Assembly (NCBI RefSeq): GCF_031583065.1
Contig: NZ_CP134053.1
Coordinates: forward strand, 5,022,001 to 5,086,000
Length of the DNA stretch: 64,000 bases
Reading direction: 5' to 3'
Source of the DNA: Streptomyces sp. CGMCC 4.7035
Lineage (GTDB): Bacteria; Actinomycetota; Actinomycetes; Streptomycetales; Streptomycetaceae
The notes under the pieces are model-generated. The model was given only the letters and a program-made list of their open reading frames with translations. It did not search any database and was not told the DNA's origin. Below, piece by piece: positions 1 to 64,000 of the stretch; the stretch's first letter is position 1, and each line of letters opens with the position of its first letter. Made by a program: the position numbers and the translations under genes.

Positions 1-350
1 CTCTGCGCCTTGTCCGTGGTCGTACCCATGCCGCGCTTCTTGGGGCGCTCCCAGGGCGGCTGCCGGGTGATCTCCAACCGGCGTCCCGCGACCGTGAGTT
101 CGAGTCGGATCTCGGTGCGTGTCTGTGGCGCGGCGTGGTCGCTGCGCAGGGTCAGGCCCTGGCCGCTCTGCCGGGCGCCGGGCACGGCCCCGTACAACGC
201 GTAGCACACGGCGTCCAGGACGGACGTCTTGCCGGCGCCGGTCGGTCCGTGCAGCAGGAAGAGTCCGGCGGCGGACAGGTCGTCGAAGTCGACCTTCTGG
301 GTGCCGCCGAAGGGCCCGAAGGCGGTGATGTCGAGCCGGTGCAGCCTCAC
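1..350 (-). CDS. sbcC: Exonuclease subunit SbcC, N-terminal part (runs off the window)
   Basis: This is the first 116 or so residues of the SMC-like ATPase of the SbcCD nuclease, which opens and cleaves hairpins and DNA ends. The protein starts MRLHRLDITAFGPF from a GTG at 348-350. It carries a Walker A motif GPTGAGKT followed by SVLDAVCYALYG, the typical start of Rad50/SbcC ATPases. The remaining coiled-coil and signature motif lie outside the window. The sbcD stop is 31 bp upstream, so the two genes form the usual sbcDC operon. Identity is firm from the Walker A context and the neighbour. Confidence 0.93.
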   Translation of the reverse strand, partial: MRLHRLDITAFGPFGGTQKVDFDDLSAAGLFLLHGPTGAGKTSVLDAVCYALYGAVPGARQSGQGLTLRSDHAAPQTRTEIRLELTVAGRRLEITRQPPWERPKKRGMGTTTDKAQ

Positions 351-381
351 AGGGCTCCCTCCGAGTCATGCGCATGAGAGG

Positions 382-1545
382 TCACCGGGCGACCTCCCGG
401 ACCGCCTCGTCGGCGCGCACCGCGTCGAACGCGTCCTGGAGCACGGCCCGTTCGCTGTCGTCCGGGCCCGCCCCGCGCACATGGGCCACGAAGTCCTCCG
501 CGATCTGCTGGTCGGAGCGGCCCGCCAGCCGTCGCGCGTACGACACGTCCGGGTCCTCGGGGGCGCGCTCGGGGTCGAAGACGAGGCTGAGCGTGTGCGG
601 GAAGCGCTCGGTCAGCCGGGCCATGGGCTCCGCCGGGCGCACCGGGTCGGTGAGCGTGGCCTCCACCCACGCCTCCTCGTGGCGCTCCAGCTCCGGGTCC
701 ACGAGCAGTTCCTCCAGTCGCCCCCGGATCCGGGCGAGGGGCCGTGGCACCGGGCAGTCGACCCGCTCCGCCTCGACGGAGCCGTCGGCACCCAGATCGA
801 CGAGCCACATGCTCTTGCGGTGAGCGGCTTCCGAGAAGGAGTACGGCAACGGGGAGCCGGAGTAGCGCACGCGCTCGGTGATGGCCTGGCTGCCGTGCAG
901 GTGCCCCAGCGCCGCGTAGTCCACCCCGTCGAAGACGCCGGCGGGCACCGCGGCCACCCCGCCGACCGTGATGTCCCGCTCGCTGTCGCTGGGCTCGCCG
1001 CCGGTGACGAAGGCGTGGGCGAGGACGACGGAACGGGTGCCCGGCGCGCGCGTGGCGAGATCGGCGCGGACCCGGTCCATGGCAGCCGCCAGCACCACCT
1101 CGTGGCCCGCCTTCTCGACTCCGAACTCGTCCTTCACCAGGGCTGGTTCGAGATACGGCAGACCGTAGAAGGCCACATCCCCGTGGGCGTCGGTCAGCAC
1201 GACCGGTGTCCCGCAGGCCGCGGGCTCGGTGCGCAGATGGATGCCGGCGCGGCCGATGAGCCCCGCGCCGACGCCGAGGCGACGCGCCGAGTCATGGTTC
1301 CCGGAGATCATCACCGTGGGCACGCCCAGGTCGGCGAGGCGGTGCAGGGCGTCGTCGAACAGCTCGACCGCGGCCAGCGGCGGCACCGCGCGGTCGTACA
1401 CGTCTCCCGACACGACCACCGCGTCCACGCCGCGCTTGCGCACGGTCCTGACGAGATGGCCGATGAACTCGGCCTGGGCGCCGAGCATGTTCACCCGGTG
1501 GAACGCCCGACCCAGATGCCAGTCGGAAGTGTGCAGCAGCCTCAT
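382..1545 (-). CDS. sbcD: Exonuclease subunit SbcD (Mre11-type phosphoesterase)
   Basis: This 387-residue calcineurin-like metallophosphoesterase is the nuclease subunit of SbcCD. Metal-binding motifs are visible: DWH at residues 8-10, SGDVYD around D48, GNHD at 82-85, and a later GHLHG. The length fits the family. The ATG start gives the canonical MRLLHTSDWHLG. It is the first gene of the sbcDC operon, and transcription probably begins in the 108-bp gap to the YigZ gene. Confidence 0.95.
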   Translation of the reverse strand: MRLLHTSDWHLGRAFHRVNMLGAQAEFIGHLVRTVRKRGVDAVVVSGDVYDRAVPPLAAVELFDDALHRLADLGVPTVMISGNHDSARRLGVGAGLIGRAGIHLRTEPAACGTPVVLTDAHGDVAFYGLPYLEPALVKDEFGVEKAGHEVVLAAAMDRVRADLATRAPGTRSVVLAHAFVTGGEPSDSERDITVGGVAAVPAGVFDGVDYAALGHLHGSQAITERVRYSGSPLPYSFSEAAHRKSMWLVDLGADGSVEAERVDCPVPRPLARIRGRLEELLVDPELERHEEAWVEATLTDPVRPAEPMARLTERFPHTLSLVFDPERAPEDPDVSYARRLAGRSDQQIAEDFVAHVRGAGPDDSERAVLQDAFDAVRADEAVREVAR

Positions 1546-1653
1546 GATCCCCGAAGACTAACGGCCGGGTCTGACATCACGGGCGGTTACTCCCGTATCA
1601 GCCCGCCATGACCCTTCTCACATAAACCCGTTATGCACCTTTTGCCCGGTATG

Positions 1654-2280
1654 TCACGCGTCTCCGTAGGCCTCTCCGCCCAGTTCGAACCCGGCCGTAC
1701 CCGCTGTGACGTCCGCGAGCCACGCCCGGAAGGCCTCCACGTCGGCATCCGGCAGCCCGATCTCGATCGTGACGGCCTCCCCGTAGCGCACGTCCCGCAC
1801 CTCGCGCCCGGTGGCCCGCAGATCGTTCTGCACCTTGCCCGCGCGCTGGTGGTCGACGGTCACGGTGGCGAGCCGGAACCGGCGGCGGGTGATCGTGCCG
1901 AGCGTGTCCAGGGCCTCGCCCACCGCTCCCCCGTACGCCCTGATGAGCCCGCCCGCACCCAGCTTCACCCCGCCGTAGTAGCGAGTGACCACGGCCACGA
2001 CGTACCGCATGTCGCGGCGCAGCAGCATCTGGAGCATGGGCACACCCGCGGTGCCGCCCGGTTCGCCGTCGTCGCTCGCCTTCTGGACCGCGGCGTCGGC
2101 GCCGATGACGTAGGCGTAGCAGTTGTGCGTGGCGTCGGCGTGCTCCTTGCGTACGCCGGCGATGAAGTCCTGGGCCTCCTGTTCGGTGGCGGCCGGGGCG
2201 AGGGCGCACAGGAAGCGGGAGCGATTGACCTCGGTCTCGTGCACGCCGGCGCGGGCGACTGTGCGGTACTCGTCCTGCAT
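1654..2280 (-). CDS. YigZ/IMPACT family protein
   Basis: A 208-residue protein of the YigZ/IMPACT (UPF0029) family, linked to translation-factor or ribosome regulation in other organisms; no enzymatic role is established. The signature is clear: [15 protein letters not shown] at about 69-83 and [12 protein letters not shown] at 101-112, followed by the C-terminal DUF1949-like half. The frame stays open upstream, but the ATG at 2278-2280 ([12 protein letters not shown]) is the family start, because residues before it are low-complexity Arg/Ala sequence. It is monocistronic and divergent from the permease across a repeat-filled gap. Confidence 0.88.
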
Positions 2281-2365
2281 CACGCCAGCGTATGCGGCGG
2301 ACGTGGGTGCGCCGCACGCCGGGGCGGCAACGACGGTTCCACGCGCGCGTGCGCTACAGCTCACC

Positions 2366-2593
2366 CAGCCCGTTTTCCCACGCGCGCGTGGGGCGCGTCC
2401 CCCACCCCGATGCTCCACGCACGCGGGCAGCGCATCCCCTCAGCCCGTTTCTCCACACGCGCGGGCGGCCCACCCCCCTCAGCCCGTTTCTCCACACGCG
2501 CGGGCGGCCCACCCCTTCAGCCCGATGCTCCACCCACGCGGGCGGCCCATCCCCCTCAGCCGATGCTCCACCCACGCGTGCGGCGCATCTCTG
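2366..2593. repeat. Degenerate ~38-bp tandem repeat, six to seven copies
   Basis: Between the divergent YigZ and permease genes lie about six copies of a 37-39 bp unit. The unit begins cagcccg, then (t/a)t(t/g)ctccac, then an acgcgcgggcgg core and a c-rich tail. Copies start near 2366, 2404, 2441, 2480, 2518 and 2557, with a seventh partial copy at 2594. The two at 2441 and 2480 are almost identical. The rest of the 2281-2761 gap shows no gene, and promoters for both flanking genes must lie in or beside the array. Confidence 0.85.
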
Positions 2594-2761
2594 CAGCTCC
2601 ATCCGCACGCCCTCCGCACGCGCGCGAAGACCCCCTCCGCCCGTGCACGCGGTTACGTGGTGGATACTCGCCGTCGTTGTCGAAGACCCCGGGCCGTCCG
2701 AAGGCCCAGGTCGAAGCAGCGGCCCGTGGGGCCGCCCGAGCAATCGCAGGGAGAGCACAGC

Positions 2762-4753
2762 ATGACCGGCACCCAGGTGGAGAGTCCGGACGCCGCCGAG
2801 CCCGGCCATCCGCGGCCCTCCGCCGCCACGGCCCGCTGGCGGGCCTGGCTCCTGGAGGGCCTGAGCGAGCGGACGGCCCGGCACCCGGGCCCGCACGCCA
2901 CCCCGGACGCCGAGCACGAGGGCCACCCCTGGTGGCGGGTCATGTGTCTGACCGGCGTGGACTACTTCTCCACCCTCGGCTACCAGCCCGGTATCGCCGC
3001 TCTCGCGGCCGGTCTCCTGTCCCCGCTCGCGACGCTCGTGCTGATCGCGCTGACCCTGCTCGGCGCGCTCCCGGTCTACCGCCGGGTGGCCCATGAGAGC
3101 CCGCACGGCGAGGGTTCGATCGCCATGCTGGAGCGGCTGCTGCCGTGGTGGGCGGGGAAGGTCTTCGTCCTGGTGCTGCTCGGCTTCGCGGCCACCGACT
3201 TCCTGATCACGATCACCCTGTCGGCCGCGGACGCCGCCGCGCACGTCGTGGAGAACCCGTTCGCACCGCACTGGATGCACAGCGCGAACACCTGGATCAC
3301 CCTCCTTCTGGTCGCCGCGCTCGGCGCCGTCTTCCTGAAGGGCTTCAACGAGGCCATCGGCATCGCCGTGGCGCTCGTCGGCACGTATCTGGCCCTCAAC
3401 GTCGTCGTGCTCGCCGTCTCCGCCTGGGAGGTGCTGAGCCACCCGGTGAAGATCGGCGACTGGACCGACGCGATGACCGCCGAGCACTCCTCCCCGCTGG
3501 CGATGATCGCCGTGGCGCTGCTCGTGTTCCCCAAACTGGCGCTGGGCATGTCCGGCTTCGAGACGGGCGTGGCGGTGATGCCGCAGGTCAAGGGCGCCTC
3601 CACGGACACGTACGCCGACCCGGCCGGCCGCGTCCGCGACACGCGCAAGCTGCTCACCACGGCCGCCGTGATCATGAGCTGCTTCCTGCTGCTGTCGAGC
3701 CTCGCGACGACGATCCTGATCCCGCAGAGCGCCTTCGAGAGCGGCGGCCCGGCCAACGGACGCGCGCTCGCGTATCTCGCGCACCAGCACCTGGGCGAGG
3801 CCTTCGGCACGGTCTACGACATCTCGACCATCGCGATCCTCTGGTTCGCAGGCGCCTCGGCGATGGCCGGCCTGCTCAACCTCGTACCGCGCTATCTGCC
3901 GCGCTACGGCATGGCCCCGGAGTGGACCCGGGCCGTCCGCCCGCTCGTCCTGGTCTTCATGGTGGCCGCGGTCGTCATCACGCTCTGGTTCGACGCGAAC
4001 GTCGACGACCAGAGCGGTGCGTACGCGACCGGGGTGCTCGTGCTGATGCTCTCCGCGTCGTTCGCCTCGACGGTGGCCGTGCACCGGCGTGGGCACCGGG
4101 CCGCCACGCTCGGCTTCGGAGCGATCACCGCCGTCTTCGCGTACACCTTGGTCGCGAACGTGATCGAACGCCCCGACGGTCTCAAGATCGCGCTGATCTT
4201 CATCGTCGCGATCCTGGCCACGTCGTTCGCCTCACGCGTGCACCGCGCCTTCGAACTGCGGGCGGCGGCCGTCACATTCGACGAGGCGGCGGCCCGGTTC
4301 ATCGACGAGGCCGCGGCGAGCGGGCCGCTGCGGCTGATCGCCAACGAGCCCCAGGAGCACAGCACCCGGGAGTACCGCGCCAAGGAGTACAGCCAGCGCG
4401 AGCAGACCCACATCCCGGACGGGCGCCCGGTGCTCTTCCTGGAGGTCTTCGTCACCGACTCCTCGGACTTCACCGCCGATCTGGCCGTCCACGGCGACGA
4501 GAAGCACGGGGTACGCAGGCTGCGCGTGTCGGGCGCCACCGTGCCCAACACCATCGCGGCCGTCCTGATGGAGCTTCGCGACCGCACCGGCCAAGTGCCG
4601 CACGCGTACTTCAACTGGACGGAGGGCAATCCGTTCAGCCACCTGCTGCGCTTCCTGGTCTTCGGGGACGGAGAGGTCGCCCCGGTCACGCGCGAGGTGC
4701 TGCGCCGTGCCGAGCACGACCCGGAGCGCCGCCCCCGGATCCACGTCGGCTAG
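2762..4753 (+). CDS. APC-superfamily permease with C-terminal soluble domain
   Basis: A 663-residue integral membrane protein of the amino acid-polyamine-cation superfamily, predicted to move an amino acid or cation across the plasma membrane; the substrate cannot be read from the sequence. About twelve hydrophobic segments run from the [20 protein letters not shown] region (near residue 63) to [14 protein letters not shown] hydrophilic tail of roughly 190 residues follows, starting at [15 protein letters not shown]. The family's frame is open far upstream through the repeat array. The ATG at 2762, with agggagag upstream, removes that low-complexity stretch and is preferred. It is monocistronic. 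Confidence 0.82.
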
Positions 4754-4780
4754 TACCGAGCCGAGTGATCCGGCGAATGG

Positions 4781-5314
4781 TCACTTCTTGCCCCTCGGCA
4801 CCATCACATCCGTCAGGAGTGCCGTGCCGGGGGCGAGGGAGTCCCAGGTGCTGCCGTGCCAGGCGAGCACGGCGATCGCCGAGGTGGGGAACTTGACGCG
4901 AACCCGGTCCAGGGCGTCGTCGAGCGCGTCCCCGGCGAGTTCCAGCACCAGTTCCTCAAGCCCCGGGTTGTGCCCGATCACGAGCAACGTCCGTACCTGG
5001 GCGGGCACTCCGTGCACGGCTTCCAGCAGATCGGGTACGTCTGCGGCGTACAGCCCCGGCTCGAACCGTACCGGCGGCGGGGTGCCCCACTGGGCCGAGG
5101 CCAGTTCCCAGGTCTGGCGGGCGCGGACGGCGGTGGAGCACAGCGCGAGGTCGGGCAGGCAGTCGGCCTCCGCGAGGGCGCGCCCGGCGGCCGGGGCGTC
5201 CCGGCGGCCACGCGGCGCGAGCGGTCGTACGTGGTCGGCGACACCGGCGGGCCAGGCTGACTTGGCGTGCCGCAGCACGACGAGTCTGCGCAGCGGTCCG
5301 GCTCCGGCGCTCAT
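4781..5314 (-). CDS. SixA-like histidine phosphatase
   Basis: A 177-residue phosphoglycerate-mutase-superfamily phosphatase resembling SixA, which removes phosphate from phosphohistidine in E. coli. The catalytic RHAKS motif is at residues 15-19 and the second histidine lies in VIGHNPGLEE (H115). The start ATG overlaps the stop of the upstream gene (atga), so the two are translationally coupled. The physiological target is unknown; Streptomyces proteins of this type are usually annotated only by family. Confidence 0.85.
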   Translation of the reverse strand: MSAGAGPLRRLVVLRHAKSAWPAGVADHVRPLAPRGRRDAPAAGRALAEADCLPDLALCSTAVRARQTWELASAQWGTPPPVRFEPGLYAADVPDLLEAVHGVPAQVRTLLVIGHNPGLEELVLELAGDALDDALDRVRVKFPTSAIAVLAWHGSTWDSLAPGTALLTDVMVPRGKK

Positions 5315-5994
5315 GTCCAGGCTCCGATCTCGCGGGTGAGTTCGAGGCCGAGCAACCGGTCGGCGTAGGCGTACGTCTCGAAGCGTGCCCCGTCCGGCAT
5401 GTCCTCTGTGTCCGCCACGCGCCGCAGCACCTCCAGGACGGCCGGTACGTCGAGATCGTCCTCCCAGGCGGTGCGCAGATCGTGCCGTACCTGGTCGGGG
5501 ACGGGTCTGGAGGGCCGGGTCGCCCAGGAGGCGACGGCCTTGCGCCAGCGTACGAGCGTGTCCCGTGCCTCGGTCAGGGCGGCCGTGCCGAGGTCGACGG
5601 GATGCCGGCGAGGGCGGGCGAGGAGGGCGAGGCGCACGGTCGACGGCGAGGCGGTGGTGTCGGCGGGTCCGGTCGCCGGGCCGACCTCGACGCGTACCCC
5701 GTCGGGTGCGGTGCCCTGCGCTCCGATGACATGGAGGGACTGCCCCACGCCCGGGGTGTCCGGCTCCGCGGGCCGGATGCCGAGGTCGTCGGCGCGCTCC
5801 CGCAGTGCGGCGGGCGGGTCGGCGACCGTGACGACGGGCGTTCCGCCGAGTTCCAGGGCCCGGGCCAGCACATCGGCCACCAGGAGCACTCGCAGGGCCG
5901 AGGTGTCGGCCCCGGCCACGTGCGCGTGAACGCGGGTCAGGCCCGGGCGGACATCGACGGTCTCGCCGCTGCGGGCGTCGGTGATACGGAGCAC
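5311..5994 (-). CDS. Uncharacterised protein with cysteinyl-tRNA-synthetase-like helical domain
   Basis: A 227-residue protein of unknown function. The N-terminal part (MLRITDARSGETVDVRPGL, then HVAGADTSALRVLLVADVLARALEL) resembles the CysS/MshC catalytic region but lacks the HIGH and KMSKS motifs. The C-terminal part (around VDLGTAALTEARDTLVRWR through FETYAYADRLLGLEL) resembles the helical DALR-type domain of CysS. A GTG at 5992-5994 gives a start matching that pattern; the frame extends a few codons upstream to a TTG. It precedes and overlaps the SixA-like gene by 4 bp. The CysS relation is my reading of the pattern, not a search result. Confidence 0.65.
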   Translation of the reverse strand: MLRITDARSGETVDVRPGLTRVHAHVAGADTSALRVLLVADVLARALELGGTPVVTVADPPAALRERADDLGIRPAEPDTPGVGQSLHVIGAQGTAPDGVRVEVGPATGPADTTASPSTVRLALLARPRRHPVDLGTAALTEARDTLVRWRKAVASWATRPSRPVPDQVRHDLRTAWEDDLDVPAVLEVLRRVADTEDMPDGARFETYAYADRLLGLELTREIGAWT

Positions 5995-6186
5995 GAGGCG
6001 AGCGTAGGCGGGCAAAGGCCCCGGCGCAGGGAGGTGGGACCCATTCCGGACAGCCGTACGTCACCAGGTCGCCGTCCGGCGGCAGCTCCCGCGACCAGGA
6101 GGGAATCACCGCGTCGCAACCGACTGTTGCTTCCACAGCAGACGGCGCGCGACTGGCGCGCCGTGGGACGTCGAAGGAGACCGGCC

Positions 6187-6594
6187 GTGTACGGCGACTC
6201 AGCAACGATCCGCAAGATCCTCACCGAGCTGGGCGACACCTGGGCGGTCGTGGGGCTGTCCACGAACCAGGACCGTGCCGCCTACCGGGTCGCCGCCGTC
6301 CTCCAGAGCTTCGGCAAGCGCGTCGTACCGGTCCATCCGAAGGCCGAGACGGTCCACGGCGAGCAGGGTTACCCCTCGCTGGACGCGATCCCGTTCCCGG
6401 TCGACGTCGTCGACGTCTTCGTCAACGGCGACCTGGCGGGCCCGGTTGCCGACGAGGCCGTCGCGATCGGCGCCAAGGCCGTCTGGTACCAGCTGGGTGT
6501 GGTCGACGAGGAGGCGTACGAGCGCACCCGCGAGGCAGGCCTTGAGATGGTGATGGACCGCTGCCCGGCGATCGAGATCCCTTCATTGCGCTAG
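6187..6594 (+). CDS. CoA-binding protein (YccU type)
   Basis: A 135-residue Rossmann-fold CoA-binding-domain protein. The core TWAVVGLSTNQDRAAYRVAAVLQ, then FGKRVVPVHP, and VDVFVNGD matches the YccU family related to the N-terminal domain of acyl-CoA synthetases; no reaction is established. The start is the GTG at 6187, preceded by gaaggag; the frame upstream is antisense to the neighbouring gene and implausible. It is divergent from the CysS-like/SixA pair. Confidence 0.85.
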   Translation: MYGDSATIRKILTELGDTWAVVGLSTNQDRAAYRVAAVLQSFGKRVVPVHPKAETVHGEQGYPSLDAIPFPVDVVDVFVNGDLAGPVADEAVAIGAKAVWYQLGVVDEEAYERTREAGLEMVMDRCPAIEIPSLR

Positions 6595-6843
6595 CGGCCA
6601 TATGGGTGATGAGCGCCCCAACGTGTGAACGGTTGCGCGAGTCAGGCGCGGTCACGTTCTCCTCACGGGTTAGCGTGATACCGCGAAGTAACTGGTCAGG
6701 CGGCGACGAGGAATCCGCGCCGCCTCCTCCGACGTCGAGCCGCTCGGCGTATGGACCCCACCAGGATCCGCCTGCCTTCATCGAGGGGCTTCGCGCTCTG
6801 TCGAAGTCTCTCGGAAGCAGCGGCTGGGAATCCGGGAGGCGGT

Positions 6844-7026
6844 ATGTGGGCCGTACTGGAACAAATGGCCGTGGCTGCTCCCCAGCTCTTCCTCTACGCC
6901 GTCGGCCTCTTGGTCGCCATGGTCCTTCTGGCGCTCGTCATCAGCCTGCGGCAGGCGGACGCGTCACAACGCCCGGAGATCATCCGGGCCCTCGCGGATC
7001 TGATGGCCTTCTGGAAGAAGCGGTGA
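6844..7026 (+). CDS. Small single-span membrane protein
   Basis: A 60-residue protein with one strong hydrophobic segment (PQLFLYAVGLLVAMVLLALVI, residues about 12-32) followed by a short basic tail ending FWKKR. The ATG at 6844 has a near-perfect ribosome binding site (gggaggcggt), which decides this start over an earlier in-frame ATG at 6751. No family is recognised. It stands alone between the CoA-binding gene and the convergent exporter operon. Confidence 0.6.
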   Translation: MWAVLEQMAVAAPQLFLYAVGLLVAMVLLALVISLRQADASQRPEIIRALADLMAFWKKR

Positions 7027-7035
7027 CGGACGTCC

Positions 7036-7092
7036 CCTGCGGCTCACCGGGGTCCCTGCGGCTCACCGGGGTCCCTGCGGCTCACCGGGGTC
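7036..7092. repeat. 19-bp tandem repeat, three perfect copies
   Basis: Three identical head-to-tail copies of cctgcggctcaccggggtc occupy the gap between the convergent small membrane gene and the exporter permease. Read on the minus strand, the repeated cccggtgag echoes the end of the permease gene (Leu-Ala-Arg-stop), which lies 10 bp away. Confidence 0.9.
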
Positions 7093-7102
7093 CCCACGCG
7101 CC

Positions 7103-7963
7103 TCACCGGGCGAGCCGCCCCAGCAGCGACGACGCCGACGTGATGGTCAGGGCGGCGGCCACCAGCAGCACCGCGAAGTCGAGCAGCAGGTGGGAGTGCG
7201 TGCCGAGCAGGAGGCCGCGCAGGGCGTCTACCTGGTAGCTCAGCGGGTTGACCTTGCTGACGGCCTGGAGCCAGCCGGGCATGACGGACACCGGGTAGAG
7301 GGCGTTGGAGCCGAAGAACAGCGGCATCGTGATCGCTTGGCCGATACCCATCAGACGGTCGCGGGTCAGGACGATGCCCGCGATCGTCATGGACAGACAG
7401 GAAAAGAAGGCCGAGCCGAGTACGACGATCACCGCCACGCCCAGCAGGCGCAGCGGATTCCAGGTCATCGCCACGCCGAGGAGCGCCGCGATCACGACGA
7501 CGACGATCGCCTGGACCAGCGCCTTCACCCCGGAGGCGAACGCCTTGCCGGTGATGAGCGCTGCCCGCGGGGTCGGCGTCACCAGCAGCTTGGTGAGGAT
7601 GCCCGCGTCCCGCTCCCAGATGATCATGATGCCGTAGAAGATGGCGATGAACATCGCGGACTGGGCGATGATGCCGGGCGCCAGATAGTCGATGTAGGGG
7701 ATGCCGCCGGTGGGTATCGCCCGGATCCGGGTGAACGTCTCACCGAAGATCAGCAGCCACAGCGCAGGCTGGACCGCCCGCGTGTACAGCTCGGTGCGGT
7801 CGTGGCGCAGCTTCTGCAGCTCGACCGTGCACATGGCGACGACCCGTGCGGGCAGTACCTTCCAGGCGGTACGGGCCCGGGGCGGGGCGAGGAGCAGATC
7901 GAGGTCCGCCGGGTGGGGGCGGTCAGCCGACGCGGGACGCGGTGCGGCGGGTGCTTCGGACAT
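7103..7963 (-). CDS. ABC-2 type exporter permease
   Basis: A 286-residue membrane component of a drug-type ABC exporter. Six hydrophobic segments follow an approximately 45-residue cytosolic N-terminus. The ABC-2 hallmark is visible in the last third: LFFGSNALYPVSVMPGWLQAVSKVNPLSYQVDALR. It overlaps the 3' end of the ATPase gene by 41 bp, so the two subunits are co-translated. The substrate is unknown; the MarR gene in the same operon suggests a toxic or drug-like ligand. Confidence 0.9.
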   Translation of the reverse strand: MSEAPAAPRPASADRPHPADLDLLLAPPRARTAWKVLPARVVAMCTVELQKLRHDRTELYTRAVQPALWLLIFGETFTRIRAIPTGGIPYIDYLAPGIIAQSAMFIAIFYGIMIIWERDAGILTKLLVTPTPRAALITGKAFASGVKALVQAIVVVVIAALLGVAMTWNPLRLLGVAVIVVLGSAFFSCLSMTIAGIVLTRDRLMGIGQAITMPLFFGSNALYPVSVMPGWLQAVSKVNPLSYQVDALRGLLLGTHSHLLLDFAVLLVAAALTITSASSLLGRLAR

Positions 7964-8777
7964 CGCGGAAGTCTCCTGCCTGGTCGTCGAGTCCGCTGCC
8001 GGCGACGTCCCGGAAGACGTCCTCCAGCGTGGGCAGCGGGCCTTGGGTGCCGAGCCGTTTCCCGAGGCCGCTCCGCAGCTCGTCGGGGGTGCCGAGGGCG
8101 CGGACGCGGCCGCGGTGCATCAGGGCGACGCGGTCGCAGTACTGGTCGGCCTCGTCCATGTAGTGGGTCGTGACCAGGACGGTCATGCCGGTGGCGGCGC
8201 GCACGGCGTTGATGTGCTCCCACACGTTGGTCCGGGCGATCGGGTCGAGTCCGATGGTCGGCTCGTCGAGGATCAGCAGCCGGGGCGCGCTGACCAGGGC
8301 CTGGGCGAGTTCCAGTCGGCGCACCATGCCGCCGGAGTACGTGTTGGCGAGCCGGTCCGCCGCGGCGGTGAGGTCGACGGCGGCGAGCGCCTGTTCGACG
8401 CGCCGGGCCCGTTCGCGACGGGAAACGTCGAAGACGCGGGCGAACAGGGCCACGTTTTCGCGGCCGGTGAGCCCGGAGTCGGCGGAGAGCTGCTGCGGCA
8501 CATACCCCAACAGCCGTCGTACGGCCATGCGTTCACGGGTCGCGTCATGGCCGAAGACGCGGACCATGCCGGCCGGAACCGGAAGGAGCGTGGTGATGCA
8601 GCGGATCGCGGTGGTCTTGCCCGCTCCGTTGGGGCCGAGCAGCCCGAGCACCTCGCCGTCGTGGACGGAGAGATCGAGCCCGTCGACCGCTTTCGTCTCC
8701 CCGAAGGAGTAGGCGAGTCCGGCGCAGGTGACGGCATCGACTGCCGGGGCCTCGCCGTCCGTCGCGTGACGCGTCAT
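7923..8777 (-). CDS. ABC exporter ATP-binding protein (DrrA type)
   Basis: A 284-residue ATPase driving the adjacent permease. Walker A GPNGAGKTT is at 48-56, the signature SGGMVRRLELA starts at about 148, and Walker B LLILDEP ends near 173, followed by an H-loop TTHYMDEAD. The C-terminal extension (TLEDVFRDVAGSG) is typical of daunorubicin-resistance-type ATPases. Its ATG overlaps the MarR stop by 4 bp (atga). Confidence 0.93.
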   Translation of the reverse strand: MTRHATDGEAPAVDAVTCAGLAYSFGETKAVDGLDLSVHDGEVLGLLGPNGAGKTTAIRCITTLLPVPAGMVRVFGHDATRERMAVRRLLGYVPQQLSADSGLTGRENVALFARVFDVSRRERARRVEQALAAVDLTAAADRLANTYSGGMVRRLELAQALVSAPRLLILDEPTIGLDPIARTNVWEHINAVRAATGMTVLVTTHYMDEADQYCDRVALMHRGRVRALGTPDELRSGLGKRLGTQGPLPTLEDVFRDVAGSGLDDQAGDFRDVRSTRRTASRVG

Positions 8778-9229
8778 GTCTCCTCGGCCTCCTCGTGCAG
8801 GTTCTCCGCCAGCTTGCGCAGGGCCGGAAGGGCGGCCTCCAGCGCCTTGCGGTCGGCCTCGTCGAGGCGGGCCACCTGGCGGCGTACGAGTGCCGTACGC
8901 CGCTCGCGCCAGTCGCGCAGCCGGGCCTCGGCCGCCTCGGTGGGCAGCAGTCGTGCGGCCCGCCGGTCGGCCGGGTTCGTCTCGCGGATCAGATAGCCGT
9001 CCCGCGCTAGGTGATTGACCATCGTCGACACCGAGTTGCCCGCCAGATACAGCTCCTTTGCCGCGTCCGACACCCCGATGCCCGGCCGCTCCACGACCAG
9101 GCGCAGCAGCTCGACCTCGGCACCGCGCAGCCGCGGCGCGGTCGTCCCGCGACGCAGCCGCCGCCGGATCAGCCGCTGCACTCCCACGAGCGCGGCGGAC
9201 AGGTCGTCGGCGAGGCTCTGCGATCCCAC
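8774..9229 (-). CDS. MarR-family transcriptional regulator
   Basis: A 151-residue winged-helix regulator. The recognition region runs VSDAAKELYLAGNSVSTMVNHLARDGYLIRE, followed by the wing residues NPADRRAARLLPTE, a standard MarR layout. It is the first gene of the MarR-ATPase-permease operon and likely represses it in the absence of a ligand. A partly AT-rich stretch with ctctgtatcagagg lies just upstream (9244-9257) and is a plausible operator; ctct-N6-agag is an inverted repeat. Confidence 0.9.
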   Translation of the reverse strand: MGSQSLADDLSAALVGVQRLIRRRLRRGTTAPRLRGAEVELLRLVVERPGIGVSDAAKELYLAGNSVSTMVNHLARDGYLIRETNPADRRAARLLPTEAAEARLRDWRERRTALVRRQVARLDEADRKALEAALPALRKLAENLHEEAEET

Positions 9230-9284
9230 ACTTCCGAGATTAGCTCTGTATCAGAGGTATCGAGGAAAAGAGATGGTCAAGAGA

Positions 9285-9349
9285 GGTGGTCAGTGGAGGA
9301 GAGGGAGGTGGTCGGTGGAAGAGAGGGAGTTGGTCGGTGGAGATGGTCG
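9285..9349. repeat. 22-bp purine-rich tandem repeat, about three copies
   Basis: Copies of ggtggtc(a/g)gtgga(g/a)gagaggga start at 9285, 9307 and 9329. The array lies 29 bp downstream of the minus-strand CDF transporter gene. The minus-strand form (ccac(t/c)gaccacc) resembles the transporter's own end, ccaccactgac. Confidence 0.8.
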
Positions 9350-9377
9350 AGGAGGAGCAGGAGCATGCGCTCCGCCG

Positions 9378-10388
9378 TCAGTGGTGGTGCGGCTCCTCCC
9401 GGTGCACCGGGCCGTGCGGGGCCTCGCAGTGGCCGGGGTCGTCCGTCGCGTTCCGGTCGCCGGGCAGGGCCACCTGGAGGACCTGTTCCGCGGCGTGGTC
9501 GACCTGGAGGGTGGTGTGGGTGATGCCGTAGTCGCGGCGCAGGACGTCCTCCAGGGCACGGCGGACGGAGTGGCAGTCGCCGCCGGGCTCGACCAGGACG
9601 TGCGCGGACAGCGCGGCCTGGCCCGAGGTGATCTGCCAGACGTGCAGGTCGTGCACCTCGACGACGTCCGGCTGGGCGACGAGCCGGTCGCCCAGCGCGT
9701 CCGGGTCGACGTCGGCGGGCGCGGCCTCCAGGAAAATGCGGCCGGAGTCGCGCAGCAGCCCGTACGCGGCCTTCACCATCAGTGCGACGACGACCAGCGT
9801 GGCGATGGGGTCGGCGCGCTCGAAGCCCGTGAGGACGACGAGGAGCGCGGCGACAGCGGTGCCTATGAAGGCGAACAGGTCGTTCAGGACGTGCTGGTAG
9901 GCGCCCTCGACGTTGAGGGAGGTGCGGTTGGCCTTCGAGATGCACCAGGTGGCGACCACGTTCACGGCGATGCCGGCGAGCGCGGTGACCAGCATCGGCC
10001 CGCCCGCGACCGGCGGCGGGTCGATGAGCCGTCGTACCGCCTCGTAAGCCAGCCACGCACTCAACAGGAGCAGCGTGAGGCCGTTGGCCTGGGCTGAGAG
10101 GATCTCCGCGCGCTTGAGCCCGTAGGTGAAGCCGCCCCGGGCCGGGCGGGCGGCGAGCCGCATCGCGATGAGGGCGAGCACGATGGACGCGGCGTCGGTG
10201 AGCATGTGGGCCGCGTCGGAGATCAGGGCGAGGGAACCGGCGACGATGCCGACGACCACTTCGACCGTCATGAACGCCGCGATGAGGGCGAGCGCGACGC
10301 TCAGCCAGCGACGGTCGGCGTCCGCCGACACGCCGTGGGAGTGCCCGGCATGACCGCCCGGGCCGTGCTCGTGATCATGGTCGCTCAT
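9378..10388 (-). CDS. Cation diffusion facilitator (zinc-type exporter)
   Basis: A 336-residue CDF transporter that exports Zn(II) or similar divalent cations in exchange for protons. The N-terminus is His/Asp-rich (MSDHDHEHGPGGHAGHSHG). Six membrane segments follow. The TM2 site motif is SDAAHMLTD (D58, H61, D65) and the TM5 motif is HVLND. The C-terminal cytoplasmic domain (VVEVHDLHVW) and a His-rich tail ending EEPHHH complete it. The ATG at 10386-10388 fits the family; upstream codons are not conserved-looking. It appears monocistronic. Confidence 0.93.
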   Translation of the reverse strand: MSDHDHEHGPGGHAGHSHGVSADADRRWLSVALALIAAFMTVEVVVGIVAGSLALISDAAHMLTDAASIVLALIAMRLAARPARGGFTYGLKRAEILSAQANGLTLLLLSAWLAYEAVRRLIDPPPVAGGPMLVTALAGIAVNVVATWCISKANRTSLNVEGAYQHVLNDLFAFIGTAVAALLVVLTGFERADPIATLVVVALMVKAAYGLLRDSGRIFLEAAPADVDPDALGDRLVAQPDVVEVHDLHVWQITSGQAALSAHVLVEPGGDCHSVRRALEDVLRRDYGITHTTLQVDHAAEQVLQVALPGDRNATDDPGHCEAPHGPVHREEPHHH

Positions 10389-10519
10389 CTGGTTCGCCTT
10401 CCCCCTCGCGACAGGTGCCTCGACGGCAGTCAAACGCATGGTGACGCCGCGGGGCAAAGGCTGCATCGGTGACCGTTGTCATGTCCGATAGCACCCCGCT
10501 GACCTGCATCGCCCCGTTC

Positions 10520-11071
10520 TCACACCCCGATCGCCCCGTCGATCCGTTCCCGGAGCAGGTCCGCGTGGCCGTTGTGGCGGGCGTACTCCTCGATCATGTG
10601 GACGAGGACCCAGCGAAGCGACACGGCGCCCCGCCAGGAGTCGTGGCCGTGGACGTCGAGGTGGGGCGCGTCGGCGACGAACGCTTCGGCGAAGGCGATC
10701 TCGTCGCGCCAGGCCCGCCAGGCCAGGGCCACGACCTGCGGATCGGGGACCGCACCGGTGAAGTCGCCGTCGGGGTCGGACGGCGAGGAGAACAGGGGCG
10801 GCGCCTCGTGACCGGCCAGGACCCGCCGGAACCAGCGGCGTTCGACGTCGGCGAGGTGCCGCAACAGGCCGAGCAGCGAGAGCGTGGACGGCGCCACGGA
10901 CCGCTGCGACAACTCGGCGTCCAGGCCCGTGCACTTGAGTTCCAGCGTGGCGCGCTGGGCGGCCAGGAAGTCGACGAGGAGGGCCCGCTCATCACCTGTG
11001 GCGGGGCCGAGCACGCGGGGGTCGCGCTCGACGGGGACGAACATCTCGGCTCTTCTGCTCGGTGTGGTCAT
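10520..11071 (-). CDS. DinB-fold protein (DUF664 type)
   Basis: A 183-residue four-helix-bundle protein of the DinB/mycothiol-dependent group. It has the pattern LLGLLRHLADVERRWFRRVL in the middle and HMIEEYARHNGHADLLRERIDG at the end, where the histidines are the usual metal ligands. The substrate is unknown; actinobacterial relatives are often mycothiol S-transferases. A clear paralogue lies at 52242-52754 with the same C-terminal sequence EYARHNGHADL. Confidence 0.85.
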   Translation of the reverse strand: MTTPSRRAEMFVPVERDPRVLGPATGDERALLVDFLAAQRATLELKCTGLDAELSQRSVAPSTLSLLGLLRHLADVERRWFRRVLAGHEAPPLFSSPSDPDGDFTGAVPDPQVVALAWRAWRDEIAFAEAFVADAPHLDVHGHDSWRGAVSLRWVLVHMIEEYARHNGHADLLRERIDGAIGV

Positions 11072-11100
11072 GGCCCCATCATCAGGCGTTCAGGGGTGCG

Positions 11101-11760
11101 TCAGCCGGGACATCGGCCCGTGTACCGGTCGACCAGGTCGCACCAGCCGGCCTCCACACGCTCCAGGGACATCCCGCGGCGGGTGAGCAGGTGATCGACG
11201 AGCACCGTCTCCAGGTAGCCGAGCATCGTGTGCGCGACGAGCTCGATGTCGCAGTCCGCCCGCGCCTCACGCAGCAGCATGCAGACGTGGGCCAGACGGA
11301 ACTGGTACGGCGGGGTCGCGCGCCGGCGGCCCGGCTCCACGTGAGCGGCCAGATAGAGGTCGCGGTACGCGTACTCGTGACGGATGACGGCCGAGCCGAA
11401 GGAGCGCAGCCGCTCCTCCGGGGGCGCGCCCGGGCCGAGCGGCGGCGGTCCGGAGAAGAAGCCTGCCTGGAGCTGCTCCTCGTGGTGGCTCAGCAGTTCC
11501 GCGAGCAGGCCCGTGCGGTCGCCGAACCTCCGGAAGACGGTGCCCTTGCCGACCCCCGCGCCGGAGGCGATGTCCTCCATGGTCACGTTCGCTATGCCGC
11601 GTTCGGCGGCCAGGCAGGCGGCGACCTCCAGCAACCGGGTGCGGTTGCGCGCGGCGTCGGCGCGTAGCTGGGACACCTCCCCGGTCGGCATGAGAGCGAG
11701 GTCCGCCGGACCGCCGAGGGCGTCAGACGGCGCGGGAAAGGGCGGGAGCGGCTCGGGCAT
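11101..11760 (-). CDS. TetR-family transcriptional regulator
   Basis: A 219-residue TetR regulator. The helix-turn-helix is NVTMEDIASGAGVGKGTVFRRFGDRTGLL, preceded by an approximately 35-residue leader and followed by a ligand-binding domain. It is divergent from the FMN reductase gene, and the 156-bp gap contains three related palindromes, so it most likely represses that gene and itself. The ligand is unknown; quinone- or redox-type signals are plausible given the target. Confidence 0.92.
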   Translation of the reverse strand: MPEPLPPFPAPSDALGGPADLALMPTGEVSQLRADAARNRTRLLEVAACLAAERGIANVTMEDIASGAGVGKGTVFRRFGDRTGLLAELLSHHEEQLQAGFFSGPPPLGPGAPPEERLRSFGSAVIRHEYAYRDLYLAAHVEPGRRRATPPYQFRLAHVCMLLREARADCDIELVAHTMLGYLETVLVDHLLTRRGMSLERVEAGWCDLVDRYTGRCPG

Positions 11761-11790
11761 GAGATCAGCGTAGCGCTCGGGAATTAAATC

Positions 11791-11875
11791 CGGACCCAGG
11801 TCCGTTTAGAGGGGCGAAGGAAGTGGACCGTGGTCCGGTTAGGGTGGTACAACATTCAACGGACTCGCCAAGTCC
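11791..11875. promoter_or_regulatory. Divergent promoter region with three GGAC(C/T) palindromes
   Basis: Three inverted repeats sit between the TetR gene and the reductase: CGGACCCAGGTCCG (11791-11804), GGACCGTGGTCC (11825-11836) and GGACT-N5-AGTCC (11861-11875). The first two are perfect around a 2-nt centre. Their shared half-site and position make them candidate TetR operators. Confidence 0.65.
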
Positions 11876-11916
11876 ACTTTGCACTGACACTGATCACAAA
11901 TCCTGGGAGATTTGCC

Positions 11917-12471
11917 ATGTCCGTCCGCATTCTCGCTCTCGTCGGCAGCCTTCGCGCCGGCTCTCACAACCGCCAGCTCGCCGAGGCCGCCGCGAAGCAC
12001 GCTCCCGAGGGTGTCGAGATCGCGGTCCACGAGGGGCTCGCCGCCATCCCGTTCTACAACGAGGACATCGACGTCGAGGGCAACGTGCCCGAGGCCGCGG
12101 CCGAGCTGCGTGCCGCCGCCGCCCAGGCCGACGCGCTGCTGTTCTTCTCTCCCGAGTACAACGGCACCATGCCCGCCGTCCTGAAGAACGCCATCGACTG
12201 GCTGTCCCGTCCGTACGGTGCCGGCGCCATCTCCGGCAAGCCGGTCGCCGTCGTCGGCACCGCGTTCGGCCAGTACGGCGGGGTGTGGGCGCAGGACGAC
12301 GCCCGCAAGTCCGTGGGCATCGCCGGTGGCCACGTCGTCGAGGGTGCCACGCTGTCCATCCCCGGTTCCGTGACCCGCTTCGCCGAGACGCACCCGTCGG
12401 ACGACGCCGAGGTCGTCGAGGGCCTTCGCAAGGTCATCGAGCAGGTCGTCGAGAGCAACCCGGCCGCCTGA
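11917..12471 (+). CDS. NAD(P)H-dependent FMN reductase-type flavoprotein
   Basis: A 184-residue flavodoxin-like reductase. The FMN-binding loop is GSLRAGSHNRQLAEA near the N-terminus, and the conserved FFSPEYNGTMPAVLKNAIDWLSR segment follows. Members reduce FMN, quinones, azo compounds or chromate with NAD(P)H. The ATG at 11917 follows ctgggaga; upstream in-frame sequence overlaps the operator region. It ends before a long perfect hairpin terminator. Confidence 0.92.
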   Translation: MSVRILALVGSLRAGSHNRQLAEAAAKHAPEGVEIAVHEGLAAIPFYNEDIDVEGNVPEAAAELRAAAAQADALLFFSPEYNGTMPAVLKNAIDWLSRPYGAGAISGKPVAVVGTAFGQYGGVWAQDDARKSVGIAGGHVVEGATLSIPGSVTRFAETHPSDDAEVVEGLRKVIEQVVESNPAA

Positions 12472-12511
12472 TCTCCCGTGATCACCCCGGGGCCTTCGAC
12501 CTCGGGACATG

Positions 12512-12557
12512 AAACGGCTGTGGGCCAGGACTCTTGAGTCCTGGCCCACAGCCGTTT
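12512..12557. terminator. Perfect 22-bp stem hairpin terminator
   Basis: A 46-nt perfect inverted repeat with a 2-nt loop (tt) lies between the convergent reductase and ArsR genes. The arms begin aaacggctgtgggcc and read the same on both strands. There is no long U-tract, but in this genus such hairpins serve as bidirectional terminators. Confidence 0.88.
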
Positions 12558-12602
12558 CGGCATCGAGGAGCACGTGGAGCGACGCGCACTGCCCCGCCGC
12601 GG

Positions 12603-13001
12603 CTACCGCGAGTGCGCCGGGCGGCCCGTGAGCCGGTGGTCGGCGAGGCTGAGCGCCTCCCCCACGACCCGGCGCAGATGGCCGTCGCGCAGTGAGTAGA
12701 TCACGCGGCGACCGTCCTTGCGCGTGTCGACCAGGCCCGCCAACCGGAGCCGCGCCAGGTGCTGGCTGACGGCGGGACGGGCCGCGCCGCACGCCTGCGT
12801 GAGTGTCGAGACGTCGGCCTCGCCCTGGGTCAGGGCATGCAGGAGGGCGAGGCGGGTGCGGTCACCGAGCAGGGCGAGCAGCTCGGCGGCGAGCGCGAAC
12901 TGCTCCTCGCCGGGGGTGCGGGGGTGACCGTCGGCCGCGCCGCCTGTGCGCTGCTGCGCAACCTGTGCAGGTGATAGGTGCATGCGTGCGCTCATACGCA
13001 C
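12603..13001 (-). CDS. ArsR/SmtB-family metalloregulator
   Basis: A 132-residue winged-helix repressor with the core LLGDRTRLALLHALTQGEADVSTLTQACGAARPAVSQHLARLRLAGLVDTRKDGRRVIYSLRDGHLRRVV. The final DGHLRRVVGEALSLADHR carries the alpha-5 His/Asp pattern of zinc sensors. The GTG at 12999-13001 has ggag 7 nt upstream; ATGs at 12995 and 12983 are alternatives. An inverted repeat TGCGT-N8-ACGCA (12983-13000) covers the start. It is divergent from a His-rich CDF exporter and probably controls it in response to zinc. Confidence 0.88.
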   Translation of the reverse strand: MRMSARMHLSPAQVAQQRTGGAADGHPRTPGEEQFALAAELLALLGDRTRLALLHALTQGEADVSTLTQACGAARPAVSQHLARLRLAGLVDTRKDGRRVIYSLRDGHLRRVVGEALSLADHRLTGRPAHSR

Positions 13002-13058
13002 ATAATGGCTCCGTGGGTGCGACCGCGTCCACTCCCGCGCGGCGGAAGGGGGCCTTCA

Positions 13059-14264
13059 GTGGGGCACAAGCACGAAGCGCGCGAGCAGGGCCGGGTACAT
13101 GGGTACGGGCACAGGTCCGGGCATGGGCACGACCGCGATCATGACCACGGCCACGGTCACCCCCATGATCATGACCACGAGCACGGGCACGGGCACGCCC
13201 ACGGACACGAGCACGGGCATGGGCACGCCCACAGACACGAGCACGGGCGTGGACACGGGCATCCTCACCCCCACGGACCCCTCTCCCGCCTCCGCCACCT
13301 CCTCACCCCCCACTCCCACGAGACCGCCGACAAGCTCGACTCCGCGCTGGAGTCCTCCGCGCGCGGCATGCGGGCGCTGTGGGTCTCGCTGGCCGTGCTC
13401 GGAGCGACGGCGCTGGCGCAGGCGGTCGTGGTCGTGATCTCCGGGTCGGTCGCGCTGCTCGGCGACACCGTGCACAACGCCGCCGACGCCCTGACCGCCG
13501 TGCCGCTCGGTATCGCCTTCGTCCTGGGGCGACGCGCGGCCACACGCCGCTTCACCTATGGATACGGCCGCGCCGAGGACCTCGCCGGAATCGCGATCGT
13601 GCTGACCATCGCCGCGTCCGCCGCCTTCGCCGCCTGGGCGGCGGTCGAACGGCTGCTGCACCCGCGGCCCGTGGAGCACATCCCCGTCGTCGCCGTCGCG
13701 GCCGTCATCGGTTTCGCGGGCAACGAGTGGGTCGCCCGCCACCGCATGCGGGTGGGCCGGGCGATCGGCTCGGCCGCGCTCGTCGCCGACGGCCTGCACG
13801 CGCGTACCGACGGGTTCACCTCGCTCGCGGTGCTCGTCGGCGCGGGCGGTGCGGCGCTCGGATGGCACCTCGCCGACCCGATCGTGGGGCTGGCGATCAC
13901 GGCCGCGATCGTCCTGGTGCTGCGGGACGCGGCGCGCGAGGTGTTCCGGCGGGTGCTGGACGCCGTCGACCCGGCGCTGGTGGACCAGGCCGAGCAGGCG
14001 CTCCAGAAGGTGCCGGGTGTGCGTGGGGTCGGTGAACTGCGGCTGCGCTGGATCGGTCACCGGTTGCGCGCCGAGGTGGCCGTCGTCGTGGACGGCGAGG
14101 TGAGCGTGCGCCGGGCACACGACATCGCGGTCGAGGCCGAACACGCCCTGCTGCACGCGGTGCCACGGCTCACCGCGGCGCTGGTCCATGCCGACCCGAC
14201 TCCGGTGCCGGGCGAGACGGATCCACATCTGGCTCTGGCCCACCACGCCCACGGCGGGGCCTGA
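13059..14264 (+). CDS. CDF cation exporter with a very His-rich N-terminus
   Basis: A 401-residue CDF transporter. The first 73 or so residues contain about 28 histidines in alternating HGHGH/HDHDH runs, a likely metal-collecting tail. The membrane domain follows, with the site motifs GDTVHNAADAL and ADGLHARTDGF, and a C-terminal domain. The GTG at 13059, 7 nt after ggaaggggg, is preferred; an ATG at 13005 is in frame but lacks a ribosome binding site. The DNA of the tail is a near-repetitive cacgggcacgccc tract. It forms a divergent pair with the ArsR regulator. Confidence 0.9.
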   Translation: MGHKHEAREQGRVHGYGHRSGHGHDRDHDHGHGHPHDHDHEHGHGHAHGHEHGHGHAHRHEHGRGHGHPHPHGPLSRLRHLLTPHSHETADKLDSALESSARGMRALWVSLAVLGATALAQAVVVVISGSVALLGDTVHNAADALTAVPLGIAFVLGRRAATRRFTYGYGRAEDLAGIAIVLTIAASAAFAAWAAVERLLHPRPVEHIPVVAVAAVIGFAGNEWVARHRMRVGRAIGSAALVADGLHARTDGFTSLAVLVGAGGAALGWHLADPIVGLAITAAIVLVLRDAAREVFRRVLDAVDPALVDQAEQALQKVPGVRGVGELRLRWIGHRLRAEVAVVVDGEVSVRRAHDIAVEAEHALLHAVPRLTAALVHADPTPVPGETDPHLALAHHAHGGA

Positions 14265-14285
14265 CCCAGGCAGTTGCGGGCAGTC

Positions 14286-14347
14286 GTGCCTTCCCCCGTG
14301 CCTTGACGGCCTCGGGCCCCCTGCTCAAAGAGCTTGGGGGAAGGCAC
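14286..14347. repeat. 62-bp hairpin element with 12-bp terminal inverted repeats
   Basis: The element is bounded by GTGCCTTCCCCC and its exact inverse GGGGGAAGGCAC. An internal hairpin (14317-14340, CCCCCTGCTC / GAGCTTGGGGG) sits inside. It lies exactly where the reading frame of the adjacent YbaK-like gene stops looking like its family, so it appears to have inserted there. Similar small hairpins are dispersed in other Streptomyces as I recall. Confidence 0.65.
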
Positions 14348-14377
14348 CCCGTAGGCGCCGGGCCGCGCGACCCACCA

Positions 14378-14635
14378 GGCGGCCAGCGTCGTATCGCCGC
14401 CCCGCTTGCCCGCGACCACGACGCAGTTGGCGGACTGGTCGAGCAGTTCCTTGCCGTAGTGCTCAAGGAAGACTGCGGTGTCGGCCCAATCGGGTTCGGT
14501 GTCGACGTAGACGATCCGGTCGGCGGGCACGCTGCCGCTCCACCGGCGGACGGCGTCCGCGACCGGGCCGGTCAGTTCGCCGAGGCAGTCGGGGGCGGGA
14601 GTGGCGTTGTCGAAGTCTCCGATGGGCGCGCGCAT
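14378..14635 (-). pseudogene. YbaK/aminoacyl-tRNA-deacylase-like gene, truncated at its 3' end
   Basis: The first 86 or so residues (MRAPIGDFDNATPAPDCLGEL through VVVAGKRGGDTTLAA) match the N-terminal half of Streptomyces YbaK-associated-domain proteins, which deacylate mischarged tRNAs. Full-length members are about twice as long. After this point the frame continues (WWVARPGAYGVPSP) through the 62-bp hairpin element and into the antisense of the CDF gene, with no family resemblance. The second half of the fold, including the usual catalytic lysine region, is missing, so I call it a pseudogene. Confidence 0.65.
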
Positions 14636-14678
14636 GACCGCACGCTAACAGCCGTGCGCCGACCGCCGACCGGGCGTC

Positions 14679-15251
14679 TCAGCGCACGGGCGGCACCGAG
14701 ACGGTCATCACCATCTCCATCGGCGCCTCACCGTCATTGGCGTACGTGTGCGGCGTGTTGGCCTCGAAAGAGGCGCTCGCTCCGGTGGGGACGCGGTACT
14801 CGACGCCGTCGACGGTGAGCGTCAGTTCACCTGTCGTGACATGGACGAGTTCGACCGTGCCGGCGGGGTGCGGGTCCGAGGGGCTGCGGTCCCCCGGCAT
14901 CAGCCGCCAGTCCCACATCTCCAGCGGGCCCGGCGCCTCGGTGCCCGCGAGGAGCCGGTTGTAGCTGCCGGCGTCGGTGTGCCAGAGACGCACGGCCTGC
15001 TCGGCCGGGACGATGCGGACCTTGGGGCCCTGCTCGTAGTCGAGCAGCGTGGTGACGCTGACGCCGAGCGCGTCGCCGATCTTGACGACCGTGCCGATGC
15101 TCGGGTTGGTGCGGGCCTGCTCGATCTGGATGAGCATGCCGCGGCTGACTCCGGCGCGGGCGGCGAGCGCCTCCAGGGTGAAGCCCCGCTCGGTGCGCCA
15201 CCGCTTGACGTTGCGCGCCAGGGACTGGGCCAGCAGGTCGAGGTCCGACAC
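14679..15251 (-). CDS. XRE-family regulator with C-terminal cupin sensor
   Basis: A 190-residue regulator. Residues about 10-70 form the helix-turn-helix (FTLEALAARAGVSRGMLIQIEQARTNPSIGTVVKIGDALG). Residues about 105-185 form a cupin barrel (HPAGTVELVHVTTGELTLTVDG and TPHTYAND). This architecture senses a small metabolite or metal. It is divergent from the EamA exporter, so it probably controls that gene. The 93-bp gap is AT-rich for this genome and contains GTTCACTGAAC at 15316-15326, a perfect palindrome. Confidence 0.9.
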   Translation of the reverse strand: MSDLDLLAQSLARNVKRWRTERGFTLEALAARAGVSRGMLIQIEQARTNPSIGTVVKIGDALGVSVTTLLDYEQGPKVRIVPAEQAVRLWHTDAGSYNRLLAGTEAPGPLEMWDWRLMPGDRSPSDPHPAGTVELVHVTTGELTLTVDGVEYRVPTGASASFEANTPHTYANDGEAPMEMVMTVSVPPVR

Positions 15252-15344
15252 ATTCCGTCCAATATTGTGTATGACAGAGTTAAACAGAATGAACTATGGT
15301 GTGGTGCACCTGATCGTTCACTGAACTGTACTGCGAGGCAGCCC

Positions 15345-16202
15345 ATGACAGCACTCTTCGCCCTGGCCACCAGCCTCCTGTGGGGCCTGGCCGACTTCGG
15401 CGGCGGGCTGCTGACGCGACGCATGCCCGCCCTGACGGTGGTCGTCGTCTCGCAGACCATCGCGGCGGCGGTGCTCGGCGCGGTCGTGGTGGCCACCGGC
15501 GGCTGGAGCGAGGCCGGGCCGCGGCTGTGGTTCGCACTCGGCGCGGGCCTGATCGGGCCGATCGCTTTGCTCTCCTTCTACAAGGCGCTCGCCCTGGGCC
15601 CGATGGGCGTCGTCTCCCCGCTCGCCACCCTGAGCGTGGCGATCCCCATCGGCCTCGGACTCTTCCTCGGTGAGCGCCCCGGCCTGGTACAGGTGGCCGG
15701 CATCGTGGTCGCCGTCACCGGGGTCGTGCTCGCGGGCGGGCCGCAGCTCAGGGGCGCGCCGGTACAGCGCCGGGCGATCCTGCTCACGCTCGTCGCGGCG
15801 CTCGGCTTCGGTACGGTGTTCGCGCTGATCGCGGAGGCGTCGACCACGGTCACCGGACTCTTCCTGGCCCTCTTCGTGCAGCGCGTGACCAATGCCCTCG
15901 CGGGCGGCGCCGCCCTCTACATATCCGTGCGGCGAGGCGCCGCGGCGCTCCCGCAAGACGGTTTTCCCTGGCATTCCCTGCCGGCCCTCGCCTTCGTCGG
16001 TCTCGCCGACGTCGCCGCCAACGGCACGTACGCGATCGCGGCCCAGCACGGCCCGGTCACGGTGGCCGCCGTGCTCGCCTCGCTCTATCCGGTGGTGACG
16101 GCGCTCGCCGCGCGCGGGTTCCTCAGCGAGCGGCTGCGCGCGGTGCAGGCGGCGGGCGCGGGCCTCGCCCTGGTCGGCACGTTGCTCCTCGCCTCGGGCT
16201 GA
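15345..16202 (+). CDS. EamA/DMT-family transporter
   Basis: A 285-residue membrane protein with about ten hydrophobic segments arranged as two EamA repeats. The first begins MTALFALATSLLWGLADFGGGLL; the second ends AVQAAGAGLALVGTLLL. Such proteins export metabolites or amino acids. The ATG at 15345 follows gcgaggca, and it is the first sensible methionine after the palindrome-bearing promoter. It forms a divergent pair with the XRE-cupin regulator. Confidence 0.88.
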   Translation: MTALFALATSLLWGLADFGGGLLTRRMPALTVVVVSQTIAAAVLGAVVVATGGWSEAGPRLWFALGAGLIGPIALLSFYKALALGPMGVVSPLATLSVAIPIGLGLFLGERPGLVQVAGIVVAVTGVVLAGGPQLRGAPVQRRAILLTLVAALGFGTVFALIAEASTTVTGLFLALFVQRVTNALAGGAALYISVRRGAAALPQDGFPWHSLPALAFVGLADVAANGTYAIAAQHGPVTVAAVLASLYPVVTALAARGFLSERLRAVQAAGAGLALVGTLLLASG

Positions 16203-16203
16203 C

Positions 16204-17001
16204 TCAGGAGTCGGCGTCCAGCTCCGCGAGCCGGGCGGCAGCCTCCTCGTCCAGCTCCGCGAGCCGGGCGGCCGCCTCCTCGTCCAGCTCCGACAGCGCC
16301 AATAGCTGCTCGGGCGTGACCCCGTCGGGGATCGGCACCGGGGCCGGCGTTCTGAGCGGCGGCTGCCATCCGGCGTCGGGCGTCCAGCGCCGTACGACGC
16401 GGGCGGGCGCCCCGGCCACCACCGCGTGGTCCGGCACGGTGCCCCGTACCACCGCCCCGGCCGCCACCACCACGTTCCGCCCGACGCGCGCGCCCGGCAG
16501 GATCACCGCGCCCGTCCCGATCCAGCAGCCGGGGCCGATCTCCACCGGCTCCATCCGCGGCCACTGCTTGCCGATGGGTTGATGGGGATCGTCGTACGAA
16601 TGGTTGGTGGACGTCACATAGACGTACGGCCCGAAGTAGCAGTCGCTGCCGATCGTGACCGTCGTGTCGGCGATGACATGACTGCCGCGGCCCAGGACGA
16701 CGCCGTCGCCGATGCACAGGATCGGGTCGGGGCCGAGATCGAGGTCGGGCATCAGCCCGGCGGTGAGGGTGACCCGTTCGCCGATGATGCAGTGCGAGCC
16801 GACATGGATCCACGGTTCACCGAAGACCGTGCCCAGCGGGAACGCGAGTCTGGTACCTGTTCCCATCGCGCCGAAGCGGAAGCGTCCGGGGTGCTCCGCC
16901 GTCACGGACCCCATGCGCTGCGCCCAGGCCCAGCCCGCGTGAACGGCGCGCTGCGCGAGGGCGCGACGCCATGATGAGAACGTGTTCCTGCTCCTGAGCA
17001 C
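16204..17001 (-). CDS. Hexapeptide-repeat acyltransferase
   Basis: A 265-residue left-handed beta-helix acyltransferase. Hexapeptide repeats run from GTRLAFPLGTVFGEPWIHVG through VEIGPGCWIGTGAVILPGARVGRNVVVAAGAVV, with the NHSYDDP segment that often carries the catalytic histidine. The substrate is unknown. The start is uncertain: a GTG at 16999-17001 gives MLRSRNTFSSWRRALAQR; an internal ATG at 16863-16865 gives MGTGTRLAF. The C-terminus carries two near-identical 33-bp repeats (16216-16281) encoding LDEEAAARLAE twice, a likely short helical tail made by recent duplication. Confidence 0.82.
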   Translation of the reverse strand: MLRSRNTFSSWRRALAQRAVHAGWAWAQRMGSVTAEHPGRFRFGAMGTGTRLAFPLGTVFGEPWIHVGSHCIIGERVTLTAGLMPDLDLGPDPILCIGDGVVLGRGSHVIADTTVTIGSDCYFGPYVYVTSTNHSYDDPHQPIGKQWPRMEPVEIGPGCWIGTGAVILPGARVGRNVVVAAGAVVRGTVPDHAVVAGAPARVVRRWTPDAGWQPPLRTPAPVPIPDGVTPEQLLALSELDEEAAARLAELDEEAAARLAELDADS

Positions 17002-17107
17002 CCGCTTACCGTACTCAGCCCTGGGTGCGCCCAAGAGCCCGTATGGCTGTGATCTTCGCCCCACCGATGGCATACGGTGCCGGTGTACCGACCACAAGGA
17101 GACGGCA

Positions 17108-17635
17108 ATGACGCACAAGGCGCTGATCGCGGGCATCGGCGGCAAGGATCCCCAGGTGGACCAGGAGGCGTTCGCGGCACCCACGTCCGTGGTGATCGGG
17201 GACGTGACGCTGCGTGCGGGGGCGAGCGTCTGGTACGGCGCGGTGCTGCGGGCCGACTGCGGGCCGATCGTCGTCGGTGCGCACAGCAATGTGCAGGACA
17301 ACTGCACCCTCCATGTCGACCCCGGTTTCCCGATCTCCATCGGCGAGCGCGTCTCGATCGGGCACAACGCCGTGGTCCACGGCGCGACCGTCGAGGACGA
17401 CTGCCTGATCGGCATGGGCGCCACGGTACTCAACGGCGCGGTGATCGGCGCGGGGTCGCTGGTGGCCGCACAGGCGCTGGTGCCGCAGGGCATGCGGGTG
17501 CCCCCGGGCTCACTCGTCGCCGGCGTACCCGCGAAGGTCAAGCGGGAGCTCACCGCCGAGGAGCGCGAGGGCATATCGCTGAACGGCACGATGTACGCGG
17601 AGCTGGCGAAGGCGCATCGCGAGGTGCATGGATGA
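17108..17635 (+). CDS. Gamma-class carbonic anhydrase-like protein
   Basis: A 175-residue left-handed beta-helix protein of the gamma carbonic anhydrase/YrdA family. Conserved residues are visible: RADCGPIVVGAHSNVQDNCTLHV, GHNAVVHGATV (the His ligands) and GMGATVLNGAVIG. Family members bind zinc or iron; many lack measurable anhydrase activity. aaggagac precedes the ATG at 17108. It is divergent from the other beta-helix acyltransferase. Confidence 0.9.
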   Translation: MTHKALIAGIGGKDPQVDQEAFAAPTSVVIGDVTLRAGASVWYGAVLRADCGPIVVGAHSNVQDNCTLHVDPGFPISIGERVSIGHNAVVHGATVEDDCLIGMGATVLNGAVIGAGSLVAAQALVPQGMRVPPGSLVAGVPAKVKRELTAEEREGISLNGTMYAELAKAHREVHG

Positions 17636-17662
17636 GGTGCACATGAATGAGGTGCATGAATA
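17621..17662. repeat. Short repeat at the 3' end of the carbonic anhydrase-like gene
   Basis: gaggtgca occurs at 17621, 17634 and 17649, with near-identical spacers (tg(g)at / catgaat). The first copy is the last coding segment (Glu-Val-His-Gly-stop) and the others follow the stop codon. Confidence 0.7.
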
Positions 17663-17869
17663 GGGCGCCCTGCGAAGCAAGGGGTACTGCGCGCGCCCCT
17701 TATAACGGCTATGACGGCTATGATGGCGCGCGCCTCTCATAGGGGCGCAGGGAGCCGCCGATTGGGGCGCGGGGCTGTGGCAGAGTGCGGCTTCGCCGTG
17801 TTGGCGCGAGCAACCGGAGACAGCTCCCGACCGATCCCGCACGGTGCGCAGCCATCCCGGACGGCGCGG

Positions 17870-18038
17870 CTAGTGCCCCGGCAGGCAACGTTTGCCCGTC
17901 AAGGAGCGGCGTCCGGTGCGTGCTCTCGGTGTGCCGGACGGAAGCCCTCGTACTGGATGTACTTGGGCTTTCGGCCGGTGCGGCGAGAGTGCGTGCCGGG
18001 CGTCGCGACAGGGCGAACGTTGCCTGTTGGGGCACTAG
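17870..18038. mobile_element. 169-bp palindromic MITE-like element
   Basis: The ends are imperfect inverted repeats of 28 bp with 25 matches: CTAGTGCCCC, two variable bases, then CAGGCAACGTT and GCCC. The interior is also self-complementary (ccggacggaagccc against gggctttcggccgg; ctctcg against cgagag), with GTAC-tggat-GTAC at the centre near 17956. The whole can fold into one long hairpin. CTAG at both ends may be a target duplication. The right end supplies the TAG stop of the DedA gene. No coding capacity is convincing. The flanking gap 17663-17869 shows no gene. Confidence 0.75.
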
Positions 18039-18685
18039 TCCCCGGCCGCAACCGCCTCCGCCTCGGCCTCCCGCTGGGCCTCTCCCGCCTTCTTCGCCTT
18101 CCGCTTGACCACCAGCATCGACGCGAGGCCGATGAGCACGGCCGCGACCAGGCCCAGGTACGAGAACTTCTTCAGCCAGGACTCGGCGACCACGCCGACG
18201 TAGTAGATGACCGCGGTCGTGCCGCCCGCCCAGACGACGCCGCCCAGGAAGTTGGCGGTCAGGAACTTCCAGTACGGCATGTGCAGCACACCGGCGAGCG
18301 GGCCCGCGAAGATCCGCAGCAGGGCGACGAAGCGGCCGAAGAAGACCGCCCACATGCCCCACTTCTCGAAGGACCGCTCGGCGGTCGCGACATGGCCCTC
18401 ACTGAAGTGCTTGGGGAACTTCTTGCCGAGCCACGCCAGCAGCGGACGTCCGCCCTTGCGGCCGATGGCGTACCCGATGGAGTCGCCGACGACGGCGCCG
18501 GCGCTCGCGCAGGCACCCAGGATCACGGGGTTGATGCCGCTGTGCTGGGAGGAGAGCAGCGCGGCCGACACCAGGACGATCTCGCCGGGCAGCGGGATGC
18601 CCAGGCTCTCCAGGCCGATGACCAGGGCCACCACCGCGTAGACGGCGGCCGCGGGTACCGTGTCGAGCCACTCCTGGACGTGCAC
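18035..18685 (-). CDS. DedA-family membrane protein
   Basis: A 216-residue polytopic protein of the DedA family, implicated in lipid-carrier flipping and membrane homeostasis. The signature segments are GLESLGIPLPGEIVLVSAALLSS, GDSIGYAIGRKGGR and FFGRFVALLRIFAGPLAGVLHMPYWKF. The GTG at 18683-18685 lies 8 nt after ggagg, which decides the start over an upstream frame extension. The tail is charged (KRKAKKAGEAQREAEAEA) and ends exactly at the CTAG border of the palindromic element. Confidence 0.9.
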   Translation of the reverse strand: MHVQEWLDTVPAAAVYAVVALVIGLESLGIPLPGEIVLVSAALLSSQHSGINPVILGACASAGAVVGDSIGYAIGRKGGRPLLAWLGKKFPKHFSEGHVATAERSFEKWGMWAVFFGRFVALLRIFAGPLAGVLHMPYWKFLTANFLGGVVWAGGTTAVIYYVGVVAESWLKKFSYLGLVAAVLIGLASMLVVKRKAKKAGEAQREAEAEAVAAGD

Positions 18686-18715
18686 CGCCGGTTCCTCCCC
18701 GTTTCGCGTCCGTGC

Positions 18716-18743
18716 TGGGGTGCGCTCGCGAGGGCGCACCCCA
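18716..18743. terminator. Hairpin between thioesterase and DedA genes
   Basis: TGGGGTGCGC and GCGCACCCCA form a perfect 10-bp stem with an 8-nt loop. It lies downstream of the minus-strand thioesterase and just upstream of the DedA start, so it probably separates the two transcripts. Confidence 0.7.
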
Positions 18744-18827
18744 GGCAGCCTACCCGCTCAGCCGGCCGCGACGGCGTCCCACAGATCGCACCGGTGTTCT
18801 TGATGCAGCGAGGTCTCGGGGGCTTCG

Positions 18828-19280
18828 TCAGCCGTTGGGGCGCAGCGTCCACACAACGGTCATCTCGCCGGTCACGGCGCCGTCCTCACGCTGGATGGCG
18901 ACGGAGACGGGGAATACGGGGCGCTGACCGGCGTCCAGTTCGGCGACGACCTCGGCGGCGGGACGGCCGAGCGTGGCGGTCGCGGTGACCCGGCCCATCG
19001 CGAGCTTCTTGTACGCGATCTCGGCGCTGACGGCGAGCGGCACGGCCCGTGACAGCTGCTCCCCGAACGCGGCCAGCACGATCGCGCCGCTCGTCGACTC
19101 GCCCAGCGTGAACATGGCTCCGGCGTGCGGCCCGCCGACGTGGTTGTGGTACTCGCTCTGGTCGGGCAGGGCCACCACGGCCTTGTCCGGCGTGGTCTCC
19201 AGGAACTCCAGGTTCAGGGTCCTGGCCATAGGCACCGTGGCGGCGAGCATCTCGCCGATCGACATCTGGTCTGCGCTCAT
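18828..19280 (-). CDS. Hotdog-fold thioesterase-like protein (DUF4442/PaaI type)
   Basis: A 150-residue hotdog-fold protein. The segment YHNHVGGPHAGAMFTLGESTSGAIV matches the active-site helix region of PaaI-like acyl-CoA thioesterases, with the N-H-V-G-G-P-H-A-G pattern. The acyl substrate is unknown. The ATG start (MSADQMSIGEML) is followed by a second in-frame Met at residue 6. It is monocistronic. Confidence 0.82.
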   Translation of the reverse strand: MSADQMSIGEMLAATVPMARTLNLEFLETTPDKAVVALPDQSEYHNHVGGPHAGAMFTLGESTSGAIVLAAFGEQLSRAVPLAVSAEIAYKKLAMGRVTATATLGRPAAEVVAELDAGQRPVFPVSVAIQREDGAVTGEMTVVWTLRPNG

Positions 19281-19461
19281 GCCGGCATGTTACCCATCAG
19301 TAGCCGCCCTGGACCAGGGTCCGGCGGTGATCGCCCCTCGTGACCGCCCCTACGGCAGGGACAGCGGCCGCCCGGGGCGGGCCGTCGGGCGGCGGGAACC
19401 GGACGAAGGTCATCGCGGTCGGGTCGGCCGTGTCGTCGGCATCGACGACCCGTGCAGCGGG

Positions 19462-20307
19462 TCAGCCGATGGTGAAGGCGCCGTCGGGCGGTTCGGGCGA
19501 CGGAACGGCGTTCTCGTCATGGACCGGCTCGGCGCTGCCCATGAAGTCCCGTAGCGCGGCGCCGTGTTCGACGCGTGCCGGGAAGGCGTCGGCGGCGGTC
19601 CGGCGGGTCAGGGGGGCCGTGTCGAGCGGGTGGTGGGCCGCCACGAGCACGGCGTTGCCGAAACGGCGGCCGCGCAGCACGCCCGGCTCGGCGATCAGGG
19701 CGAGTTCCTCGAAGACCGCGGCGAACGTGGCGAGTTGGGAGCGGAGGAAGGCGAAGGGCGCGGCGTCGGCGAGGTTCGCCAGATAGACGCCGTCCGGACG
19801 CAGCACCCGCTCGGCGGCGCGGGCGTACGCCACCGTCGTCAGGTGGGCAGGGACACGGGAGCCGCCGAAGACGTCCGCGATCACGATGTCGGCGGAGTCC
19901 GACGGGGCAGCGTCGAGCCAGGCGCGGGCGTCGGCCGGGTGCAGGGTAATGCCGGCATCGGCGGGCAGGGGAAGGTGTTCCACGACGAGGTCGAGCAGTC
20001 CCCGGTCGGCCTCGACGACGTCCTGTCGGGAGCCCGGGCGGGTCGCGGCCACATAGCGGGGCAGGGTGAGCGCGCCCCCACCGAGGTGCAGCACGTCCAG
20101 GGCCCGTCCCGGCTCCGCCACCGTGTCGAGCACATGGCCGAGCCGTCGCGCGTACTCGAACTCCAGATGCGTCGGCGCGTCCAGGTCCACGTACGACTGC
20201 GGTGCCCCGTCGACCGTCAGCAGCCAGGCTCGTTCACGGTCCACGTCGGGCATCAACTTGGCGGTCCCGTGATCCACGGCACGCGTCACGGGTATCGGCT
20301 CGGTCAC
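19462..20307 (-). CDS. Spermidine synthase-like methyltransferase-fold protein
   Basis: A 281-residue protein with the spermidine synthase fold. The nucleotide-binding loop is DVLHLGGGALTLPRYVAATRPGS, followed by an acidic residue (VVEADRGLLDLV) and SADIVIADVFGG. Many actinobacterial members are annotated fused-MFS/spermidine synthases but lack verified polyamine activity. The GTG at 20305-20307 gives MTEPIPVTRAVDHGTAKLMPD; the frame stays open upstream through a repetitive stretch that I exclude. There is no strong ribosome binding site. Confidence 0.8.
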   Translation of the reverse strand: MTEPIPVTRAVDHGTAKLMPDVDRERAWLLTVDGAPQSYVDLDAPTHLEFEYARRLGHVLDTVAEPGRALDVLHLGGGALTLPRYVAATRPGSRQDVVEADRGLLDLVVEHLPLPADAGITLHPADARAWLDAAPSDSADIVIADVFGGSRVPAHLTTVAYARAAERVLRPDGVYLANLADAAPFAFLRSQLATFAAVFEELALIAEPGVLRGRRFGNAVLVAAHHPLDTAPLTRRTAADAFPARVEHGAALRDFMGSAEPVHDENAVPSPEPPDGAFTIG

Positions 20308-20796
20308 GTCTCTATTGTGCCGGGGCCGGACGGGGGGACCGTACGGCGCGTTCCGCCGGCGTTGGGCCGGGGCGAGGCGTGCGGCGCGTTCCGCCGGGTC
20401 CGGGCCGGGGCCGGACAGTGGCACCGTTGGACCGTTGGCATGCATGGCCGGTCCCGTGCCCGCCAGGACAACCGGGCCGGACAGCGGGGGCAGTCGGCCG
20501 TGCGCCCGGCAGAACAATCGGACCAAACAGGGTGGGCAGCCCGCCGTGCGCCCGGCAGAACAACCGGACCGCACGGCGCACCCCACCGCTCCCACGCCGG
20601 AGCACAAGAACCGGCTCGTGAACGACCGGCCCCGTGCCCGACAAGACCAGCGGACCGGACGGCGTACTCCACGGGGCCCATGGTCCGAGCCGGATGGCAT
20701 ACCCGGCCGGTCCGGCACCGGGCCGGGCAAGCGGCGGCCCGACGCGATGCCCATGACTCTCGTGTGCTCAAGTCCCGCGCACGCCACTGACGTCGC
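20308..20796. repeat. Intergenic region with degenerate ~45-bp repeats
   Basis: The gap between the spermidine synthase-like gene and tuf3 holds no convincing gene. From about 20456 to 20680 there are four related blocks beginning gtgc(c/g)c, each followed by (g/c)c(a/g)agacaa or ggcagaacaa and then (t/c)cggacc. They start near 20456, 20500, 20546 and 20634. A pair of gcgcgttccgccgg copies lies at about 20346 and 20386. The antisense open frames here are products of composition. Confidence 0.7.
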
Positions 20797-20837
20797 GGAC
20801 GCGGGCGCCCGCCCCCTCCAGGCGGACACCCGCGTCC
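20797..20837. terminator. Possible terminator downstream of tuf3
   Basis: GGACGCGGG and CCCGCGTCC form a 9-bp stem with a 23-nt GC-rich loop, about 80 bp past the tuf3 stop. The loop is long, so this is tentative. Confidence 0.35.
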
Positions 20838-20915
20838 TCGGCCGTGGGCGCGGCACCCCGGGCCGGCGGCCGGTCCGGGCACACTCGGCTCAGCCGACGG
20901 CCCGCAGATCCCGGC

Positions 20916-22085
20916 TCACTCCACGGCCGTCACCGTCCCCGCGCCGACCGTGCGGCCGCCCTCGCGGATCGCGAAGCCGAGGCCTGGCTCAAGCGGGACC
21001 TCGCGGCCCAGTTCCACTGTCACCGTGACCGTGTCGCCGGGCCGGGCGACCGCCGTCTCGCCGAGGTCGATGTCGCCGACCACGTCCGCGGTGCGGATGT
21101 AGAACTGCGGCCGGTAACCGGTCGACACCGGGGTCGTACGACCGCCCTCGCGCGCCGACAGGACGTACACCTGCGCCGAGAAGCGGCGGCTCGGCACGAC
21201 GCTGCCGGGCGCCGCGACGATGTGCCCGCGACGCACGGCGTCACGCGGCACCCCGCGCAGCAGCAACGCCACGTTGTCCCCGGCCTGTGCCTCCTCCATG
21301 GGCTTGCCGAACGTCTCCAGGCCGGTGACCACGGTCTCCAGACCGGCGCCGAGCACCTCCATCCGGTCGCCCACCCTGACCGTGCCGCGCTCGACGGCGC
21401 CGGTGACGACCGTGCCCCGGCCGGTGATCGTCAGCACGTTCTCCACCGGCAGCAGGAACGGCGCGTCCACGTACCGCTCGGGCATGGGCACATAGGTGTC
21501 CACCGCGTCGAGCAGCGCGTCGATCGCCGCGGTCCAACGACGGTCCCCCTCCAGGGCCTTGAGCCCGGAGACGCGTACGACCGGTACGGAGTCGCCGGGA
21601 TAGCCGTGGGCGGTGAGCAGTTCGCGGACCTCCAGTTCGACGAGGTCGGTGAGCTCCTCGTCGCCCGCGTCGGCCTTGTTGAGGGCGACGACGATATGGT
21701 CGACGCCCACTTGCCGGGCGAGCAGCACGTGTTCGGCGGTCTGCGGCATGATCCCGTCGAGCGCGGAGACGACGAGGATCGCCCCGTCGAGCTGCGCGGC
21801 CCCGGTGACCATGTTCTTGACGTAGTCGGCGTGGCCCGGCATGTCCACGTGCGCGTAGTGCCGGGTGTCGGTCTCGTACTCGACGTGCGCGATGTTGATG
21901 GTGATGCCGCGCGCCGCCTCCTCCGGGGCCCGGTCGATCCGGTCGAACGGGACGAAGGTGGAGGCACCGCGCTCGGCGAGGACCTTGGTGATGGCGGCGG
22001 TCAGGGTGGTCTTGCCGTGGTCGACGTGCCCCATCGTGCCGATGTTCAGGTGCGGTTTGGTGCGCATGTATGCCGTCTTGGGCAT
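20916..22085 (-). CDS. tuf3: Elongation factor Tu, divergent extra copy (tuf3 type)
   Basis: A 389-residue EF-Tu that delivers aminoacyl-tRNA to the ribosome. All GTPase motifs are present: GHVDHGKT at 19-26, the switch I RGITIN, DMPGH at 81-85 and NKAD at 136-139. It differs from canonical EF-Tu: methionine replaces cysteine in DCPGH, and SGLKALEGD stands where SALKALEGD is usual. It stands alone, away from rpsL-rpsG-fusA-tuf, as tuf3 does in S. coelicolor (SCO1321, from memory), where the gene responds to stringent or starvation signals. The ATG start [14 protein letters not shown] is unambiguous. Confidence 0.92.
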
Positions 22086-22522
22086 GGCTGTACCTCGAAG
22101 CCTCTTCAGCGGTACTCAGCGGTACCGAGTGACTGCCCCGGCGTCGGGTGATCCGGCCGGGACGGGGACCCCAAGGGACTTGCCGACCCTCCCCCTGCGG
22201 GGTCCGCCGGACAATCCGGGAAGGGTCAGCTTCGGGCGCCGTCGACTGCGGCCACGAGGATCAGGACGGCAGCCTTCGGGGCATCCGCGGTGGCGGATGC
22301 TGCGAGGAGGAAGGCGTACCGGAACATGCAGGAGATCATCGTCGAAGCGCCCGCCCACGTCGAATGGTTTTTCGCGCGGGGCGAGTCCAGCGGGACGAGT
22401 TCGGCTGGGCGAGTCCAGTGGGACGGATGCGGCACAACACGGACCCAAGGCTTCCCGATCCTGTGACGTCCGTGAGACGGACCATACGGCGATCACATAC
22501 ATGGGTCGGTTACTGTCGCCGA
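22086..22522. other. Gap without a confident gene
   Basis: This 437-bp stretch separates tuf3 from the divergent TVP38-type gene. A 17-bp direct repeat, gcgagtccag(c/t)gggacg, occurs near 22380 and 22409. An aggaggaaggcg motif precedes an ATG at 22327, but the following frame has no recognisable family and ends after about 45 codons. I see no gene I can defend; it should hold the tuf3 promoter. Confidence 0.5.
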
Positions 22523-23305
22523 ATGCTCGATGCCACCACCCGCTCTGGGGGCACCGCCACGGCCTCTCCCCGGGCCGCGGCCACAAAGCTCACCGCCGCG
22601 TCGGCCACTGCCGCCGTCGACGTACCGCTGGGGTTCACCGCTCGCTGTACCAGAGCGCTGCTCTCGCCCTGGTCGCGGCTGTCCCTGCTCGTGGTCCTGC
22701 TCGCCGCGGCCGCGTCCTGCGTGCTGCTGTTCGAGCCGCAGAGGCTGCTGGCGCACGGCTGGCCGCCGCAGTTCGGGGGTGCCGCCGCGGCCGGGGTCTT
22801 CGCGGTGGCGTACGGGCTGTGCACAGTCGCGTTCGTGCCGCGACCTCTTCTGAACCTCGCGGCGGGTGCCCTGTTCGGCTCGCAGCTGGGCACTGGGGCG
22901 GCTCTGGCAGGCACGGTGCTCGGGGCCGGGATGGCCTTCGGGCTCGGCCGGGTGCTCGGGCAGGACGCCCTGCGCCCGCTGCTGCGCGGACGCTGGTTGA
23001 AGGCCGCGGACGGTCAGCTCAGCCGGCACGGCTTCCGCTCGATGATGGCGGCCCGACTGTTCCCCGGGGTGCCGTTCTGGGTGGCCAACTACTGCGCGGC
23101 CGTCTCCCGGATGCGCTGGGCGCCGTTCCTGCTCGCGACGGCGCTCGGCTCGATACCGAACACCGCCGCGTACGTCGTCGCCGGCGCCCGCGCCTCGAAG
23201 CCGACCTCGCCCGCCTTCCTGATCGCGATGGGCTTCATCGCGGTGCCGGCACTGGTCGGCGCGGTGGTGGCCTGGCGCAAGCGCCACCACCTGCGCGGCC
23301 GCTGA
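22523..23305 (+). CDS. TVP38/TMEM64-family membrane protein
   Basis: A 260-residue DedA-superfamily protein. The SNARE-associated/VTT domain is marked by FVPRPLLNLAAGALFGSQLGTGAALAGTVLGAGMAFGLGR and by MAARLFPGVPFWVANYCAAVSRMRW. An approximately 45-residue Ala/Thr-rich N-terminus precedes the first membrane helix. Members are implicated in membrane lipid or undecaprenyl-phosphate traffic. The ATG at 22523 lacks a clear ribosome binding site, so the message may be leaderless or the start may differ slightly. Confidence 0.85.
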   Translation: MLDATTRSGGTATASPRAAATKLTAASATAAVDVPLGFTARCTRALLSPWSRLSLLVVLLAAAASCVLLFEPQRLLAHGWPPQFGGAAAAGVFAVAYGLCTVAFVPRPLLNLAAGALFGSQLGTGAALAGTVLGAGMAFGLGRVLGQDALRPLLRGRWLKAADGQLSRHGFRSMMAARLFPGVPFWVANYCAAVSRMRWAPFLLATALGSIPNTAAYVVAGARASKPTSPAFLIAMGFIAVPALVGAVVAWRKRHHLRGR

Positions 23306-23327
23306 GCCGCCCGACCGAGGGGCAGCC

Positions 23328-23358
23328 GGGCGGACGACGGGAGGGCGGACGACGGGAG
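23328..23358. repeat. 15-bp direct duplication between convergent genes
   Basis: ggcggacgacgggag occurs twice head to tail in the 67-bp gap between the TVP38-type gene and the thiolase, 22 bp after the former's stop codon. Confidence 0.8.
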
Positions 23359-23372
23359 TTTGACGACAGGGC

Positions 23373-24545
23373 CTAGCGGACCGCCTCCAGGATCATCGCG
23401 TTGGCGAGGCCGCCCGCCTCGCACATCGTCTGCAGACCGTAACGCGCTCCACGCGCGCGTAGCGCGTGCACAAGAGTGGTCGTCAGCCGGGTGCCGCTCG
23501 CGCCCAGCGGGTGGCCGATGGAGATGGCCCCGCCGTGCACGTTGACCTTGGCGAGGTCGGCGCCCGTCTCCTGCTGCCAGGCCAGAACGACGCTGGAGAA
23601 GGCCTCGTTCACCTCGAAGAGGTCGATGTCCTCGACCGTCAGGCCTGCCTTGCGCAGCACCTTTTCGGTGGCCGGGATGACGCCGGTGAGCATCAGGAGC
23701 GGATCGGAGCCGGTGACCGCGAAGCTGTGCAGCCGGGCCAGCGGGCGCAGGCCGAGGCGGGCCGCGGTCTCGCTGGAGGTGATCAGAACGGCCGACGCGC
23801 CGTCGTTGATCGGGCTGGCGTTGCCGGCGGTGACGTTCCACTCGATCTGCGGGAACCGCTCGGCGAAGCCGGGGTCGTAGTACGCGGGCTTGAGGCCGGA
23901 GAGGATCTCGGGCGTGCTGGACGGCCGTATGCACTCGTCGCGCGTGAGGCCTTCCAGGGGAGCCGTCTCGGCGTCGAACAGACCGGCGTCCCAGGCCGCT
24001 GCCGCCTTGCGGTGCGAGGACACCGCGAAGGCGTCCATCTGCTCGCGGCCGATCGACCACTTCGCGGCGATCAGCTCGGCGCTGATGCCCTGCGGGACCA
24101 GGCCCTCCGGGTAGCGCGCGGCGACGCCGGGCCCGAAGGGGTCCTTGCCGGGGGGCACGTTCGACCACATCGGCACACGGCTCATGGACTCCACGCCGCA
24201 GGCCACGACGATGTCGTACGCGCCGGAGAGCACTCCCTGCGCGGCGAAGTGCACGGCCTGCTGGGAGGAACCGCACTGGCGGTCCACGGTGGTCGCGGGC
24301 ACCGTCTCGGGGAAGCCCGCGGACAGGACGGCGTAGCGGGTGGTGTTCGTGGCCTGCTCGCCGACCTGGTCGACGGTGCCGCCGATGACGTCGTCGATGA
24401 GTGCCGGGTCGATGCCGGAGCGTTCGACGAGGGTGCGCAGGGTGTGCGCGAGGAGTTCCACGGGATGGACCTGGGCGAGGGCGCCGTTCGGCTTGCCCTT
24501 GCCCACCGGGGTGCGTACGGCTTCGACGATCACGGCGTCACGCAT
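23373..24545 (-). CDS. Thiolase (acetyl-CoA acetyltransferase family)
   Basis: A 390-residue thiolase that condenses or cleaves acyl-CoA units, in beta-oxidation or acetoacetyl-CoA formation. The acylated cysteine is C91 in DRQCGSSQQA. The C-terminal active-site blocks are visible: DLFEVNEAFSSVVLAW, HGGAISIGHPLGASGTR and TMCEAGGLANA. It is divergent from an HxlR regulator; the two share overlapping promoters around a perfect palindrome. Confidence 0.93.
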   Translation of the reverse strand: MRDAVIVEAVRTPVGKGKPNGALAQVHPVELLAHTLRTLVERSGIDPALIDDVIGGTVDQVGEQATNTTRYAVLSAGFPETVPATTVDRQCGSSQQAVHFAAQGVLSGAYDIVVACGVESMSRVPMWSNVPPGKDPFGPGVAARYPEGLVPQGISAELIAAKWSIGREQMDAFAVSSHRKAAAAWDAGLFDAETAPLEGLTRDECIRPSSTPEILSGLKPAYYDPGFAERFPQIEWNVTAGNASPINDGASAVLITSSETAARLGLRPLARLHSFAVTGSDPLLMLTGVIPATEKVLRKAGLTVEDIDLFEVNEAFSSVVLAWQQETGADLAKVNVHGGAISIGHPLGASGTRLTTTLVHALRARGARYGLQTMCEAGGLANAMILEAVR

Positions 24546-24631
24546 GGTGCGGGCCTCCTTGCCCGGCGGGTGCCGGTGCGGTGATACCGGCGGGAGTGAT
24601 TACCGGTGAGTAGGAAATCTGGACCCACCAT

Positions 24632-24670
24632 AACTCTGAGAGTTGGAAAAGCAAACCCTCGCCTAGACTG
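24632..24670. promoter_or_regulatory. Overlapping divergent promoters with AACTCTGAGAGTT operator
   Basis: The perfect palindrome AACTCTGAGAGTT (24632-24644) lies between the HxlR gene and the thiolase. On the plus strand TTGGAA (24643-24648), 16 bp, TAGACT (24665-24670) form a good sigma-HrdB-like promoter whose start would coincide with the HxlR ATG. On the minus strand TTGCTT, 16 bp, TATGGT serves the thiolase, and the palindrome falls in its spacer. Confidence 0.65.
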
Positions 24671-24675
24671 GCCGC

Positions 24676-25146
24676 ATGGCCGCCTCCAAAGACCCGCGCC
24701 CCTGCTCGATCGCCGACACCCTGGCTCTCGTCGGCGAGAAGTACTCCCTGCTCGTCCTGCGCGAGGTCTGCCTCGGCAACCGACGCTTCGACCAGCTCGT
24801 CCGCAACATCGGCGCCCCGCGAGACGTGCTGGCCACACGTCTGAAGCGGCTGGTGGACGCGGGAATCCTGACGAAGAAGATCTACACCGAGCGCCCGCAG
24901 CGCTTCGAGTACAGGCCCACGGCGGCGGGCCTGGAGCTGGAGTCGGTCCTGATGACCCTCATGGCATGGGGCGACCGCCATCTCAGGCAGGACGACGATC
25001 GCCCCATGGTGATCGAACACATCTGCGGCAACGAACTCGTCCCGGTCGTCACCTGCTCCGCCTGCGGCGAGGAGGTCCACCACGAGGACTTGACGCCGCA
25101 CCCTCAGGCGCAGGGCTGGACGGTGTCGGGGCCTACGGCCGCCTAG
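24676..25146 (+). CDS. HxlR-family transcriptional regulator
   Basis: A 156-residue winged-helix regulator. The HxlR core is CSIADTLALVGEKYSLLVLREVCLGNRRFDQLVRNIGAPRDVLATRLKRLVDAGIL. The conserved early cysteine (C11) is the usual redox- or electrophile-sensing residue. The tail has CSACGEEV, a CxxC pair. The -10 box ends 5 bp before the ATG, so translation is probably leaderless. It most likely regulates the divergent thiolase and itself. Confidence 0.9.
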   Translation: MAASKDPRPCSIADTLALVGEKYSLLVLREVCLGNRRFDQLVRNIGAPRDVLATRLKRLVDAGILTKKIYTERPQRFEYRPTAAGLELESVLMTLMAWGDRHLRQDDDRPMVIEHICGNELVPVVTCSACGEEVHHEDLTPHPQAQGWTVSGPTAA

Positions 25147-25228
25147 GGACGCCTACGGACGCCTAGGGACCCTAGAGACGAATACGGACGGCTGACGCCC
25201 AGAGACGAATACGGACGGCTATGGACGG
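25147..25228. repeat. Nested short repeats filling a convergent gap
   Basis: The whole 82-bp gap between the HxlR and cupin stop codons is repetitive. cgcctagggac and cgcctacggac alternate from the HxlR stop; agagacgaatacggacggct occurs at 25174 and 25201; cggacggct / tggacggct runs to the cupin stop. The blocks nearest each gene include that gene's own TAG codon. Confidence 0.85.
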
Positions 25229-25951
25229 CTACGGCGTCCCCTTGTAGACGTCCAGCCGCCCGCACATGCCGAACTTGCCATGCGCGGACGGCTGCTGCGC
25301 CCGTACGACCGCGTCGGCGAGGTGGGAGACATCGCCGCGCTCCAGGCGGTCGAACTGTTCCCCGGTGGCGGACGCGGCGGCCTCGGCACCCCGCCGCCAC
25401 CGTTCGCGCCACTCGGCCAGTCGCGGCCGTACGAGCGCGGCGGCCGCCCGGTGGAAGGCGGCGAGCGGCTCGGGGCCGTCCGCGTCGCGCAGCGCCCGGT
25501 AGCCCTCCAGGGCAAGATCGCGCCGAGCCCGGGCAATCCGCTCCTGCTCCTCCTCGGGCACGTCGGCCGGGATGACGGTCGCGGCGGCGTAGGTCTCCGG
25601 ATCGGTCAGGTACTGCGGAGGCAGGGTGAGGACGGCGTCGCCCGCCTCCGGGAGCCCGCTGTTCTGCATGAGGACGGTGATGCGCAGGTCGTCCTCGTTG
25701 ACCAGCCGGTGGATGGTGCCGGGCGTGAACCAGGCGACCGTGCCGGGCGCGAGGGGCGTGACCTCGCACCCGGACGTCGTCAGCGTCTGCACCGCGCCGC
25801 GCCCGCCGGTGACGACGTACGCCTCCGAACAGGTCAGATGCAGATGGGGAGTTCCGCCGCATACGCCGTCGGCTGCGGGCCAGTCGTAGACGGACAGGTG
25901 CGAGACGGCCACGGCGCCCGGCAGCCCGGTGAACTCCCCGGGGCTCACCAC
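25229..25951 (-). CDS. Cupin-domain protein of a sugar-type operon
   Basis: A 240-residue protein with an N-terminal cupin barrel. The segments GGTPHLHLTCSEAYVVTGGRGAVQTL, WFTPGTIHRLVN and NEDDLRITVLMQNSGLPEAGDAVLT mark the barrel; the histidines in PHLH and the E in SEAY are likely metal ligands. The C-terminal half is helical and charged. It is the last gene of a three-gene operon and overlaps the PmoA-like gene by 7 bp. GTG starts at 25951 and 25948 are both possible. A role in carbohydrate metabolism is inferred from context. Confidence 0.75.
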   Translation of the reverse strand: MVSPGEFTGLPGAVAVSHLSVYDWPAADGVCGGTPHLHLTCSEAYVVTGGRGAVQTLTTSGCEVTPLAPGTVAWFTPGTIHRLVNEDDLRITVLMQNSGLPEAGDAVLTLPPQYLTDPETYAAATVIPADVPEEEQERIARARRDLALEGYRALRDADGPEPLAAFHRAAAALVRPRLAEWRERWRRGAEAAASATGEQFDRLERGDVSHLADAVVRAQQPSAHGKFGMCGRLDVYKGTP

Positions 25952-26883
25952 GGGTGCTCCTCCAGATACTTGGCGACCTCCTCACGCTCCCACGCGCCGT
26001 CCGCCACCACAACCCGGTACCGTCGCCGCAGTGTGTCGCCCGGGGCCAGCTCCAGCTCGTCGTAGAACGCCCAGGACGGGGCGACGGCCGCGAAGGGCTC
26101 GTTGCGGACGAACCAGTGGGCCGGGTGGGCGCCGCGCTCTCCCAGGTGATCGTTCTCGGGAGCGTGCGCGAAGAGGAGTGTGGCGTGCCCGTCGGCGCCG
26201 TCGTGCTCCCCCGAGTACGCGAGCCAGGGCGCCTGCTGCCCCATCAGCCCCGGCCCCTCGGAGCGCGGCCCGATGACCCGCCCGTCCCGGAAGGCACGCG
26301 GTCCGCGCCAGAACAGGCCCGTGTAGCCGGCCATCTCCCGGCCGGCGGTGGTCGGACTGCCGAACAGCAGCGGCTCGTCGCGGCGGTTCGTGATCGCGGA
26401 GGTCCAGGTCAGCGCCCAGGAGCCGGACGCGACGTCAATATCGTGCACCTCGATGCGGCGCTCCTCCTCGGCCCACGGCTCACCGCTGTACGGGTGCCAG
26501 GTGAGCCGCTCGGCGATGACCGCGCGGTCGCCGTCCGCGTCGATCTCGTCGAAGGCGACGTGCGCCATCGAACCGACGCGCTCCGGCAGCGCGAGATACC
26601 CCTCGCCGTGCACGTATGTGTTGCCGCCCCACAGGTTCTGGCCCGACAGATGTGAGGCGGTGAGCTGCAGGCCCTTGTGCCAGCGGTGGTCGTTGGGCCG
26701 GTAGTCGGTGACGATGTCGCCGGCGAGCGTCCGGACCGGGTGCAGATACGGTTTGGGCGCCTCCCAGGCCGCCTCGGGGCCGTAGACGTAGCTGAACAGC
26801 TCCACGCCGGTGGTCGGCTCGGTGAGCGTGACGCGGTCGCCGTGCGCGTGCACGATGCGCAGGGCACCCAGGGTCCCGGTCAT
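25945..26883 (-). CDS. PmoA-like family protein (DUF6807)
   Basis: A 312-residue beta-sandwich protein of the PmoA-related group. Characteristic blocks are YLHPVRTLAGDIVTDYRPNDHRWHKGLQL, NLWGGNTYV and WTSAITNRRDEPLLFGSPTTAGR. Such proteins are found beside Gfo/Idh/MocA oxidoreductases in carbohydrate operons, and no monooxygenase function is implied. The ATG at 26881-26883 follows ggaggtgtccgc and overlaps the upstream stop by 4 bp. The middle gene of the operon. Confidence 0.85.
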   Translation of the reverse strand: MTGTLGALRIVHAHGDRVTLTEPTTGVELFSYVYGPEAAWEAPKPYLHPVRTLAGDIVTDYRPNDHRWHKGLQLTASHLSGQNLWGGNTYVHGEGYLALPERVGSMAHVAFDEIDADGDRAVIAERLTWHPYSGEPWAEEERRIEVHDIDVASGSWALTWTSAITNRRDEPLLFGSPTTAGREMAGYTGLFWRGPRAFRDGRVIGPRSEGPGLMGQQAPWLAYSGEHDGADGHATLLFAHAPENDHLGERGAHPAHWFVRNEPFAAVAPSWAFYDELELAPGDTLRRRYRVVVADGAWEREEVAKYLEEHPW

Positions 26884-28103
26884 GCGGACACCTCCTGGCT
26901 CGGCGCCTCCTGGGACGCTGCCTCGCCGACCACAGGCGCCCAGCCGGGCGCGCCCCCATGCAGGGCCGTGTAGTACGGGTCTCCGGGGCCGATCTCCCCG
27001 GCGCGGACGGTCGTGTCGGTGAACGCCGACTTGTACAGCGCGGTGATCAGCTCCAGGCTGGTGCGCCCGTCGGCGCCGCTGCTGCGCGGCCGCTCGCCGG
27101 CCCGCATGCTCGCGACCAGCTCGCGCAGCTGTTCCAGGTGCGAACTCGGCACGTCCGCACCGAAGTCCCGCCAGACCGCGACCTCCTTCTCGGGGACGTC
27201 GGGGGCGGGTGTGATGCGCCAGTTGTCGTTGCTGTGGCCGTACAGATGCGTGAGTTCGACGGTGGCGCGCTCGCAGTCGATGCGGATGCGGCTGACCTCG
27301 TCGGGGCTGAGCACGCTGTTGACAACCGTCGCGAGAGCGCCGCTCTCGAACCGCACGAGCGCCGTGGACACGTCCTCCGTCTCCACGTCGTGCACCAGGC
27401 GCCCGGCCATGGCCCGGACCTCGCTCCACGGTCCGAGCAGGTCGAGGAGGAGGTCCATCTGATGGATGCCGTGGCCCATGGCGGGCCCGCCGCCCTCGGT
27501 CCCCCAGCGCCCGCGCCAGGGCACGGCGTAGTAGGCGGCGTTGCGGTACCAGGTGGTCTGGCAGTGCGCCACCAGCGGGCGGCCCATGGCCTGCTCGGCC
27601 AGCAGCCGTCGCACGTGCCGGGAGCCGGAGCCGAAGCGGTGCTGGAAGACGATCGACGCGTACGGGCCGCCGTTCGTGCCCTCCTCCGCCTCGACGGCGT
27701 CGAAGTCGGCCAGCGTCGGCACCGGCGGCTTCTCGCACCACACCCAGGCACCGCCCCGCAGCGCGGCGATGGTCTGCTCCCGGTGCAGGATGGGCGGCGT
27801 ACAGATGCTGACCAGGTCGGGCCGCTGCTCCTCCAGCATGCGGTGGAGGTCGGTGTACGCGTGCGGAATGCCACCTTCGGCGCACACCCGCTGGACCGAG
27901 TCGGCGTCGATGTCGACGGCGGCGACGATCTCGACCTCGCCCTCCTCGGCGAGCCGGGCGAGCGCCGGCAGATGGGAGTCGCGCGCGATGGCGCCCGTGC
28001 CGATGAGGGCGGCCTTGATGCGACGGCCGGCGAACGGAAGTACCGGATGCGGGCTGATGGCGTTGTCGGCGTCGGCGGTGGACGCGTTGTGTGCTGTGGG
28101 CAT
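26880..28103 (-). CDS. Gfo/Idh/MocA-family oxidoreductase
   Basis: A 407-residue NAD(P)-dependent sugar or inositol oxidoreductase. The dinucleotide site is IKAALIGTGAIARDSHLPAL (about residues 29-48). The conserved CEKPPVPTLADFDAV contains the catalytic-type lysine, and GHGIHQMDLLLDLLGPWSEV contains the H/D pair. It leads the operon with the PmoA-like and cupin genes. The ATG at 28103 is chosen because the sequence upstream is the palindrome-rich promoter. Confidence 0.9.
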   Translation of the reverse strand: MPTAHNASTADADNAISPHPVLPFAGRRIKAALIGTGAIARDSHLPALARLAEEGEVEIVAAVDIDADSVQRVCAEGGIPHAYTDLHRMLEEQRPDLVSICTPPILHREQTIAALRGGAWVWCEKPPVPTLADFDAVEAEEGTNGGPYASIVFQHRFGSGSRHVRRLLAEQAMGRPLVAHCQTTWYRNAAYYAVPWRGRWGTEGGGPAMGHGIHQMDLLLDLLGPWSEVRAMAGRLVHDVETEDVSTALVRFESGALATVVNSVLSPDEVSRIRIDCERATVELTHLYGHSNDNWRITPAPDVPEKEVAVWRDFGADVPSSHLEQLRELVASMRAGERPRSSGADGRTSLELITALYKSAFTDTTVRAGEIGPGDPYYTALHGGAPGWAPVVGEAASQEAPSQEVSA

Positions 28104-28139
28104 GTACGTGATCAGCGCTCCATCGGACGTGACGTCAGA

Positions 28140-28194
28140 CGTTGGCCAACGCGTGTTGACTCCGGAGGACCCGGGGACAGCAAGCGCTTTCCCT
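28140..28194. promoter_or_regulatory. Palindromic operators upstream of the sugar-type operon
   Basis: CGTTGGCCAACG (28140-28151) is a perfect palindrome, and AGCAAGCGCTTTCCCT (28179-28194) contains AAGCGCTT with the central CG typical of LacI-family operators. Both lie 40-90 bp upstream of the oxidoreductase start. No LacI gene is in the neighbourhood, so the regulator would act in trans. Confidence 0.55.
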
Positions 28195-28455
28195 CGGCTG
28201 CAACGTAAGCGGCGTCCAAGGGGCCGGTCAACACCACCGGCACCACCGTCACGCGAGGCGGACGGCGCTCGGCCCGGCGTGGCGCGGGGAAGCCGTCCCA
28301 AGCGCCGGTAAAGCCCCGGTGATGGAACCGTCATCCCGGGACGCTACTCTGCCACCCACACACTTGATCACCGGCTGCACCACGGCACACCGCGGCCCGG
28401 TGTGCCCGTCGTCGCTTCCACGATTCCACGATCAGCGCTTGGACCACATCACTTC

Positions 28456-29331
28456 ATGTCTTGGTTTGAATCCCTCATCCTCGGACTCGTCCAGGGGCTG
28501 ACCGAATTCCTCCCCGTCTCCTCCAGCGCGCACCTCCGCCTGACCGCGGCCTTCGCGGGCTGGACGGACCCGGGGGCGGCCTTCACCGCGATCACCCAGA
28601 TCGGCACGGAAGCCGCGGTGCTGATCTACTTCCGCAAGGACATCGCGAACATCCTCTCGGCCTGGTTCCGCTCGCTGTTCGACAAGACGATGCGGCAGAA
28701 CCATGACGCACAGATGGGCTGGCTGGTGATCGTCGGCTCCATACCCATCGGCGTCCTCGGGGTGACCCTGAAGGACCAGATCGAGGGCCCGTTCCGTGAT
28801 CTGCGGGTCACGGCGACGATGCTGATCGTCATCGGCGTGATCATCGGCATCGCGGACCGTCTCGCGGCGCGCGACGAGAAGGGCGGCCGGCACCGGACGC
28901 CGAAGCAGCGCAAGACGCTCCAGGACCTGAACATCAAGGACGGTCTCGTCTTCGGCGTCTGCCAGGCGATGGCCCTGATCCCCGGTGTCTCCCGCTCCGG
29001 CGCGACGATCAGCGGCGGCCTGTTCCTCGGCTACCGACGCGAGGCCGCGGCACGCTACTCGTTCCTCCTCGCCATCCCGGCCGTGCTGGCCTCGGGCGTG
29101 TTCGAGGTCAAGGACGCGGCGGAGGGCGGACACGTCAGCTGGGGGCCGACACTGTTCGCGACGGTCATCGCGTTCGCGTCCGGGTACGCGGTCATCGCGT
29201 GGTTCATGAAGTTCATCTCGTCGAAGTCCTTCATGCCGTTCGTGTGGTACCGGATCGCGCTCGGGGTGGCGTTGATCGCGCTGGTCAGTGCGGATGTGCT
29301 GAGTCCTCATGCGGGGGAGTCGGCGGGGTGA
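28456..29331 (+). CDS. uppP: Undecaprenyl-diphosphatase
   Basis: A 291-residue polytopic phosphatase that recycles undecaprenyl diphosphate for cell-wall synthesis and confers bacitracin tolerance. Both signatures are present: GLVQGLTEFLPVSSSAHLR near the N-terminus, and GVSRSGATI around residue 180. The ATG at 28456 gives MSWFESLILGLVQG, the family start; the upstream extension is rejected. It is divergent from the sugar operon. Confidence 0.95.
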   Translation: MSWFESLILGLVQGLTEFLPVSSSAHLRLTAAFAGWTDPGAAFTAITQIGTEAAVLIYFRKDIANILSAWFRSLFDKTMRQNHDAQMGWLVIVGSIPIGVLGVTLKDQIEGPFRDLRVTATMLIVIGVIIGIADRLAARDEKGGRHRTPKQRKTLQDLNIKDGLVFGVCQAMALIPGVSRSGATISGGLFLGYRREAAARYSFLLAIPAVLASGVFEVKDAAEGGHVSWGPTLFATVIAFASGYAVIAWFMKFISSKSFMPFVWYRIALGVALIALVSADVLSPHAGESAG

Positions 29332-29372
29332 GGGCGGGGCTTTGAGCTGACAGCCCGCCCTGCGCCGAGCGC

Positions 29373-29762
29373 TCAGGTAGGAATGAAACTCGGCCACCAC
29401 GGCGGGACGTTTCCCGGGCACCAAGGGTCGGGGTAGGAATCCAGGATGCCAAGCCACGTCACCAGGAACCACGCGAACCACACGCTGAAGAGGACCCCAG
29501 CTGTCAGTGCCGCGCCTCCATGACGTCTTCCGAGGGCACCGTACAGAACCACCCAAGGCACCGCTGCGGCGAACCATATGAAGGGCGCGAGAAAGAGCAG
29601 GGAGACAGAGTTGGCGCCTGCATTGACGCCTATGTCGCACGAAGTCCACACCTGCCCGATGGTGACGATCGAGACCAACGATGTCAGACCGCCTAGGACG
29701 ATGCCGAACCGAAGTCCCCTGGACCAGGGTCTCCCAGGCCTGGATCGCTCCGTTTCCACCAT
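29373..29762 (-). CDS. Small polytopic membrane protein
   Basis: A 129-residue protein with three hydrophobic segments (GLRFGIVLGGLTSLVSIVTIG, SVSLLFLAPFIWFAAAVPWVVLY, AALTAGVLFSVWFAWFLVTWLGIL). The C-terminus is rich in Pro and Trp (SYPDPWCPGNVPPWWPSF). I recognise no family. It is convergent with uppP, and its base composition is slightly lower in GC than its neighbours, so it may belong to the accessory patch that follows. Confidence 0.6.
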   Translation of the reverse strand: MVETERSRPGRPWSRGLRFGIVLGGLTSLVSIVTIGQVWTSCDIGVNAGANSVSLLFLAPFIWFAAAVPWVVLYGALGRRHGGAALTAGVLFSVWFAWFLVTWLGILDSYPDPWCPGNVPPWWPSFIPT

Positions 29763-29968
29763 CTCTCATCCCCCTCTGGTCGTGGACGGCGAGACTATCA
29801 ACGGCCCAAACACAGCAGCCTGCGCTTTCTGATCGGCAGATCAGAGGTCATTCGAGCCCTCTGCACTTGATCAACTCCCAGTCGCTCCCACCCCGGGAAT
29901 GACGACGCCCCCGCAGATTCAGGCCGCGGGGGCATCGCTCTTGACGGCCCAAGGCGGGGCGGCCCTCG

Positions 29969-30469
29969 TCAACGACAATGCAAGGCGTTGACACAACGGG
30001 CGTGGACGCGGCCCGCTCCGACCCCTCCGCCGGATGGGCTGACCTGGTCGTACGGCACCGACTCGTCGCCGACCTTGATCGGCTTGTCGCAGGCCAGGCA
30101 CATCGACACACCGGTCAGCGTCTCGTAGTGGTCGCAAAGGGCTGCCAACGAGCGGGCGAGTCGACGGGCGTACGCACCGTCGCCACCCGGCACGGGGCTG
30201 GGCTCAGCCGCGAGCCTCTGCCGGGCCTCACCGATGCAGGCAAGCGCGCAGTACCGGGGCACGTCATCCTTGGGCAGCTTCACGGCAGCCGCCTGGACTT
30301 CCGGCATGAGCAGCTCCATGTGCCCGCGCAACAGGCCAGTCAGCGTCTCCAGTTCGGTGCTGGTGTGCGGCGTGTTCTCTGTAGGTGTGAGCAGGCGGTT
30401 GATGGTTTCGCGCATCATCGCGATATCCGGCGCCCGAGTGTCGTTGTTCGTCTCCACAGCGCTGCCCAT
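29969..30469 (-). CDS. DUF6415-type protein
   Basis: A 166-residue protein resembling the Streptomyces DUF6415 group, which has no known function. The pattern ETINRLLTPTENTPHTSTELETLTGLLRGHMELLMPEVQ is followed by a central ACIGEARQRL block and a late CLACDKPI pair plus HARCVNALHC, which could bind a metal. It lies beside an XRE regulator and an 86-residue protein, a combination I recall from many Streptomyces accessory loci. It overlaps the upstream 86-residue gene by 55 bp. Confidence 0.65.
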   Translation of the reverse strand: MGSAVETNNDTRAPDIAMMRETINRLLTPTENTPHTSTELETLTGLLRGHMELLMPEVQAAAVKLPKDDVPRYCALACIGEARQRLAAEPSPVPGGDGAYARRLARSLAALCDHYETLTGVSMCLACDKPIKVGDESVPYDQVSPSGGGVGAGRVHARCVNALHCR

Positions 30470-30675
30470 GCCAAACGCTCCGATCCGTTGTCAGACCAGA
30501 AGACGAAGTCGTAGACCGGTTCCTTGTGCGGGTAGTCCACTACGGCGCCGTACCGACCGCGCAGGATGGCCATTGCGGCGAGTTCGAGCTGGCGCAGTAG
30601 GCGAACCGCATCCCGGTCCTCGCCCGCATCATGCAGGGTGCACCCTGCTGCAGTCTGTAAGCACGTGGTCGGCAT
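30415..30675 (-). CDS. Hypothetical protein of the DUF6415 cassette
   Basis: An 86-residue protein of unknown function. It begins MPTTCLQTAAGCTLHDAGEDRDAVRLLRQLELAAMAIL and has an aromatic centre (YPHKEPVYDFVFWSDNG). It overlaps the DUF6415 gene by 55 bp, and its start faces the XRE gene across a 192-bp gap. gcagaggagcctct (minus strand: agaggctcctctgc) near the start supplies gaggctcc only weakly as a ribosome site. Confidence 0.5.
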   Translation of the reverse strand: MPTTCLQTAAGCTLHDAGEDRDAVRLLRQLELAAMAILRGRYGAVVDYPHKEPVYDFVFWSDNGSERLAWAALWRRTTTLGRRISR

Positions 30676-30867
30676 GGCAGAGGCTCCTCTGTGTCAGCAG
30701 CATTCAGGTGCGTTCAAGGGTGGCCCTCTTGCATGCAGAATCCGAGGACTTCAAGAGGTCTTTTAATGGCACTGAATAGGACTTTCGTTGGATCCTAGGG
30801 GTGACGGGTAGCCAGCATGCGGACTTGCAAGGACACTTGCCGCAGTGCTCGACATGGAGGTGCAGCA

Positions 30868-32094
30868 GTGGCACGGCCCGTGGGGAACACCCGCCTCAAG
30901 TCCGCCCGCATGGCAGCTGGTTATCCATCTCAGCAGTCCCTCGCGGATGCGCTGGGCGTCGGTGTCCGACAGGTGCGGCGATGGGAGTCCGACACGCCTC
31001 CATGGCCCCAGCCAGAGGTAGGCCAGGCCCTCACACGGGTCCTCGGACAGGACCTGGAATCGCTCGGATTCACCCCGTCGCACGGCGCTCAGACCAACCA
31101 CGGGCGGCGCACAATCCTCGCCGCCACGGCGGCCGCCGTGGGGCTCGCGGTGGTACCGACACAGGCCGCAGCAATGCAGCCCGCCACGGTCGCGGCTGAC
31201 TACGAGGCTGTCACGCGGTCGCACCGACGCTTGTACTGGTCGGTCGCCCCAGCCACTCTCCACCCTGCCGCTGTTGCCCATGCCACGCTTGGGTGTGCGC
31301 TGCTGCCGGAGACCGCCGGCCAGACGCGGCAGAGAATGGCGGCAGCGCTCGCGGAGACGTGGCTGCTCGCCGGGCGCATCGAGTTCTTCGACCTGCGCGA
31401 CACCGACCGCGCGCAACAGACCCTGCTGCGGGCGCTACAGGCCGCGGGCGAAGCCGACGACCCGCTTCTCGGGTCGGCGATTCTGGCGCACACCGCGTTC
31501 ATCCCCGGTTGGGCAGACGAGCGGGACGCCGCCGCAGAGCGGATGGTCGCCGCCCGCACCTACGCCCGCCGCGGCCCCGCATCAGCCGAGTTGCTCGCGT
31601 GGCTCGACGCAGTCGAAGCCGAGTGCGAGACCCGGTGCGGCAACACCCGTACGGCGCTGCACCTGATCGGGCATGCCGAGACCGTCCTCGACGCTGGGGG
31701 CGAGCACGAGTCGCCCGACTGGCTCGACTGGTTCTCTCCGGTCCGACTCGCCGCCTTCAAAGGCAACACCCAACTCAAGGCCGGGCACCTGCCTCAAGCC
31801 CGCGCGACCCTGCTCGGCGTCCTGGACGCCCTCGACTCCAATGAGGAGAAGCAGGCCACCGTTGTCCTCGGAGACCTCGCCGCCGTCGAAGCTACGGCCG
31901 GCCGGCCCGAAGAAGCCTGCCGCTACGCGCTACGCGCCCTCGACCAGCTGGAGCGCACCTGGTACGCCATGGGCATGGACCGTGTCCGCGAGGTCCGGCG
32001 CGCCCTGGCGCCGCACCAGCACGAGCAGTGCGTGCGCGAGCTGGACGACCGCCTCTACGACTGGTCAACGACAGTCAGCGCACTGAGCCGTTGA
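30868..32094 (+). CDS. XRE-family regulator with TPR-like sensor domain
   Basis: A 408-residue regulator. The helix-turn-helix is at residues about 8-60 (LKSARMAAGYPSQQSLADALGVGVRQVRRWES). A hydrophobic segment (RRTILAATAAAVGLAVVPTQAA, about 82-103) follows, and the rest is alpha-helical with TPR-like repeats, as in peptide- or metabolite-sensing Streptomyces regulators. The GTG at 30868 lies 7 nt after a perfect ggagg. It is divergent from the DUF6415 cassette, which it probably controls, and its 3' end overlaps the convergent HAD gene by 20 bp. Confidence 0.82.
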   Translation: MARPVGNTRLKSARMAAGYPSQQSLADALGVGVRQVRRWESDTPPWPQPEVGQALTRVLGQDLESLGFTPSHGAQTNHGRRTILAATAAAVGLAVVPTQAAAMQPATVAADYEAVTRSHRRLYWSVAPATLHPAAVAHATLGCALLPETAGQTRQRMAAALAETWLLAGRIEFFDLRDTDRAQQTLLRALQAAGEADDPLLGSAILAHTAFIPGWADERDAAAERMVAARTYARRGPASAELLAWLDAVEAECETRCGNTRTALHLIGHAETVLDAGGEHESPDWLDWFSPVRLAAFKGNTQLKAGHLPQARATLLGVLDALDSNEEKQATVVLGDLAAVEATAGRPEEACRYALRALDQLERTWYAMGMDRVREVRRALAPHQHEQCVRELDDRLYDWSTTVSALSR

Positions 32095-32737
32095 AGTTAG
32101 CGATCAGCCCGGACAGTTCGAGGAGGCTCTCAACCCTGAAACTCGGAAGCTTCTCGGCCTCTTCCGTCCGCCACTGGATCGTCGCCCATGGGCCGCGGTG
32201 CACAAGAGCTGTACGCATACCGGCCGCGACGGCAGGGCGGATGTCATTGTCTACGCGATCGCCGACGTAAAGGATCTCGTCAGGCTGGGCCGACGCGACT
32301 TCAGCGACGCGGTGGAAGAACGCCGGGTCAGGCTTGCTGGCGCCCCAGTCGTCCGAGGTGCCGATCAGGTCGACGTCGTTGGTGAACAGCTCGCGCAGGA
32401 TCCGGCCGGCGCGTATGGTCTGGTTCCCGGCGATGCCCAGCCAGAGGCCGTCAGCCCGGAGCGCGGCGAGCGCATCCCGCACGTCCGGGTACAGGTCGGC
32501 CTCGCCGAACGTCTCAGGCTTCCCGGCAGCGGTGCGCTTCTCTCTTTCCTCGTAGAGGTCGAAGCCCGGCCGGAATTCCTCGAAGGTCTCGCGGTAGTCG
32601 CGGCCCTGAGCGATGACAGCGCCGAACATGGCGTGGAACGTGTGCCGAGGTACGCCAAGCCAATCGGCCCAGGTTCCGTATTCAGTCGTTTCGTCCACCA
32701 GGCACTCGCCGACGTCGAAGACCACTGCGCGAATCAT
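32075..32737 (-). CDS. HAD-family hydrolase
   Basis: A 220-residue HAD phosphatase. Motif I is FDVGECLVD (nucleophile D8; the usual second Asp of DxD is replaced by a glycine-glutamate pair, DVGE), motif II is GIAGNQ, motif III is KPDPAFF and motif IV is YVGDRVDNDI. The altered motif I raises the possibility of a non-phosphatase hydrolase. The ATG at 32735-32737 (MIRAVVFDVG) is the natural start. It is convergent with the XRE gene. Confidence 0.82.
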   Translation of the reverse strand: MIRAVVFDVGECLVDETTEYGTWADWLGVPRHTFHAMFGAVIAQGRDYRETFEEFRPGFDLYEEREKRTAAGKPETFGEADLYPDVRDALAALRADGLWLGIAGNQTIRAGRILRELFTNDVDLIGTSDDWGASKPDPAFFHRVAEVASAQPDEILYVGDRVDNDIRPAVAAGMRTALVHRGPWATIQWRTEEAEKLPSFRVESLLELSGLIANFNGSVR

Positions 32738-32850
32738 GCAGGCAGCGTATAGGGGATGATCACGAGCGATCCACGGGCAGGGGGTGTGCAAACCATCACC
32801 GCACGGACATGCTCAGGATCGGAGCACTGACGGAGGCCTCATACTCCAGC

Positions 32851-33934
32851 TGTAGATCGTGATCTTGCTGGTCGGGGCCGGTGCGGAGACAGGTGCGGCC
32901 ACCGTTGATCATCGTGAGTTGTGTGGACTAACGACGAGACGGTGGCCGCGGGGCACAGCATAGATCCCGCCCGTTGGCGGGAGGCGTTCGAGGTGGCCAT
33001 GGGCCGGATCGCGGGCCGGTTCGCCCGGGTCGAACCACGGCTGCGGGCCGGGCGGTTGGTATTGGGCCTGCTGTCGGACTTGCCTCGCAAGAACTGCTGG
33101 ACGATCGCGGAGTGGGCCGGGGAGGGCAGCCCGCACGGCATGCAGCATCTGCTGTGCCATGCCGTCTGGGATGCCGATGCCGTCCGCGACGATGTGCGCG
33201 AATACGTCGTTGAGCATCTCCACGACGAGGCCGCGGTGCTGGTCGTCGACGAGACCGGCGATGTGAAGAAGGGCACTCACACCGTTGCCGTTCAGCGCCA
33301 GTACACCGGCACGGCCGGGCGGATCGAGAACTCGCAGGTCGCGGTCTACCTTGTCTACGCGGGCACCCGGGGCCACGCGGCGGTCGACCGGGAGCTGTAC
33401 ATCCCGCGCTCCTGGACGTGCGACCCGGATCGCTGCCGGGCGGCAAGACTGGGCCAGGACACCGTCTTCGCGACCAAACCGGACCTGGCCCGCACGATGA
33501 TCGAGCGGTTCCTTGACGCCGGAGACCGCGTCGACTGGGTAACCCACACCCCTGGCTGTCTTGGTCAAGGTTGCCGGCTCCTGGTGGCGTGTGGAAGAGA
33601 CCTTCCAGGCCGGCAAGGGGCTGGCGGGACTCGACGAGCACCAGGTCCGCCGCTACCCCTCCTGGATCCGCTGGGTCACCCTCGCGATGCTCGCCCACGC
33701 CTTCCTCGCGGTCCTCCGCGCCGACGAGCACGCACGCAACCCTGCCCCGGACGCGCTGGTCCCGCTGTCCTGCAACGAGATCCAGCGCCTGTTCATCACG
33801 GTCACCGTCCGGCCCGCCCACGACGTGGCCCACCGGCTCGGCTGGTCTGACTGGCGGCGCCGCCACCAGCAGCGATCACGGGCCAGCCATTACCGGCGAC
33901 AAGCCGCATCCCAGACATGAAGATCACAACAGTA
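32851..33934 (+). mobile_element. Decayed IS701-type insertion sequence
   Basis: The element carries a transposase gene with an internal deletion. GTGATCTT at 32859-32866 and its inverse AAGATCAC at 33920-33927 lie just outside the gene and probably belong to the terminal inverted repeats; the outer borders are my estimate. The element is non-autonomous. The following 297 bp (33935-34231) show no convincing gene, apart from an 84-codon frame starting at 34084 that I could not assign. Confidence 0.75.
32921..33920 (+). pseudogene. IS701-family transposase, internally deleted and frameshifted
   Basis: The first frame gives about 208 residues (MWTNDETVAAGHSIDPARW to RFLDAGDRVDWV), including the DDE region VLVVDETGDVKKGTHTVAVQRQYTGTAGRIENSQ. 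The reading then jumps near 33545 to another frame (PLAVLVKVAGSWWRVEETFQAGKG to SHYRRQAASQT), which is the family's C-terminal end. The segment between (normally about 100 residues with the second catalytic Asp in TADEAYG) is missing. Transposase activity is therefore lost. Confidence 0.85.
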
Positions 33935-34231
33935 TTGGACAGCAAAAACTCGAACGGGTACGGCGGGGCTGGGCGGGACAAGGGAGCAAGCTAAGTGACC
34001 CTCTCGGGGCGAACTGGGGAGCGTCGTGCCCAACTGGCATCGCGCCGTTCGAGGACTGATCGGCGCGCGCTACCCTCTCGGCCATGTCAGAGACCAGGCG
34101 AAGACTGGTGCGGGCCTTTTGGGCCGTGGACCGCCTCCTTGGCGGTGAGCGCCCACCAACACGCACACAGAAGCTCGCGGCCCGGCATCCGGTCGGCCTA
34201 CAACATGGAGACAGCCGGTCGCAGCATCCGC

Positions 34232-34768
34232 TTACTCGAGGTAAAGAGCCGCCAAGCCAGGCAGCCGGCGGGTCATTTCCCCTCGGTCGTCGAAATCGAA
34301 GTTCCAAGAGGGATCAAGCTCCGGGTATCGGATGGTGAACGCGTTGTCAGGCAGTTGTTTGCCGGTCGCCATGACGTGTGCGTTCCAGACGATGCTCAGC
34401 GTCTCCTCACAATCGAGATCGAATCCGCTGGCCGCTGAAGCTCGCACGACAGGCAAATCTGCGAGCGCATCGGGAGCAGCGACTATGCGCTCGAAGACCT
34501 CGCGCCCCTGCACGATCAACCAGCCGCGGAAGTAGTCGAAGCCGTCGTCGGAGCATCCGCCGTTGATCACGTAGGCAGCGGCCCACAGAGGGTTCGCGTA
34601 GGAGTCGGCCATCAGGTCCCACAAGACCTGCTGAGCGGCAACGATCTCCTCGGCCGACTGTGTGGCCAGCAGTGAGGTTGCCCGCTGAGCGACAGCTTCT
34701 CCGTCGTTCGGGTTGGACGCCTGGTTGCGGGCTGCCTCGATGAGCTGCCAGAAGTGCTGCTTGTTCAT
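34232..34768 (-). CDS. DUF4240-domain protein
   Basis: A 178-residue protein of the DUF4240 family, function unknown. The family pattern is MNKQHFWQLIEAARNQASNPNDGEAVAQR, then LMADSYANPLWAAAYVINGGCSDDGFDYFRGWLI and GREVFERIVAAPDALADLP. The ATG at 34766-34768 is the family start; the longer frame upstream is rejected. It stands alone beside the IS remnant. The flanking gap 34769-34976 shows no gene. Confidence 0.82.
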   Translation of the reverse strand: MNKQHFWQLIEAARNQASNPNDGEAVAQRATSLLATQSAEEIVAAQQVLWDLMADSYANPLWAAAYVINGGCSDDGFDYFRGWLIVQGREVFERIVAAPDALADLPVVRASAASGFDLDCEETLSIVWNAHVMATGKQLPDNAFTIRYPELDPSWNFDFDDRGEMTRRLPGLAALYLE

Positions 34769-34976
34769 GGCGGCAGAGCATGCCACCTGGTACTGACACC
34801 GCACCGGTCTCGTGAGATTGGCCGTCAGAGCATTCCCCGTCGCCCGCATGCACAACCTCGCCCTCGCCGCATGGCCACGAGCCCCAACAGCCCCGTAGAG
34901 GATGCGAAATCACGGCCTTCTGCACACGCTTCAAGGGCTGTCCCGTAATCGTCACTCCGGGTCAGTCGGGCCAGGC

Positions 34977-35951
34977 TCAGGAGCCTTCCGAGGTGGAAGC
35001 GTGATCCGCTGCCGTCTGGAGGACGGGGATCAGGTCTGCCGCCCGTTCGAGCTGGTCGCGCTGGGAGCGCAGGTCCAGGGCGCCGAGGCGTACGACGATG
35101 TGCCGCACGCCGGCGGCAACGTACCGCCCCAGGCGCTTGAGCACTTGGTCGGCGGAGCCGGTGACGACTGCCTGGATCCTCTCCAACTCCTCGAGCGGCA
35201 CGCCGTATGTGGCCCGCGCGTAAGCGTCCAGTGCCCTACGGCCGCTCTCGATGTCCTCGTCGATCCGTACCGAGACGAACAGTGCGGGGGTAATGTCCTC
35301 GGCCGTACGTCCGGCGTCGGCCGCCGCTTTGCGGACATCGCGGAGGCCGGATGCGTAGTCGGCGGGGTCGGGCGGGTAAGGCAGCCATCCGTCGTACATC
35401 CGACCGGTGCGGGCCAGCGCTGCGGGGGTCGCACCGCCGAGCCATATGGGCGGGCCGCCGGCTCGGGACGGCCTGGTCGTGGGCGGGATGTCAGCGAACC
35501 GGAGGATCTCGCCGTGGAAGGAGTCGGCGCCGTCCCACAGGGCCCGCCACAGCGCGACCGTCTCGTCCAGGCGGGCGAAGCGTCTTTCCCACGGCACCTC
35601 GGACAGCGTGTAGAGGGGCCGTCCGAAGCGGCCGGGGAAGCCTGCGCCGACGGTCACGGTGAGCCGGCCACCGGACAGCAGGTCGATCGACGCAAGTGAC
35701 TGCGCGGTCTGGATCGGCCGTCGCAGGAACGGCATCAGCGCAGCCGTACCCAGAGTCACGGTCTCGGTCGCCGGGGCGAGCGCGGCCAGCATCGTGAGCG
35801 CCTCGATGCGCGGGCTGATCAGGGAATCGTTGACGAAAAGCGAGGAGAACCCCGAGCGTTCGGCCTGGCGGCCGAAGGCGACCAGCTCGCGAGGGTCGTC
35901 GGCCGGGCCCCATTGGGCAGTTCCGGTCGGAAGCAGTACACCGATGTCCAT
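34977..35951 (-). CDS. LLM-class (luciferase-like) flavin or F420 oxidoreductase
   Basis: A 324-residue TIM-barrel monooxygenase. Family blocks are MDIGVLLPTGTAQWG, ERSGFSSLFVNDSLISPRIEALTMLAALAPATETVTLGTAAL, VTVGAGFPG and GGPPIWLGGATPAALART. The flavin cofactor type cannot be decided. The ATG at 35949-35951 gives the family start. It is divergent from an XRE/MmyB-type regulator with an 86-bp gap. Confidence 0.88.
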   Translation of the reverse strand: MDIGVLLPTGTAQWGPADDPRELVAFGRQAERSGFSSLFVNDSLISPRIEALTMLAALAPATETVTLGTAALMPFLRRPIQTAQSLASIDLLSGGRLTVTVGAGFPGRFGRPLYTLSEVPWERRFARLDETVALWRALWDGADSFHGEILRFADIPPTTRPSRAGGPPIWLGGATPAALARTGRMYDGWLPYPPDPADYASGLRDVRKAAADAGRTAEDITPALFVSVRIDEDIESGRRALDAYARATYGVPLEELERIQAVVTGSADQVLKRLGRYVAAGVRHIVVRLGALDLRSQRDQLERAADLIPVLQTAADHASTSEGS

Positions 35952-36037
35952 GTCGGCGATGTTCACCACCGGGGCGGGTGGCGACAATTCCCTGCGGGGA
36001 ATGGCCTGAGACCCTCCGCGGCCATTACAACAGGCCC

Positions 36038-36835
36038 GTGGACTTCCCTCGTGCGCTTCGCGAACGTCGTGCCCGCCGTCATCTCAGCCAGCTCGACCTG
36101 GCGCTGCGGGCGGGTACCACCCAGCGGTACGTCAGCTTCATCGAATCCGGCAGGTCCGTCCCCGGCCGGAACATGGTCGTACGCCTGGCCGAGTCACTGG
36201 AACTGCCGCTGCGGGAGCGCAACGAGCTGCTGCTGGCCGCCGGGTACGCGCCCGCCTACCCCGAGAGCTCACTCGACGACCCGGTGCTGGCCCCCGTGCG
36301 CACGGCGATCGATCACATCCTCCGGGGGCATCTGCCGTATCCGGCGCTTGTTGTGGACCGGGGCGGTGACATGATCGCCGCGAACACCGCGTTCGACCTG
36401 ATCACCGAGGGTGCGGCCGCCGAGCTGGTGGGCCCGGGCACGAACGTCTACCGCCTTGCGCTGCATCCCGACGGCCTGGCTCCCCGCATCCGCAACCTCG
36501 CCGAATGGGCGCGCCACATCCTGACACGCCTCGGCCACCTGGAGGAGTTGCGCGCCGAGCTCACCGAGTACGTTCCCGAGCTGGAGCCCTCCGCCGCGCC
36601 ACTCGGATTCGCGGTTCCGCTCCGCCTGCAGTCCTCGTACGGTGAGCTGCGTCTGATGACGACCGTGACGACCTTCGCCACCGCCGTTGACGTGACACTT
36701 GCCGAGCTGAAGCTGGAGGCGCTCCTACCGGCCGACCCGGCGACGGCCGAGGCTCTCTCGGCGGCCGCCGGGCTAATGGCCTCTGCTGATACTGCTGCTA
36801 CGGTCAGGCCCCCGAGAACATGTAGCGGGCCTTGA
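36038..36835 (+). CDS. XRE regulator with MmyB-like ligand-binding domain
   Basis: A 265-residue regulator. The N-terminal helix-turn-helix is RRHLSQLDLALRAGTTQRYVSFIESGRSVPGRNMVVRLAESL. The C-terminal MmyB-like domain starts near DDPVLAPVRTAIDHILRGHLPYPALVVDRGGDMIAANTAFDLI. The GTG at 36038 gives MDFPRALRERR; an earlier ATG at 35978 is in frame. The last 15 or so residues (TAATVRPPRTCSGP) overlap the antisense NTF2 remnant, so the natural C-terminus may have been altered. It probably controls the divergent LLM gene. Confidence 0.85.
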   Translation: MDFPRALRERRARRHLSQLDLALRAGTTQRYVSFIESGRSVPGRNMVVRLAESLELPLRERNELLLAAGYAPAYPESSLDDPVLAPVRTAIDHILRGHLPYPALVVDRGGDMIAANTAFDLITEGAAAELVGPGTNVYRLALHPDGLAPRIRNLAEWARHILTRLGHLEELRAELTEYVPELEPSAAPLGFAVPLRLQSSYGELRLMTTVTTFATAVDVTLAELKLEALLPADPATAEALSAAAGLMASADTAATVRPPRTCSGP

Positions 36836-36913
36836 TCCGACCGTCGTCGAGCACGAGAATCTCCAAGCCCCCACCAACAACGTCGCCGGTTTCGGTGGCA
36901 GTGTCCCGCGTCG
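36804..36913 (-). pseudogene. C-terminal remnant of a SnoaL/NTF2-like protein
   Basis: The minus strand reads VTTRDTATETGDVV then GGGLEILVLDDGRIKARYMFSGA-stop. This resembles the last strands of SnoaL-like NTF2-fold proteins (G-L-E-x-L-x-L-D-D-G-R-I). Nothing upstream in frame extends it: the P-type ATPase gene ends immediately before it at 36914. It is too short to be a gene and looks like a relic at a rearrangement border. Confidence 0.55.
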
Positions 36914-39900
36914 TCACGCGGGAGAGTCCGCAGGCTGAGCGTCCCGCATCATGGTCCGGCCGGTCGGCAGCAGCCGCGGCACCGCCCCCCGGACCCGCCC
37001 GATCAACGGCGGAAGGAACGGCGCGCTCACCGTCGCCCCGGCCGCCGCCGACAGGGCGATCGCCCAGGCCACGGGACCGAGCGGCGTGCAGCCGAAGAAC
37101 TGGCTTAGGACCGGGGTCTGGACCACCGCCGCGAGTGCGGCCAGGGAGCCGACGGAGGAGATGACGATCGCCCTGCTCCGGCCCCCGGCCAGCAGGGTCT
37201 GGCCGAGTTGCGCGCCCACCAGGGCGACCAGGGCGACCGTGCGGGCACGGGTGGCGCGGCCGGTGAAGCGGGCCGCGAGCCAGCCCGCCGTGGCGCCGAG
37301 GGTGGTGGCCACGGCACGGCAGACCACCTCCTCCGTCAGGGCCGTGCCGAGGGAGACCTCGGGGCCCTCATGGAGCATGCGCTCGGCGGCCTCGGGGTGG
37401 GGCGGGCGCAGGGCGACGGCCATGGCCGGGGCGAGGTCCGTGAAGAGGTTGACCAGCAGGAGCTGGCGGGCGGTCAGGGGTGAGGTGCCGGTGGCGGCCG
37501 CCCCGAGGAGGGTGAAGGCGATCTCGCCGAGATTCCCGCCGACGAGGATCGCCAGGGCCTGCCGTACCGAGGCCCACATGGCGCGTCCCTCGACGAGCGC
37601 GGCGACCACCGTCTCCAGCCTGTCGTCCGTGACGACGAGGTCGGCCGCGGCACGCGCGGCGGGCGTGGCCCGAGTGCCGAACGCGATCCCGATGTCGGCG
37701 AGCCGGATGGCCGGCGCGTCGTTGGCCCCGTCGCCGGTCATCGCGACCGTGCGCCCGAGGCGCTGGAACGCCTGTACCACGCGGACCTTGTGCACGGGGG
37801 TGCCACGGGCGACGACAGCCACCTCGGGCAGCAGGGCGTCGAGGGCACGCTCGTCCAGGTCGTCGAGTTCGGCACCCGTCACCACCCGTCTGCCGTTCAG
37901 GACACCCAGTTCACGGGCCATCGACTCGGCGGTCCCGGGATGATCGCCGGTGATCATCACGATCTGCACTCCGGCGTCCGCCAGCCGGCGCACCGCCTCG
38001 GCGGCGGTGCCGCGTACCCGGTCGGCGAACGCGACGAAGCCCAGGAAGTCCAGGCCGGTGACCGTCTCGTCGGTGAGCTCGCCGCCGGGGGCGTCCCGGA
38101 GTTCGGCGACGGCGAGGATCCGTTTGCCCTGGGCCGCCAGCTTCTCGCCCGCCGCGAGGACGGCCTTGCGTGCCTTCCGGTCCATGGGCCGGCCGCCGCG
38201 GGTGGCGCAGCGGTCGACGACCTCCTCCGGCGCCCCCTTCACCGACAGGATCCGGCGCTTGCCACGACGGCCCCGGGTCGCGTGGAAGCCACGGCTCGGT
38301 TCGAACGGCAGGCTCGCGGTGCGCCGCCAGCCCGGCGCGCCCGTCGTCCGGTCCACTCCCGCCTCCTCCGCGCCCTCGGTGACCGCGCCGTCGGTGGCGT
38401 GTTCCAGCCTCCTGCCGCCGTGCGGGCGTGGTGTCGCCCGCAGTGCCGCGGCGAGTACGGCGCGCTGTTCGTCGCCGAGCGATTCGAGGGGAAGACTTTC
38501 GCCGTCGGCCGCCACGGCGACGAGGGAGATCCGCCCCTGGGTGAGGGTTCCGGTCTTGTCGAAGCACAGGACGTCCGTGCGGCCGGCCGCCTCGATGGTG
38601 CGGGGGTGCCTGAGCAGGGCCCCGCGTGCGGACAGCCTTCTGGCCGAGGCGAGTTGGGCCGCCGAGACCAGGAACGGCAGCCCTTCGGGAACGCTCGCCA
38701 CGGCCAGTCCCACACCCGCGCCGACGGTGTCCCGGGTGGGGCGTCCGCGCAGCATGCCCGCCGCGACGACGGCTGCGGCCGATCCGAGGGCCACCGGCAG
38801 GGTGGTGCGGGTGATCCGGGTCAGTCGGCGCTCCACTCCGGCGGCGGGTGCGGCGCCGCGTCCGCCTGCCGCGGCCCGGCCCGCCTCGGTGGCCGTGCCG
38901 GTCGCGACGACCACCGTACGGGCGCGGCCGGCCGCGACGGTGGTGCCCTCGTAGACCATGGACGTACGGTCCGCGAGGCCGGAGGCCAGAACGGGCGCGA
39001 TGTCCTTGGCCACCGGCAGCGACTCACCGGTCAGCGCCGACTCGTCGACCTCCAGATGATGCGCCTCCAGCAGCCGGCCGTCGGCGGGCACCACATCACC
39101 GGCGTTCAGGTTCACCACATCGCCCACGACCAGTTCCTCGGCGGGCACGGTGGTCTCCTCGCCGTCCCGCAGCACTTTGGCCATGACGGCCGACTCGCGC
39201 CGCAGCCGGGCCACCGCCCGTTCGGTCCTGTGCCGCTGGAAGCCTCCGAAGAGCCCGGACAACGCGGTGACCGCCACGATGACGACGGCGTCGAGGGCGG
39301 CGCCGACCGACGCGGACATGGCTGCTCCGGCGCCCAGGACGGGCGTGAGGGGGTTGGTCATTTCGGCCAGATAGGCCCGGCCGAGCGAGACCGTCGGCAC
39401 CCGTTCGCCGGTGGTCGTCACCCGGGTCCGTGCCTCCTCGGTCGTCAGGCCGCCGTCGCTGCCCCCTGCTCTGGCGAGCACGGTGGACGGGTCCATCGCA
39501 TGCCAGGGCTGGCGGGACGCGGTCACCGGCGGGGGGCGCCGCAGCAGCCGTACCGCCGCCCAGACACCGACACCGATTCCCAGCCCTGCCGCCGCGTTGA
39601 ACGCCGTCACACCGCGGGCCGCAGGCCGCCGTGCCTCGCCGGCCAGCACCGCGGTCCCGCCGACGACGGCCGCGGCCTGGGCGATCCGGGCTCCCCAGTG
39701 CGCGGTATCCCGTGCGCTGCGGCAGGCCTCCACGATCATGACGGCCGACGCAGGATCGGCGTGCAGGTACAGATCCGCGCCCCAGGGCGGAGTCCCCTCG
39801 GAGTCCGCGATGCCCACCCCGACATCGGCGGCCCTGAGGGCGCGGCGGTCGTCGGAGACCAGCAGCACGCCGTCGCCGCCGCGCTGCAGGGCCCGTACGG

Positions 39901-41341
39901 CGTCGAGCAGGTCGCCTTCACCGCTGACCGCGTCGGCGTCCCGCACGGACGCGTCGCCGGTGTGCGCGCCTGCGGCCACGACCTTGAGCCGGGCCGCCTG
40001 GGCGGCCGGGACGAAGGCGCTCGCCATGTCGTGCATCTCGGGCAGCACGCTGACCACGGCGAGCAGGTGCCGTCGGCGCGCCAGGCCCAGCACGAGCGGC
40101 GCGCCCTCACGGTGCAGCCGTTCCCTGGCCTGTTCCCCGGTGCGTCCTCGCAGTGACAGGTCGTCGACCGGCCCCAGTACCCACTCGCCGTCCCGGCGCA
40201 GGCGGTTCGGGGCGGAGCCGTCGAAGAGCCGGTGGGCCGTCGCGGCGAGTTCACCCGGGGGTACCTCGTCGTCCAGCGCGACCAGGTCGGCCAGCAGATG
40301 GGACCCGGTGGCGAGGGTGTCCGTGTCGAGGAGCAGGGTGCCGATCCGGTCCAGCCTCCTGAGCGCGTCGGGGTCGGCCACGACGACTCCCCGGCGGGCG
40401 AGGCCGCGGCCCAAGGCGCAGGCGAAGCCTTCGCGTGCCAGGAGCGGCGCCTTGGGGATCGCCGCCAGCGCCGCTCCGGTTGCCCTTCGGGGGCGCCGGG
40501 TGAGCAGGAGTGATCCGGCGAAGGACGCCGCGGCCACGGCAAGTGCCTGGTCGGCGTAGCGCTCGACCGGTCCGGGCTTCAGCGGCGTCTTTCGGGGCGG
40601 CGCCTCGGCCGCCGCGTGGTAGGCCCCGGTTTCGGCGCTGCCCGTCAGACGCGGCTCGGCCTCGGCCCAGGTGGCGGCCTCCGCGTCGGCTTCCATCATG
40701 CGCAGGGTGTGCCGGAGGGCATCCACGGCGACTCCCACGACTCCGCCGGAACCCGCCTGGCTCACCGCCGTGAGCCCGGCCAGCAGCGCCCCGGCGTTCT
40801 CTCGGCCGATCGCCTGGTCCACGAGGCGTCTCAGCCGGGGGTGGGTGTCGACGATCGGGAGGAGCGCCGCGAGCCCTGAGGGGATGGGGGTGAAGTGCGT
40901 CAGGCCGGCAGCCGCGGCCGCGGGGGCGGCCGCGAGGTGCATGGCCGCGGCCCACCCGGCCCTGCGGACCGTCCCGCCGGACGCGGGATGTTCGGGCAGC
41001 GGGTACTCGACGCCGTGCGCCTCCTCCACCGCCTCGACCGCCTCGACCAGCGCCTCCGTGATCGCCTCGGCGTCGGCCGGGTCCACCAGGCCGACGACGG
41101 CGTGTCCGAGTACGCCGTTCACCACGGCCCACTCGACGCCGCGCAGGGACCGCAGCCGCCGCTCGACGTCCTTGGCCAGCCTCTTCGCGGCGGACTCGGG
41201 CAGGTCACCGGCGCGCAGACCCCGTACCGCGACGTGCACACGCGGTCCGAAGACACGTACGCGTGCCCGAGCCTCGTTCTGCAGCGCACCGGCCGCGCAC
41301 GACACCACGGACCGCAGCAGACCGCGCCCCGGTACTGCCAC
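36914..41341 (-). CDS. Giant cation-translocating P-type ATPase (CtpH/CtpI-like)
   Basis: A 1475-residue P-type ATPase, about 1.6 times the usual length. The C-terminal part (from about 615) is a complete P2-type pump: TGES at 771-774, PEGLP at 885-889, DKTGT at 928-932 (phosphorylated D928), KGAPE at 1035, TGD at 1131 and GDGANDAP at 1203-1210, then four or more membrane helices. Residues about 25-90 resemble an HMA-like fold without CxxC. Residues about 300-600 resemble a second, decayed ATPase core: LLLDTDTLATG at 336-346 in place of DKTGTLT, and VSDDRRALRAADVGVGI at 495-511 in place of GDGANDAPAIRLADIGI. Actinobacterial CtpH/CtpI have similar length. The ion is unknown. A GTG at 41339-41341 starts it. 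Confidence 0.88.
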   Translation of the reverse strand: MAVPGRGLLRSVVSCAAGALQNEARARVRVFGPRVHVAVRGLRAGDLPESAAKRLAKDVERRLRSLRGVEWAVVNGVLGHAVVGLVDPADAEAITEALVEAVEAVEEAHGVEYPLPEHPASGGTVRRAGWAAAMHLAAAPAAAAAGLTHFTPIPSGLAALLPIVDTHPRLRRLVDQAIGRENAGALLAGLTAVSQAGSGGVVGVAVDALRHTLRMMEADAEAATWAEAEPRLTGSAETGAYHAAAEAPPRKTPLKPGPVERYADQALAVAAASFAGSLLLTRRPRRATGAALAAIPKAPLLAREGFACALGRGLARRGVVVADPDALRRLDRIGTLLLDTDTLATGSHLLADLVALDDEVPPGELAATAHRLFDGSAPNRLRRDGEWVLGPVDDLSLRGRTGEQARERLHREGAPLVLGLARRRHLLAVVSVLPEMHDMASAFVPAAQAARLKVVAAGAHTGDASVRDADAVSGEGDLLDAVRALQRGGDGVLLVSDDRRALRAADVGVGIADSEGTPPWGADLYLHADPASAVMIVEACRSARDTAHWGARIAQAAAVVGGTAVLAGEARRPAARGVTAFNAAAGLGIGVGVWAAVRLLRRPPPVTASRQPWHAMDPSTVLARAGGSDGGLTTEEARTRVTTTGERVPTVSLGRAYLAEMTNPLTPVLGAGAAMSASVGAALDAVVIVAVTALSGLFGGFQRHRTERAVARLRRESAVMAKVLRDGEETTVPAEELVVGDVVNLNAGDVVPADGRLLEAHHLEVDESALTGESLPVAKDIAPVLASGLADRTSMVYEGTTVAAGRARTVVVATGTATEAGRAAAGGRGAAPAAGVERRLTRITRTTLPVALGSAAAVVAAGMLRGRPTRDTVGAGVGLAVASVPEGLPFLVSAAQLASARRLSARGALLRHPRTIEAAGRTDVLCFDKTGTLTQGRISLVAVAADGESLPLESLGDEQRAVLAAALRATPRPHGGRRLEHATDGAVTEGAEEAGVDRTTGAPGWRRTASLPFEPSRGFHATRGRRGKRRILSVKGAPEEVVDRCATRGGRPMDRKARKAVLAAGEKLAAQGKRILAVAELRDAPGGELTDETVTGLDFLGFVAFADRVRGTAAEAVRRLADAGVQIVMITGDHPGTAESMARELGVLNGRRVVTGAELDDLDERALDALLPEVAVVARGTPVHKVRVVQAFQRLGRTVAMTGDGANDAPAIRLADIGIAFGTRATPAARAAADLVVTDDRLETVVAALVEGRAMWASVRQALAILVGGNLGEIAFTLLGAAATGTSPLTARQLLLVNLFTDLAPAMAVALRPPHPEAAERMLHEGPEVSLGTALTEEVVCRAVATTLGATAGWLAARFTGRATRARTVALVALVGAQLGQTLLAGGRSRAIVISSVGSLAALAAVVQTPVLSQFFGCTPLGPVAWAIALSAAAGATVSAPFLPPLIGRVRGAVPRLLPTGRTMMRDAQPADSPA

Positions 41342-41496
41342 AGTGCATCACCAGCTCCCAGCGGCCCCCCACTCCCTACGTGCTGACGGCCACCATCAGC
41401 CTCTTCCATCGCACCGCTTTCAACGCGCACACGCCACCCGACGCGCGGGAGAATTGAAGGGCACACCACACCGACTCCGACGAAGGGAGAAGGGGG

Positions 41497-41847
41497 ATGG
41501 GTAAGACTGCGGAGGCCACAAGAGGGGGCTTCGCGTCCGAGAAGCAGGCCGCTGAGACACAGGCTCACGGGGGAGCCGGTCTTCACCTGCACACGCGCAC
41601 GCTGCACCCTTCGGTGCCGATTCCGTACCTCACCAGGGACGATCTGACGATCACAGCCCGCGAGGCGACGGCCCGACTGCCCGGCAGGCCACCGGCCAAG
41701 GACCTCGCGTTCTACGGGGCCCTCGGGGCGATGGCCGTGGCGGGGGCCCTGGAATGGCCAGTGGCCCTGGCTGTCGGCGGGGCCACCTGGCTGGTGCGCA
41801 GTAGCAGGAAGGAGCGGCGCGAAGGAGAACTGCAGGCGACGGAGTAG
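41497..41847 (+). CDS. Small membrane protein divergent from the P-type ATPase
   Basis: A 116-residue protein. A soluble first half (MGKTAEATRGGFASEKQAAE, then LTITAREATARLPGRPPAKD) is followed by a hydrophobic stretch that may span twice (LAFYGALGAMAVAGALEWPVALAVGGATWLV) and a charged tail. An excellent ribosome binding site (agggagaaggggg) precedes the ATG. It sits 156 bp from the divergent ATPase start, so a shared control region and an accessory role to the pump are plausible. No family is recognised. Confidence 0.65.
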   Translation: MGKTAEATRGGFASEKQAAETQAHGGAGLHLHTRTLHPSVPIPYLTRDDLTITAREATARLPGRPPAKDLAFYGALGAMAVAGALEWPVALAVGGATWLVRSSRKERREGELQATE

Positions 41848-41948
41848 CGCGGCACCGGGTCGGTGACCGGCCGGGAAGACCGCGGACCGAAGCCCGCAAC
41901 CCAAGGGCGCGCGGCAGCGTCAGCGCTGCCGGGCGCCTGTTGTGTCGG

Positions 41949-42150
41949 GCGGCTGCCGGTACGGCCGCCTGCTGTGGAGGCGGCTGCCGGTACGGCCGCC
42001 TGTTTTATTGCGCGGCCACCGGTACGGCCGTCTGTGTGTTACGAGGTTGCCGGCACGGCCACCTGTCTTACGCGGTTGCCGGCACGGCCACCTGTCTTAC
42101 GCGGTTGCCGGCACGGCCACCTGTCTTACGCGGTTGCCGGTACGGCCACC
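41949..42150. repeat. 29-32-bp tandem repeat derived from a gene's 3' end, seven copies
   Basis: Copies start at 41949, 41980, 42012, 42043, 42072, 42101 and 42130 (periods 31, 32, 31, 29, 29, 29). The 29-bp form reads gcggttgccggcacggccac followed by ctgtcttac. The copies at 42072 and 42101 are identical. The copy at 42130 is the coding end of the adjacent minus-strand small gene. Each 29-bp copy repeats the codons for Val-Ala-Val-Pro-Ala-Thr-Ala-stop. Copies further from the gene are more diverged. Confidence 0.88.
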
Positions 42151-42263
42151 GTCCGCAGCGTGCGCGCGGACACGGACCACACGTGCCATACGAGGCGCAG
42201 GATGATCGCCTCGGCGAGCGCGATGCCCATCTTCGTCGCGACGGCTACAAGAATCTCGCCCAT
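42126..42263 (-). CDS. Small hydrophobic protein, 45 aa
   Basis: A 45-residue protein: MGEILVAVATKMGIALAEAI, then a second amphipathic/hydrophobic half ending in VAVPATA. It has the look of a single membrane-associated helix. The ATG at 42261-42263 has no strong ribosome binding site; longer in-frame extensions reach 42500 but look like random Arg-rich sequence. The tandem repeat array starts at its stop codon. No family is recognised, and expression is unproven. Confidence 0.5.
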   Translation of the reverse strand: MGEILVAVATKMGIALAEAIILRLVWHVWSVSARTLRTVAVPATA

Positions 42264-42529
42264 GTCGGCTGACTTTCTGTACTCGGATGCGGGTGTCCGA
42301 TATCCGACAATGCAGCCCTTTCGCCCACCGCGGGTGCCCGGCAGACATACGTTTGGTGTCGCTTGGGTGAACAAACGGAACGTGGCGGTGTCGCTACGCG
42401 CGAATGCCCGGCGCCTCCGGTGCGCTCGGACGGCGGCGAAGGACGGTCCGGGTCTTCGTGACCAACCGCATATCGCGCGGGTAGCCGTGCGGTAGCGCAC
42501 TGTCAGTCCTTGCCCCTAGGCTTGCCCGC

Positions 42530-42709
42530 ATGTCCCCCGATTCCATGAGCCCTGGTTCCGCGCGGTCTGCCGACGACTTAAACGAGCGCATTCGCGCCCT
42601 CTGGCTGCGCGCGGGCGGTTCTCTGTCGGCTCAGGAACGCGCGGAGTACGAGCTGCTGGTCGTGGAGTGGGCGGCAGCGATACGCAGCGAGGTCATCGAG
42701 GCGGCCTGA
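42530..42709 (+). CDS. Small conserved-looking protein with a TTA codon
   Basis: A 59-residue acidic helical protein: MSPDSMSPGSARSADDLNER, then an IRALWLRAGG segment and an AQERAEYELLVVEWAAAI segment, ending VIEAA. I recall similar short proteins in other Streptomyces, function unknown. Leucine 17 is encoded by TTA (42578-42580), which in Streptomyces needs the bldA tRNA, so translation may be tied to late growth. The sequence taggct lies about 13 bp upstream of the ATG, so the message may be leaderless. Its stop is 18 bp from the convergent kinase gene. Confidence 0.7.
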   Translation: MSPDSMSPGSARSADDLNERIRALWLRAGGSLSAQERAEYELLVVEWAAAIRSEVIEAA

Positions 42710-42727
42710 ACACGCTCCGTCGTTCCC

Positions 42728-43291
42728 TCACCGGGCCTCGGTCAGCAGGCGTTGGAAGGCCGTGGGAGTCGGGCGCCCCGGCAGGAACTCCTTGATGCGA
42801 CGGGCGCATTCGGCCGGATCCGTGCGGCTCGTGTCCAGTTCCAGGTCGTACACGCCGTGGGCATGCACCACCTCGATCTGTCGTGCCGCCAGCCCCAAGG
42901 GGCGGTCACCGCGGGCGCGCTCACGACGTTCCAGCTCCTCCCGCGGACAGCGCACCCCCACCAGCACCACGTCCTGAGCCGGGAAGAGCTCCAGACAGTC
43001 CCGCAGCCGCCACCTCTCACTGAGCACATGGTCGACGACGACGTTGTTGCCCGCGGCGGCCATCCCGGCCACGGCCCGGTGGTAGCCCCGCCAGGTGCGG
43101 CGCAGCATCGCCTTCAGCTCGTCCGACGGCAGTTCCGGCCCGGACCTCATCGCGTGGAACGCGTCGACGGGCATATGGAACCAGGGCTCGTCGACGATCC
43201 GCAGCAGCTCCGCGGCGATGCTCGACTTGCCCGCACTCGACGTGCCGTTGAGAAAGACGATCAGGCCGCCGCGCCCGCCGTCAGCGTCCAC
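42728..43291 (-). CDS. Chloramphenicol phosphotransferase-like P-loop kinase
   Basis: A 187-residue P-loop protein of the CPT family, which includes chloramphenicol 3-O-phosphotransferase. The Walker A is FLNGTSSAGKSSIAAELL near the N-terminus; VVVDHVLSERWRLRDCLELFPAQDVVLVGVRCPREELERRERARGDRPLG follows the family pattern, with R-E-R-A-R-G-D-R in the lid region. Whether it modifies an antibiotic is not known. It overlaps the upstream SDR gene by 11 bp, forming an SDR-CPT operon. Confidence 0.82.
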   Translation of the reverse strand: MDADGGRGGLIVFLNGTSSAGKSSIAAELLRIVDEPWFHMPVDAFHAMRSGPELPSDELKAMLRRTWRGYHRAVAGMAAAGNNVVVDHVLSERWRLRDCLELFPAQDVVLVGVRCPREELERRERARGDRPLGLAARQIEVVHAHGVYDLELDTSRTDPAECARRIKEFLPGRPTPTAFQRLLTEAR

Positions 43292-44021
43292 CGGCGACCC
43301 TCAGGACGCCACCCGTTGTGTACGAGGCTTCCGGGGACATCAACCAGGAGATCGCCGCGGCGATCTCCTCCGCCTGGCCGGCACGACCCAGCGGGGTCGT
43401 GGCCCCCACCCGATCGGCGCGCCCCGGATCGCCCGTCGTCGCGTGGATCTCGGTGTCGATCACCCCGGGAGCGACCCCGTTGACCCGGATGCCCTCAGGA
43501 CCGAGTTCCTTGGCCAACCCGACCGTCAGGGTGTCCACCGCGGCCTTGGTCGCCGCGTAGTGCACGTACTCGCCGGGGCTGCCCAGCGTCGCCGCCGCCG
43601 ACGACACGTTGACGATGACACCGCTCCCCCGGGCCGACATCACCTGGGCGGCGCGGCGTGCGCACAGCAGCGCGCCCAGGAGGTTGACCTCGACGACCCG
43701 GCGCAGAACGGCGGTGTCCGTGTCCGCGAGCCGGCCCTGCGAGCCGGTCACGCCGGCGTTGTTCACCAGGCCCGTCACCGGCCCGAGCGTGTCGGCGGCC
43801 GTGGCGAAGAGCCGGTCCACGTCTGCCTCGACGGACGTGTCCGCGCGCACCGTGACGCACTGTGCGCCGGCCGCCCGTACGGCGCTCGCGGTCCGCTCCG
43901 CGGCCTCGCCGTCCCGCACGTACCCGAGCACCACGTCGTGCCCGTCCACCGCGAGCCGCACGCATGTCGCGGCGCCGATCCCCCGACTGCCGCCCGTGAC
44001 CACCGTGACCGGACGCGCCAT
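43281..44021 (-). CDS. SDR-family oxidoreductase
   Basis: A 246-residue short-chain dehydrogenase. TGGSRGIG near residue 9 binds the NADP(H) cofactor, VNNAGVTG follows, and the catalytic S and Y-x3-K appear in NVSSAAAT and YVHYAATKAA. The closing block DTLTVGLAKELGPEGIRVNGVAPGVIDTEIH matches 3-oxoacyl-ACP reductase-like proteins. The ATG at 44019-44021 follows gaggagacagtt. The substrate is unknown; it is the first gene of the operon with the CPT-like kinase. Confidence 0.9.
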   Translation of the reverse strand: MARPVTVVTGGSRGIGAATCVRLAVDGHDVVLGYVRDGEAAERTASAVRAAGAQCVTVRADTSVEADVDRLFATAADTLGPVTGLVNNAGVTGSQGRLADTDTAVLRRVVEVNLLGALLCARRAAQVMSARGSGVIVNVSSAAATLGSPGEYVHYAATKAAVDTLTVGLAKELGPEGIRVNGVAPGVIDTEIHATTGDPGRADRVGATTPLGRAGQAEEIAAAISWLMSPEASYTTGGVLRVAGGR

Positions 44022-44347
44022 AACTGTCTCCTCGTTTTCGACTCGTGCCGACAGCTTGAAGTGGATCACCCTACGATCGCAGACGCACGAGGCGTCTTCA
44101 CTCGGGGGTAGGCCCGTCCCTCAGCCAACAGCGCCGCCTCGCGGCCGAGTTCACCCTCGCGCACGAGCCCGTGGATCTTCCGGCGAGCGGTTCATATGCG
44201 TGACGCCGCCCCGCAGCCGCCTCTGTCCGTCGGCCAGGCCCTCACCGAGCGGCGATGCGGACGAGCCGTGTCTCGTGCGCGGAGACGGTTACGCAGAGGG
44301 CATCGGTGAGTCGCTCCGGGCTCGCACAGCGGTGCTATGAAGGTTAT
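44022..44347. other. Divergent intergenic region
   Basis: This 326-bp gap separates the SDR operon from the phosphatase gene. It contains an ATG-led frame at 44199 that closes without any recognisable protein. It must hold both promoters; I see no convincing palindrome or repeat. Confidence 0.5.
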
Positions 44348-47167
44348 ATGAGGGTATTTTTCTGGCGATATCGGGGCCCGGGGCGTCATCCACCCACCGG
44401 TCGCTCACGTGATCGTCGGGCTTCCCTGCTGAACCCGCGCAGTACGGCCGGGCAGGTGTTCCTCCTCCAGATCGTGATCGTGGTGCTCCTGGTTGTCGCC
44501 GCGGTGGCGGCCCTGCTGCTTCAGGCGGCGCGCGACGCAGTGGAGGAAGGGCGTCGCGAGTCGGTCGTCGCGGCCCAGTCCTTCGCGAATGCCCCTGGCG
44601 TGGCGCAGGCGCTGCGCAGCCGCGACCCGACCGCAGTGCTGCAACCGAAGGCCGAAGCGGCACGGAAGAAGGCGGGCGTGGATTTCATCGTCGCCATGAA
44701 CACCCAGGGAATTCGTTATACGTATCCCTACCCGCAGGAGATCGGGAAGAAGTTCGTCGGCACCATCGGACCGGCGCTGGAGGGCCGTACCGTCATCGAG
44801 CAGGCCGGCGGTCCGCCGCTTCCCGCGGGCAAGGGAACGGCCGTGCAGGCGGTGGTCCCGGTGACCGACTCGCGCGGCACGGTCGTCGGCCTGGTGTCCG
44901 CCGGGATCACGGTCAAGAACGTGGCGCGCATGTGGATGCCACAGCTGCCGATCATCCTCGGTACCGGCGCGGTCGCGCTCGCGCTGGCCACGGCCGGGAC
45001 GACGCTGGTGTACCGGCGGCTGCGGCGGCAGACGCGCGGTCTGGCCCCGGTGGAGCTGACGCGGATGTACGAGCACCACGACGCGGTCCTGCACTCGGTG
45101 CGGGAAGGGGTGCTGATCACGGACGCCGACGGACGACTGCTGCTGGCCAACGACGAGGCACAGCGACTGCTGGGCCTGCCGGCGGACGCGCAGGGGCGCC
45201 CTGTGCGGGAGCTGGCGCTGCCGGAGCAGATCAAGGATGTGCTCATATCGCGGGAGACGGTGACCGATGAGGTGCATCTCGCGGAGGACCGGTTGCTGGC
45301 GGTGAACAAGCGGCCCACGTTCCCGGACGCAGACGCGGACGCGGACGAGGGCCGGGGAGGCAGCGTGGTGACGTTGCGGGACACCACGGAGCTGGCGGCG
45401 GTGTCGGGGCGGGCCGAGGTGGCACGGAAGCGGCTGACGCTGCTGTACGAGGCCGGGGTGCGGATCGGGACGACGCTGGATGTGTGGCGTACGGCCCAGG
45501 AACTGGCCGAAGTGGCGGTGCCGCGGTTCGCCGACCTCGTCACGGTGGATCTGCTGGACGCGGTACTGCGCGGGTGGGAGCCGACAGCGGAGGGATGGCG
45601 GCGTCTGCGCCGTGCGGCGATCAGCGGCAAGCAGCAGATGATGCCGGTGTATCCGCTCGGCGAAGTGATCACGTTCTCGCCGGGAACCCCGCAGATGCGG
45701 ACGCTGCGGCAGGGGCGCAGCGTGCTGGAGGCAGACCTGCGGCAGGCCCGCGGTTGGCAGCAGCAGGATCCGGATCGCGCCCGAAAAGCCCTGGAGCGCG
45801 GGTTGCGTTCGCTGGTGACCGTGCCGCTTCAGGCGCGGGGTGTGCCACTGGGCGTGGCGAACTTCTACCGGATCGTGGATTCCCCGGCGTACGAGCCGGA
45901 GGATCGGTCCTTCGCCGAGGAACTGGCCGCGCGGGCGGCGGTGGCGATCGACAACGCCCGGAGGTTCACGCGGGAGCACGCCATGGCGGTCACCCTGCAG
46001 CGCAGTCTGCTGCCGCGGGGGCAGCCGGATCAGGACGCGCTGGAGGTGGCCTGGCGGTATCTGCCTGCGGAGGCGGGCGTGGGCGGGGACTGGTTCGACG
46101 TCATCCCGCTGCCGGGCGCCCGAGTGGCGCTGGTGATGGGCGACGTCGTCGGTCACGGGGTGCACGCGGCGGCGACGATGGGGCGCCTGCGCACCGCGGT
46201 GCACAACTTCGCCACGCTGGACCTGCCCGTGGACGAGGTGCTCGGAAACCTGGACGACCTGGTCGTCCGCATGGACAACGAGGAGGGCACCGAGGAGGCC
46301 GCGGATGACCACGAAGGAGAGGGGGTGACGGGGGCGACCTGTCTGTACGCCATCTACGACCCGATCGCCGGAGTGTGCACGATGGCCCGTGCGGGACATC
46401 CCGACCCGGTGGTGGTGGCTCCCGACGGGACCGTCACCTGTCCCGAGGTGCCGGCCTCGGCCCCGCTCGGACTGGGCGGCTACCCCTTCGAGACCGCCGA
46501 GCTGCACCTGCCGGAGGGTTCACGGCTCGTGCTGTACACCAACGGCCTGGTGGAGGACCGCGCCCGTGACCTGGACATCGGCCTTGAGGGCCTGCGCCGG
46601 GCGTTGGACGGGGTCGGGGGACACACTCCTGAGGAGACGTGTCAGGCGGTGATCGACGCGTTGAAGCCGGCGCACCCCTCGGACGACATCGCGCTGCTGG
46701 TGGCGCGAACCCGGCTGGTCCCGCCCTCGTGCGTGGCCGAGTGGGACGTGCCGCCGGACCCGGCGGTGGTGCCCTCGGTACGGGCGAAGTGCAAGGAGAA
46801 GCTGCGGGAGTGGGGGCTGGAGGAGATCGGCTTCACCTCGGAACTGATCCTCAGCGAGCTGGTCACGAACGCCATCCGGTACGGATCGCCACCCGTCAAC
46901 GTGCGGCTGCTGTACGGGCGCTGTCTGATCTGCGAGGTGTCGGACGGCAGCAGCACCTCGCCTCGGCTGCAGCGGGCGGCAACCATGGACGAAGGCGGGC
47001 GGGGGCTGTTCCTCGTGGCGCAGTTCGCCCAGCGATGGGGAACGCGGTACACCTCTCGCGGCAAGGTCATCTGGGCGGAACAGACTCTTCACGACGGCGC
47101 GTCCGCCGCCGTGGGCTCCGCACCGGTCGACGCTCTCCTCGATCAGTACGACGATTCCGTGCTGTGA
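44348..47167 (+). CDS. Multidomain SpoIIE-type serine phosphatase with sensor and kinase-like ends
   Basis: A 939-residue signalling protein. Residues 38-62 form a membrane helix, about 65-195 an extracytoplasmic sensor (CitA/DcuS-like, with YTYPYPQEIGKKFVG), and 199-222 a second helix. A PAS domain (about 235-350) and a GAF domain (about 365-530) follow. The PP2C/SpoIIE phosphatase has GGDWFDVI and MGDVVGHGVHAAATMGRLRTAV. The C-terminus is a HATPase/RsbW-like anti-sigma kinase domain (ELILSELVTNAIRYG, EGGRGLFLVAQ). Such proteins control anti-anti-sigma factors. The ATG at 44348 has gaagg 5 nt upstream. Confidence 0.9.
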   Translation: MRVFFWRYRGPGRHPPTGRSRDRRASLLNPRSTAGQVFLLQIVIVVLLVVAAVAALLLQAARDAVEEGRRESVVAAQSFANAPGVAQALRSRDPTAVLQPKAEAARKKAGVDFIVAMNTQGIRYTYPYPQEIGKKFVGTIGPALEGRTVIEQAGGPPLPAGKGTAVQAVVPVTDSRGTVVGLVSAGITVKNVARMWMPQLPIILGTGAVALALATAGTTLVYRRLRRQTRGLAPVELTRMYEHHDAVLHSVREGVLITDADGRLLLANDEAQRLLGLPADAQGRPVRELALPEQIKDVLISRETVTDEVHLAEDRLLAVNKRPTFPDADADADEGRGGSVVTLRDTTELAAVSGRAEVARKRLTLLYEAGVRIGTTLDVWRTAQELAEVAVPRFADLVTVDLLDAVLRGWEPTAEGWRRLRRAAISGKQQMMPVYPLGEVITFSPGTPQMRTLRQGRSVLEADLRQARGWQQQDPDRARKALERGLRSLVTVPLQARGVPLGVANFYRIVDSPAYEPEDRSFAEELAARAAVAIDNARRFTREHAMAVTLQRSLLPRGQPDQDALEVAWRYLPAEAGVGGDWFDVIPLPGARVALVMGDVVGHGVHAAATMGRLRTAVHNFATLDLPVDEVLGNLDDLVVRMDNEEGTEEAADDHEGEGVTGATCLYAIYDPIAGVCTMARAGHPDPVVVAPDGTVTCPEVPASAPLGLGGYPFETAELHLPEGSRLVLYTNGLVEDRARDLDIGLEGLRRALDGVGGHTPEETCQAVIDALKPAHPSDDIALLVARTRLVPPSCVAEWDVPPDPAVVPSVRAKCKEKLREWGLEEIGFTSELILSELVTNAIRYGSPPVNVRLLYGRCLICEVSDGSSTSPRLQRAATMDEGGRGLFLVAQFAQRWGTRYTSRGKVIWAEQTLHDGASAAVGSAPVDALLDQYDDSVL

Positions 47168-47233
47168 GCCCGGTCCGCCCTGCGAGCCGGTCCGCCCTGC
47201 GAGCCCCGTCCACCCCGCGAGGCCGATCCACCC
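47162..47233. repeat. 17-18-bp tandem repeat starting at the phosphatase stop codon
   Basis: Four degenerate copies of ctg(t/c)gagcc(c)(g/c)gtccgcc run from the stop codon. The first includes the TGA (ctgtgagcc); in later copies TGA becomes CGA (ctgcgagcc, ccgcgaggcc). Confidence 0.8.
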
Positions 47234-47323
47234 TTTGTAACAGAGGGCTCGCTCCGGCCCGGCGGACCCGAAATCCCCTGCACACCCCTTGGCTGTGCAT
47301 CTTCCGTCCCCAACACTGAGCCG

Positions 47324-47803
47324 ATGACCCAGCGCGTGGAGCTCGCGACCGTGATGGACCGGCTGGCCGTCGACGGACTCGTCACCGAGTACGCGGTGGC
47401 CGTGGACGACGGCGACTGGGAGGCGTACCGACGGCTGTTCACGGTGGACGGGCGCGCCGACTACCGCTCGGCCGGCGGCATCGAGGGCGATGCCGGGCAG
47501 GTGGCCGGGTGGCTGGAGGAGACCATGCGGCTGTTTCCGATGCGCCAGCACCTGATCGTCAACCGGCGCGTCCGGTTCGGTCTCCTGGAGCAGGACATCG
47601 GTGACACGGCCCGGATCCAGGCCGACTACGTCAATCCGATGCGGTTCGCGGGGCCGGACGGCGGGCCGTCCGAGCCGGACTTCGTCTGCGGCGGACGGTA
47701 CGCCTTCGCGTTCCTGCGCACGGGCGAGGGCTGGCGGCTGCGCGAGGTGGTCGTACGGGAGAAGTGGCGCCGGACACCGCGAGTGCGGCAGCAGGACACC
47801 TAG
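47324..47803 (+). CDS. SnoaL-like (NTF2-fold) protein
   Basis: A 159-residue NTF2-fold protein of the SnoaL_4 type. The pattern LVTEYAVAVDDGDWEAYRRLFTVDGRADYRSAGG, then MRQHLIVNRRVRF and WRLREVVVREKWRR is characteristic. Members are cyclases, dehydratases or binding proteins; no specific reaction can be assigned. The ATG start is preceded by only a weak site. It stands alone between the phosphatase and the acyltransferase genes. Confidence 0.82.
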   Translation: MTQRVELATVMDRLAVDGLVTEYAVAVDDGDWEAYRRLFTVDGRADYRSAGGIEGDAGQVAGWLEETMRLFPMRQHLIVNRRVRFGLLEQDIGDTARIQADYVNPMRFAGPDGGPSEPDFVCGGRYAFAFLRTGEGWRLREVVVREKWRRTPRVRQQDT

Positions 47804-47897
47804 CGCGCCCCTCCTCGCGCACCCTCACGCCCCCTGTCGAAGATCCTCTCCTGCGCGCACACTGGATGGAGGTACACACCGGGGAGGGATGCGCCGA

Positions 47898-49472
47898 ATG
47901 AGGATGTCCAGCGACTGGCTCACCTCCCGGTGGCGGCGCGGTGCCGCCGTCACGCTCGCGGGTGCGCTGCCGATGTTGGCCTTCCCGGCGCCCTCCTGGT
48001 GGTGGTTCGCGTACATCGCTCTGGTCCCGTGGATTCTGCTCGCCCGGTCGGCGCCGACCGGGAGGCGGGCCGCGTACGACGGCTGGCTCGGTGGCTTCGG
48101 CTTCATGGTGGCCGTGCACCACTGGCTGCTGCCGAGTCTGAACGTGTTCACGTTCGTCATCGCGGCGCTGCTCGGCGCGTTGTGGGCGCCCTGGGGCTGG
48201 CTGGTGCGGCGCTTCCTGGCCGGTGTGCCCTCGCCGGGGCGGCTCGGCGCGGCTCTCGTCGTGCTGCCCTCCGGCTGGCTGATGGTCGAGCTCGTGCGTT
48301 CCTGGCAGGGGCTCGGAGGTCCCTGGGGGCTGCTCGGGTCGAGTCAGTGGCAGGTGGAGCCCGCGTTGCGGCTCGCCTCGATCGGCGGGGTGTGGCTGCT
48401 GAGTTTCCTGGTCGTGAGCGTCAACGTGGCCCTCGCCCTGTTGGTGTCGGTGCGCCAGGCGCGTGTACCGGCTGTGGCCGGGCTCGTCGCGACGGCCGCC
48501 GCGACCTCGGCGGCCTGGGTCTGGTCGCCGCGTCCCGACGTCGACGGGCGGGTGCGGATCGCGGTCGTCCAGCCGGGAGTCGTCGACGGCATGGACAGCG
48601 GGGGCAAACGGTTCGACCGCGAGGAGCAGTTGACCCGGGAACTCGCGGGGCAGGACGTGGACCTGGTGGTCTGGGGCGAGAGCAGCGTCGGCTACGACCT
48701 CGCGAGACGGCCCGATCTGGCGGACCGGGTAGCGGCGCTCTCCCGGCTGGTGAAGGCCGACATCCTCGTCAACGTCGACGCCCGCCGCTCCGACCGCCCC
48801 GGCATCTACAAGAGTTCCGTGCTCATCGGTCCGAAGGGCCCGACCGGTGAACGCTACGACAAGATGCGGCTCGTCCCGTTCGGTGAGTACATACCGGCGC
48901 GGTCCGTGCTCGGCTGGGCCACCTCGGTCGGCAAGGCGGCCGGCGAGGACCGCAGGCGCGGCAGCGAGCAGGTGGTCATGAAGGTCGGACACGGCTTGCG
49001 CGTGGGCCCGATGGTCTGCTTCGAGTCCGCGTTTCCGGACATGAGCCGGCATCTCGCGCAGGACGGCGCCGAGGTGCTGCTCGCCCAGTCCTCGACGTCG
49101 ACGTTCCAGGACAGCTGGGCGCCGGAGCAGCACGCCTCGCTGGCAGCGCTGCGCGCCGCGGAGACCGGCCGCCCGATGGTGCACGCCACACTGACCGGCG
49201 TCTCCGCCGTCTACGGACCGAGCGGCGAGCGCGTCGGCTCGTGGCTGGGGACCGACCGGAGCACATCAGCGGTGTACGACGTCCCGCTCGCCCACGGCGT
49301 CACCCCGTACGTCCGCTTCGGCGACTGGCCGCTGCACGCGGCCCTGCTGGTGCTCGCCGGACTGTGCGCGACGGAGGGCGTCCGGGCGTTCAGAGTGCGA
49401 CGGGGCGCTCCTGCACCGCAGCCACCACCCGCTCGCACAGTTCATGGGTCGCCAGTGCGTCACGGGCGCTGA
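47898..49472 (+). CDS. lnt: Apolipoprotein N-acyltransferase
   Basis: A 524-residue enzyme that N-acylates lipoprotein cysteines at the outer face of the membrane. About six N-terminal membrane helices are followed by a nitrilase-fold domain. The catalytic triad is visible: E261 (WGESSVG), K322 (DKMRLVPFGEY) and C374 (GPMVCFESAFPD). The ATG at 47898 lies 9 nt after gggaggg; ATGs at 47889 and 47904 are alternatives. The last 83 bp overlap the convergent oxidoreductase gene, giving a disordered Pro/Arg tail. Confidence 0.92.
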   Translation: MRMSSDWLTSRWRRGAAVTLAGALPMLAFPAPSWWWFAYIALVPWILLARSAPTGRRAAYDGWLGGFGFMVAVHHWLLPSLNVFTFVIAALLGALWAPWGWLVRRFLAGVPSPGRLGAALVVLPSGWLMVELVRSWQGLGGPWGLLGSSQWQVEPALRLASIGGVWLLSFLVVSVNVALALLVSVRQARVPAVAGLVATAAATSAAWVWSPRPDVDGRVRIAVVQPGVVDGMDSGGKRFDREEQLTRELAGQDVDLVVWGESSVGYDLARRPDLADRVAALSRLVKADILVNVDARRSDRPGIYKSSVLIGPKGPTGERYDKMRLVPFGEYIPARSVLGWATSVGKAAGEDRRRGSEQVVMKVGHGLRVGPMVCFESAFPDMSRHLAQDGAEVLLAQSSTSTFQDSWAPEQHASLAALRAAETGRPMVHATLTGVSAVYGPSGERVGSWLGTDRSTSAVYDVPLAHGVTPYVRFGDWPLHAALLVLAGLCATEGVRAFRVRRGAPAPQPPPARTVHGSPVRHGR

Positions 49473-50301
49473 GCACCTTGCCCGCGCGGACGGCGTCCAG
49501 GAAGGCCAGCGTGGCCTGCTCGATGCCGCGCTGCCGGGCCACCGGCACCCAGTCGCCGCGCCGTCGCACGGTCGGCTGGCCCTTGTGGTCGATGATCTCG
49601 GCGAGGTTGAGCACCTGCCGCTTGGTGTCCTGCCCGGAGACCTCCAGGATCTCCTCGGCGGAGCCGCTCAGCCGGTTCATCACACCGAGCGCCGTGAAGC
49701 CGTCGCCGGCCAGCTGGAGCACCACGTGGTGCAGCAGCCCGCCCTCGACCCGGGCTCGTACGGTCACGTCGTCGACCGGCCCCGGCACCAGGAACCGCAG
49801 AGTGTCGACGACGTGGATGAAGTCGTCGAGGATCATCGTGCGCGGTTCCTCGGGCAGTCCGGCGCGGTTCTTCTGCATCAGGATCAGCTCGCGCGGATGG
49901 TCGGCGCACTGGACGTATCCGGGGGCGTATCGCCGGTTGAAGCCCACCGCCAGGCTGACGTTCCGCTCCTCCGCGAGCCGTACCAGGCGTTCGGAGGCGG
50001 CGAGTTCGTAGGCGAGGGGCTTGTCGACGTACGTCGGTACGCCCGCCTCCAGGAGCCGGGTGACGATCTCGGGGTGGGCGGTGGTGGACGCGTGCACGAA
50101 CGCCGCGTCGAGGTCCTGGGCGACGAGCGCGTCGAGGTCGGCGTGCCGCTGTTGCCGCGGAAGGTGCAGGCTGTCGGCGACCCGGTGGAGCGTCGTGGGG
50201 GTCCGCGTCTGGAGGTGCAGTTCGATCCCCGGCTGCAGCCCGAGCACCGGCAGATAGGCCTTCTGCGCGATGTCGCCGAGTCCGATGCAGCCGACCTTCA
50301 C
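49390..50301 (-). CDS. Gfo/Idh/MocA-family oxidoreductase
   Basis: A 303-residue NAD(P)-dependent oxidoreductase. The cofactor site is MKVGCIGLGDIAQKAYLPVL, and VPTYVDKPLAYELAASERL contains the DKP lysine block. A conserved LDDFIHVVDTLRFLVPG carries the His/Asp pair. The GTG at 50299-50301 lies 8 nt after aggag. Its 3' end overlaps lnt by 83 bp in the convergent direction. It may form an operon with the FAD monooxygenase upstream (gap of 10 bp). Confidence 0.9.
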   Translation of the reverse strand: MKVGCIGLGDIAQKAYLPVLGLQPGIELHLQTRTPTTLHRVADSLHLPRQQRHADLDALVAQDLDAAFVHASTTAHPEIVTRLLEAGVPTYVDKPLAYELAASERLVRLAEERNVSLAVGFNRRYAPGYVQCADHPRELILMQKNRAGLPEEPRTMILDDFIHVVDTLRFLVPGPVDDVTVRARVEGGLLHHVVLQLAGDGFTALGVMNRLSGSAEEILEVSGQDTKRQVLNLAEIIDHKGQPTVRRRGDWVPVARQRGIEQATLAFLDAVRAGKVLSARDALATHELCERVVAAVQERPVAL

Positions 50302-50311
50302 GGGATGTCTC

Positions 50312-51496
50312 CTAGGGGTTGCCGACGGGTGCCTCGTCGGAAGCATACGGCTGCCGCGGGGGCCGCCAGTCGGCGATTCCGTCGAAGCTGCGCAGGAACA
50401 GCGCGGGCCCGGCCAGGGACAGTCCGGCGATCGTGGCATCGCGTACGAGCATGCCGACGCGGTTGGTCATCATGGTCAGCCGCGCGGTCCTGACGGCCTG
50501 TCGGGCGATGGCGGTCGTACGGGGCAGCCGGGCCGCCGTGTACGCGGCGAGGTCGTCGCCGTGGTGGGCGAGCACGATCGCGTCCTCGATGGCCTGGTTG
50601 CCGCCCTGGCCGAGGCTCGGCGGCATGGCGTGCGCTGCGTCGCCGAGCAGGGCGACCCGGCCCGAGTGGAACGCGGGCAGCGGCTCGGCGATGTGGTGGA
50701 CGTCGTGTCGCAGGACGTCCTCGGGGCGGGCGGCGGCCAGGACGGCGGGGATCGGGTCGTGCCAGTCGCCGTACCGGCGGACGAGTTCGGCCTTCTCGTC
50801 ATCGGGTGCGCGCTCCCCCGCGGGCGCGACGGCGGCGGCGTACGCGTAGACCCTGCCGTCCTTGAGCGGGTGCGTGCCCCAGATGCGGCCCCGGCCCCAC
50901 GTCTCGTGCGAGGCGAAGTTCACGCCGGGCACCGGGAGCAGGACCCGCCAGGCGGTGAATCCGGAGTAGACGGGTCCGGGATGGTCCGGGAACAGCGACC
51001 GCCGTACGGCGGAGTGGATGCCGTCCGCCGCGACCACCAGGTCGGCCTCCAGCTCACCGTCCGGGCTGGTCACGCGAGCCGGATGATCGGCGTCTCCGGG
51101 GTCGGTGAGGCGCGTGTCGGCGCCTGTGCGCACGCTTCCGGCCGGAAGCCGAGCGGCCAGCCGGTCGATGAGCGTGGCCCTGGGCAGCAGGACGAGCGGG
51201 CCGCCGAAGCGCTCGACGGCGGCGGCGGTACTGGTCCGAGCCAGCCAGCGGCCGCCCGGCGTGCGCAGTCCGCCTTCGGCCTGCCGGACGGCCAGGTCGC
51301 GGATCTCGTCGCCGAGCCCGATGACGTCCAGGGCGCGCAGGGAGTTGGGGGCCAGCGAGATGCCCGCGCCGACCGGCTCCAGGGAGCGAGCGCGCTCCAG
51401 CACGGTGATCCGCCAACCGCGCCGGTGCAGGGCCACGGCAGCGGCCAGGCCCCCGATCCCGCCCCCTACGACGACCGCGCGCGACGACTGTGCCAT
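50312..51496 (-). CDS. FAD-dependent aromatic-type monooxygenase
   Basis: A 394-residue class A flavin monooxygenase. The FAD-binding GxGxxG is VVVGGGIGGLAAAVALHRRG at the N-terminus, the DG motif is LVVAADGIHSAVRRSLFPDHPGP, and the GD motif is GRVALLGDAAHAMPPSLGQGGNQAIEDA. The substrate is unknown. The ATG at 51494-51496 follows gaggaggagcc. It is divergent from a TetR gene, with two ACTAC-N4-GTAGT palindromes between. Confidence 0.92.
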   Translation of the reverse strand: MAQSSRAVVVGGGIGGLAAAVALHRRGWRITVLERARSLEPVGAGISLAPNSLRALDVIGLGDEIRDLAVRQAEGGLRTPGGRWLARTSTAAAVERFGGPLVLLPRATLIDRLAARLPAGSVRTGADTRLTDPGDADHPARVTSPDGELEADLVVAADGIHSAVRRSLFPDHPGPVYSGFTAWRVLLPVPGVNFASHETWGRGRIWGTHPLKDGRVYAYAAAVAPAGERAPDDEKAELVRRYGDWHDPIPAVLAAARPEDVLRHDVHHIAEPLPAFHSGRVALLGDAAHAMPPSLGQGGNQAIEDAIVLAHHGDDLAAYTAARLPRTTAIARQAVRTARLTMMTNRVGMLVRDATIAGLSLAGPALFLRSFDGIADWRPPRQPYASDEAPVGNP

Positions 51497-51524
51497 GGCT
51501 CCTCCTCGACCCATGCAGACGCTC

Positions 51525-51573
51525 ACTACAAATGTAGTACGAGCACGACCCCGGACCCTACTACAGACGTAGT
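51525..51573. promoter_or_regulatory. Twin operator ACTAC-N4-GTAGT between TetR and monooxygenase
   Basis: ACTACAAATGTAGT (51525-51538) and ACTACAGACGTAGT (51560-51573) are two copies of the same 5+4+5 palindrome, 35 bp apart centre to centre. They stand 20-70 bp from both divergent starts, as expected for the binding sites of the local TetR regulator. Confidence 0.75.
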
Positions 51574-51594
51574 GTCACGGGTAGGTTGGTCTCC

Positions 51595-52185
51595 ATGTCC
51601 GTACGCACCACCGGCGCCTCCCGCGCCGACCTCGTCGCCGACACCGCCCTCGCCCTGCTCGCCGAGCGCGGTATGCGCGGGCTCACGCACCGGGCGGTCG
51701 ACGAGGCGGCCGGGCTGCCCCAGGGCTCGACCTCGAACCTGGCGCGCACCCGCCAGGCGCTGCTGGAGCTCGCGGTGCGTCGGCATGCCGAGCGGGAGGC
51801 GCGGTTGCTCGCGCTGCACGAGATGCCGGATCCGCGCGGCGGGCTCGACTCGCTGGTCGGCGGCCTTGCGTTGGCGGTCCACCGTTCCCTGACCCGCAAC
51901 CCTGAACTGCTCGTCGCCCGCTACGAACTCGCCCTGGAGGCCACCCGCCGCCCCGAGTTGCGGGCGTACTACGACGCCACGGGCGCCCGCTTCCGCGACC
52001 TGCTCACCGCCCTGGTCACGGCGCTGGGCTCGACGGACCCGGCCCGGCATGTACTGTCGCTGGTCGCCTGGGCGGATGGGCTGATGTTCTCGTGCGTGGC
52101 CGGTACCTTCCACGCCGAAGTACCGAGCCTGGACGAGGTACGCGCGAGTCTGTCGGAGCTGTTGGAAGGGATGCTCGACGACTGA
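51595..52185 (+). CDS. TetR-family transcriptional regulator
   Basis: A 196-residue TetR regulator. The helix-turn-helix is GLTHRAVDEAAGLPQGSTSNLARTRQALLELAV, with an all-helical ligand-binding domain. The ATG at 51595 starts MSVRTTGASRADL. The divergent flavin monooxygenase and twin palindromes suggest that it represses that gene and itself until a substrate-like ligand appears. The ligand is unknown. Confidence 0.92.
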   Translation: MSVRTTGASRADLVADTALALLAERGMRGLTHRAVDEAAGLPQGSTSNLARTRQALLELAVRRHAEREARLLALHEMPDPRGGLDSLVGGLALAVHRSLTRNPELLVARYELALEATRRPELRAYYDATGARFRDLLTALVTALGSTDPARHVLSLVAWADGLMFSCVAGTFHAEVPSLDEVRASLSELLEGMLDD

Positions 52186-52241
52186 CCCGGGCACCCGGAA
52201 AACTCCTGGTGGGCTCCGCAGGCCTGGGCCACGATGCGGGC

Positions 52242-52754
52242 ATGACGACGCAGCACACCAGGCCCGCCCAGATGGCCGGCGAACGCGCCATGCTCGAAGG
52301 CTGGCTCGACCACTACCGCCGGACCCTCGCGCGGAAGTGCCAAGGCCTCACCGAGGCCCAGCTCAGGACCGCCTCGGTGGAGCCGTCTGCGCTCTCCCTG
52401 ATGGGGCTCGTGCGGCACATGGCGGAGGTGGAACGGTGCTGGTTCCGCAAGGTCCTCGTGGGTGACGACCCGGGGCCGCTCTACTCCGGCGACAAGGACC
52501 GGGACGGCGAGTTCCGCCTCACCGAGGCCGATACATGGGACGAGGCGTACGCCACCTGGCAGGCCGAGATCGAGATCGCCCGGCGGTACGCGGCCGGCTT
52601 CGGCCTGGACGACCTCTCCAGGGGCCCGAGCAAATTCACCGACGAGCCCTTCAGCCTGCGCTGGATCTACAGCCACATGATCGGGGAATACGCCCGGCAC
52701 AACGGCCATGCCGACCTGATCCGGGAGCGGATCGACGGGGTCACCGGAGATTGA
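52242..52754 (+). CDS. DinB-fold protein (DUF664 type), second copy
   Basis: A 170-residue DinB-fold protein, paralogous to the one at 10520-11071. It shares SLMGLVRHMAEVERCWFRKVL and HMIGEYARHNGHADLIRERIDG, with histidines in the metal-ligand positions. The substrate is unknown. The ATG at 52242 follows the TetR gene by 56 bp, so co-transcription is possible. Confidence 0.85.
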   Translation: MTTQHTRPAQMAGERAMLEGWLDHYRRTLARKCQGLTEAQLRTASVEPSALSLMGLVRHMAEVERCWFRKVLVGDDPGPLYSGDKDRDGEFRLTEADTWDEAYATWQAEIEIARRYAAGFGLDDLSRGPSKFTDEPFSLRWIYSHMIGEYARHNGHADLIRERIDGVTGD

Positions 52755-52866
52755 CGTCACCCGTCTGCGGGTCCGCGCCCTCCGTACGGGGCCGGACATC
52801 ACCCGTGCGGGGCATCCTTCGCCCGTCCGCCCCCCAAAGCGGCCCGGACACAGCAGAGTTGCGCGG

Positions 52867-53325
52867 GTGCATCGAACGACGACGACCGCAACGCTCCTGG
52901 TCACCGTGGCCGTCTCGGCCCTCACCGGCTGTGTGACCGTCCAGCGACCGACTGCTCCCGGCCCGCCGCCGGCGCCCCCGCTCCCGGCGGCCCCACACCC
53001 CGACGGCAGCGCGCAGAGCCGCGTCGTCCAGGCCCCGGCCCGGGAGGCACTGGAGATGGTCCGGCCCTCCCAGCACCCGTCGCCGGCCCCCACCCCGCAT
53101 CGCCCGCCCCTGCCGACCACCGCCGCGACGGCGGGAACCCCTCACCGACCACCCGCGGCCCCGCGCCCCGGGCATGCCCGTCCCGCGCCGCACAGCGAGG
53201 CACCGCCGGCCGTCTCCGAGGCGATCCCCAAGAACGCGGACGTATGCGCGCTCGGCCGCAGGTACGGGGGATGGCAGCCGGACAGTCCCGAGGCACGCAT
53301 CTGCGGGAGCACCTACGGGCGTTGA
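52867..53325 (+). CDS. Proline-rich lipoprotein
   Basis: A 152-residue predicted lipoprotein. The GTG-started signal peptide MHRTTTTATLLVTVAVSALTGC has the lipobox LTGC, with the acylated cysteine at residue 22. Residues about 30-110 are dominated by Pro, Ala and His, a likely extended wall-spanning linker. The last 30 residues (NADVCALGRRYGGWQPDSPEARICGSTYGR) carry two cysteines and look folded. The function is unknown. The 3' end of the gene is reiterated in the repeat array that follows. Confidence 0.75.
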   Translation: MHRTTTTATLLVTVAVSALTGCVTVQRPTAPGPPPAPPLPAAPHPDGSAQSRVVQAPAREALEMVRPSQHPSPAPTPHRPPLPTTAATAGTPHRPPAAPRPGHARPAPHSEAPPAVSEAIPKNADVCALGRRYGGWQPDSPEARICGSTYGR

Positions 53326-53560
53326 GTCTTCCAGGAGGACGATGGGCCACCTGGCGGGAGCACCTGCAAGCGATGGGCCACCCGGCGGGAGCACCTGCAA
53401 GCGTTGCGCCTCCAAGCAGGAGGGGCCGCCCGCGGGAGCGCCTGCGGGCATTGAACCCTTCGAGGAGGACGAGGGCCGCCCGGCGGGAGCACCTGCGGAC
53501 GTTGCGCCTCCAAGGAGGAGGGGTCGCCCCCGCCCGCGGGAGCGCCTGCGGGCGTTGAAC
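53304..53560. repeat. Degenerate 29-57-bp tandem repeat extending from the lipoprotein's 3' end
   Basis: Six copies of a core cgggagc(a/g)cct(g/a)c(a/g)(a/g)gcgttg occur. The first, at 53304, is coding (Gly-Ser-Thr-Tyr-Gly-Arg-stop); the others fall near 53356, 53385, 53432, 53480 and 53537. Spacers alternate between (ga)acccttcgaggaggac and cgcctccaag(c/g)aggagg types. No gene is apparent in 53326-53621. Confidence 0.8.
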
Positions 53561-53621
53561 CGAAACACGGGGCCCTTCCGAGAGAAGCAGGGGACACCCG
53601 GGCAACTGCCCCGGAGCCTCG

Positions 53622-54215
53622 CTACGGCCGCTGTCTCGGCGGCCCCAGGGTCTTCCCGCCCGGACCGTCCAGGGGTCCGGGTTCGGGTGCGCCGCCCGTC
53701 GGCCCCTCTGCCGCGAGCCGCCGCTCCAGGCGGCCGATCGCCGCCCTGACGCCGTCGCCGTAGCCGTCGTCGCCGAGGGCGCCCGCCGCGCCGCGGGCCC
53801 GGCGCAGGTGGACGCGGGCGGCCTCGGAGCGGCCGAGCTTCACATAGTCGGCGGCCAGGTTCAGATGGAGCGATGGGTAGAAGGCGCGCACCGCGAGCGC
53901 GCCGTCGTGCTCGGCGACGCGCTCGTCGGTGAGTTCCTCGGCGGCCGACAACGCCCTCAGGTCCCAGGCGAGTTCGTCCGTCGGGTCGTCCTGCGTGTCC
54001 GCCATGTAGTGCGCCAGCGTGCAGCGGTGCAGCGGGTCGCCGGCCTCGCCGATCTCCGCCCACAGCCGCAGGAAACGATCCCGGGCCTCCTCGCGGTCGC
54101 CGCCGTGGTGCAGCATGACGACCTGCCCGATCCGGCTCATCACGGCGTCCGGCGCCGCCTGCTCCTGTCGCTCCGCCACCGCGTCCTCCACGCTCGTGAC
54201 CCCCCGGTGTGTCAC
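53622..54215 (-). CDS. TPR-like hypothetical protein
   Basis: A 197-residue alpha-helical protein with tetratricopeptide-like character (ARDRFLRLWAEIGEAGDPLHRCTLAHYMADTQ, then FYPSLHLNLAADYVKLGRSEAARVHLRRAR). A Pro/Gly-rich tail ends it. It starts from the GTG at 54213-54215, with gggggacgg before it; an internal ATG at residue 26 is an alternative. Its role is unknown, and no operon partner is obvious. Confidence 0.68.
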   Translation of the reverse strand: MTHRGVTSVEDAVAERQEQAAPDAVMSRIGQVVMLHHGGDREEARDRFLRLWAEIGEAGDPLHRCTLAHYMADTQDDPTDELAWDLRALSAAEELTDERVAEHDGALAVRAFYPSLHLNLAADYVKLGRSEAARVHLRRARGAAGALGDDGYGDGVRAAIGRLERRLAAEGPTGGAPEPGPLDGPGGKTLGPPRQRP

Positions 54216-54364
54216 CCGTCCCCCACGACGCTAACCGCCGCCACCGACAATCGCGCTCAGGCGGCTCCGTAGGGACGCTGGGCCATGACGGTGACGACGC
54301 GCGGCCACCGGTGACCGGCGCGGGCAGGGTAGGACCGCGGTGGGCCCCGCCCCCGCCCCGGGCC

Positions 54365-55048
54365 TCATCCCAGGTTCGGGATCGTCCAGTCGATCGGCTC
54401 GTGCCCCTGCCGGGCCACCGCCTCGTTGATCTGCGTGAACGGACGCGAGCCGAAGAACTTCTTCGCGGACAGCGGCGAGGGGTGCGCGCCCTTGACGACG
54501 ACGTGCCGCGTCTCGTCGATCAGCGGCAGCTTCTTCTGCGCGTAGTTCCCCCACAACACGAACACCGCCGGGTCCGGCCGGCCGGCGACGGCACGGATCA
54601 CCGCGTCCGTGAACTTCTCCCAGCCCTTGCCCTTGTGCGAGTTCGCCTCGCCCGCGCGCACCGTCAGCACCGCGTTGAGCAGCAGCACGCCCTGCTCGGC
54701 CCACGGCATCAGATAGCCGTTGTCCGGGATCGGCGTGCCCAGCTCCTCCTGCATCTCCTTGTAGATGTTCCGCAGTGACGGCGGGGTCTTCACACCGGGC
54801 CGCACGGAGAAGCACAGACCGTGTCCCTGACCCTCGCCGTGATACGGGTCCTGACCGAGGACGAGCACCTTCACCTTCTCGTACGGCGTGGCGTCGAGGG
54901 CGGCGAAGACTTCGTCACGCGGAGGGTAGACGGGACCCTTGGCGCGCTCCTCCTCGACGAACTCCGTGAGCTCCTTGAAATAGGGCTGCTGCAGTTCGTC
55001 GCCCAGAACGCCCCGCCAGGACTCCGGCAGCATGGCGATGTCGGTCAC
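54365..55048 (-). CDS. ung: Uracil-DNA glycosylase
   Basis: A 227-residue family-1 UDG that removes uracil from DNA. GQDPYH is at 65-70 (catalytic D67) and HPSPLS at 189-194 (H189). The uracil-binding block LLLNAVLTVRAGEANSHKGKGWEKFTDAVI is intact. The ATG start fits the family length. It follows the SBP gene's region without overlap and seems monocistronic. Confidence 0.96.
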   Translation of the reverse strand: MTDIAMLPESWRGVLGDELQQPYFKELTEFVEEERAKGPVYPPRDEVFAALDATPYEKVKVLVLGQDPYHGEGQGHGLCFSVRPGVKTPPSLRNIYKEMQEELGTPIPDNGYLMPWAEQGVLLLNAVLTVRAGEANSHKGKGWEKFTDAVIRAVAGRPDPAVFVLWGNYAQKKLPLIDETRHVVVKGAHPSPLSAKKFFGSRPFTQINEAVARQGHEPIDWTIPNLG

Positions 55049-55139
55049 GTCAAGTTCCTCCGATGTGCGGTCACTTCCAGGTCTCAGAACCTACAGGCGA
55101 CCACTGACAACCTGCCCCCGAACCCCGTGCGGGCCGGGG

Positions 55140-56726
55140 CTACCAGCTGGTCTTGCGGGACAGCTCCCACATCATCATGATCGTCGACGGGTCGAGCGCC
55201 CGCTCCCCGCCGGAAATGTCCTCGTTGACCGCGAGGAACTGCTTGCCCTGCCACAGCGGCAGCAACCGGGCGTCGTCGACGAGGATCTTCTGGGCCTGCT
55301 CGAACTCCCTGACCACGTTGGCGCGGTCGCTCTCGCGCCGGGACTGGGGCAGCAGCACCCCGGTGATCTCCGGCTGCGGATAGGGCGTACCCAGGGCGTT
55401 CTGGTCGCCCACGAAGGGCGCGATGTAGTTGTCGGGGTCCGGGAAGTCGGGGAACCACCCACGGCCGAACACCGGGTACTCGCCCTTCCGGTAGCCCTCC
55501 ACGTACGTCTTCCAGGGACGGCCCTTGAGGGTGACCTGGAAGAGACCGGACCCGTCGAGCTGACGCTTGAGCTCGCGGAACTCCGGCGCGGTCTCGGAGC
55601 CGTAGCGGTCGGTGGTGTACCAGAGGGTCAGCGGGACGCGCCCGGTGATGCCCGCCTCGGAGAGGATCTTGCGCGCCTTGGAGGTGCTGGGCTCGCCGAA
55701 GGCGTCGAAGAAGGAGGTGGTGTGCCCGGTCAGCCCCGCCGGGACCATGGAGTAGAGCGGTTCGACGGTGTCCTTGTAGACATTGTGGGCGACCGCCGCC
55801 CGGTCCACGACCTGGGCCACTGCCCTGCGCACGGCGGCCTTGCCGGCCCACGGGTCCTTCGGGTTGAAGACCAGGTAGGAGATCTCGATGCCCGAGTTCT
55901 CCACCAGGTGGATGCCGTCGTCGGACTCGCGGCTCTGGAGGGAGACGATGTCGGAGGCGGCGAGACCGCGGTACGTGACGTCGATCTTCCGGTCCTTGAG
56001 GGCGTTCACCATGCCGGCGGAGTCCTGGAAGTAACGGATGGTGACCTCGTCGTTCTTCCGGTCCGCGTAGCCCTTGTAGCGGCTGTTCCCGACGAGTCGG
56101 GCCTCCTTGCCCTCTTGGTAGGACTGCAGCGCGTACGGTCCGGACCCGGTGATCTTGCCGTCCTTGCGCACCAACGTGGCCGAGTAGTCGGCCGGGTCGA
56201 CGATCGACATGGCCGGCGTGGCGAGGATGAACGGGAAGGTGGCGTCCGCCTCTTTGAGGTGGAAGACGACTTCCCGGTCGCCCTTCACATCGACCCGGTC
56301 GAGAGTGCCCAGAAGGCCCGCCGGGCCGCCGGACACGTTGATCCGCCTGATCCGGTCGATCGAGTACTTAACGGACCGGGCGTCGAGCTTGTCCCCGTTG
56401 GAGAACGTGAGGCCGTTGTGCAGGACGCACCGGTACGCCAGGTTCGTCCGGTCGGTGAACCCGCAGCTCTCGGCGGCGTCGGGCGCCGGCTCGGTCGCGC
56501 CGTCGGGGTAGTTCAGCAGGGTCTGGTAGACGTTGCGGAACAGCTCCCAGGAACTGTCCCAGGAGGCGGCGGGGTCCAGCGTGGTCGGCGAACTGGTGGT
56601 GCCCACGACGATCGGCCCCTGCTTGTCGGAGGACCCCGAGGAAAGCACACCGCAACCGGCCACCAGGGATATGGACGTGATCGCCGCCAGCCGACGCAGC
56701 AAACGGTTCCGGTTGAACACGCGCAC
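55140..56726 (-). CDS. Peptide/oligopeptide-type ABC substrate-binding lipoprotein
   Basis: A 528-residue SBP_bac_5 protein that captures peptides or a similar solute outside the membrane. The signal peptide (MRVFNRNRLLRRLAAITSIS) ends in the lipobox LVAGC. The family block is TTLDPAASWDSSWELFRNVYQTLLNYPDG near the mature N-terminus. No permease or ATPase gene is adjacent, so the cognate transporter is elsewhere. GTG start; the 5' region includes ATGAC-N6-GTCAT near 56824. Confidence 0.88.
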   Translation of the reverse strand: MRVFNRNRLLRRLAAITSISLVAGCGVLSSGSSDKQGPIVVGTTSSPTTLDPAASWDSSWELFRNVYQTLLNYPDGATEPAPDAAESCGFTDRTNLAYRCVLHNGLTFSNGDKLDARSVKYSIDRIRRINVSGGPAGLLGTLDRVDVKGDREVVFHLKEADATFPFILATPAMSIVDPADYSATLVRKDGKITGSGPYALQSYQEGKEARLVGNSRYKGYADRKNDEVTIRYFQDSAGMVNALKDRKIDVTYRGLAASDIVSLQSRESDDGIHLVENSGIEISYLVFNPKDPWAGKAAVRRAVAQVVDRAAVAHNVYKDTVEPLYSMVPAGLTGHTTSFFDAFGEPSTSKARKILSEAGITGRVPLTLWYTTDRYGSETAPEFRELKRQLDGSGLFQVTLKGRPWKTYVEGYRKGEYPVFGRGWFPDFPDPDNYIAPFVGDQNALGTPYPQPEITGVLLPQSRRESDRANVVREFEQAQKILVDDARLLPLWQGKQFLAVNEDISGGERALDPSTIMMMWELSRKTSW

Positions 56727-56856
56727 ACTCCTCGATCTGCCGTACCAGGGGTCGGCGGCAGACCCTACCGCAGCGTCCGCCCGAGAGGACCTGGTTCGCG
56801 GAGGGCTCTTGATCAGCGCGTATATGACGACGTTGTCATCGGTCTGAGTGTCGCTT

Positions 56857-56975
56857 GTACGTCGACACGGGCGCCATTTGTGTCCACGACATGGGCGGCA
56901 TTCGTGTCCACGACACCGGCACCCTTTGCATCACGACACGGGCGCCGTCTCTGTCCACCGGCGCCCGTGTCGGGG
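56857..56975. repeat. 24-26-bp degenerate tandem repeat downstream of an SDR gene
   Basis: Five related blocks of (t)gt(cc)acgacacgggcgcc plus a t/c-rich tail start near 56861, 56881, 56904, 56929 and 56951. The array ends 8 bp past the stop of the minus-strand SDR gene. Confidence 0.8.
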
Positions 56976-56982
56976 GCTCATC

Positions 56983-57744
56983 TCATGCGACTCCGGCGTT
57001 GAGGAAGATGCCGCCGTCGACGACGAGTGTCTGCCCCGTGACCCAGTCGGACTGGTCCGACGTCAGGAACGCGGCCGCGCCGCCGATGTCGGAGGGGACG
57101 CCGAGCCGGCCGAGCGGGTAGGCCGCGGCGGCCTCCGCCTCCCGGCCCTCGTACAGGGCCTGCGCGAACTTGGTCTTCACCACGGCGGGCGCGATCGCGT
57201 TGACCCGCACCTTGGGCGCGAACTCGTGCGCCAGCTGCTGGGTCAGGTTGATCATCGCGGCCTTGCTCACGCCGTATGCGCCGATGAAGGGCGAGGGCGC
57301 AAGGCCCGCAATCGAGGTGATGTTGACGATCGCGCCGCCGTTGTCCTTCTGCCAGGCGTGCCAGGTCCGCTGCGCGAAGCCGAGCGCCGAGATCACGTTG
57401 GTCTCGAACACCTTGCGTGCGACGTTCAGATCGAGGTCCGCCATGGGTCCGAACACCGGGTTCGTACCGGCGTTGTTGACCAGGAAGTCGACGCGGCCGA
57501 AGGCCTCCATGGCGCGCTCGACGGCGGCGGCCTGGTGGGTCTCGTCGTGCGCCTTGCCCGCGACGCCGATGACCCGGTCGCCACCGAGCTTCTCGACGGC
57601 CTCCTTGAGGGCTTCCTCGTTGCGGCCGGTGATGACGACGCGGTCGCCGCGCGCGACCAGTGCCTCGGCGACGCCGTAGCCGATGCCGCGGCTGGCGCCC
57701 GTAACGAGGGCGACCTTGCCCGAAAGCTCGGGGAGTTCAGTCAT
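56983..57744 (-). CDS. SDR-family oxidoreductase
   Basis: A 253-residue short-chain dehydrogenase. TGASRGIGYG near residue 15 binds the cofactor; VNNAGTNP, the serine in NITSIAGLA and the Y-x3-K in GAYGVSKAAMINL complete the active site. Its ATG is 20 bp downstream of the second SDR's stop, so both genes form an operon. The tail GQTLVVDGGIFLNAGVA is typical of FabG-like proteins. The substrate is unknown. Confidence 0.92.
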   Translation of the reverse strand: MTELPELSGKVALVTGASRGIGYGVAEALVARGDRVVITGRNEEALKEAVEKLGGDRVIGVAGKAHDETHQAAAVERAMEAFGRVDFLVNNAGTNPVFGPMADLDLNVARKVFETNVISALGFAQRTWHAWQKDNGGAIVNITSIAGLAPSPFIGAYGVSKAAMINLTQQLAHEFAPKVRVNAIAPAVVKTKFAQALYEGREAEAAAAYPLGRLGVPSDIGGAAAFLTSDQSDWVTGQTLVVDGGIFLNAGVA

Positions 57745-57764
57745 GTCCGTGTTCCCCAGTGTTC

Positions 57765-58526
57765 CTAGTCGAGCGGTCCGCCGGCGACGTACAGCACCTG
57801 GCCGGAGACGAAGCCGGCCGCTTCGCCCGTGAAGAAGGCGATGGCGTTGGCGATGTCCTCGGGCTCGCCGACGCGCTGCACGGGGATCTGGGTGGCGGCG
57901 GCGGCCTTGAAGTCCTCGAAGCCCATGCCGACGCGCGCGGCGGTCGCGGCGGTCATGTCCGTGGCGATGAAGCCGGGGGCGACGGCGTTGGCGGTGATGC
58001 CGAACTTGCCCAGCTCGATGGCGAGGGTCTTGGTGAAGCCCTGCAGACCGGCCTTCGCGGCGGAGTAGTTGGCCTGGCCGCGGTTGCCCAGCGCGGAGGA
58101 GGAGGACAGGTTGACGATACGGCCGAAGCCCGCGTCCACCATGTGCTTCTGGACGGCCTTGGTCATCAGGAACGAGCCGCGCAGGTGCACGTTCAGGACG
58201 GTGTCCCAGTCGGCGGCCGTCATCTTGAACAACAGGTTGTCGCGGAGCACACCGGCGTTGTTGACGAGGATCGTCGGCGCGCCCAGCTCCTCGACGACCC
58301 GCGCGACGGCCGCCTCGACCTGCGCCTCGTCCGAGACGTCCGCGCCGACCGCGATGGCCTTGCCACCCGCGGCGGTGATCTTCTCCACGGTGTCCTTGCA
58401 CGCGGCCTCGTCGAGGTCGATCACCGCGACGGCACGACCCTCGGCGGCCAGTCGTACGGCGGTGGCGGCGCCGATGCCGCGCGCGCCGCCGGTCACGACC
58501 GCGACCCGCTGCTCAGTGGTGGACAT
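57765..58526 (-). CDS. 3-oxoacyl-ACP reductase-like SDR (FabG type)
   Basis: A 253-residue SDR. TGGARGIGAA binds NADP(H), VNNAGVLRDNLLFKMTAADWD is the FabG-like block, NLSSSSALGNRGQANYSAAKAGLQG holds S and Y-x3-K, and FVSGQVLYVAGGPLD closes it. A role in fatty acid, polyketide or acyl-CoA metabolism is likely. It leads the two-SDR operon; gaggagaaccagc precedes the ATG at 58524-58526. A repeated gcctggaa / gcctgcggaaa stretch lies in the leader. Confidence 0.92.
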   Translation of the reverse strand: MSTTEQRVAVVTGGARGIGAATAVRLAAEGRAVAVIDLDEAACKDTVEKITAAGGKAIAVGADVSDEAQVEAAVARVVEELGAPTILVNNAGVLRDNLLFKMTAADWDTVLNVHLRGSFLMTKAVQKHMVDAGFGRIVNLSSSSALGNRGQANYSAAKAGLQGFTKTLAIELGKFGITANAVAPGFIATDMTAATAARVGMGFEDFKAAAATQIPVQRVGEPEDIANAIAFFTGEAAGFVSGQVLYVAGGPLD

Positions 58527-58696
58527 TGCTGGTTCTCCTCGCCCTTGGAAAGCCTGGAACGCCTGGAATGCCTGCGGAAAGCCTGCGGCTCCCACGGTAC
58601 GCCCGTCAGATGAGCGACCGCTTAGTACCTTCAGCAGACGTGACGCTAGAAGCCCTGGCACCCGGTGTCAACGGCACACCCGGTGCGTGTGATCCA

Positions 58697-59146
58697 TTAC
58701 CTCACCAGCAGGTCCAGCAACCGCTCCGTCTCGGCCGCCGGATCCACGGTCAGTCCGGTGTGCACGGGGCCGGGCTGCACGACCGTGGAGCGGGGCGCGA
58801 TCAGCCAGCGGAACCGCCGCCCGGGGTCGTCCTGCGCCGCCTGCCCGGCCGCCGCTCCCCCGGCGCAGACACCCTCGACCGCACCGAGCGCGGCCCGTAC
58901 GCCGACCACGTCCGCGTCCGGATCGAGGGCCAGCAGCCTGGCCTCGTCGAGGTGGGTCCGGGCACCGACGTAGGCCTTGGCCCGGCAGTACACGATCACG
59001 CCCGCGTTGATGCACTCGCCGCGCTCGACGCGCGGTACGACGCGCAGCAGGGCGTACTCGAAGACGTCCCGGTCGCCGCCCTGGCCCGCCCTGATGATGT
59101 GACGCTCGGTCACATGGCCGGCCATGTGGATGTGGTGCTCGCTCAC
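58697..59146 (-). CDS. DUF3037-domain protein
   Basis: A 149-residue protein of the DUF3037 family. FEYALLRVVPRVERGECINAGVIVYCRAKAYVGARTHLDEARLLALDPDAD is diagnostic. Function is unknown, but it is often paired with HipA-like kinases. Its GTG overlaps the kinase stop by 4 bp (gtga), so translation is coupled. The His-rich N-terminus before EYALL may be extra. Confidence 0.85.
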   Translation of the reverse strand: MSEHHIHMAGHVTERHIIRAGQGGDRDVFEYALLRVVPRVERGECINAGVIVYCRAKAYVGARTHLDEARLLALDPDADVVGVRAALGAVEGVCAGGAAAGQAAQDDPGRRFRWLIAPRSTVVQPGPVHTGLTVDPAAETERLLDLLVR

Positions 59147-59907
59147 TTGCCCCCCTCGATGCCGTTGATGCGCTCATGGATGACGGCGGCCCGTGCCAGC
59201 AGCGGCCGCGCGTAGGCCCGCCGAAGGTCGTCGGGTGCGTCGAAGCCGGGTTCGTCGGCCAGCCATACGTCGGGGATCTCGGCGGTGACCTCGGCGAGGA
59301 GCTCCTCGGTGACCAGGGGCGCCAACTCGGCGGCGGCCCGGGCGACATCCGGGGCGAAGCGGCCGAGGGCATGGTCCGAGGCGTCGTAGGGCCGGGCCGC
59401 GGAGGCCTCGGCGCCGGGCCAGTTGTGGTGCCAGATCATGGTCGCACCGTGGTCGATGAGCCACAGTTCGCCCCGGTGCATCAGCAGGTTGGGGTTGCGC
59501 CAGGACCGGTCGACGTTGTTGATCAGCGCGTCGAACCAGACGATCCGCCCGGCCTCCTCGGCGCACACCCCGAAGGCGAGCGGGTCGAAGCCGAGGGCAC
59601 CGGAAAGGAAGTCCATGCCGAGGTTGGTGCCGCCGCTGGACTTCAGCAGCTCCTGCACCTGCTGGTCGGGCTCGCCGAGCCCCAGCAACGGGTCCAGCTC
59701 GATCGTCACCAGCCGGGGCATCCGGAATCCCAGCCGGCGGGCAAGCTCGCCGCAGACGACTTCGGCGACGAGTGTCTTGCGGCCCTGTCCCGCGCCGGTG
59801 AACTTCATGACGTACGTGCCGAGGTCGTCTGCCTCGACAAGGCCCGGCAGCGAACCACCCTCACGCAGCGGCGTGATGTAACGGGTCGCAGTGACCCCCG
59901 TCAACAC
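59143..59907 (-). CDS. HipA-like kinase
   Basis: A 254-residue minimal HipA-like Ser/Thr kinase. The ATP lysine is K35 in YVMKFTGAGQG. The catalytic loop is NNVDRSWRNPN (D133, N138), and the metal Asp is in LWLIDHG (D152). It lacks the N-terminal subdomain of full HipA toxins. GTG start at 59905-59907 with only a weak ribosome binding site. It is followed, with a 4-bp overlap, by DUF3037. Confidence 0.88.
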   Translation of the reverse strand: MLTGVTATRYITPLREGGSLPGLVEADDLGTYVMKFTGAGQGRKTLVAEVVCGELARRLGFRMPRLVTIELDPLLGLGEPDQQVQELLKSSGGTNLGMDFLSGALGFDPLAFGVCAEEAGRIVWFDALINNVDRSWRNPNLLMHRGELWLIDHGATMIWHHNWPGAEASAARPYDASDHALGRFAPDVARAAAELAPLVTEELLAEVTAEIPDVWLADEPGFDAPDDLRRAYARPLLARAAVIHERINGIEGGK

Positions 59908-59986
59908 TTTCCCAGACCCAACGACTCTTTTGCCTTACATTCCACGGTCAACCTCAAGTGTGTGCAACCAAGGGAACCGTCATCGA

Positions 59987-60151
59987 TCAGCCCTGGGGAG
60001 AATCTGGGGAGTTTCGGCCGGCACGCCGATCCCCCTCCCTACCGAGCAGCCGATCAATGGCGGCGCGCCCCTTGCTTCCGGCCTCCGGCATGAAGTGAGC
60101 ATAGTAACCAAGCGTGACAGCCGGCGAAGAGTGCCCGAGCCCCAGCGCATC
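59987..60151 (-). pseudogene. C-terminal remnant of a tyrosine recombinase (integrase)
   Basis: The minus strand encodes DALGLGHSSPAVTLGYYAHF then MPEAGSKGRAAIDRLLG to a stop, the family's C-terminal end with the LGHSS box and the nucleophile tyrosine. Upstream sequence is frameshifted and interrupted by the hexanucleotide tract, so the rest of the gene is lost. It marks a former phage or ICE insertion; no tRNA or attachment site was found nearby. Confidence 0.7.
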
Positions 60152-60578
60152 CGTGGCCGCGCCTTCGCCACTCGGGCCGCGGAATGGACCGAGGGACGTG
60201 GCCTGAACGTCACGAAGCCGGCCTCCGCCGTCAGTCTCAGGCTCTTGAGTCTCACCGTCCGCCGGATCCCATGCCCTGAAAATCCCCACCGGGTGCTCAG
60301 CAGACGGACAGACCTGCTCTGTTGATCTCCCCACCTCGGATCCGGGAGTGGGGCCTGCATCAGGTCGTGCGCACGCCAGGCGCCACATGTCACCGCCACC
60401 GGGCCCGTTGGGCTGCGGTGGCGGCGGCGATGGCGTGTGGGAGTTGGTCAGCGGGTGGCCTTGGCGGCCGACCCGGTTCCTCATCTCCGGGCTGTACGGC
60501 CGCGTCACCCCCCGGTCGTGCGCCCAGTTGCCGTCCTTCGAGGCGCGATCGCGCTGCCCCAGGCCGGAGCCAGCCGTG

Positions 60579-60700
<122 letters not shown>

Positions 60701-60920
60701 CCGAACGTATCCCCCGGCCACACTGTTCTCGTCCCGAAGTGATGGATGCCTCCAGACGGGACGCCGTGTCACCCGACTTCCGCGCGGACGGCCGGTGGGT
60801 TCGTCCGGACACCGCCGCCTCCTGCCCGCGCGAGCACGGCCGCAGCGGAGCCAGAGCCGATGGCTCACCCCCTCACCCCGCAAGAGCCCCCACCGCCGGA
60901 TGCGGAATCAGGTAGATCCT

Positions 60921-61619
60921 TTAGGCCGATAGAGCCTTGACGAGTAGCTTGGCGAGGGGTCCTGAAGACGCGGGGTTCTGCCCGGTGATGAGGTTGCGGT
61001 CCACGACCGTGTAGGGCTCCCAGGCGGGACCCCGCGAATAATCCGTGGGCAGCTTCTTCAGCTCGTCCTCCAGGAGCCACTTGGCCTTGTCGGCGAATCC
61101 GACTCCGGCCTCCTCCTCGTTGCAGAATCCCGCTACACGGTAGTTCGCGAAAGGCGTGTCGCCGTTCGCGTCACGGGTCGCGAGGAAGGCAGCCGGGGCA
61201 TGGCAGACGACGCCGAGTGGTTTGCCGGAAGCGAGGGCCTCCCGCAGGAGCGCCCCGGAGTCCGGGTCGACCGCAAGGTCTTCCATCGGGCCATGGCCTC
61301 CGGGGTAGTAGACCGCGTCATAGTCCTCGAGACGTACCTCCTTCAGGGAGATGGGGTGCCGCAGCTCCTCCGCCTTCTCGATCACGGCCTCCTCCCGGAG
61401 GGAGTTTTCCTCGCCGCCCGCCATTCCGGGCCGCAGGCTCATCGTGTCCACAACGGGTACGACCGCCCGCGGAGTTGCCACGGTGACCTCGTGTCCGGCA
61501 TCGGTGAACACGGTGTAAGGCGCCACGAACTCCTCGGCCCAGTACCCGGTGGGGTGCCGATGCCCGTCCTTCAGGGTCCAATAACTTGCGCCGGTCATCA
61601 CGCACAGGATCTTGGCCAT
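60921..61619 (-). CDS. DJ-1/PfpI-family protein (Hsp31-like)
   Basis: A 232-residue DJ-1/PfpI protein. The nucleophile elbow is GVVCHAPAA (C139, H140); E29/E30 lie in GYWAEEF, and DAVYYPGGHGPMED precedes. Relatives act as glyoxalase III, protein deglycases or chaperones. The ATG at 61617-61619 follows gaggagcatccc. The gene is flanked by an integrase relic and an AT-richer gap, so it may have arrived by transfer. Confidence 0.9.
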   Translation of the reverse strand: MAKILCVMTGASYWTLKDGHRHPTGYWAEEFVAPYTVFTDAGHEVTVATPRAVVPVVDTMSLRPGMAGGEENSLREEAVIEKAEELRHPISLKEVRLEDYDAVYYPGGHGPMEDLAVDPDSGALLREALASGKPLGVVCHAPAAFLATRDANGDTPFANYRVAGFCNEEEAGVGFADKAKWLLEDELKKLPTDYSRGPAWEPYTVVDRNLITGQNPASSGPLAKLLVKALSA

Positions 61620-62001
61620 GGGATGCTCCTCGCTCCTCTTGACGACGTCACCCGGAGGCACAGAACGACCAGTTTGATACCTACGCGACAAGTGTGAGTA
61701 GACATCTTGAAATCTGCAACTTGCGACCGATCTATGCACGCGTAGCGTATATGAGCAATAGAATTCTGGCACCGAAACATAAAATCAGCGCGACACGAAC
61801 ACCGGGATTTGAATATCAAGGGAAAGAGTCTCGCTACGTCCATTCCAGGCAGATCCACCACCATGAAGTAGCCAATGCGATTGCCTGCGAAAGCGGGAGT
61901 CTCCAGTGAAGGCATCCGGATTTATGCGGCCCCAAATTCGGCCGTCGCCGACACTGCGGCACAACGAGGACTGACTCAGTAGAAAATTTCGGAGGATTGC
62001 C
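61620..62001. other. AT-richer intergenic region
   Basis: From about 61670 to 61990 the sequence is markedly poorer in G+C than the rest of the window (for example attctggcaccgaaacataaa). No gene is convincing on either strand. It divides the DJ-1 gene from the divergent PEBP gene and probably contains both promoters. The composition suggests a foreign origin. Confidence 0.6.
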
Positions 62002-62532
62002 GTGATCAAACCCTATGGCCCCTACGATTTCATGCCGCCGATCAGGACCTTCTCGTTGACCTCCGATTCCGTGGCCAACGGCGAGCAACTGGCCCGCGAG
62101 CAGGTGAGCGGCATCCTGGGAGCAGGCGGATTGGACATCTCACCGCAGCTGAGCTGGTCCGGTTTTCCCGAGGAGACGCGGAGTTTCACTGTGGCGATGT
62201 TCGACCCCGATGTGCCTACCGCTTCGGGCTTCTGGCATTGGGCTGTGGCCAACCTGCCTGCCTCCGTGACCGACCTTCCGGCCGGGGTGGGAGACGGCAG
62301 GGATCTACCGGGTGGCGCGGTGACACTGGTCAACGACGCCGGCTACCGAAGGTACCTCGGTCCGGCAACGCCTCCAGGCAATGGTCCGGACCGCTACTTC
62401 CTCGTGGTGCATGCCGTCGACGTGGAAGAACTAGATGTGTCCGGGAAAACAACCCCTGCCTACCTGGAGTTCCTCCTGTTCAGCCACGGAATCGCGAGGG
62501 CGACCCTCTACGGCACCTTTGAGCGGGCCTAG
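62002..62532 (+). CDS. YbhB/YbcL-type PEBP protein
   Basis: A 176-residue phosphatidylethanolamine-binding-protein-fold protein of the YbhB/YbcL (Raf-kinase-inhibitor-like) family. The conserved blocks are [42 protein letters not shown] and [23 protein letters not shown]. Bacterial members have no settled function. GTG start at 62002 with ggagg 6 nt upstream. A strong hairpin follows the gene. Confidence 0.92.
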
Positions 62533-62542
62533 CCCGATCGTT

Positions 62543-62578
62543 CATGAGGGCCCGTCAGCGCGCTGACGGGCCCTCATG
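62543..62578. terminator. Perfect 36-bp palindrome terminator
   Basis: CATGAGGGCCCGTCAGCG is followed at once by its exact complement, an 18-bp stem with no loop. It lies between the convergent PEBP and hydrolase genes, 10 bp after one stop and 8 bp before the other. Confidence 0.9.
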
Positions 62579-62586
62579 CAATCGCC

Positions 62587-63441
62587 CTACTGCTTCCAGT
62601 CCTCGGCGGCGTCGACGATCAGGTTCTTGACCGCCTGCGGGTGGGAAACCAGGGAAACGTGCGAGGAGTTGATCTCCACTGTCTTACGGGCATTCGCCCG
62701 CTTCGCCTCGAACAGCTCCAGGGCCGGATTGATCGCCTGGTCCTGTCTGCCGACAAGGACGTATACGGGCTTGTTCCGCCATGCGGCGCCGGTGAGCTTG
62801 TCCGCGAACGCCGAGAGCGCGATCGGGCGCTGGGTGGCGCCCAGGATGTCGGTCTGACTCGTGGGCAGGTCGGCGGCGAAGACCTCGTGCAGTTTGTCCG
62901 GCTGTACGTAGACGTCCGTGCCGGTGGTGCCGTCACCGTTGCGGAAGGGCACCTGCTTCAGGGCCTTGGTGAGCGGGGCGGGAGCGAACTTCGCGGAGAG
63001 GCTGGAGAAGGACTCTCCCGCATCCGGCATGATCGCATTGATGTAGACGAGGGCCTTGACGTTGTCGTTTCCGACGGCGGCCTGGGAGATCACCTCTCCG
63101 CCGTAGGAATGGCCGACCAGGACGATCGGTCCCTTGACGGACTTCAGGAAGCTTGCGAGGTAGGTCGAGTCCTGGGGAATGCCGCGGAGCGGGTTGGCCG
63201 GTGCGGCCACCGTGTAGCCGTTCTGCTGGAGCCGCTGCACGACACCGTTCCAGCTCGACGCGTCGGCGAAGGCGCCGTGCACGAGCACGATGGTGGGCTT
63301 CTCCCGGCCGGGATCACCGCCCGGACCACCAGCCCGTGCCGTTTCGGCTGTCAGTCCGGAGGTGATACCCGATACGGCCAGAAGAGCCGCACCCCAACGG
63401 GCAATGTTCACGGTGCGGCGGGACGCGCGGGATATTCGCAT
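62587..63441 (-). CDS. Secreted alpha/beta hydrolase
   Basis: A 284-residue alpha/beta-hydrolase. VLVHGAFADASSW is the oxyanion region and LVGHSYGGEV holds the nucleophile serine; the C-terminal INSSHVSLVSHP has the catalytic histidine. An N-terminal signal with RR (SRRTVNIARWGAALLAVSGI) suggests export by Sec or Tat. ATG at 63439-63441. It belongs to the group that includes esterases and quorum-related hydrolases; the substrate is unknown. Confidence 0.88.
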   Translation of the reverse strand: MRISRASRRTVNIARWGAALLAVSGITSGLTAETARAGGPGGDPGREKPTIVLVHGAFADASSWNGVVQRLQQNGYTVAAPANPLRGIPQDSTYLASFLKSVKGPIVLVGHSYGGEVISQAAVGNDNVKALVYINAIMPDAGESFSSLSAKFAPAPLTKALKQVPFRNGDGTTGTDVYVQPDKLHEVFAADLPTSQTDILGATQRPIALSAFADKLTGAAWRNKPVYVLVGRQDQAINPALELFEAKRANARKTVEINSSHVSLVSHPQAVKNLIVDAAEDWKQ

Positions 63442-63813
63442 GCCGGTCCTTCGGTGCGGGGACGTCGGACGACGCCCGGGATTCCATATTCGATGGCACC
63501 TGATGGCTTGTCCCCGTGCAGGGGCCATCCGAGTGAACTCAATCGGTTGTGCCAAGTGCACCCGCCCACCAAGCCGCTCCTCCACGGGGCTATTTATTCT
63601 CATCTGGACGCCCAGGTGGCCAAGAGAGAGAATCCAGCGGCATCGCTGCCGCGGGCTGTGGTGGGAAAGAATTCGTCGCCAGATTCCAGGGAGGTCGGCC
63701 TCTCGCGTTCCGCGATCAGCCCGAGGGTCCTGCGGTCGACACCTGCGATGGCATGGAACAACCCCCTCACCGACTGCCTGTTGGAGCGGATGAGACTCGG
63801 TGTTGCTTGAAAT
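63442..63813. other. Gap without a confident gene
   Basis: This 372-bp stretch upstream of the hydrolase has several open frames but none with a recognisable protein. The minus frame reading LFHAIAGVDRRTLGLIAERE (63661-63759 region) looks protein-like but could not be assigned. Confidence 0.4.
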
Positions 63814-64000
63814 CAGGACGCCGCCGGTGCCAGGTGCAGCATTTTCATCCTTGACCCGAGTGTGCTCGATCCCCAGTTCGTCCAGCCACGCCCTCCAGGC
63901 GGCGCGTACGTTCTGAGGTCAGGCCGACCCTGGTCGGCGAAGAACCTGAGCAACTGGGCATTGACATCGTCGGCGTGCGCCCAGCACAGGCCGTGGACGG
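63814..64000 (-). pseudogene. Gene fragments: VOC-like and alpha/beta-hydrolase-like tails
   Basis: In one minus frame (63814-63903) AAWRAWLDELGIEHTRVKDENAA resembles the C-terminal half of VOC/glyoxalase-fold proteins. In a second frame (63927-63998) VHGLCWAHADDVNAQLLRFF resembles the last helix of alpha/beta hydrolases. Neither is complete, and they lie in different frames, so this looks like decayed material that continues beyond the window edge. Confidence 0.35.

Follow-up and report, generated by a model that had tools for sequence, protein, structure and literature searches.

Mycobacterial MIRU elements are repeats that lie between genes and can overlap stop codons, and they belong to one sequence family. 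For Streptomyces coelicolor, PMC6749651 gives 38 satellites, or 4.2 per Mb, under a different definition from the one used here. In archaeal Borgs, which are extrachromosomal elements, the tandem repeats described in PMC9879509 are independent and fast-evolving, consist of perfect, A-rich units, and have unit lengths divisible by 3 in ORFs and not in gaps. Here we examined tandem arrays in a 64,000-nucleotide stretch of Streptomyces sp. CGMCC 4.7035 (the window), for which an earlier note had listed ten repeat sites at gene ends.

Tandem arrays in the window

Arrays were detected with TRF at the window coordinates given below, and genes were taken from a codon-usage caller made for this analysis, not from curated annotation. 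A TRF array is present at or beside all ten listed sites, and 8 of the 9 arrays said to be stop-linked have their edge within 35 bp of the nearest called stop, whereas the stop link at 53304 was not confirmed. In a convergent gap, the array at 7035..7110 (19-bp unit ×3.2; TRF also reports 38 bp ×2.0) overruns the stop at 7103 of an ABC-2 permease gene (7103-7963, minus strand), and its edge is at +8 relative to the stop codon of a weak call of 60 aa (6844-7026). The array at 17621..17661 (13-bp unit ×3.0, edge at -15) lies over the stop of a gene at 17108-17635 (plus strand), called here a hexapeptide-repeat gene and labelled ‘carbonic anhydrase-like’ by the earlier reader. The array at 25131..25234 (10/20-bp units, edge at -6 from the cupin stop) covers the stops of HxlR (25146) and of the cupin gene (25229), and the stop of a SpoIIE-domain (phosphatase) gene (44456-47167, plus strand) is covered by that at 47162..47234 (18/35-bp unit, edge at -6). 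At 41930..42150, a 29-bp unit array is accompanied by diverged 29/63-bp copies (edge at -25 from the stop), and its first 29-bp unit holds the last seven codons and stop of a 45-aa ORF (42126-42263, minus strand; weak call, score 11). This ORF may not be a real gene, as a search of 40 other genomes turned up no relative.

Other arrays lie wholly behind genes. These are found at 9283..9342 (22-bp unit ×2.7), +35 bp behind a cation-efflux (CDF) gene (9378-10388, minus strand), at 23328..23358 (15-bp unit ×2.1, edge at +14) in the VTT/thiolase convergent gap flanked by 22691-23305 (plus strand) and 23373-24545 (minus strand), and at 56863..56958 (24/47-bp unit), 24 bp behind an SDR gene (56983-57744, minus strand). 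As the earlier note had described, the acyltransferase repeat is internal, with a frame-keeping 33-bp unit ×2.4 at 16215..16292 (minus strand) within the end of a hexapeptide acyltransferase gene (16204-16914, minus strand). The array at 53340..53557 (31/50-bp units) occupies part of a long gap, and the closest called stop (53622) is 64 bp away from it; no gene was called at the presumed lipoprotein locus at 53304, and the two ORFs tried there gave no Pfam match.

Arrays at stops and starts

Counts for the same genome cover 1.66 Mb of it. Gaps of <30 or >600 bp (the limits varied between scripts) and arrays of at least 400 or at least 500 bp were left out of the counts, as were, among the named loci used for comparison, those with at least 200 N. 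Of the gaps in this genome, 48/174 convergent, 104/552 tandem and 21/200 divergent ones contain an array, and arrays span 58 of 1341 stops versus 17 of 1347 starts (P about 1e-6), not the equal density at gene starts against which the earlier note had staked its claim. Such arrays exceed chance: across the first 864 kb, to which the control was limited, 59, 37 and 13 arrays were observed in tandem, convergent and divergent gaps, whereas shuffling the gap sequences five times at the dinucleotide level left 0-2, 0-1 and 0-1, respectively. Behind stops, array coverage out to 200 bp runs 6.7, 9.7, 10.9, 11.7, 12.1, 11.1, 10.8 and 10.7%, followed by 8.9% at 201-300 bp; before starts it is 1.4%, climbing to 6.9%. 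By distance to the nearest stop, convergent-gap coverage runs.072,.094,.122,.146,.158,.164 and.140. The idea that repeats begin at the stop holds only in part, as coverage has no peak there and the arrays are not sharply anchored. In convergent gaps, 47% of 77 arrays have an edge ≤10 bp from a stop versus 25–27% expected under silent uniform placement (P<.001). This excess of edges, 1.5-1.8x between -30 and +10, is offset by a deficit beyond 80 bp, which may reflect constraint on unannotated sequence there. Where every start is ≥150 bp away, coverage in this genome is.140 in tandem versus.047 in divergent gaps (CI of the difference.038-.143), and because this threefold difference is found far from starts, distance from starts alone is insufficient. 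Along the chromosome, arrays occupy 27-38% of tandem and convergent gaps in Mb bins 0, 1, 7 and 8, 14-16% in bins 2-4, 22% in bin 5 and 15% in bin 6; chromosome ends are usually under less constraint.

The depth to which arrays enter genes was followed in 95 array–stop pairs pooled over seven Streptomyces samples. In 84 of these the array intrudes ≤1.05 units into the gene, where 32% would be expected under a blind null that disregards that any reading frame halts at its first stop, and 8 of the remaining 11 overshoot one unit by <0.5 unit. Under a stricter null, in which frames were run into 300 non-spanning arrays, 1559 of 1800 frames meet no stop and 115 of 241 stops fall in the first unit (48%; P 7e-17). 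One unit downstream lies a copy of the gene end, stop included; its median identity is 0.87 over the 70 cases open to testing, of which 50 reach ≥0.8, whereas control sites have a median of 0.36 and none reaches 0.8, which bears out the earlier observation that the repeats re-use the gene's own last bases. Stop-spanning arrays are indifferent to frame (unit length mod 3: 35/24/36) and start-spanning arrays are distributed 19/2/1; for exact duplications the distribution is 57/6/4 in coding DNA and 51/41/33 in noncoding DNA, so that repeats within genes mostly keep frame (57/67). As the first unit retains the true stop, later copies are therefore silent.

We consider it probable that tandem duplications arise widely and persist where they are harmless. 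Short tandem duplications (unit mostly about 10–60 bp) would be born across the whole chromosome, and the arrays would afterwards grow and decay where they formed. Most of them would be purged by selection, leaving chiefly frame-keeping ones within genes; near starts they would upset ribosome-binding sites and promoters, and behind a gene they would do no harm. A duplication whose first unit still holds the real stop would be harmless too, whatever its downstream sequence or frame, because translation halts at the first stop. The zone in which arrays do no harm would thus reach into the gene by roughly the length of one unit, and with gaps as short as they are, a good number of the surviving arrays would touch the stop and repeat the gene's last bases. 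From these patterns we infer a roughly even rate of birth along the chromosome, with selection rather than local mutation shaping most of what is seen; the harmless-survival reading accounts for most of the pattern and leaves over a modest 3′ bias.

Species differences and competing origins

In other Streptomyces (G005, G007, G009, G013, G015 and the named loci, pooled), arrays are found in 43/492 tandem, 29/228 divergent and 29/129 convergent gaps, with a convergent excess at P.024 versus divergent and 7e-5 versus tandem gaps. Of a set of 80 loci, 71 were used, the nine omitted being six non-actinobacterial and three actinobacterial MAGs. The convergent excess and the spanning of stops are common to other Streptomyces, but the tandem excess is not, and convergent gaps of G007, G009 and Nocardia hold almost no arrays. 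Divergent gaps carry about equal densities across seven genomes (0.40-0.59 arrays per kb) and convergent gaps 0 to 2.9, so that most of the variation between species falls in gaps in which two transcripts terminate. Ku copy number, considered as a source of these differences, has no relation to array load in the 15 genomes searched; Ku matches are present in all of them (own 1, G012 and G020 2 each, others 1), and low-load G007 has 3, of which 2 are over the cut-off. At score 50, 4 of the 19 named species have arrays at the thiolase/VTT convergent junction; at score 40, 9 of 31 sequences do, own included, with mostly different units. The divergent junction where the thiolase gene starts has arrays in 0 of 20. 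At the convergent junction the arrays differ between species, with one genome compared per species; in L144 the last six thiolase codons and stop are doubled, and in L138, by eye, the stop is gone from the outer copies.

A mutational hot spot at gene 3′ ends, where termination, RNA-polymerase collision or R-loops provoke breaks or slippage, appears doubtful as the main cause. It would agree with the tandem coverage above divergent far from starts, the excess of edges ≤10 bp from stops and the variation between species found mainly in convergent gaps, as well as with the pooled tandem gaps of G005, G013 and G015, where coverage drops from 9.2% at a distance of 30–60 bp from the stop to 1.8% once that distance exceeds 150 bp. 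Against it, tandem-gap coverage in the own genome shows no such fall with distance, coverage lacks a peak at the stop, arrays are not enriched in hairpins, and like duplications occur inside genes, keeping frame. The missing peak, the hairpin result and the in-frame duplications within genes likewise tell against the process anchored at transcript ends that the earlier note had proposed; a weaker form of it may hold, given the modest near-stop excess and the threefold tandem/divergent difference far from starts in this genome.

Among clean two-copy duplications with units ≥14 bp, 18/30 have 0-2 bp of flanking homology (chance mean 0.84), and 12/30 have ≥5 bp, which slippage or the loss of a third copy would produce; homology averages 7 bp if residual third copies are not filtered out, and filtered sets have medians of 1-2. 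Because 18/30 show no more homology than chance readily yields, staggered-break fill-in with end joining, or homology-free slippage, would fit better than short-repeat slippage. We regard as unlikely a low-homology process, in some Streptomyces lineages, with a genuine preference for gene 3′ ends, such as fill-in and end-joining break repair at sites of transcription end. If it existed, convergent junctions would be fast-evolving repeat nurseries that leave promoters untouched, turned up or down from species to species.

Copying of terminator hairpin arms, through stalling at or selection for termination, is very improbable even though, by eye, the window arrays at 7035, 47162 and 56863 are each followed by a short complementary arm. 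With a stem score of ≥10 and hairpins within arrays counted, hairpins occupy 3.8% of array bp in convergent gaps, versus 8.2% of the remaining bp there and 10.5% of bp in convergent gaps free of arrays (tandem: 3.5, 3.3 and 3.5%), and they occur in 33/83 convergent gaps having an array and 106/235 lacking one. This absence of enrichment in convergent and tandem gaps speaks strongly against such an origin. Selection for repeated stop codons as a read-through backup is no more credible: every unit of a stop-spanning array bears a stop copy at birth, but in-frame backup requires units divisible by 3, and the 35/95 that are, about the chance third, are at variance with it. The outer copies in L138 and the many arrays into which frames run without meeting a stop also speak against it. 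A mobile or dispersed MIRU- or REP-like family inserted behind genes is likewise very improbable, for although seven arrays from the sample of this genome group together by similarity and dispersed short palindromes are present behind genes, 228 of the 246 intergenic arrays in 1.66 Mb are without a match among the others and none of the rest lies in the window, which rules out shared units for the window arrays within that sample and upholds the earlier view of a process, not a repeat family.

Relation to known repeats

The units in this genome are mostly unrelated, with 18/246 intergenic arrays resembling another, unlike those of a MIRU or REP family, and the arrays do not look like terminator elements, as stem-loops are not enriched at them in convergent or tandem gaps. 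With the Borg repeats they share independence between loci, fast evolution, a first unit placed wholly or partly within gene ends (84/95 here) and the keeping of frame in ORFs (57/67), whereas the units here are GC-rich and often diverged (TRF matches 68–100%) rather than perfect and A-enriched. The harmless-survival reading yields a simple rule for bacterial minisatellites, by which arrays would persist from one unit inside the gene onward, in any frame and rarely deeper. This rule would turn stop-spanning repeats into a natural gauge of the duplication rate, it suggests a difference in that rate between Streptomyces species, and it warns against ascribing function to repeats that merely mark harmless DNA. 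As in bacterial minisatellites (VNTRs), units of ∼10-60 bp are arranged head-to-tail, denser between genes, often imperfect and unrelated between loci, and head-to-tail units of about 10-100 bp occur here beyond chance. In these respects the arrays are of the bacterial minisatellite kind.

Arrays in the window and across the chromosome

Tandem Repeats Finder detects an array on or next to each of the ten places at which the earlier note had reported short tandem repeats near stop codons. For eight of the nine arrays described as stop-linked, a called stop is no more than 35 bp away, in one case only through a weakly supported 45-aa ORF; for the array at 53304, the nearest called stop is 64 bp away. 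The first unit of the 29-bp array at this ORF contains its last seven codons and stop. Two large arrays in long gaps, at 2366-2584 (38/77-bp units) and 20331-20570 (38- and 46-bp units), are distant from called stops, so the rule of the earlier note does not cover every array. Pfam gives a TrAA12-like match for the weak ORF (60518-60742, +) that contains a perfect (ACGGCA)x20.3 hexamer array (60579-60700). A CDF gene (13368-14264, +) has CACGGGCACGGG repeats upstream of its called start, at 13176-13261; they are probably a His-rich N-terminal portion of a longer ORF (12978-14264), and the called start at 13368 may therefore be wrong.

The window occupies positions 5,022,001-5,086,000 of an 8.09-Mb single-contig genome, and 4/8 convergent, 3/15 tandem and 1/11 divergent gaps of 30-600 bp within it carry arrays. 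The genome was sampled as 80 stretches of 20 kb across the chromosome (1.664 Mb including the window), with genes from a simple codon-usage caller and the repeat finder at score 50. The pattern is real and genome-wide. In the first 864 kb, a dinucleotide-preserving shuffle of the gaps gave 0-2 arrays, compared with 59 observed in tandem gaps, 37 in convergent gaps and 13 in divergent gaps. Over the whole sample, arrays occur in 48/174 convergent and 104/552 tandem gaps, compared with 21/200 divergent gaps (odds ratios 3.2, P 3e-5, and 2.0, P 0.008, respectively). Equal density at gene starts, which the earlier note had held would speak against its proposal, is not observed, as arrays span 58/1341 stops and 17/1347 starts (odds ratio 3.5, P 1e-6). 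This asymmetry is real, since the excess persists from the full sample to well-supported genes (stops 46/915 and starts 9/922; 24/853 and 5/861 in other Streptomyces) and to exact duplications, which span 8/1131 stops and 0/1135 starts here and 5/1035 and 0/1047 in other Streptomyces. Exact duplications per kb amount to 0.68 in convergent, 0.57 in tandem and 0.21 in divergent gaps, and to 0.41, 0.22 and 0.12 elsewhere in Streptomyces. Arrays are commoner near the chromosome ends, at 27-38% of tandem and convergent gaps in Mb bins 0, 1, 7 and 8, compared with 14-16% in bins 2-4, 22% in bin 5 and 15% in bin 6.

Geometry at the stop and origin of the duplications

In seven Streptomyces samples, 84 of 95 stop-spanning arrays enter the gene by at most one unit (5% tolerance), and 8 of the remaining 11 overshoot by less than half a unit. 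The expectation is 32% under blind placement and 48% (115/241) when reading frames are run into other arrays to the first stop. The gene end and stop are recopied one unit downstream with a median identity of 0.87 (at least 0.8 in 50/70 testable cases), compared with 0.36 at control sites, none of which reaches 0.8; in S. griseorubiginosus, the last six codons and stop of the thiolase gene are doubled. The plain reading is that the true stop sits in the first unit, so that later copies are untranslated. The 22 start-spanning cases differ: 13 run deeper than one unit and 19 have units divisible by three. This is what repeats kept in frame close to the beginnings of genes would show. Exact duplications keep frame in 57/67 cases within genes, and those in gaps are distributed 51/41/33 modulo 3. 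Most of the pattern is probably the mark of selection acting on tandem duplications, the harmless zone beginning one unit inside the gene.

Arrays are not sharply anchored at the stop. Coverage is 6.7% over the 15 bp directly behind it, climbs to ∼12% between 60 and 90 bp, holds at ∼11% as far as 200 bp and amounts to 8.9% for 201-300 bp; upstream of starts it rises slowly from 1.4% to 7%. In convergent gaps, coverage is minimal within 5 bp of the stop and flat beyond 20 bp. Against a null of silent duplications placed evenly, 47% of the 77 arrays in such gaps have an edge within 10 bp of a stop (null 25-27%) and 48% span one (null 32-35%), a 1.5-1.8-fold excess of stop-touching arrays that is offset by a deficit beyond 80 bp. 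We regard this residual excess as unexplained and not as proof of anchoring. Copying of terminator arms was suggested by three window arrays that by eye resembled an arm of the following stem-loop. This idea is rejected, as no hairpin enrichment is found across all samples, hairpins making up 3.8% of array bp compared with 8.2% of the other bp in the array-bearing convergent gaps, and 3.5% compared with 3.3% in tandem gaps. Backup stops, which would require units divisible by three, are rejected as well, since the stop-spanning units show no frame preference (35, 24 and 36 modulo 3). Within the sample, membership in a repeat family is ruled out for the arrays of the window.

The birth of duplications was followed in clean two-copy noncoding cases with units of at least 14 bp and no residual similarity past their ends. 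Flanking homology is 0-2 bp in 18/30, and many births thus require little homology. It is at least 5 bp in 12/30, the longest of which are nearly third copies (chance mean 0.84 bp). Staggered breaks followed by fill-in and end joining would yield duplications with little homology, but Ku was found in 15/15 genomes searched, and its copy number shows no correspondence with duplication load.

Other genomes

Between roughly 16 and 29 kb, the window has its gene order in common with named Streptomyces species. At the VTT/thiolase convergent junction (23305-23372), an array is present in 4 of 19 such species, with units of 26, 33, 35 and 60 bp, and at a lower threshold in 9 of 31 sequences, our own included. 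Relatives carry arrays at the other convergent junctions in 0/3 (16202), 0/6 (17635), 1/5 (25146), 3/5 (52754, a long gap) and 1/1 (47803, 1.6 kb) cases, and at the divergent junctions in 1/3, 0/4, 1/9, 0/20 (thiolase start), 1/7 and 1/5.

Array-bearing convergent, tandem and divergent gaps number, respectively, 5/18, 4/70 and 3/28 in the Streptomyces genome G005, 8/24, 10/71 and 3/24 in G013, 5/15, 8/70 and 4/36 in G015, 1/20, 5/56 and 3/26 in G007, and 0/9, 3/73 and 2/20 in G009. Named Streptomyces loci, which include draft assemblies where arrays may be lost, give 10/43, 13/152 and 14/94. Pooled over Streptomyces other than our own (29/129, 43/492 and 29/228), convergent gaps are richer than divergent (P.024) and tandem (P 7e-5) gaps, and there is no excess of tandem over divergent gaps. 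The same counts are 2/21, 8/57 and 2/25 in G020 (another family), 0/34, 3/89 and 1/44 in Nocardia, 1/7, 0/34 and 0/28 in Mycobacteriaceae, 3/18, 3/68 and 3/42 in Pseudonocardiaceae, and 3/25, 8/102 and 0/44 in other actinobacteria.

Counted per 100 kb of noncoding sequence, exact duplications reach 28.8 in our genome, 20.8 in G015, 18.3 in G013, 16.4 in named Streptomyces, 14.8 in Mycobacteriaceae (2 cases), 12.1 in other actinobacteria, 9.8 in G020, 6.9 in G007, 6.0 in G009, 3.5 in Pseudonocardiaceae, 3.2 in G005 and 2.1 in Nocardia. The load differs among species, on small counts, and G005 is high by one of the two measures (array-bearing gaps and exact-duplication density) and low by the other. 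These differences are worth pursuing, as is the tandem-over-divergent excess far from starts in our genome, where arrays cover 14.0% of tandem compared with 4.7% of divergent gaps.

A separate observation concerns short dispersed sequences. The palindrome GGGGCGGAGCCCC occurs in 24 copies in our 1.66 Mb, 23 of them intergenic (tandem 15, convergent 8, divergent 0), and CAAACGCCGGAGGGGCTGA (up to 2 mismatches) in 10, of which 8 are intergenic (4 convergent, 4 tandem); examples lie at L030:4695-4760 and L039:403-499 of the sampled stretches. Both look like dispersed, species-patchy REP-like elements behind genes. GGGGCGCGGGGAACTGCGCGA (up to 2 mismatches) has 9 copies in 397 kb of 21 named Streptomyces loci (L133-L151, L158, L183), of which 7 lie in tandem gaps and 2 in convergent ones, and only 2 copies in 1.66 Mb of our genome.

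Comparison with known repeats

Among the matches listed in a literature search confined to open-licence papers, none deals with stop-spanning duplications in Streptomyces. For S. coelicolor, passages of a prokaryote satellite survey give 38 satellites, or 4.2 per Mb (PMC6749651). The stop-spanning geometry as such is not new, because it is described in passages on the tandem repeats of archaeal Borg elements (PMC9879509).
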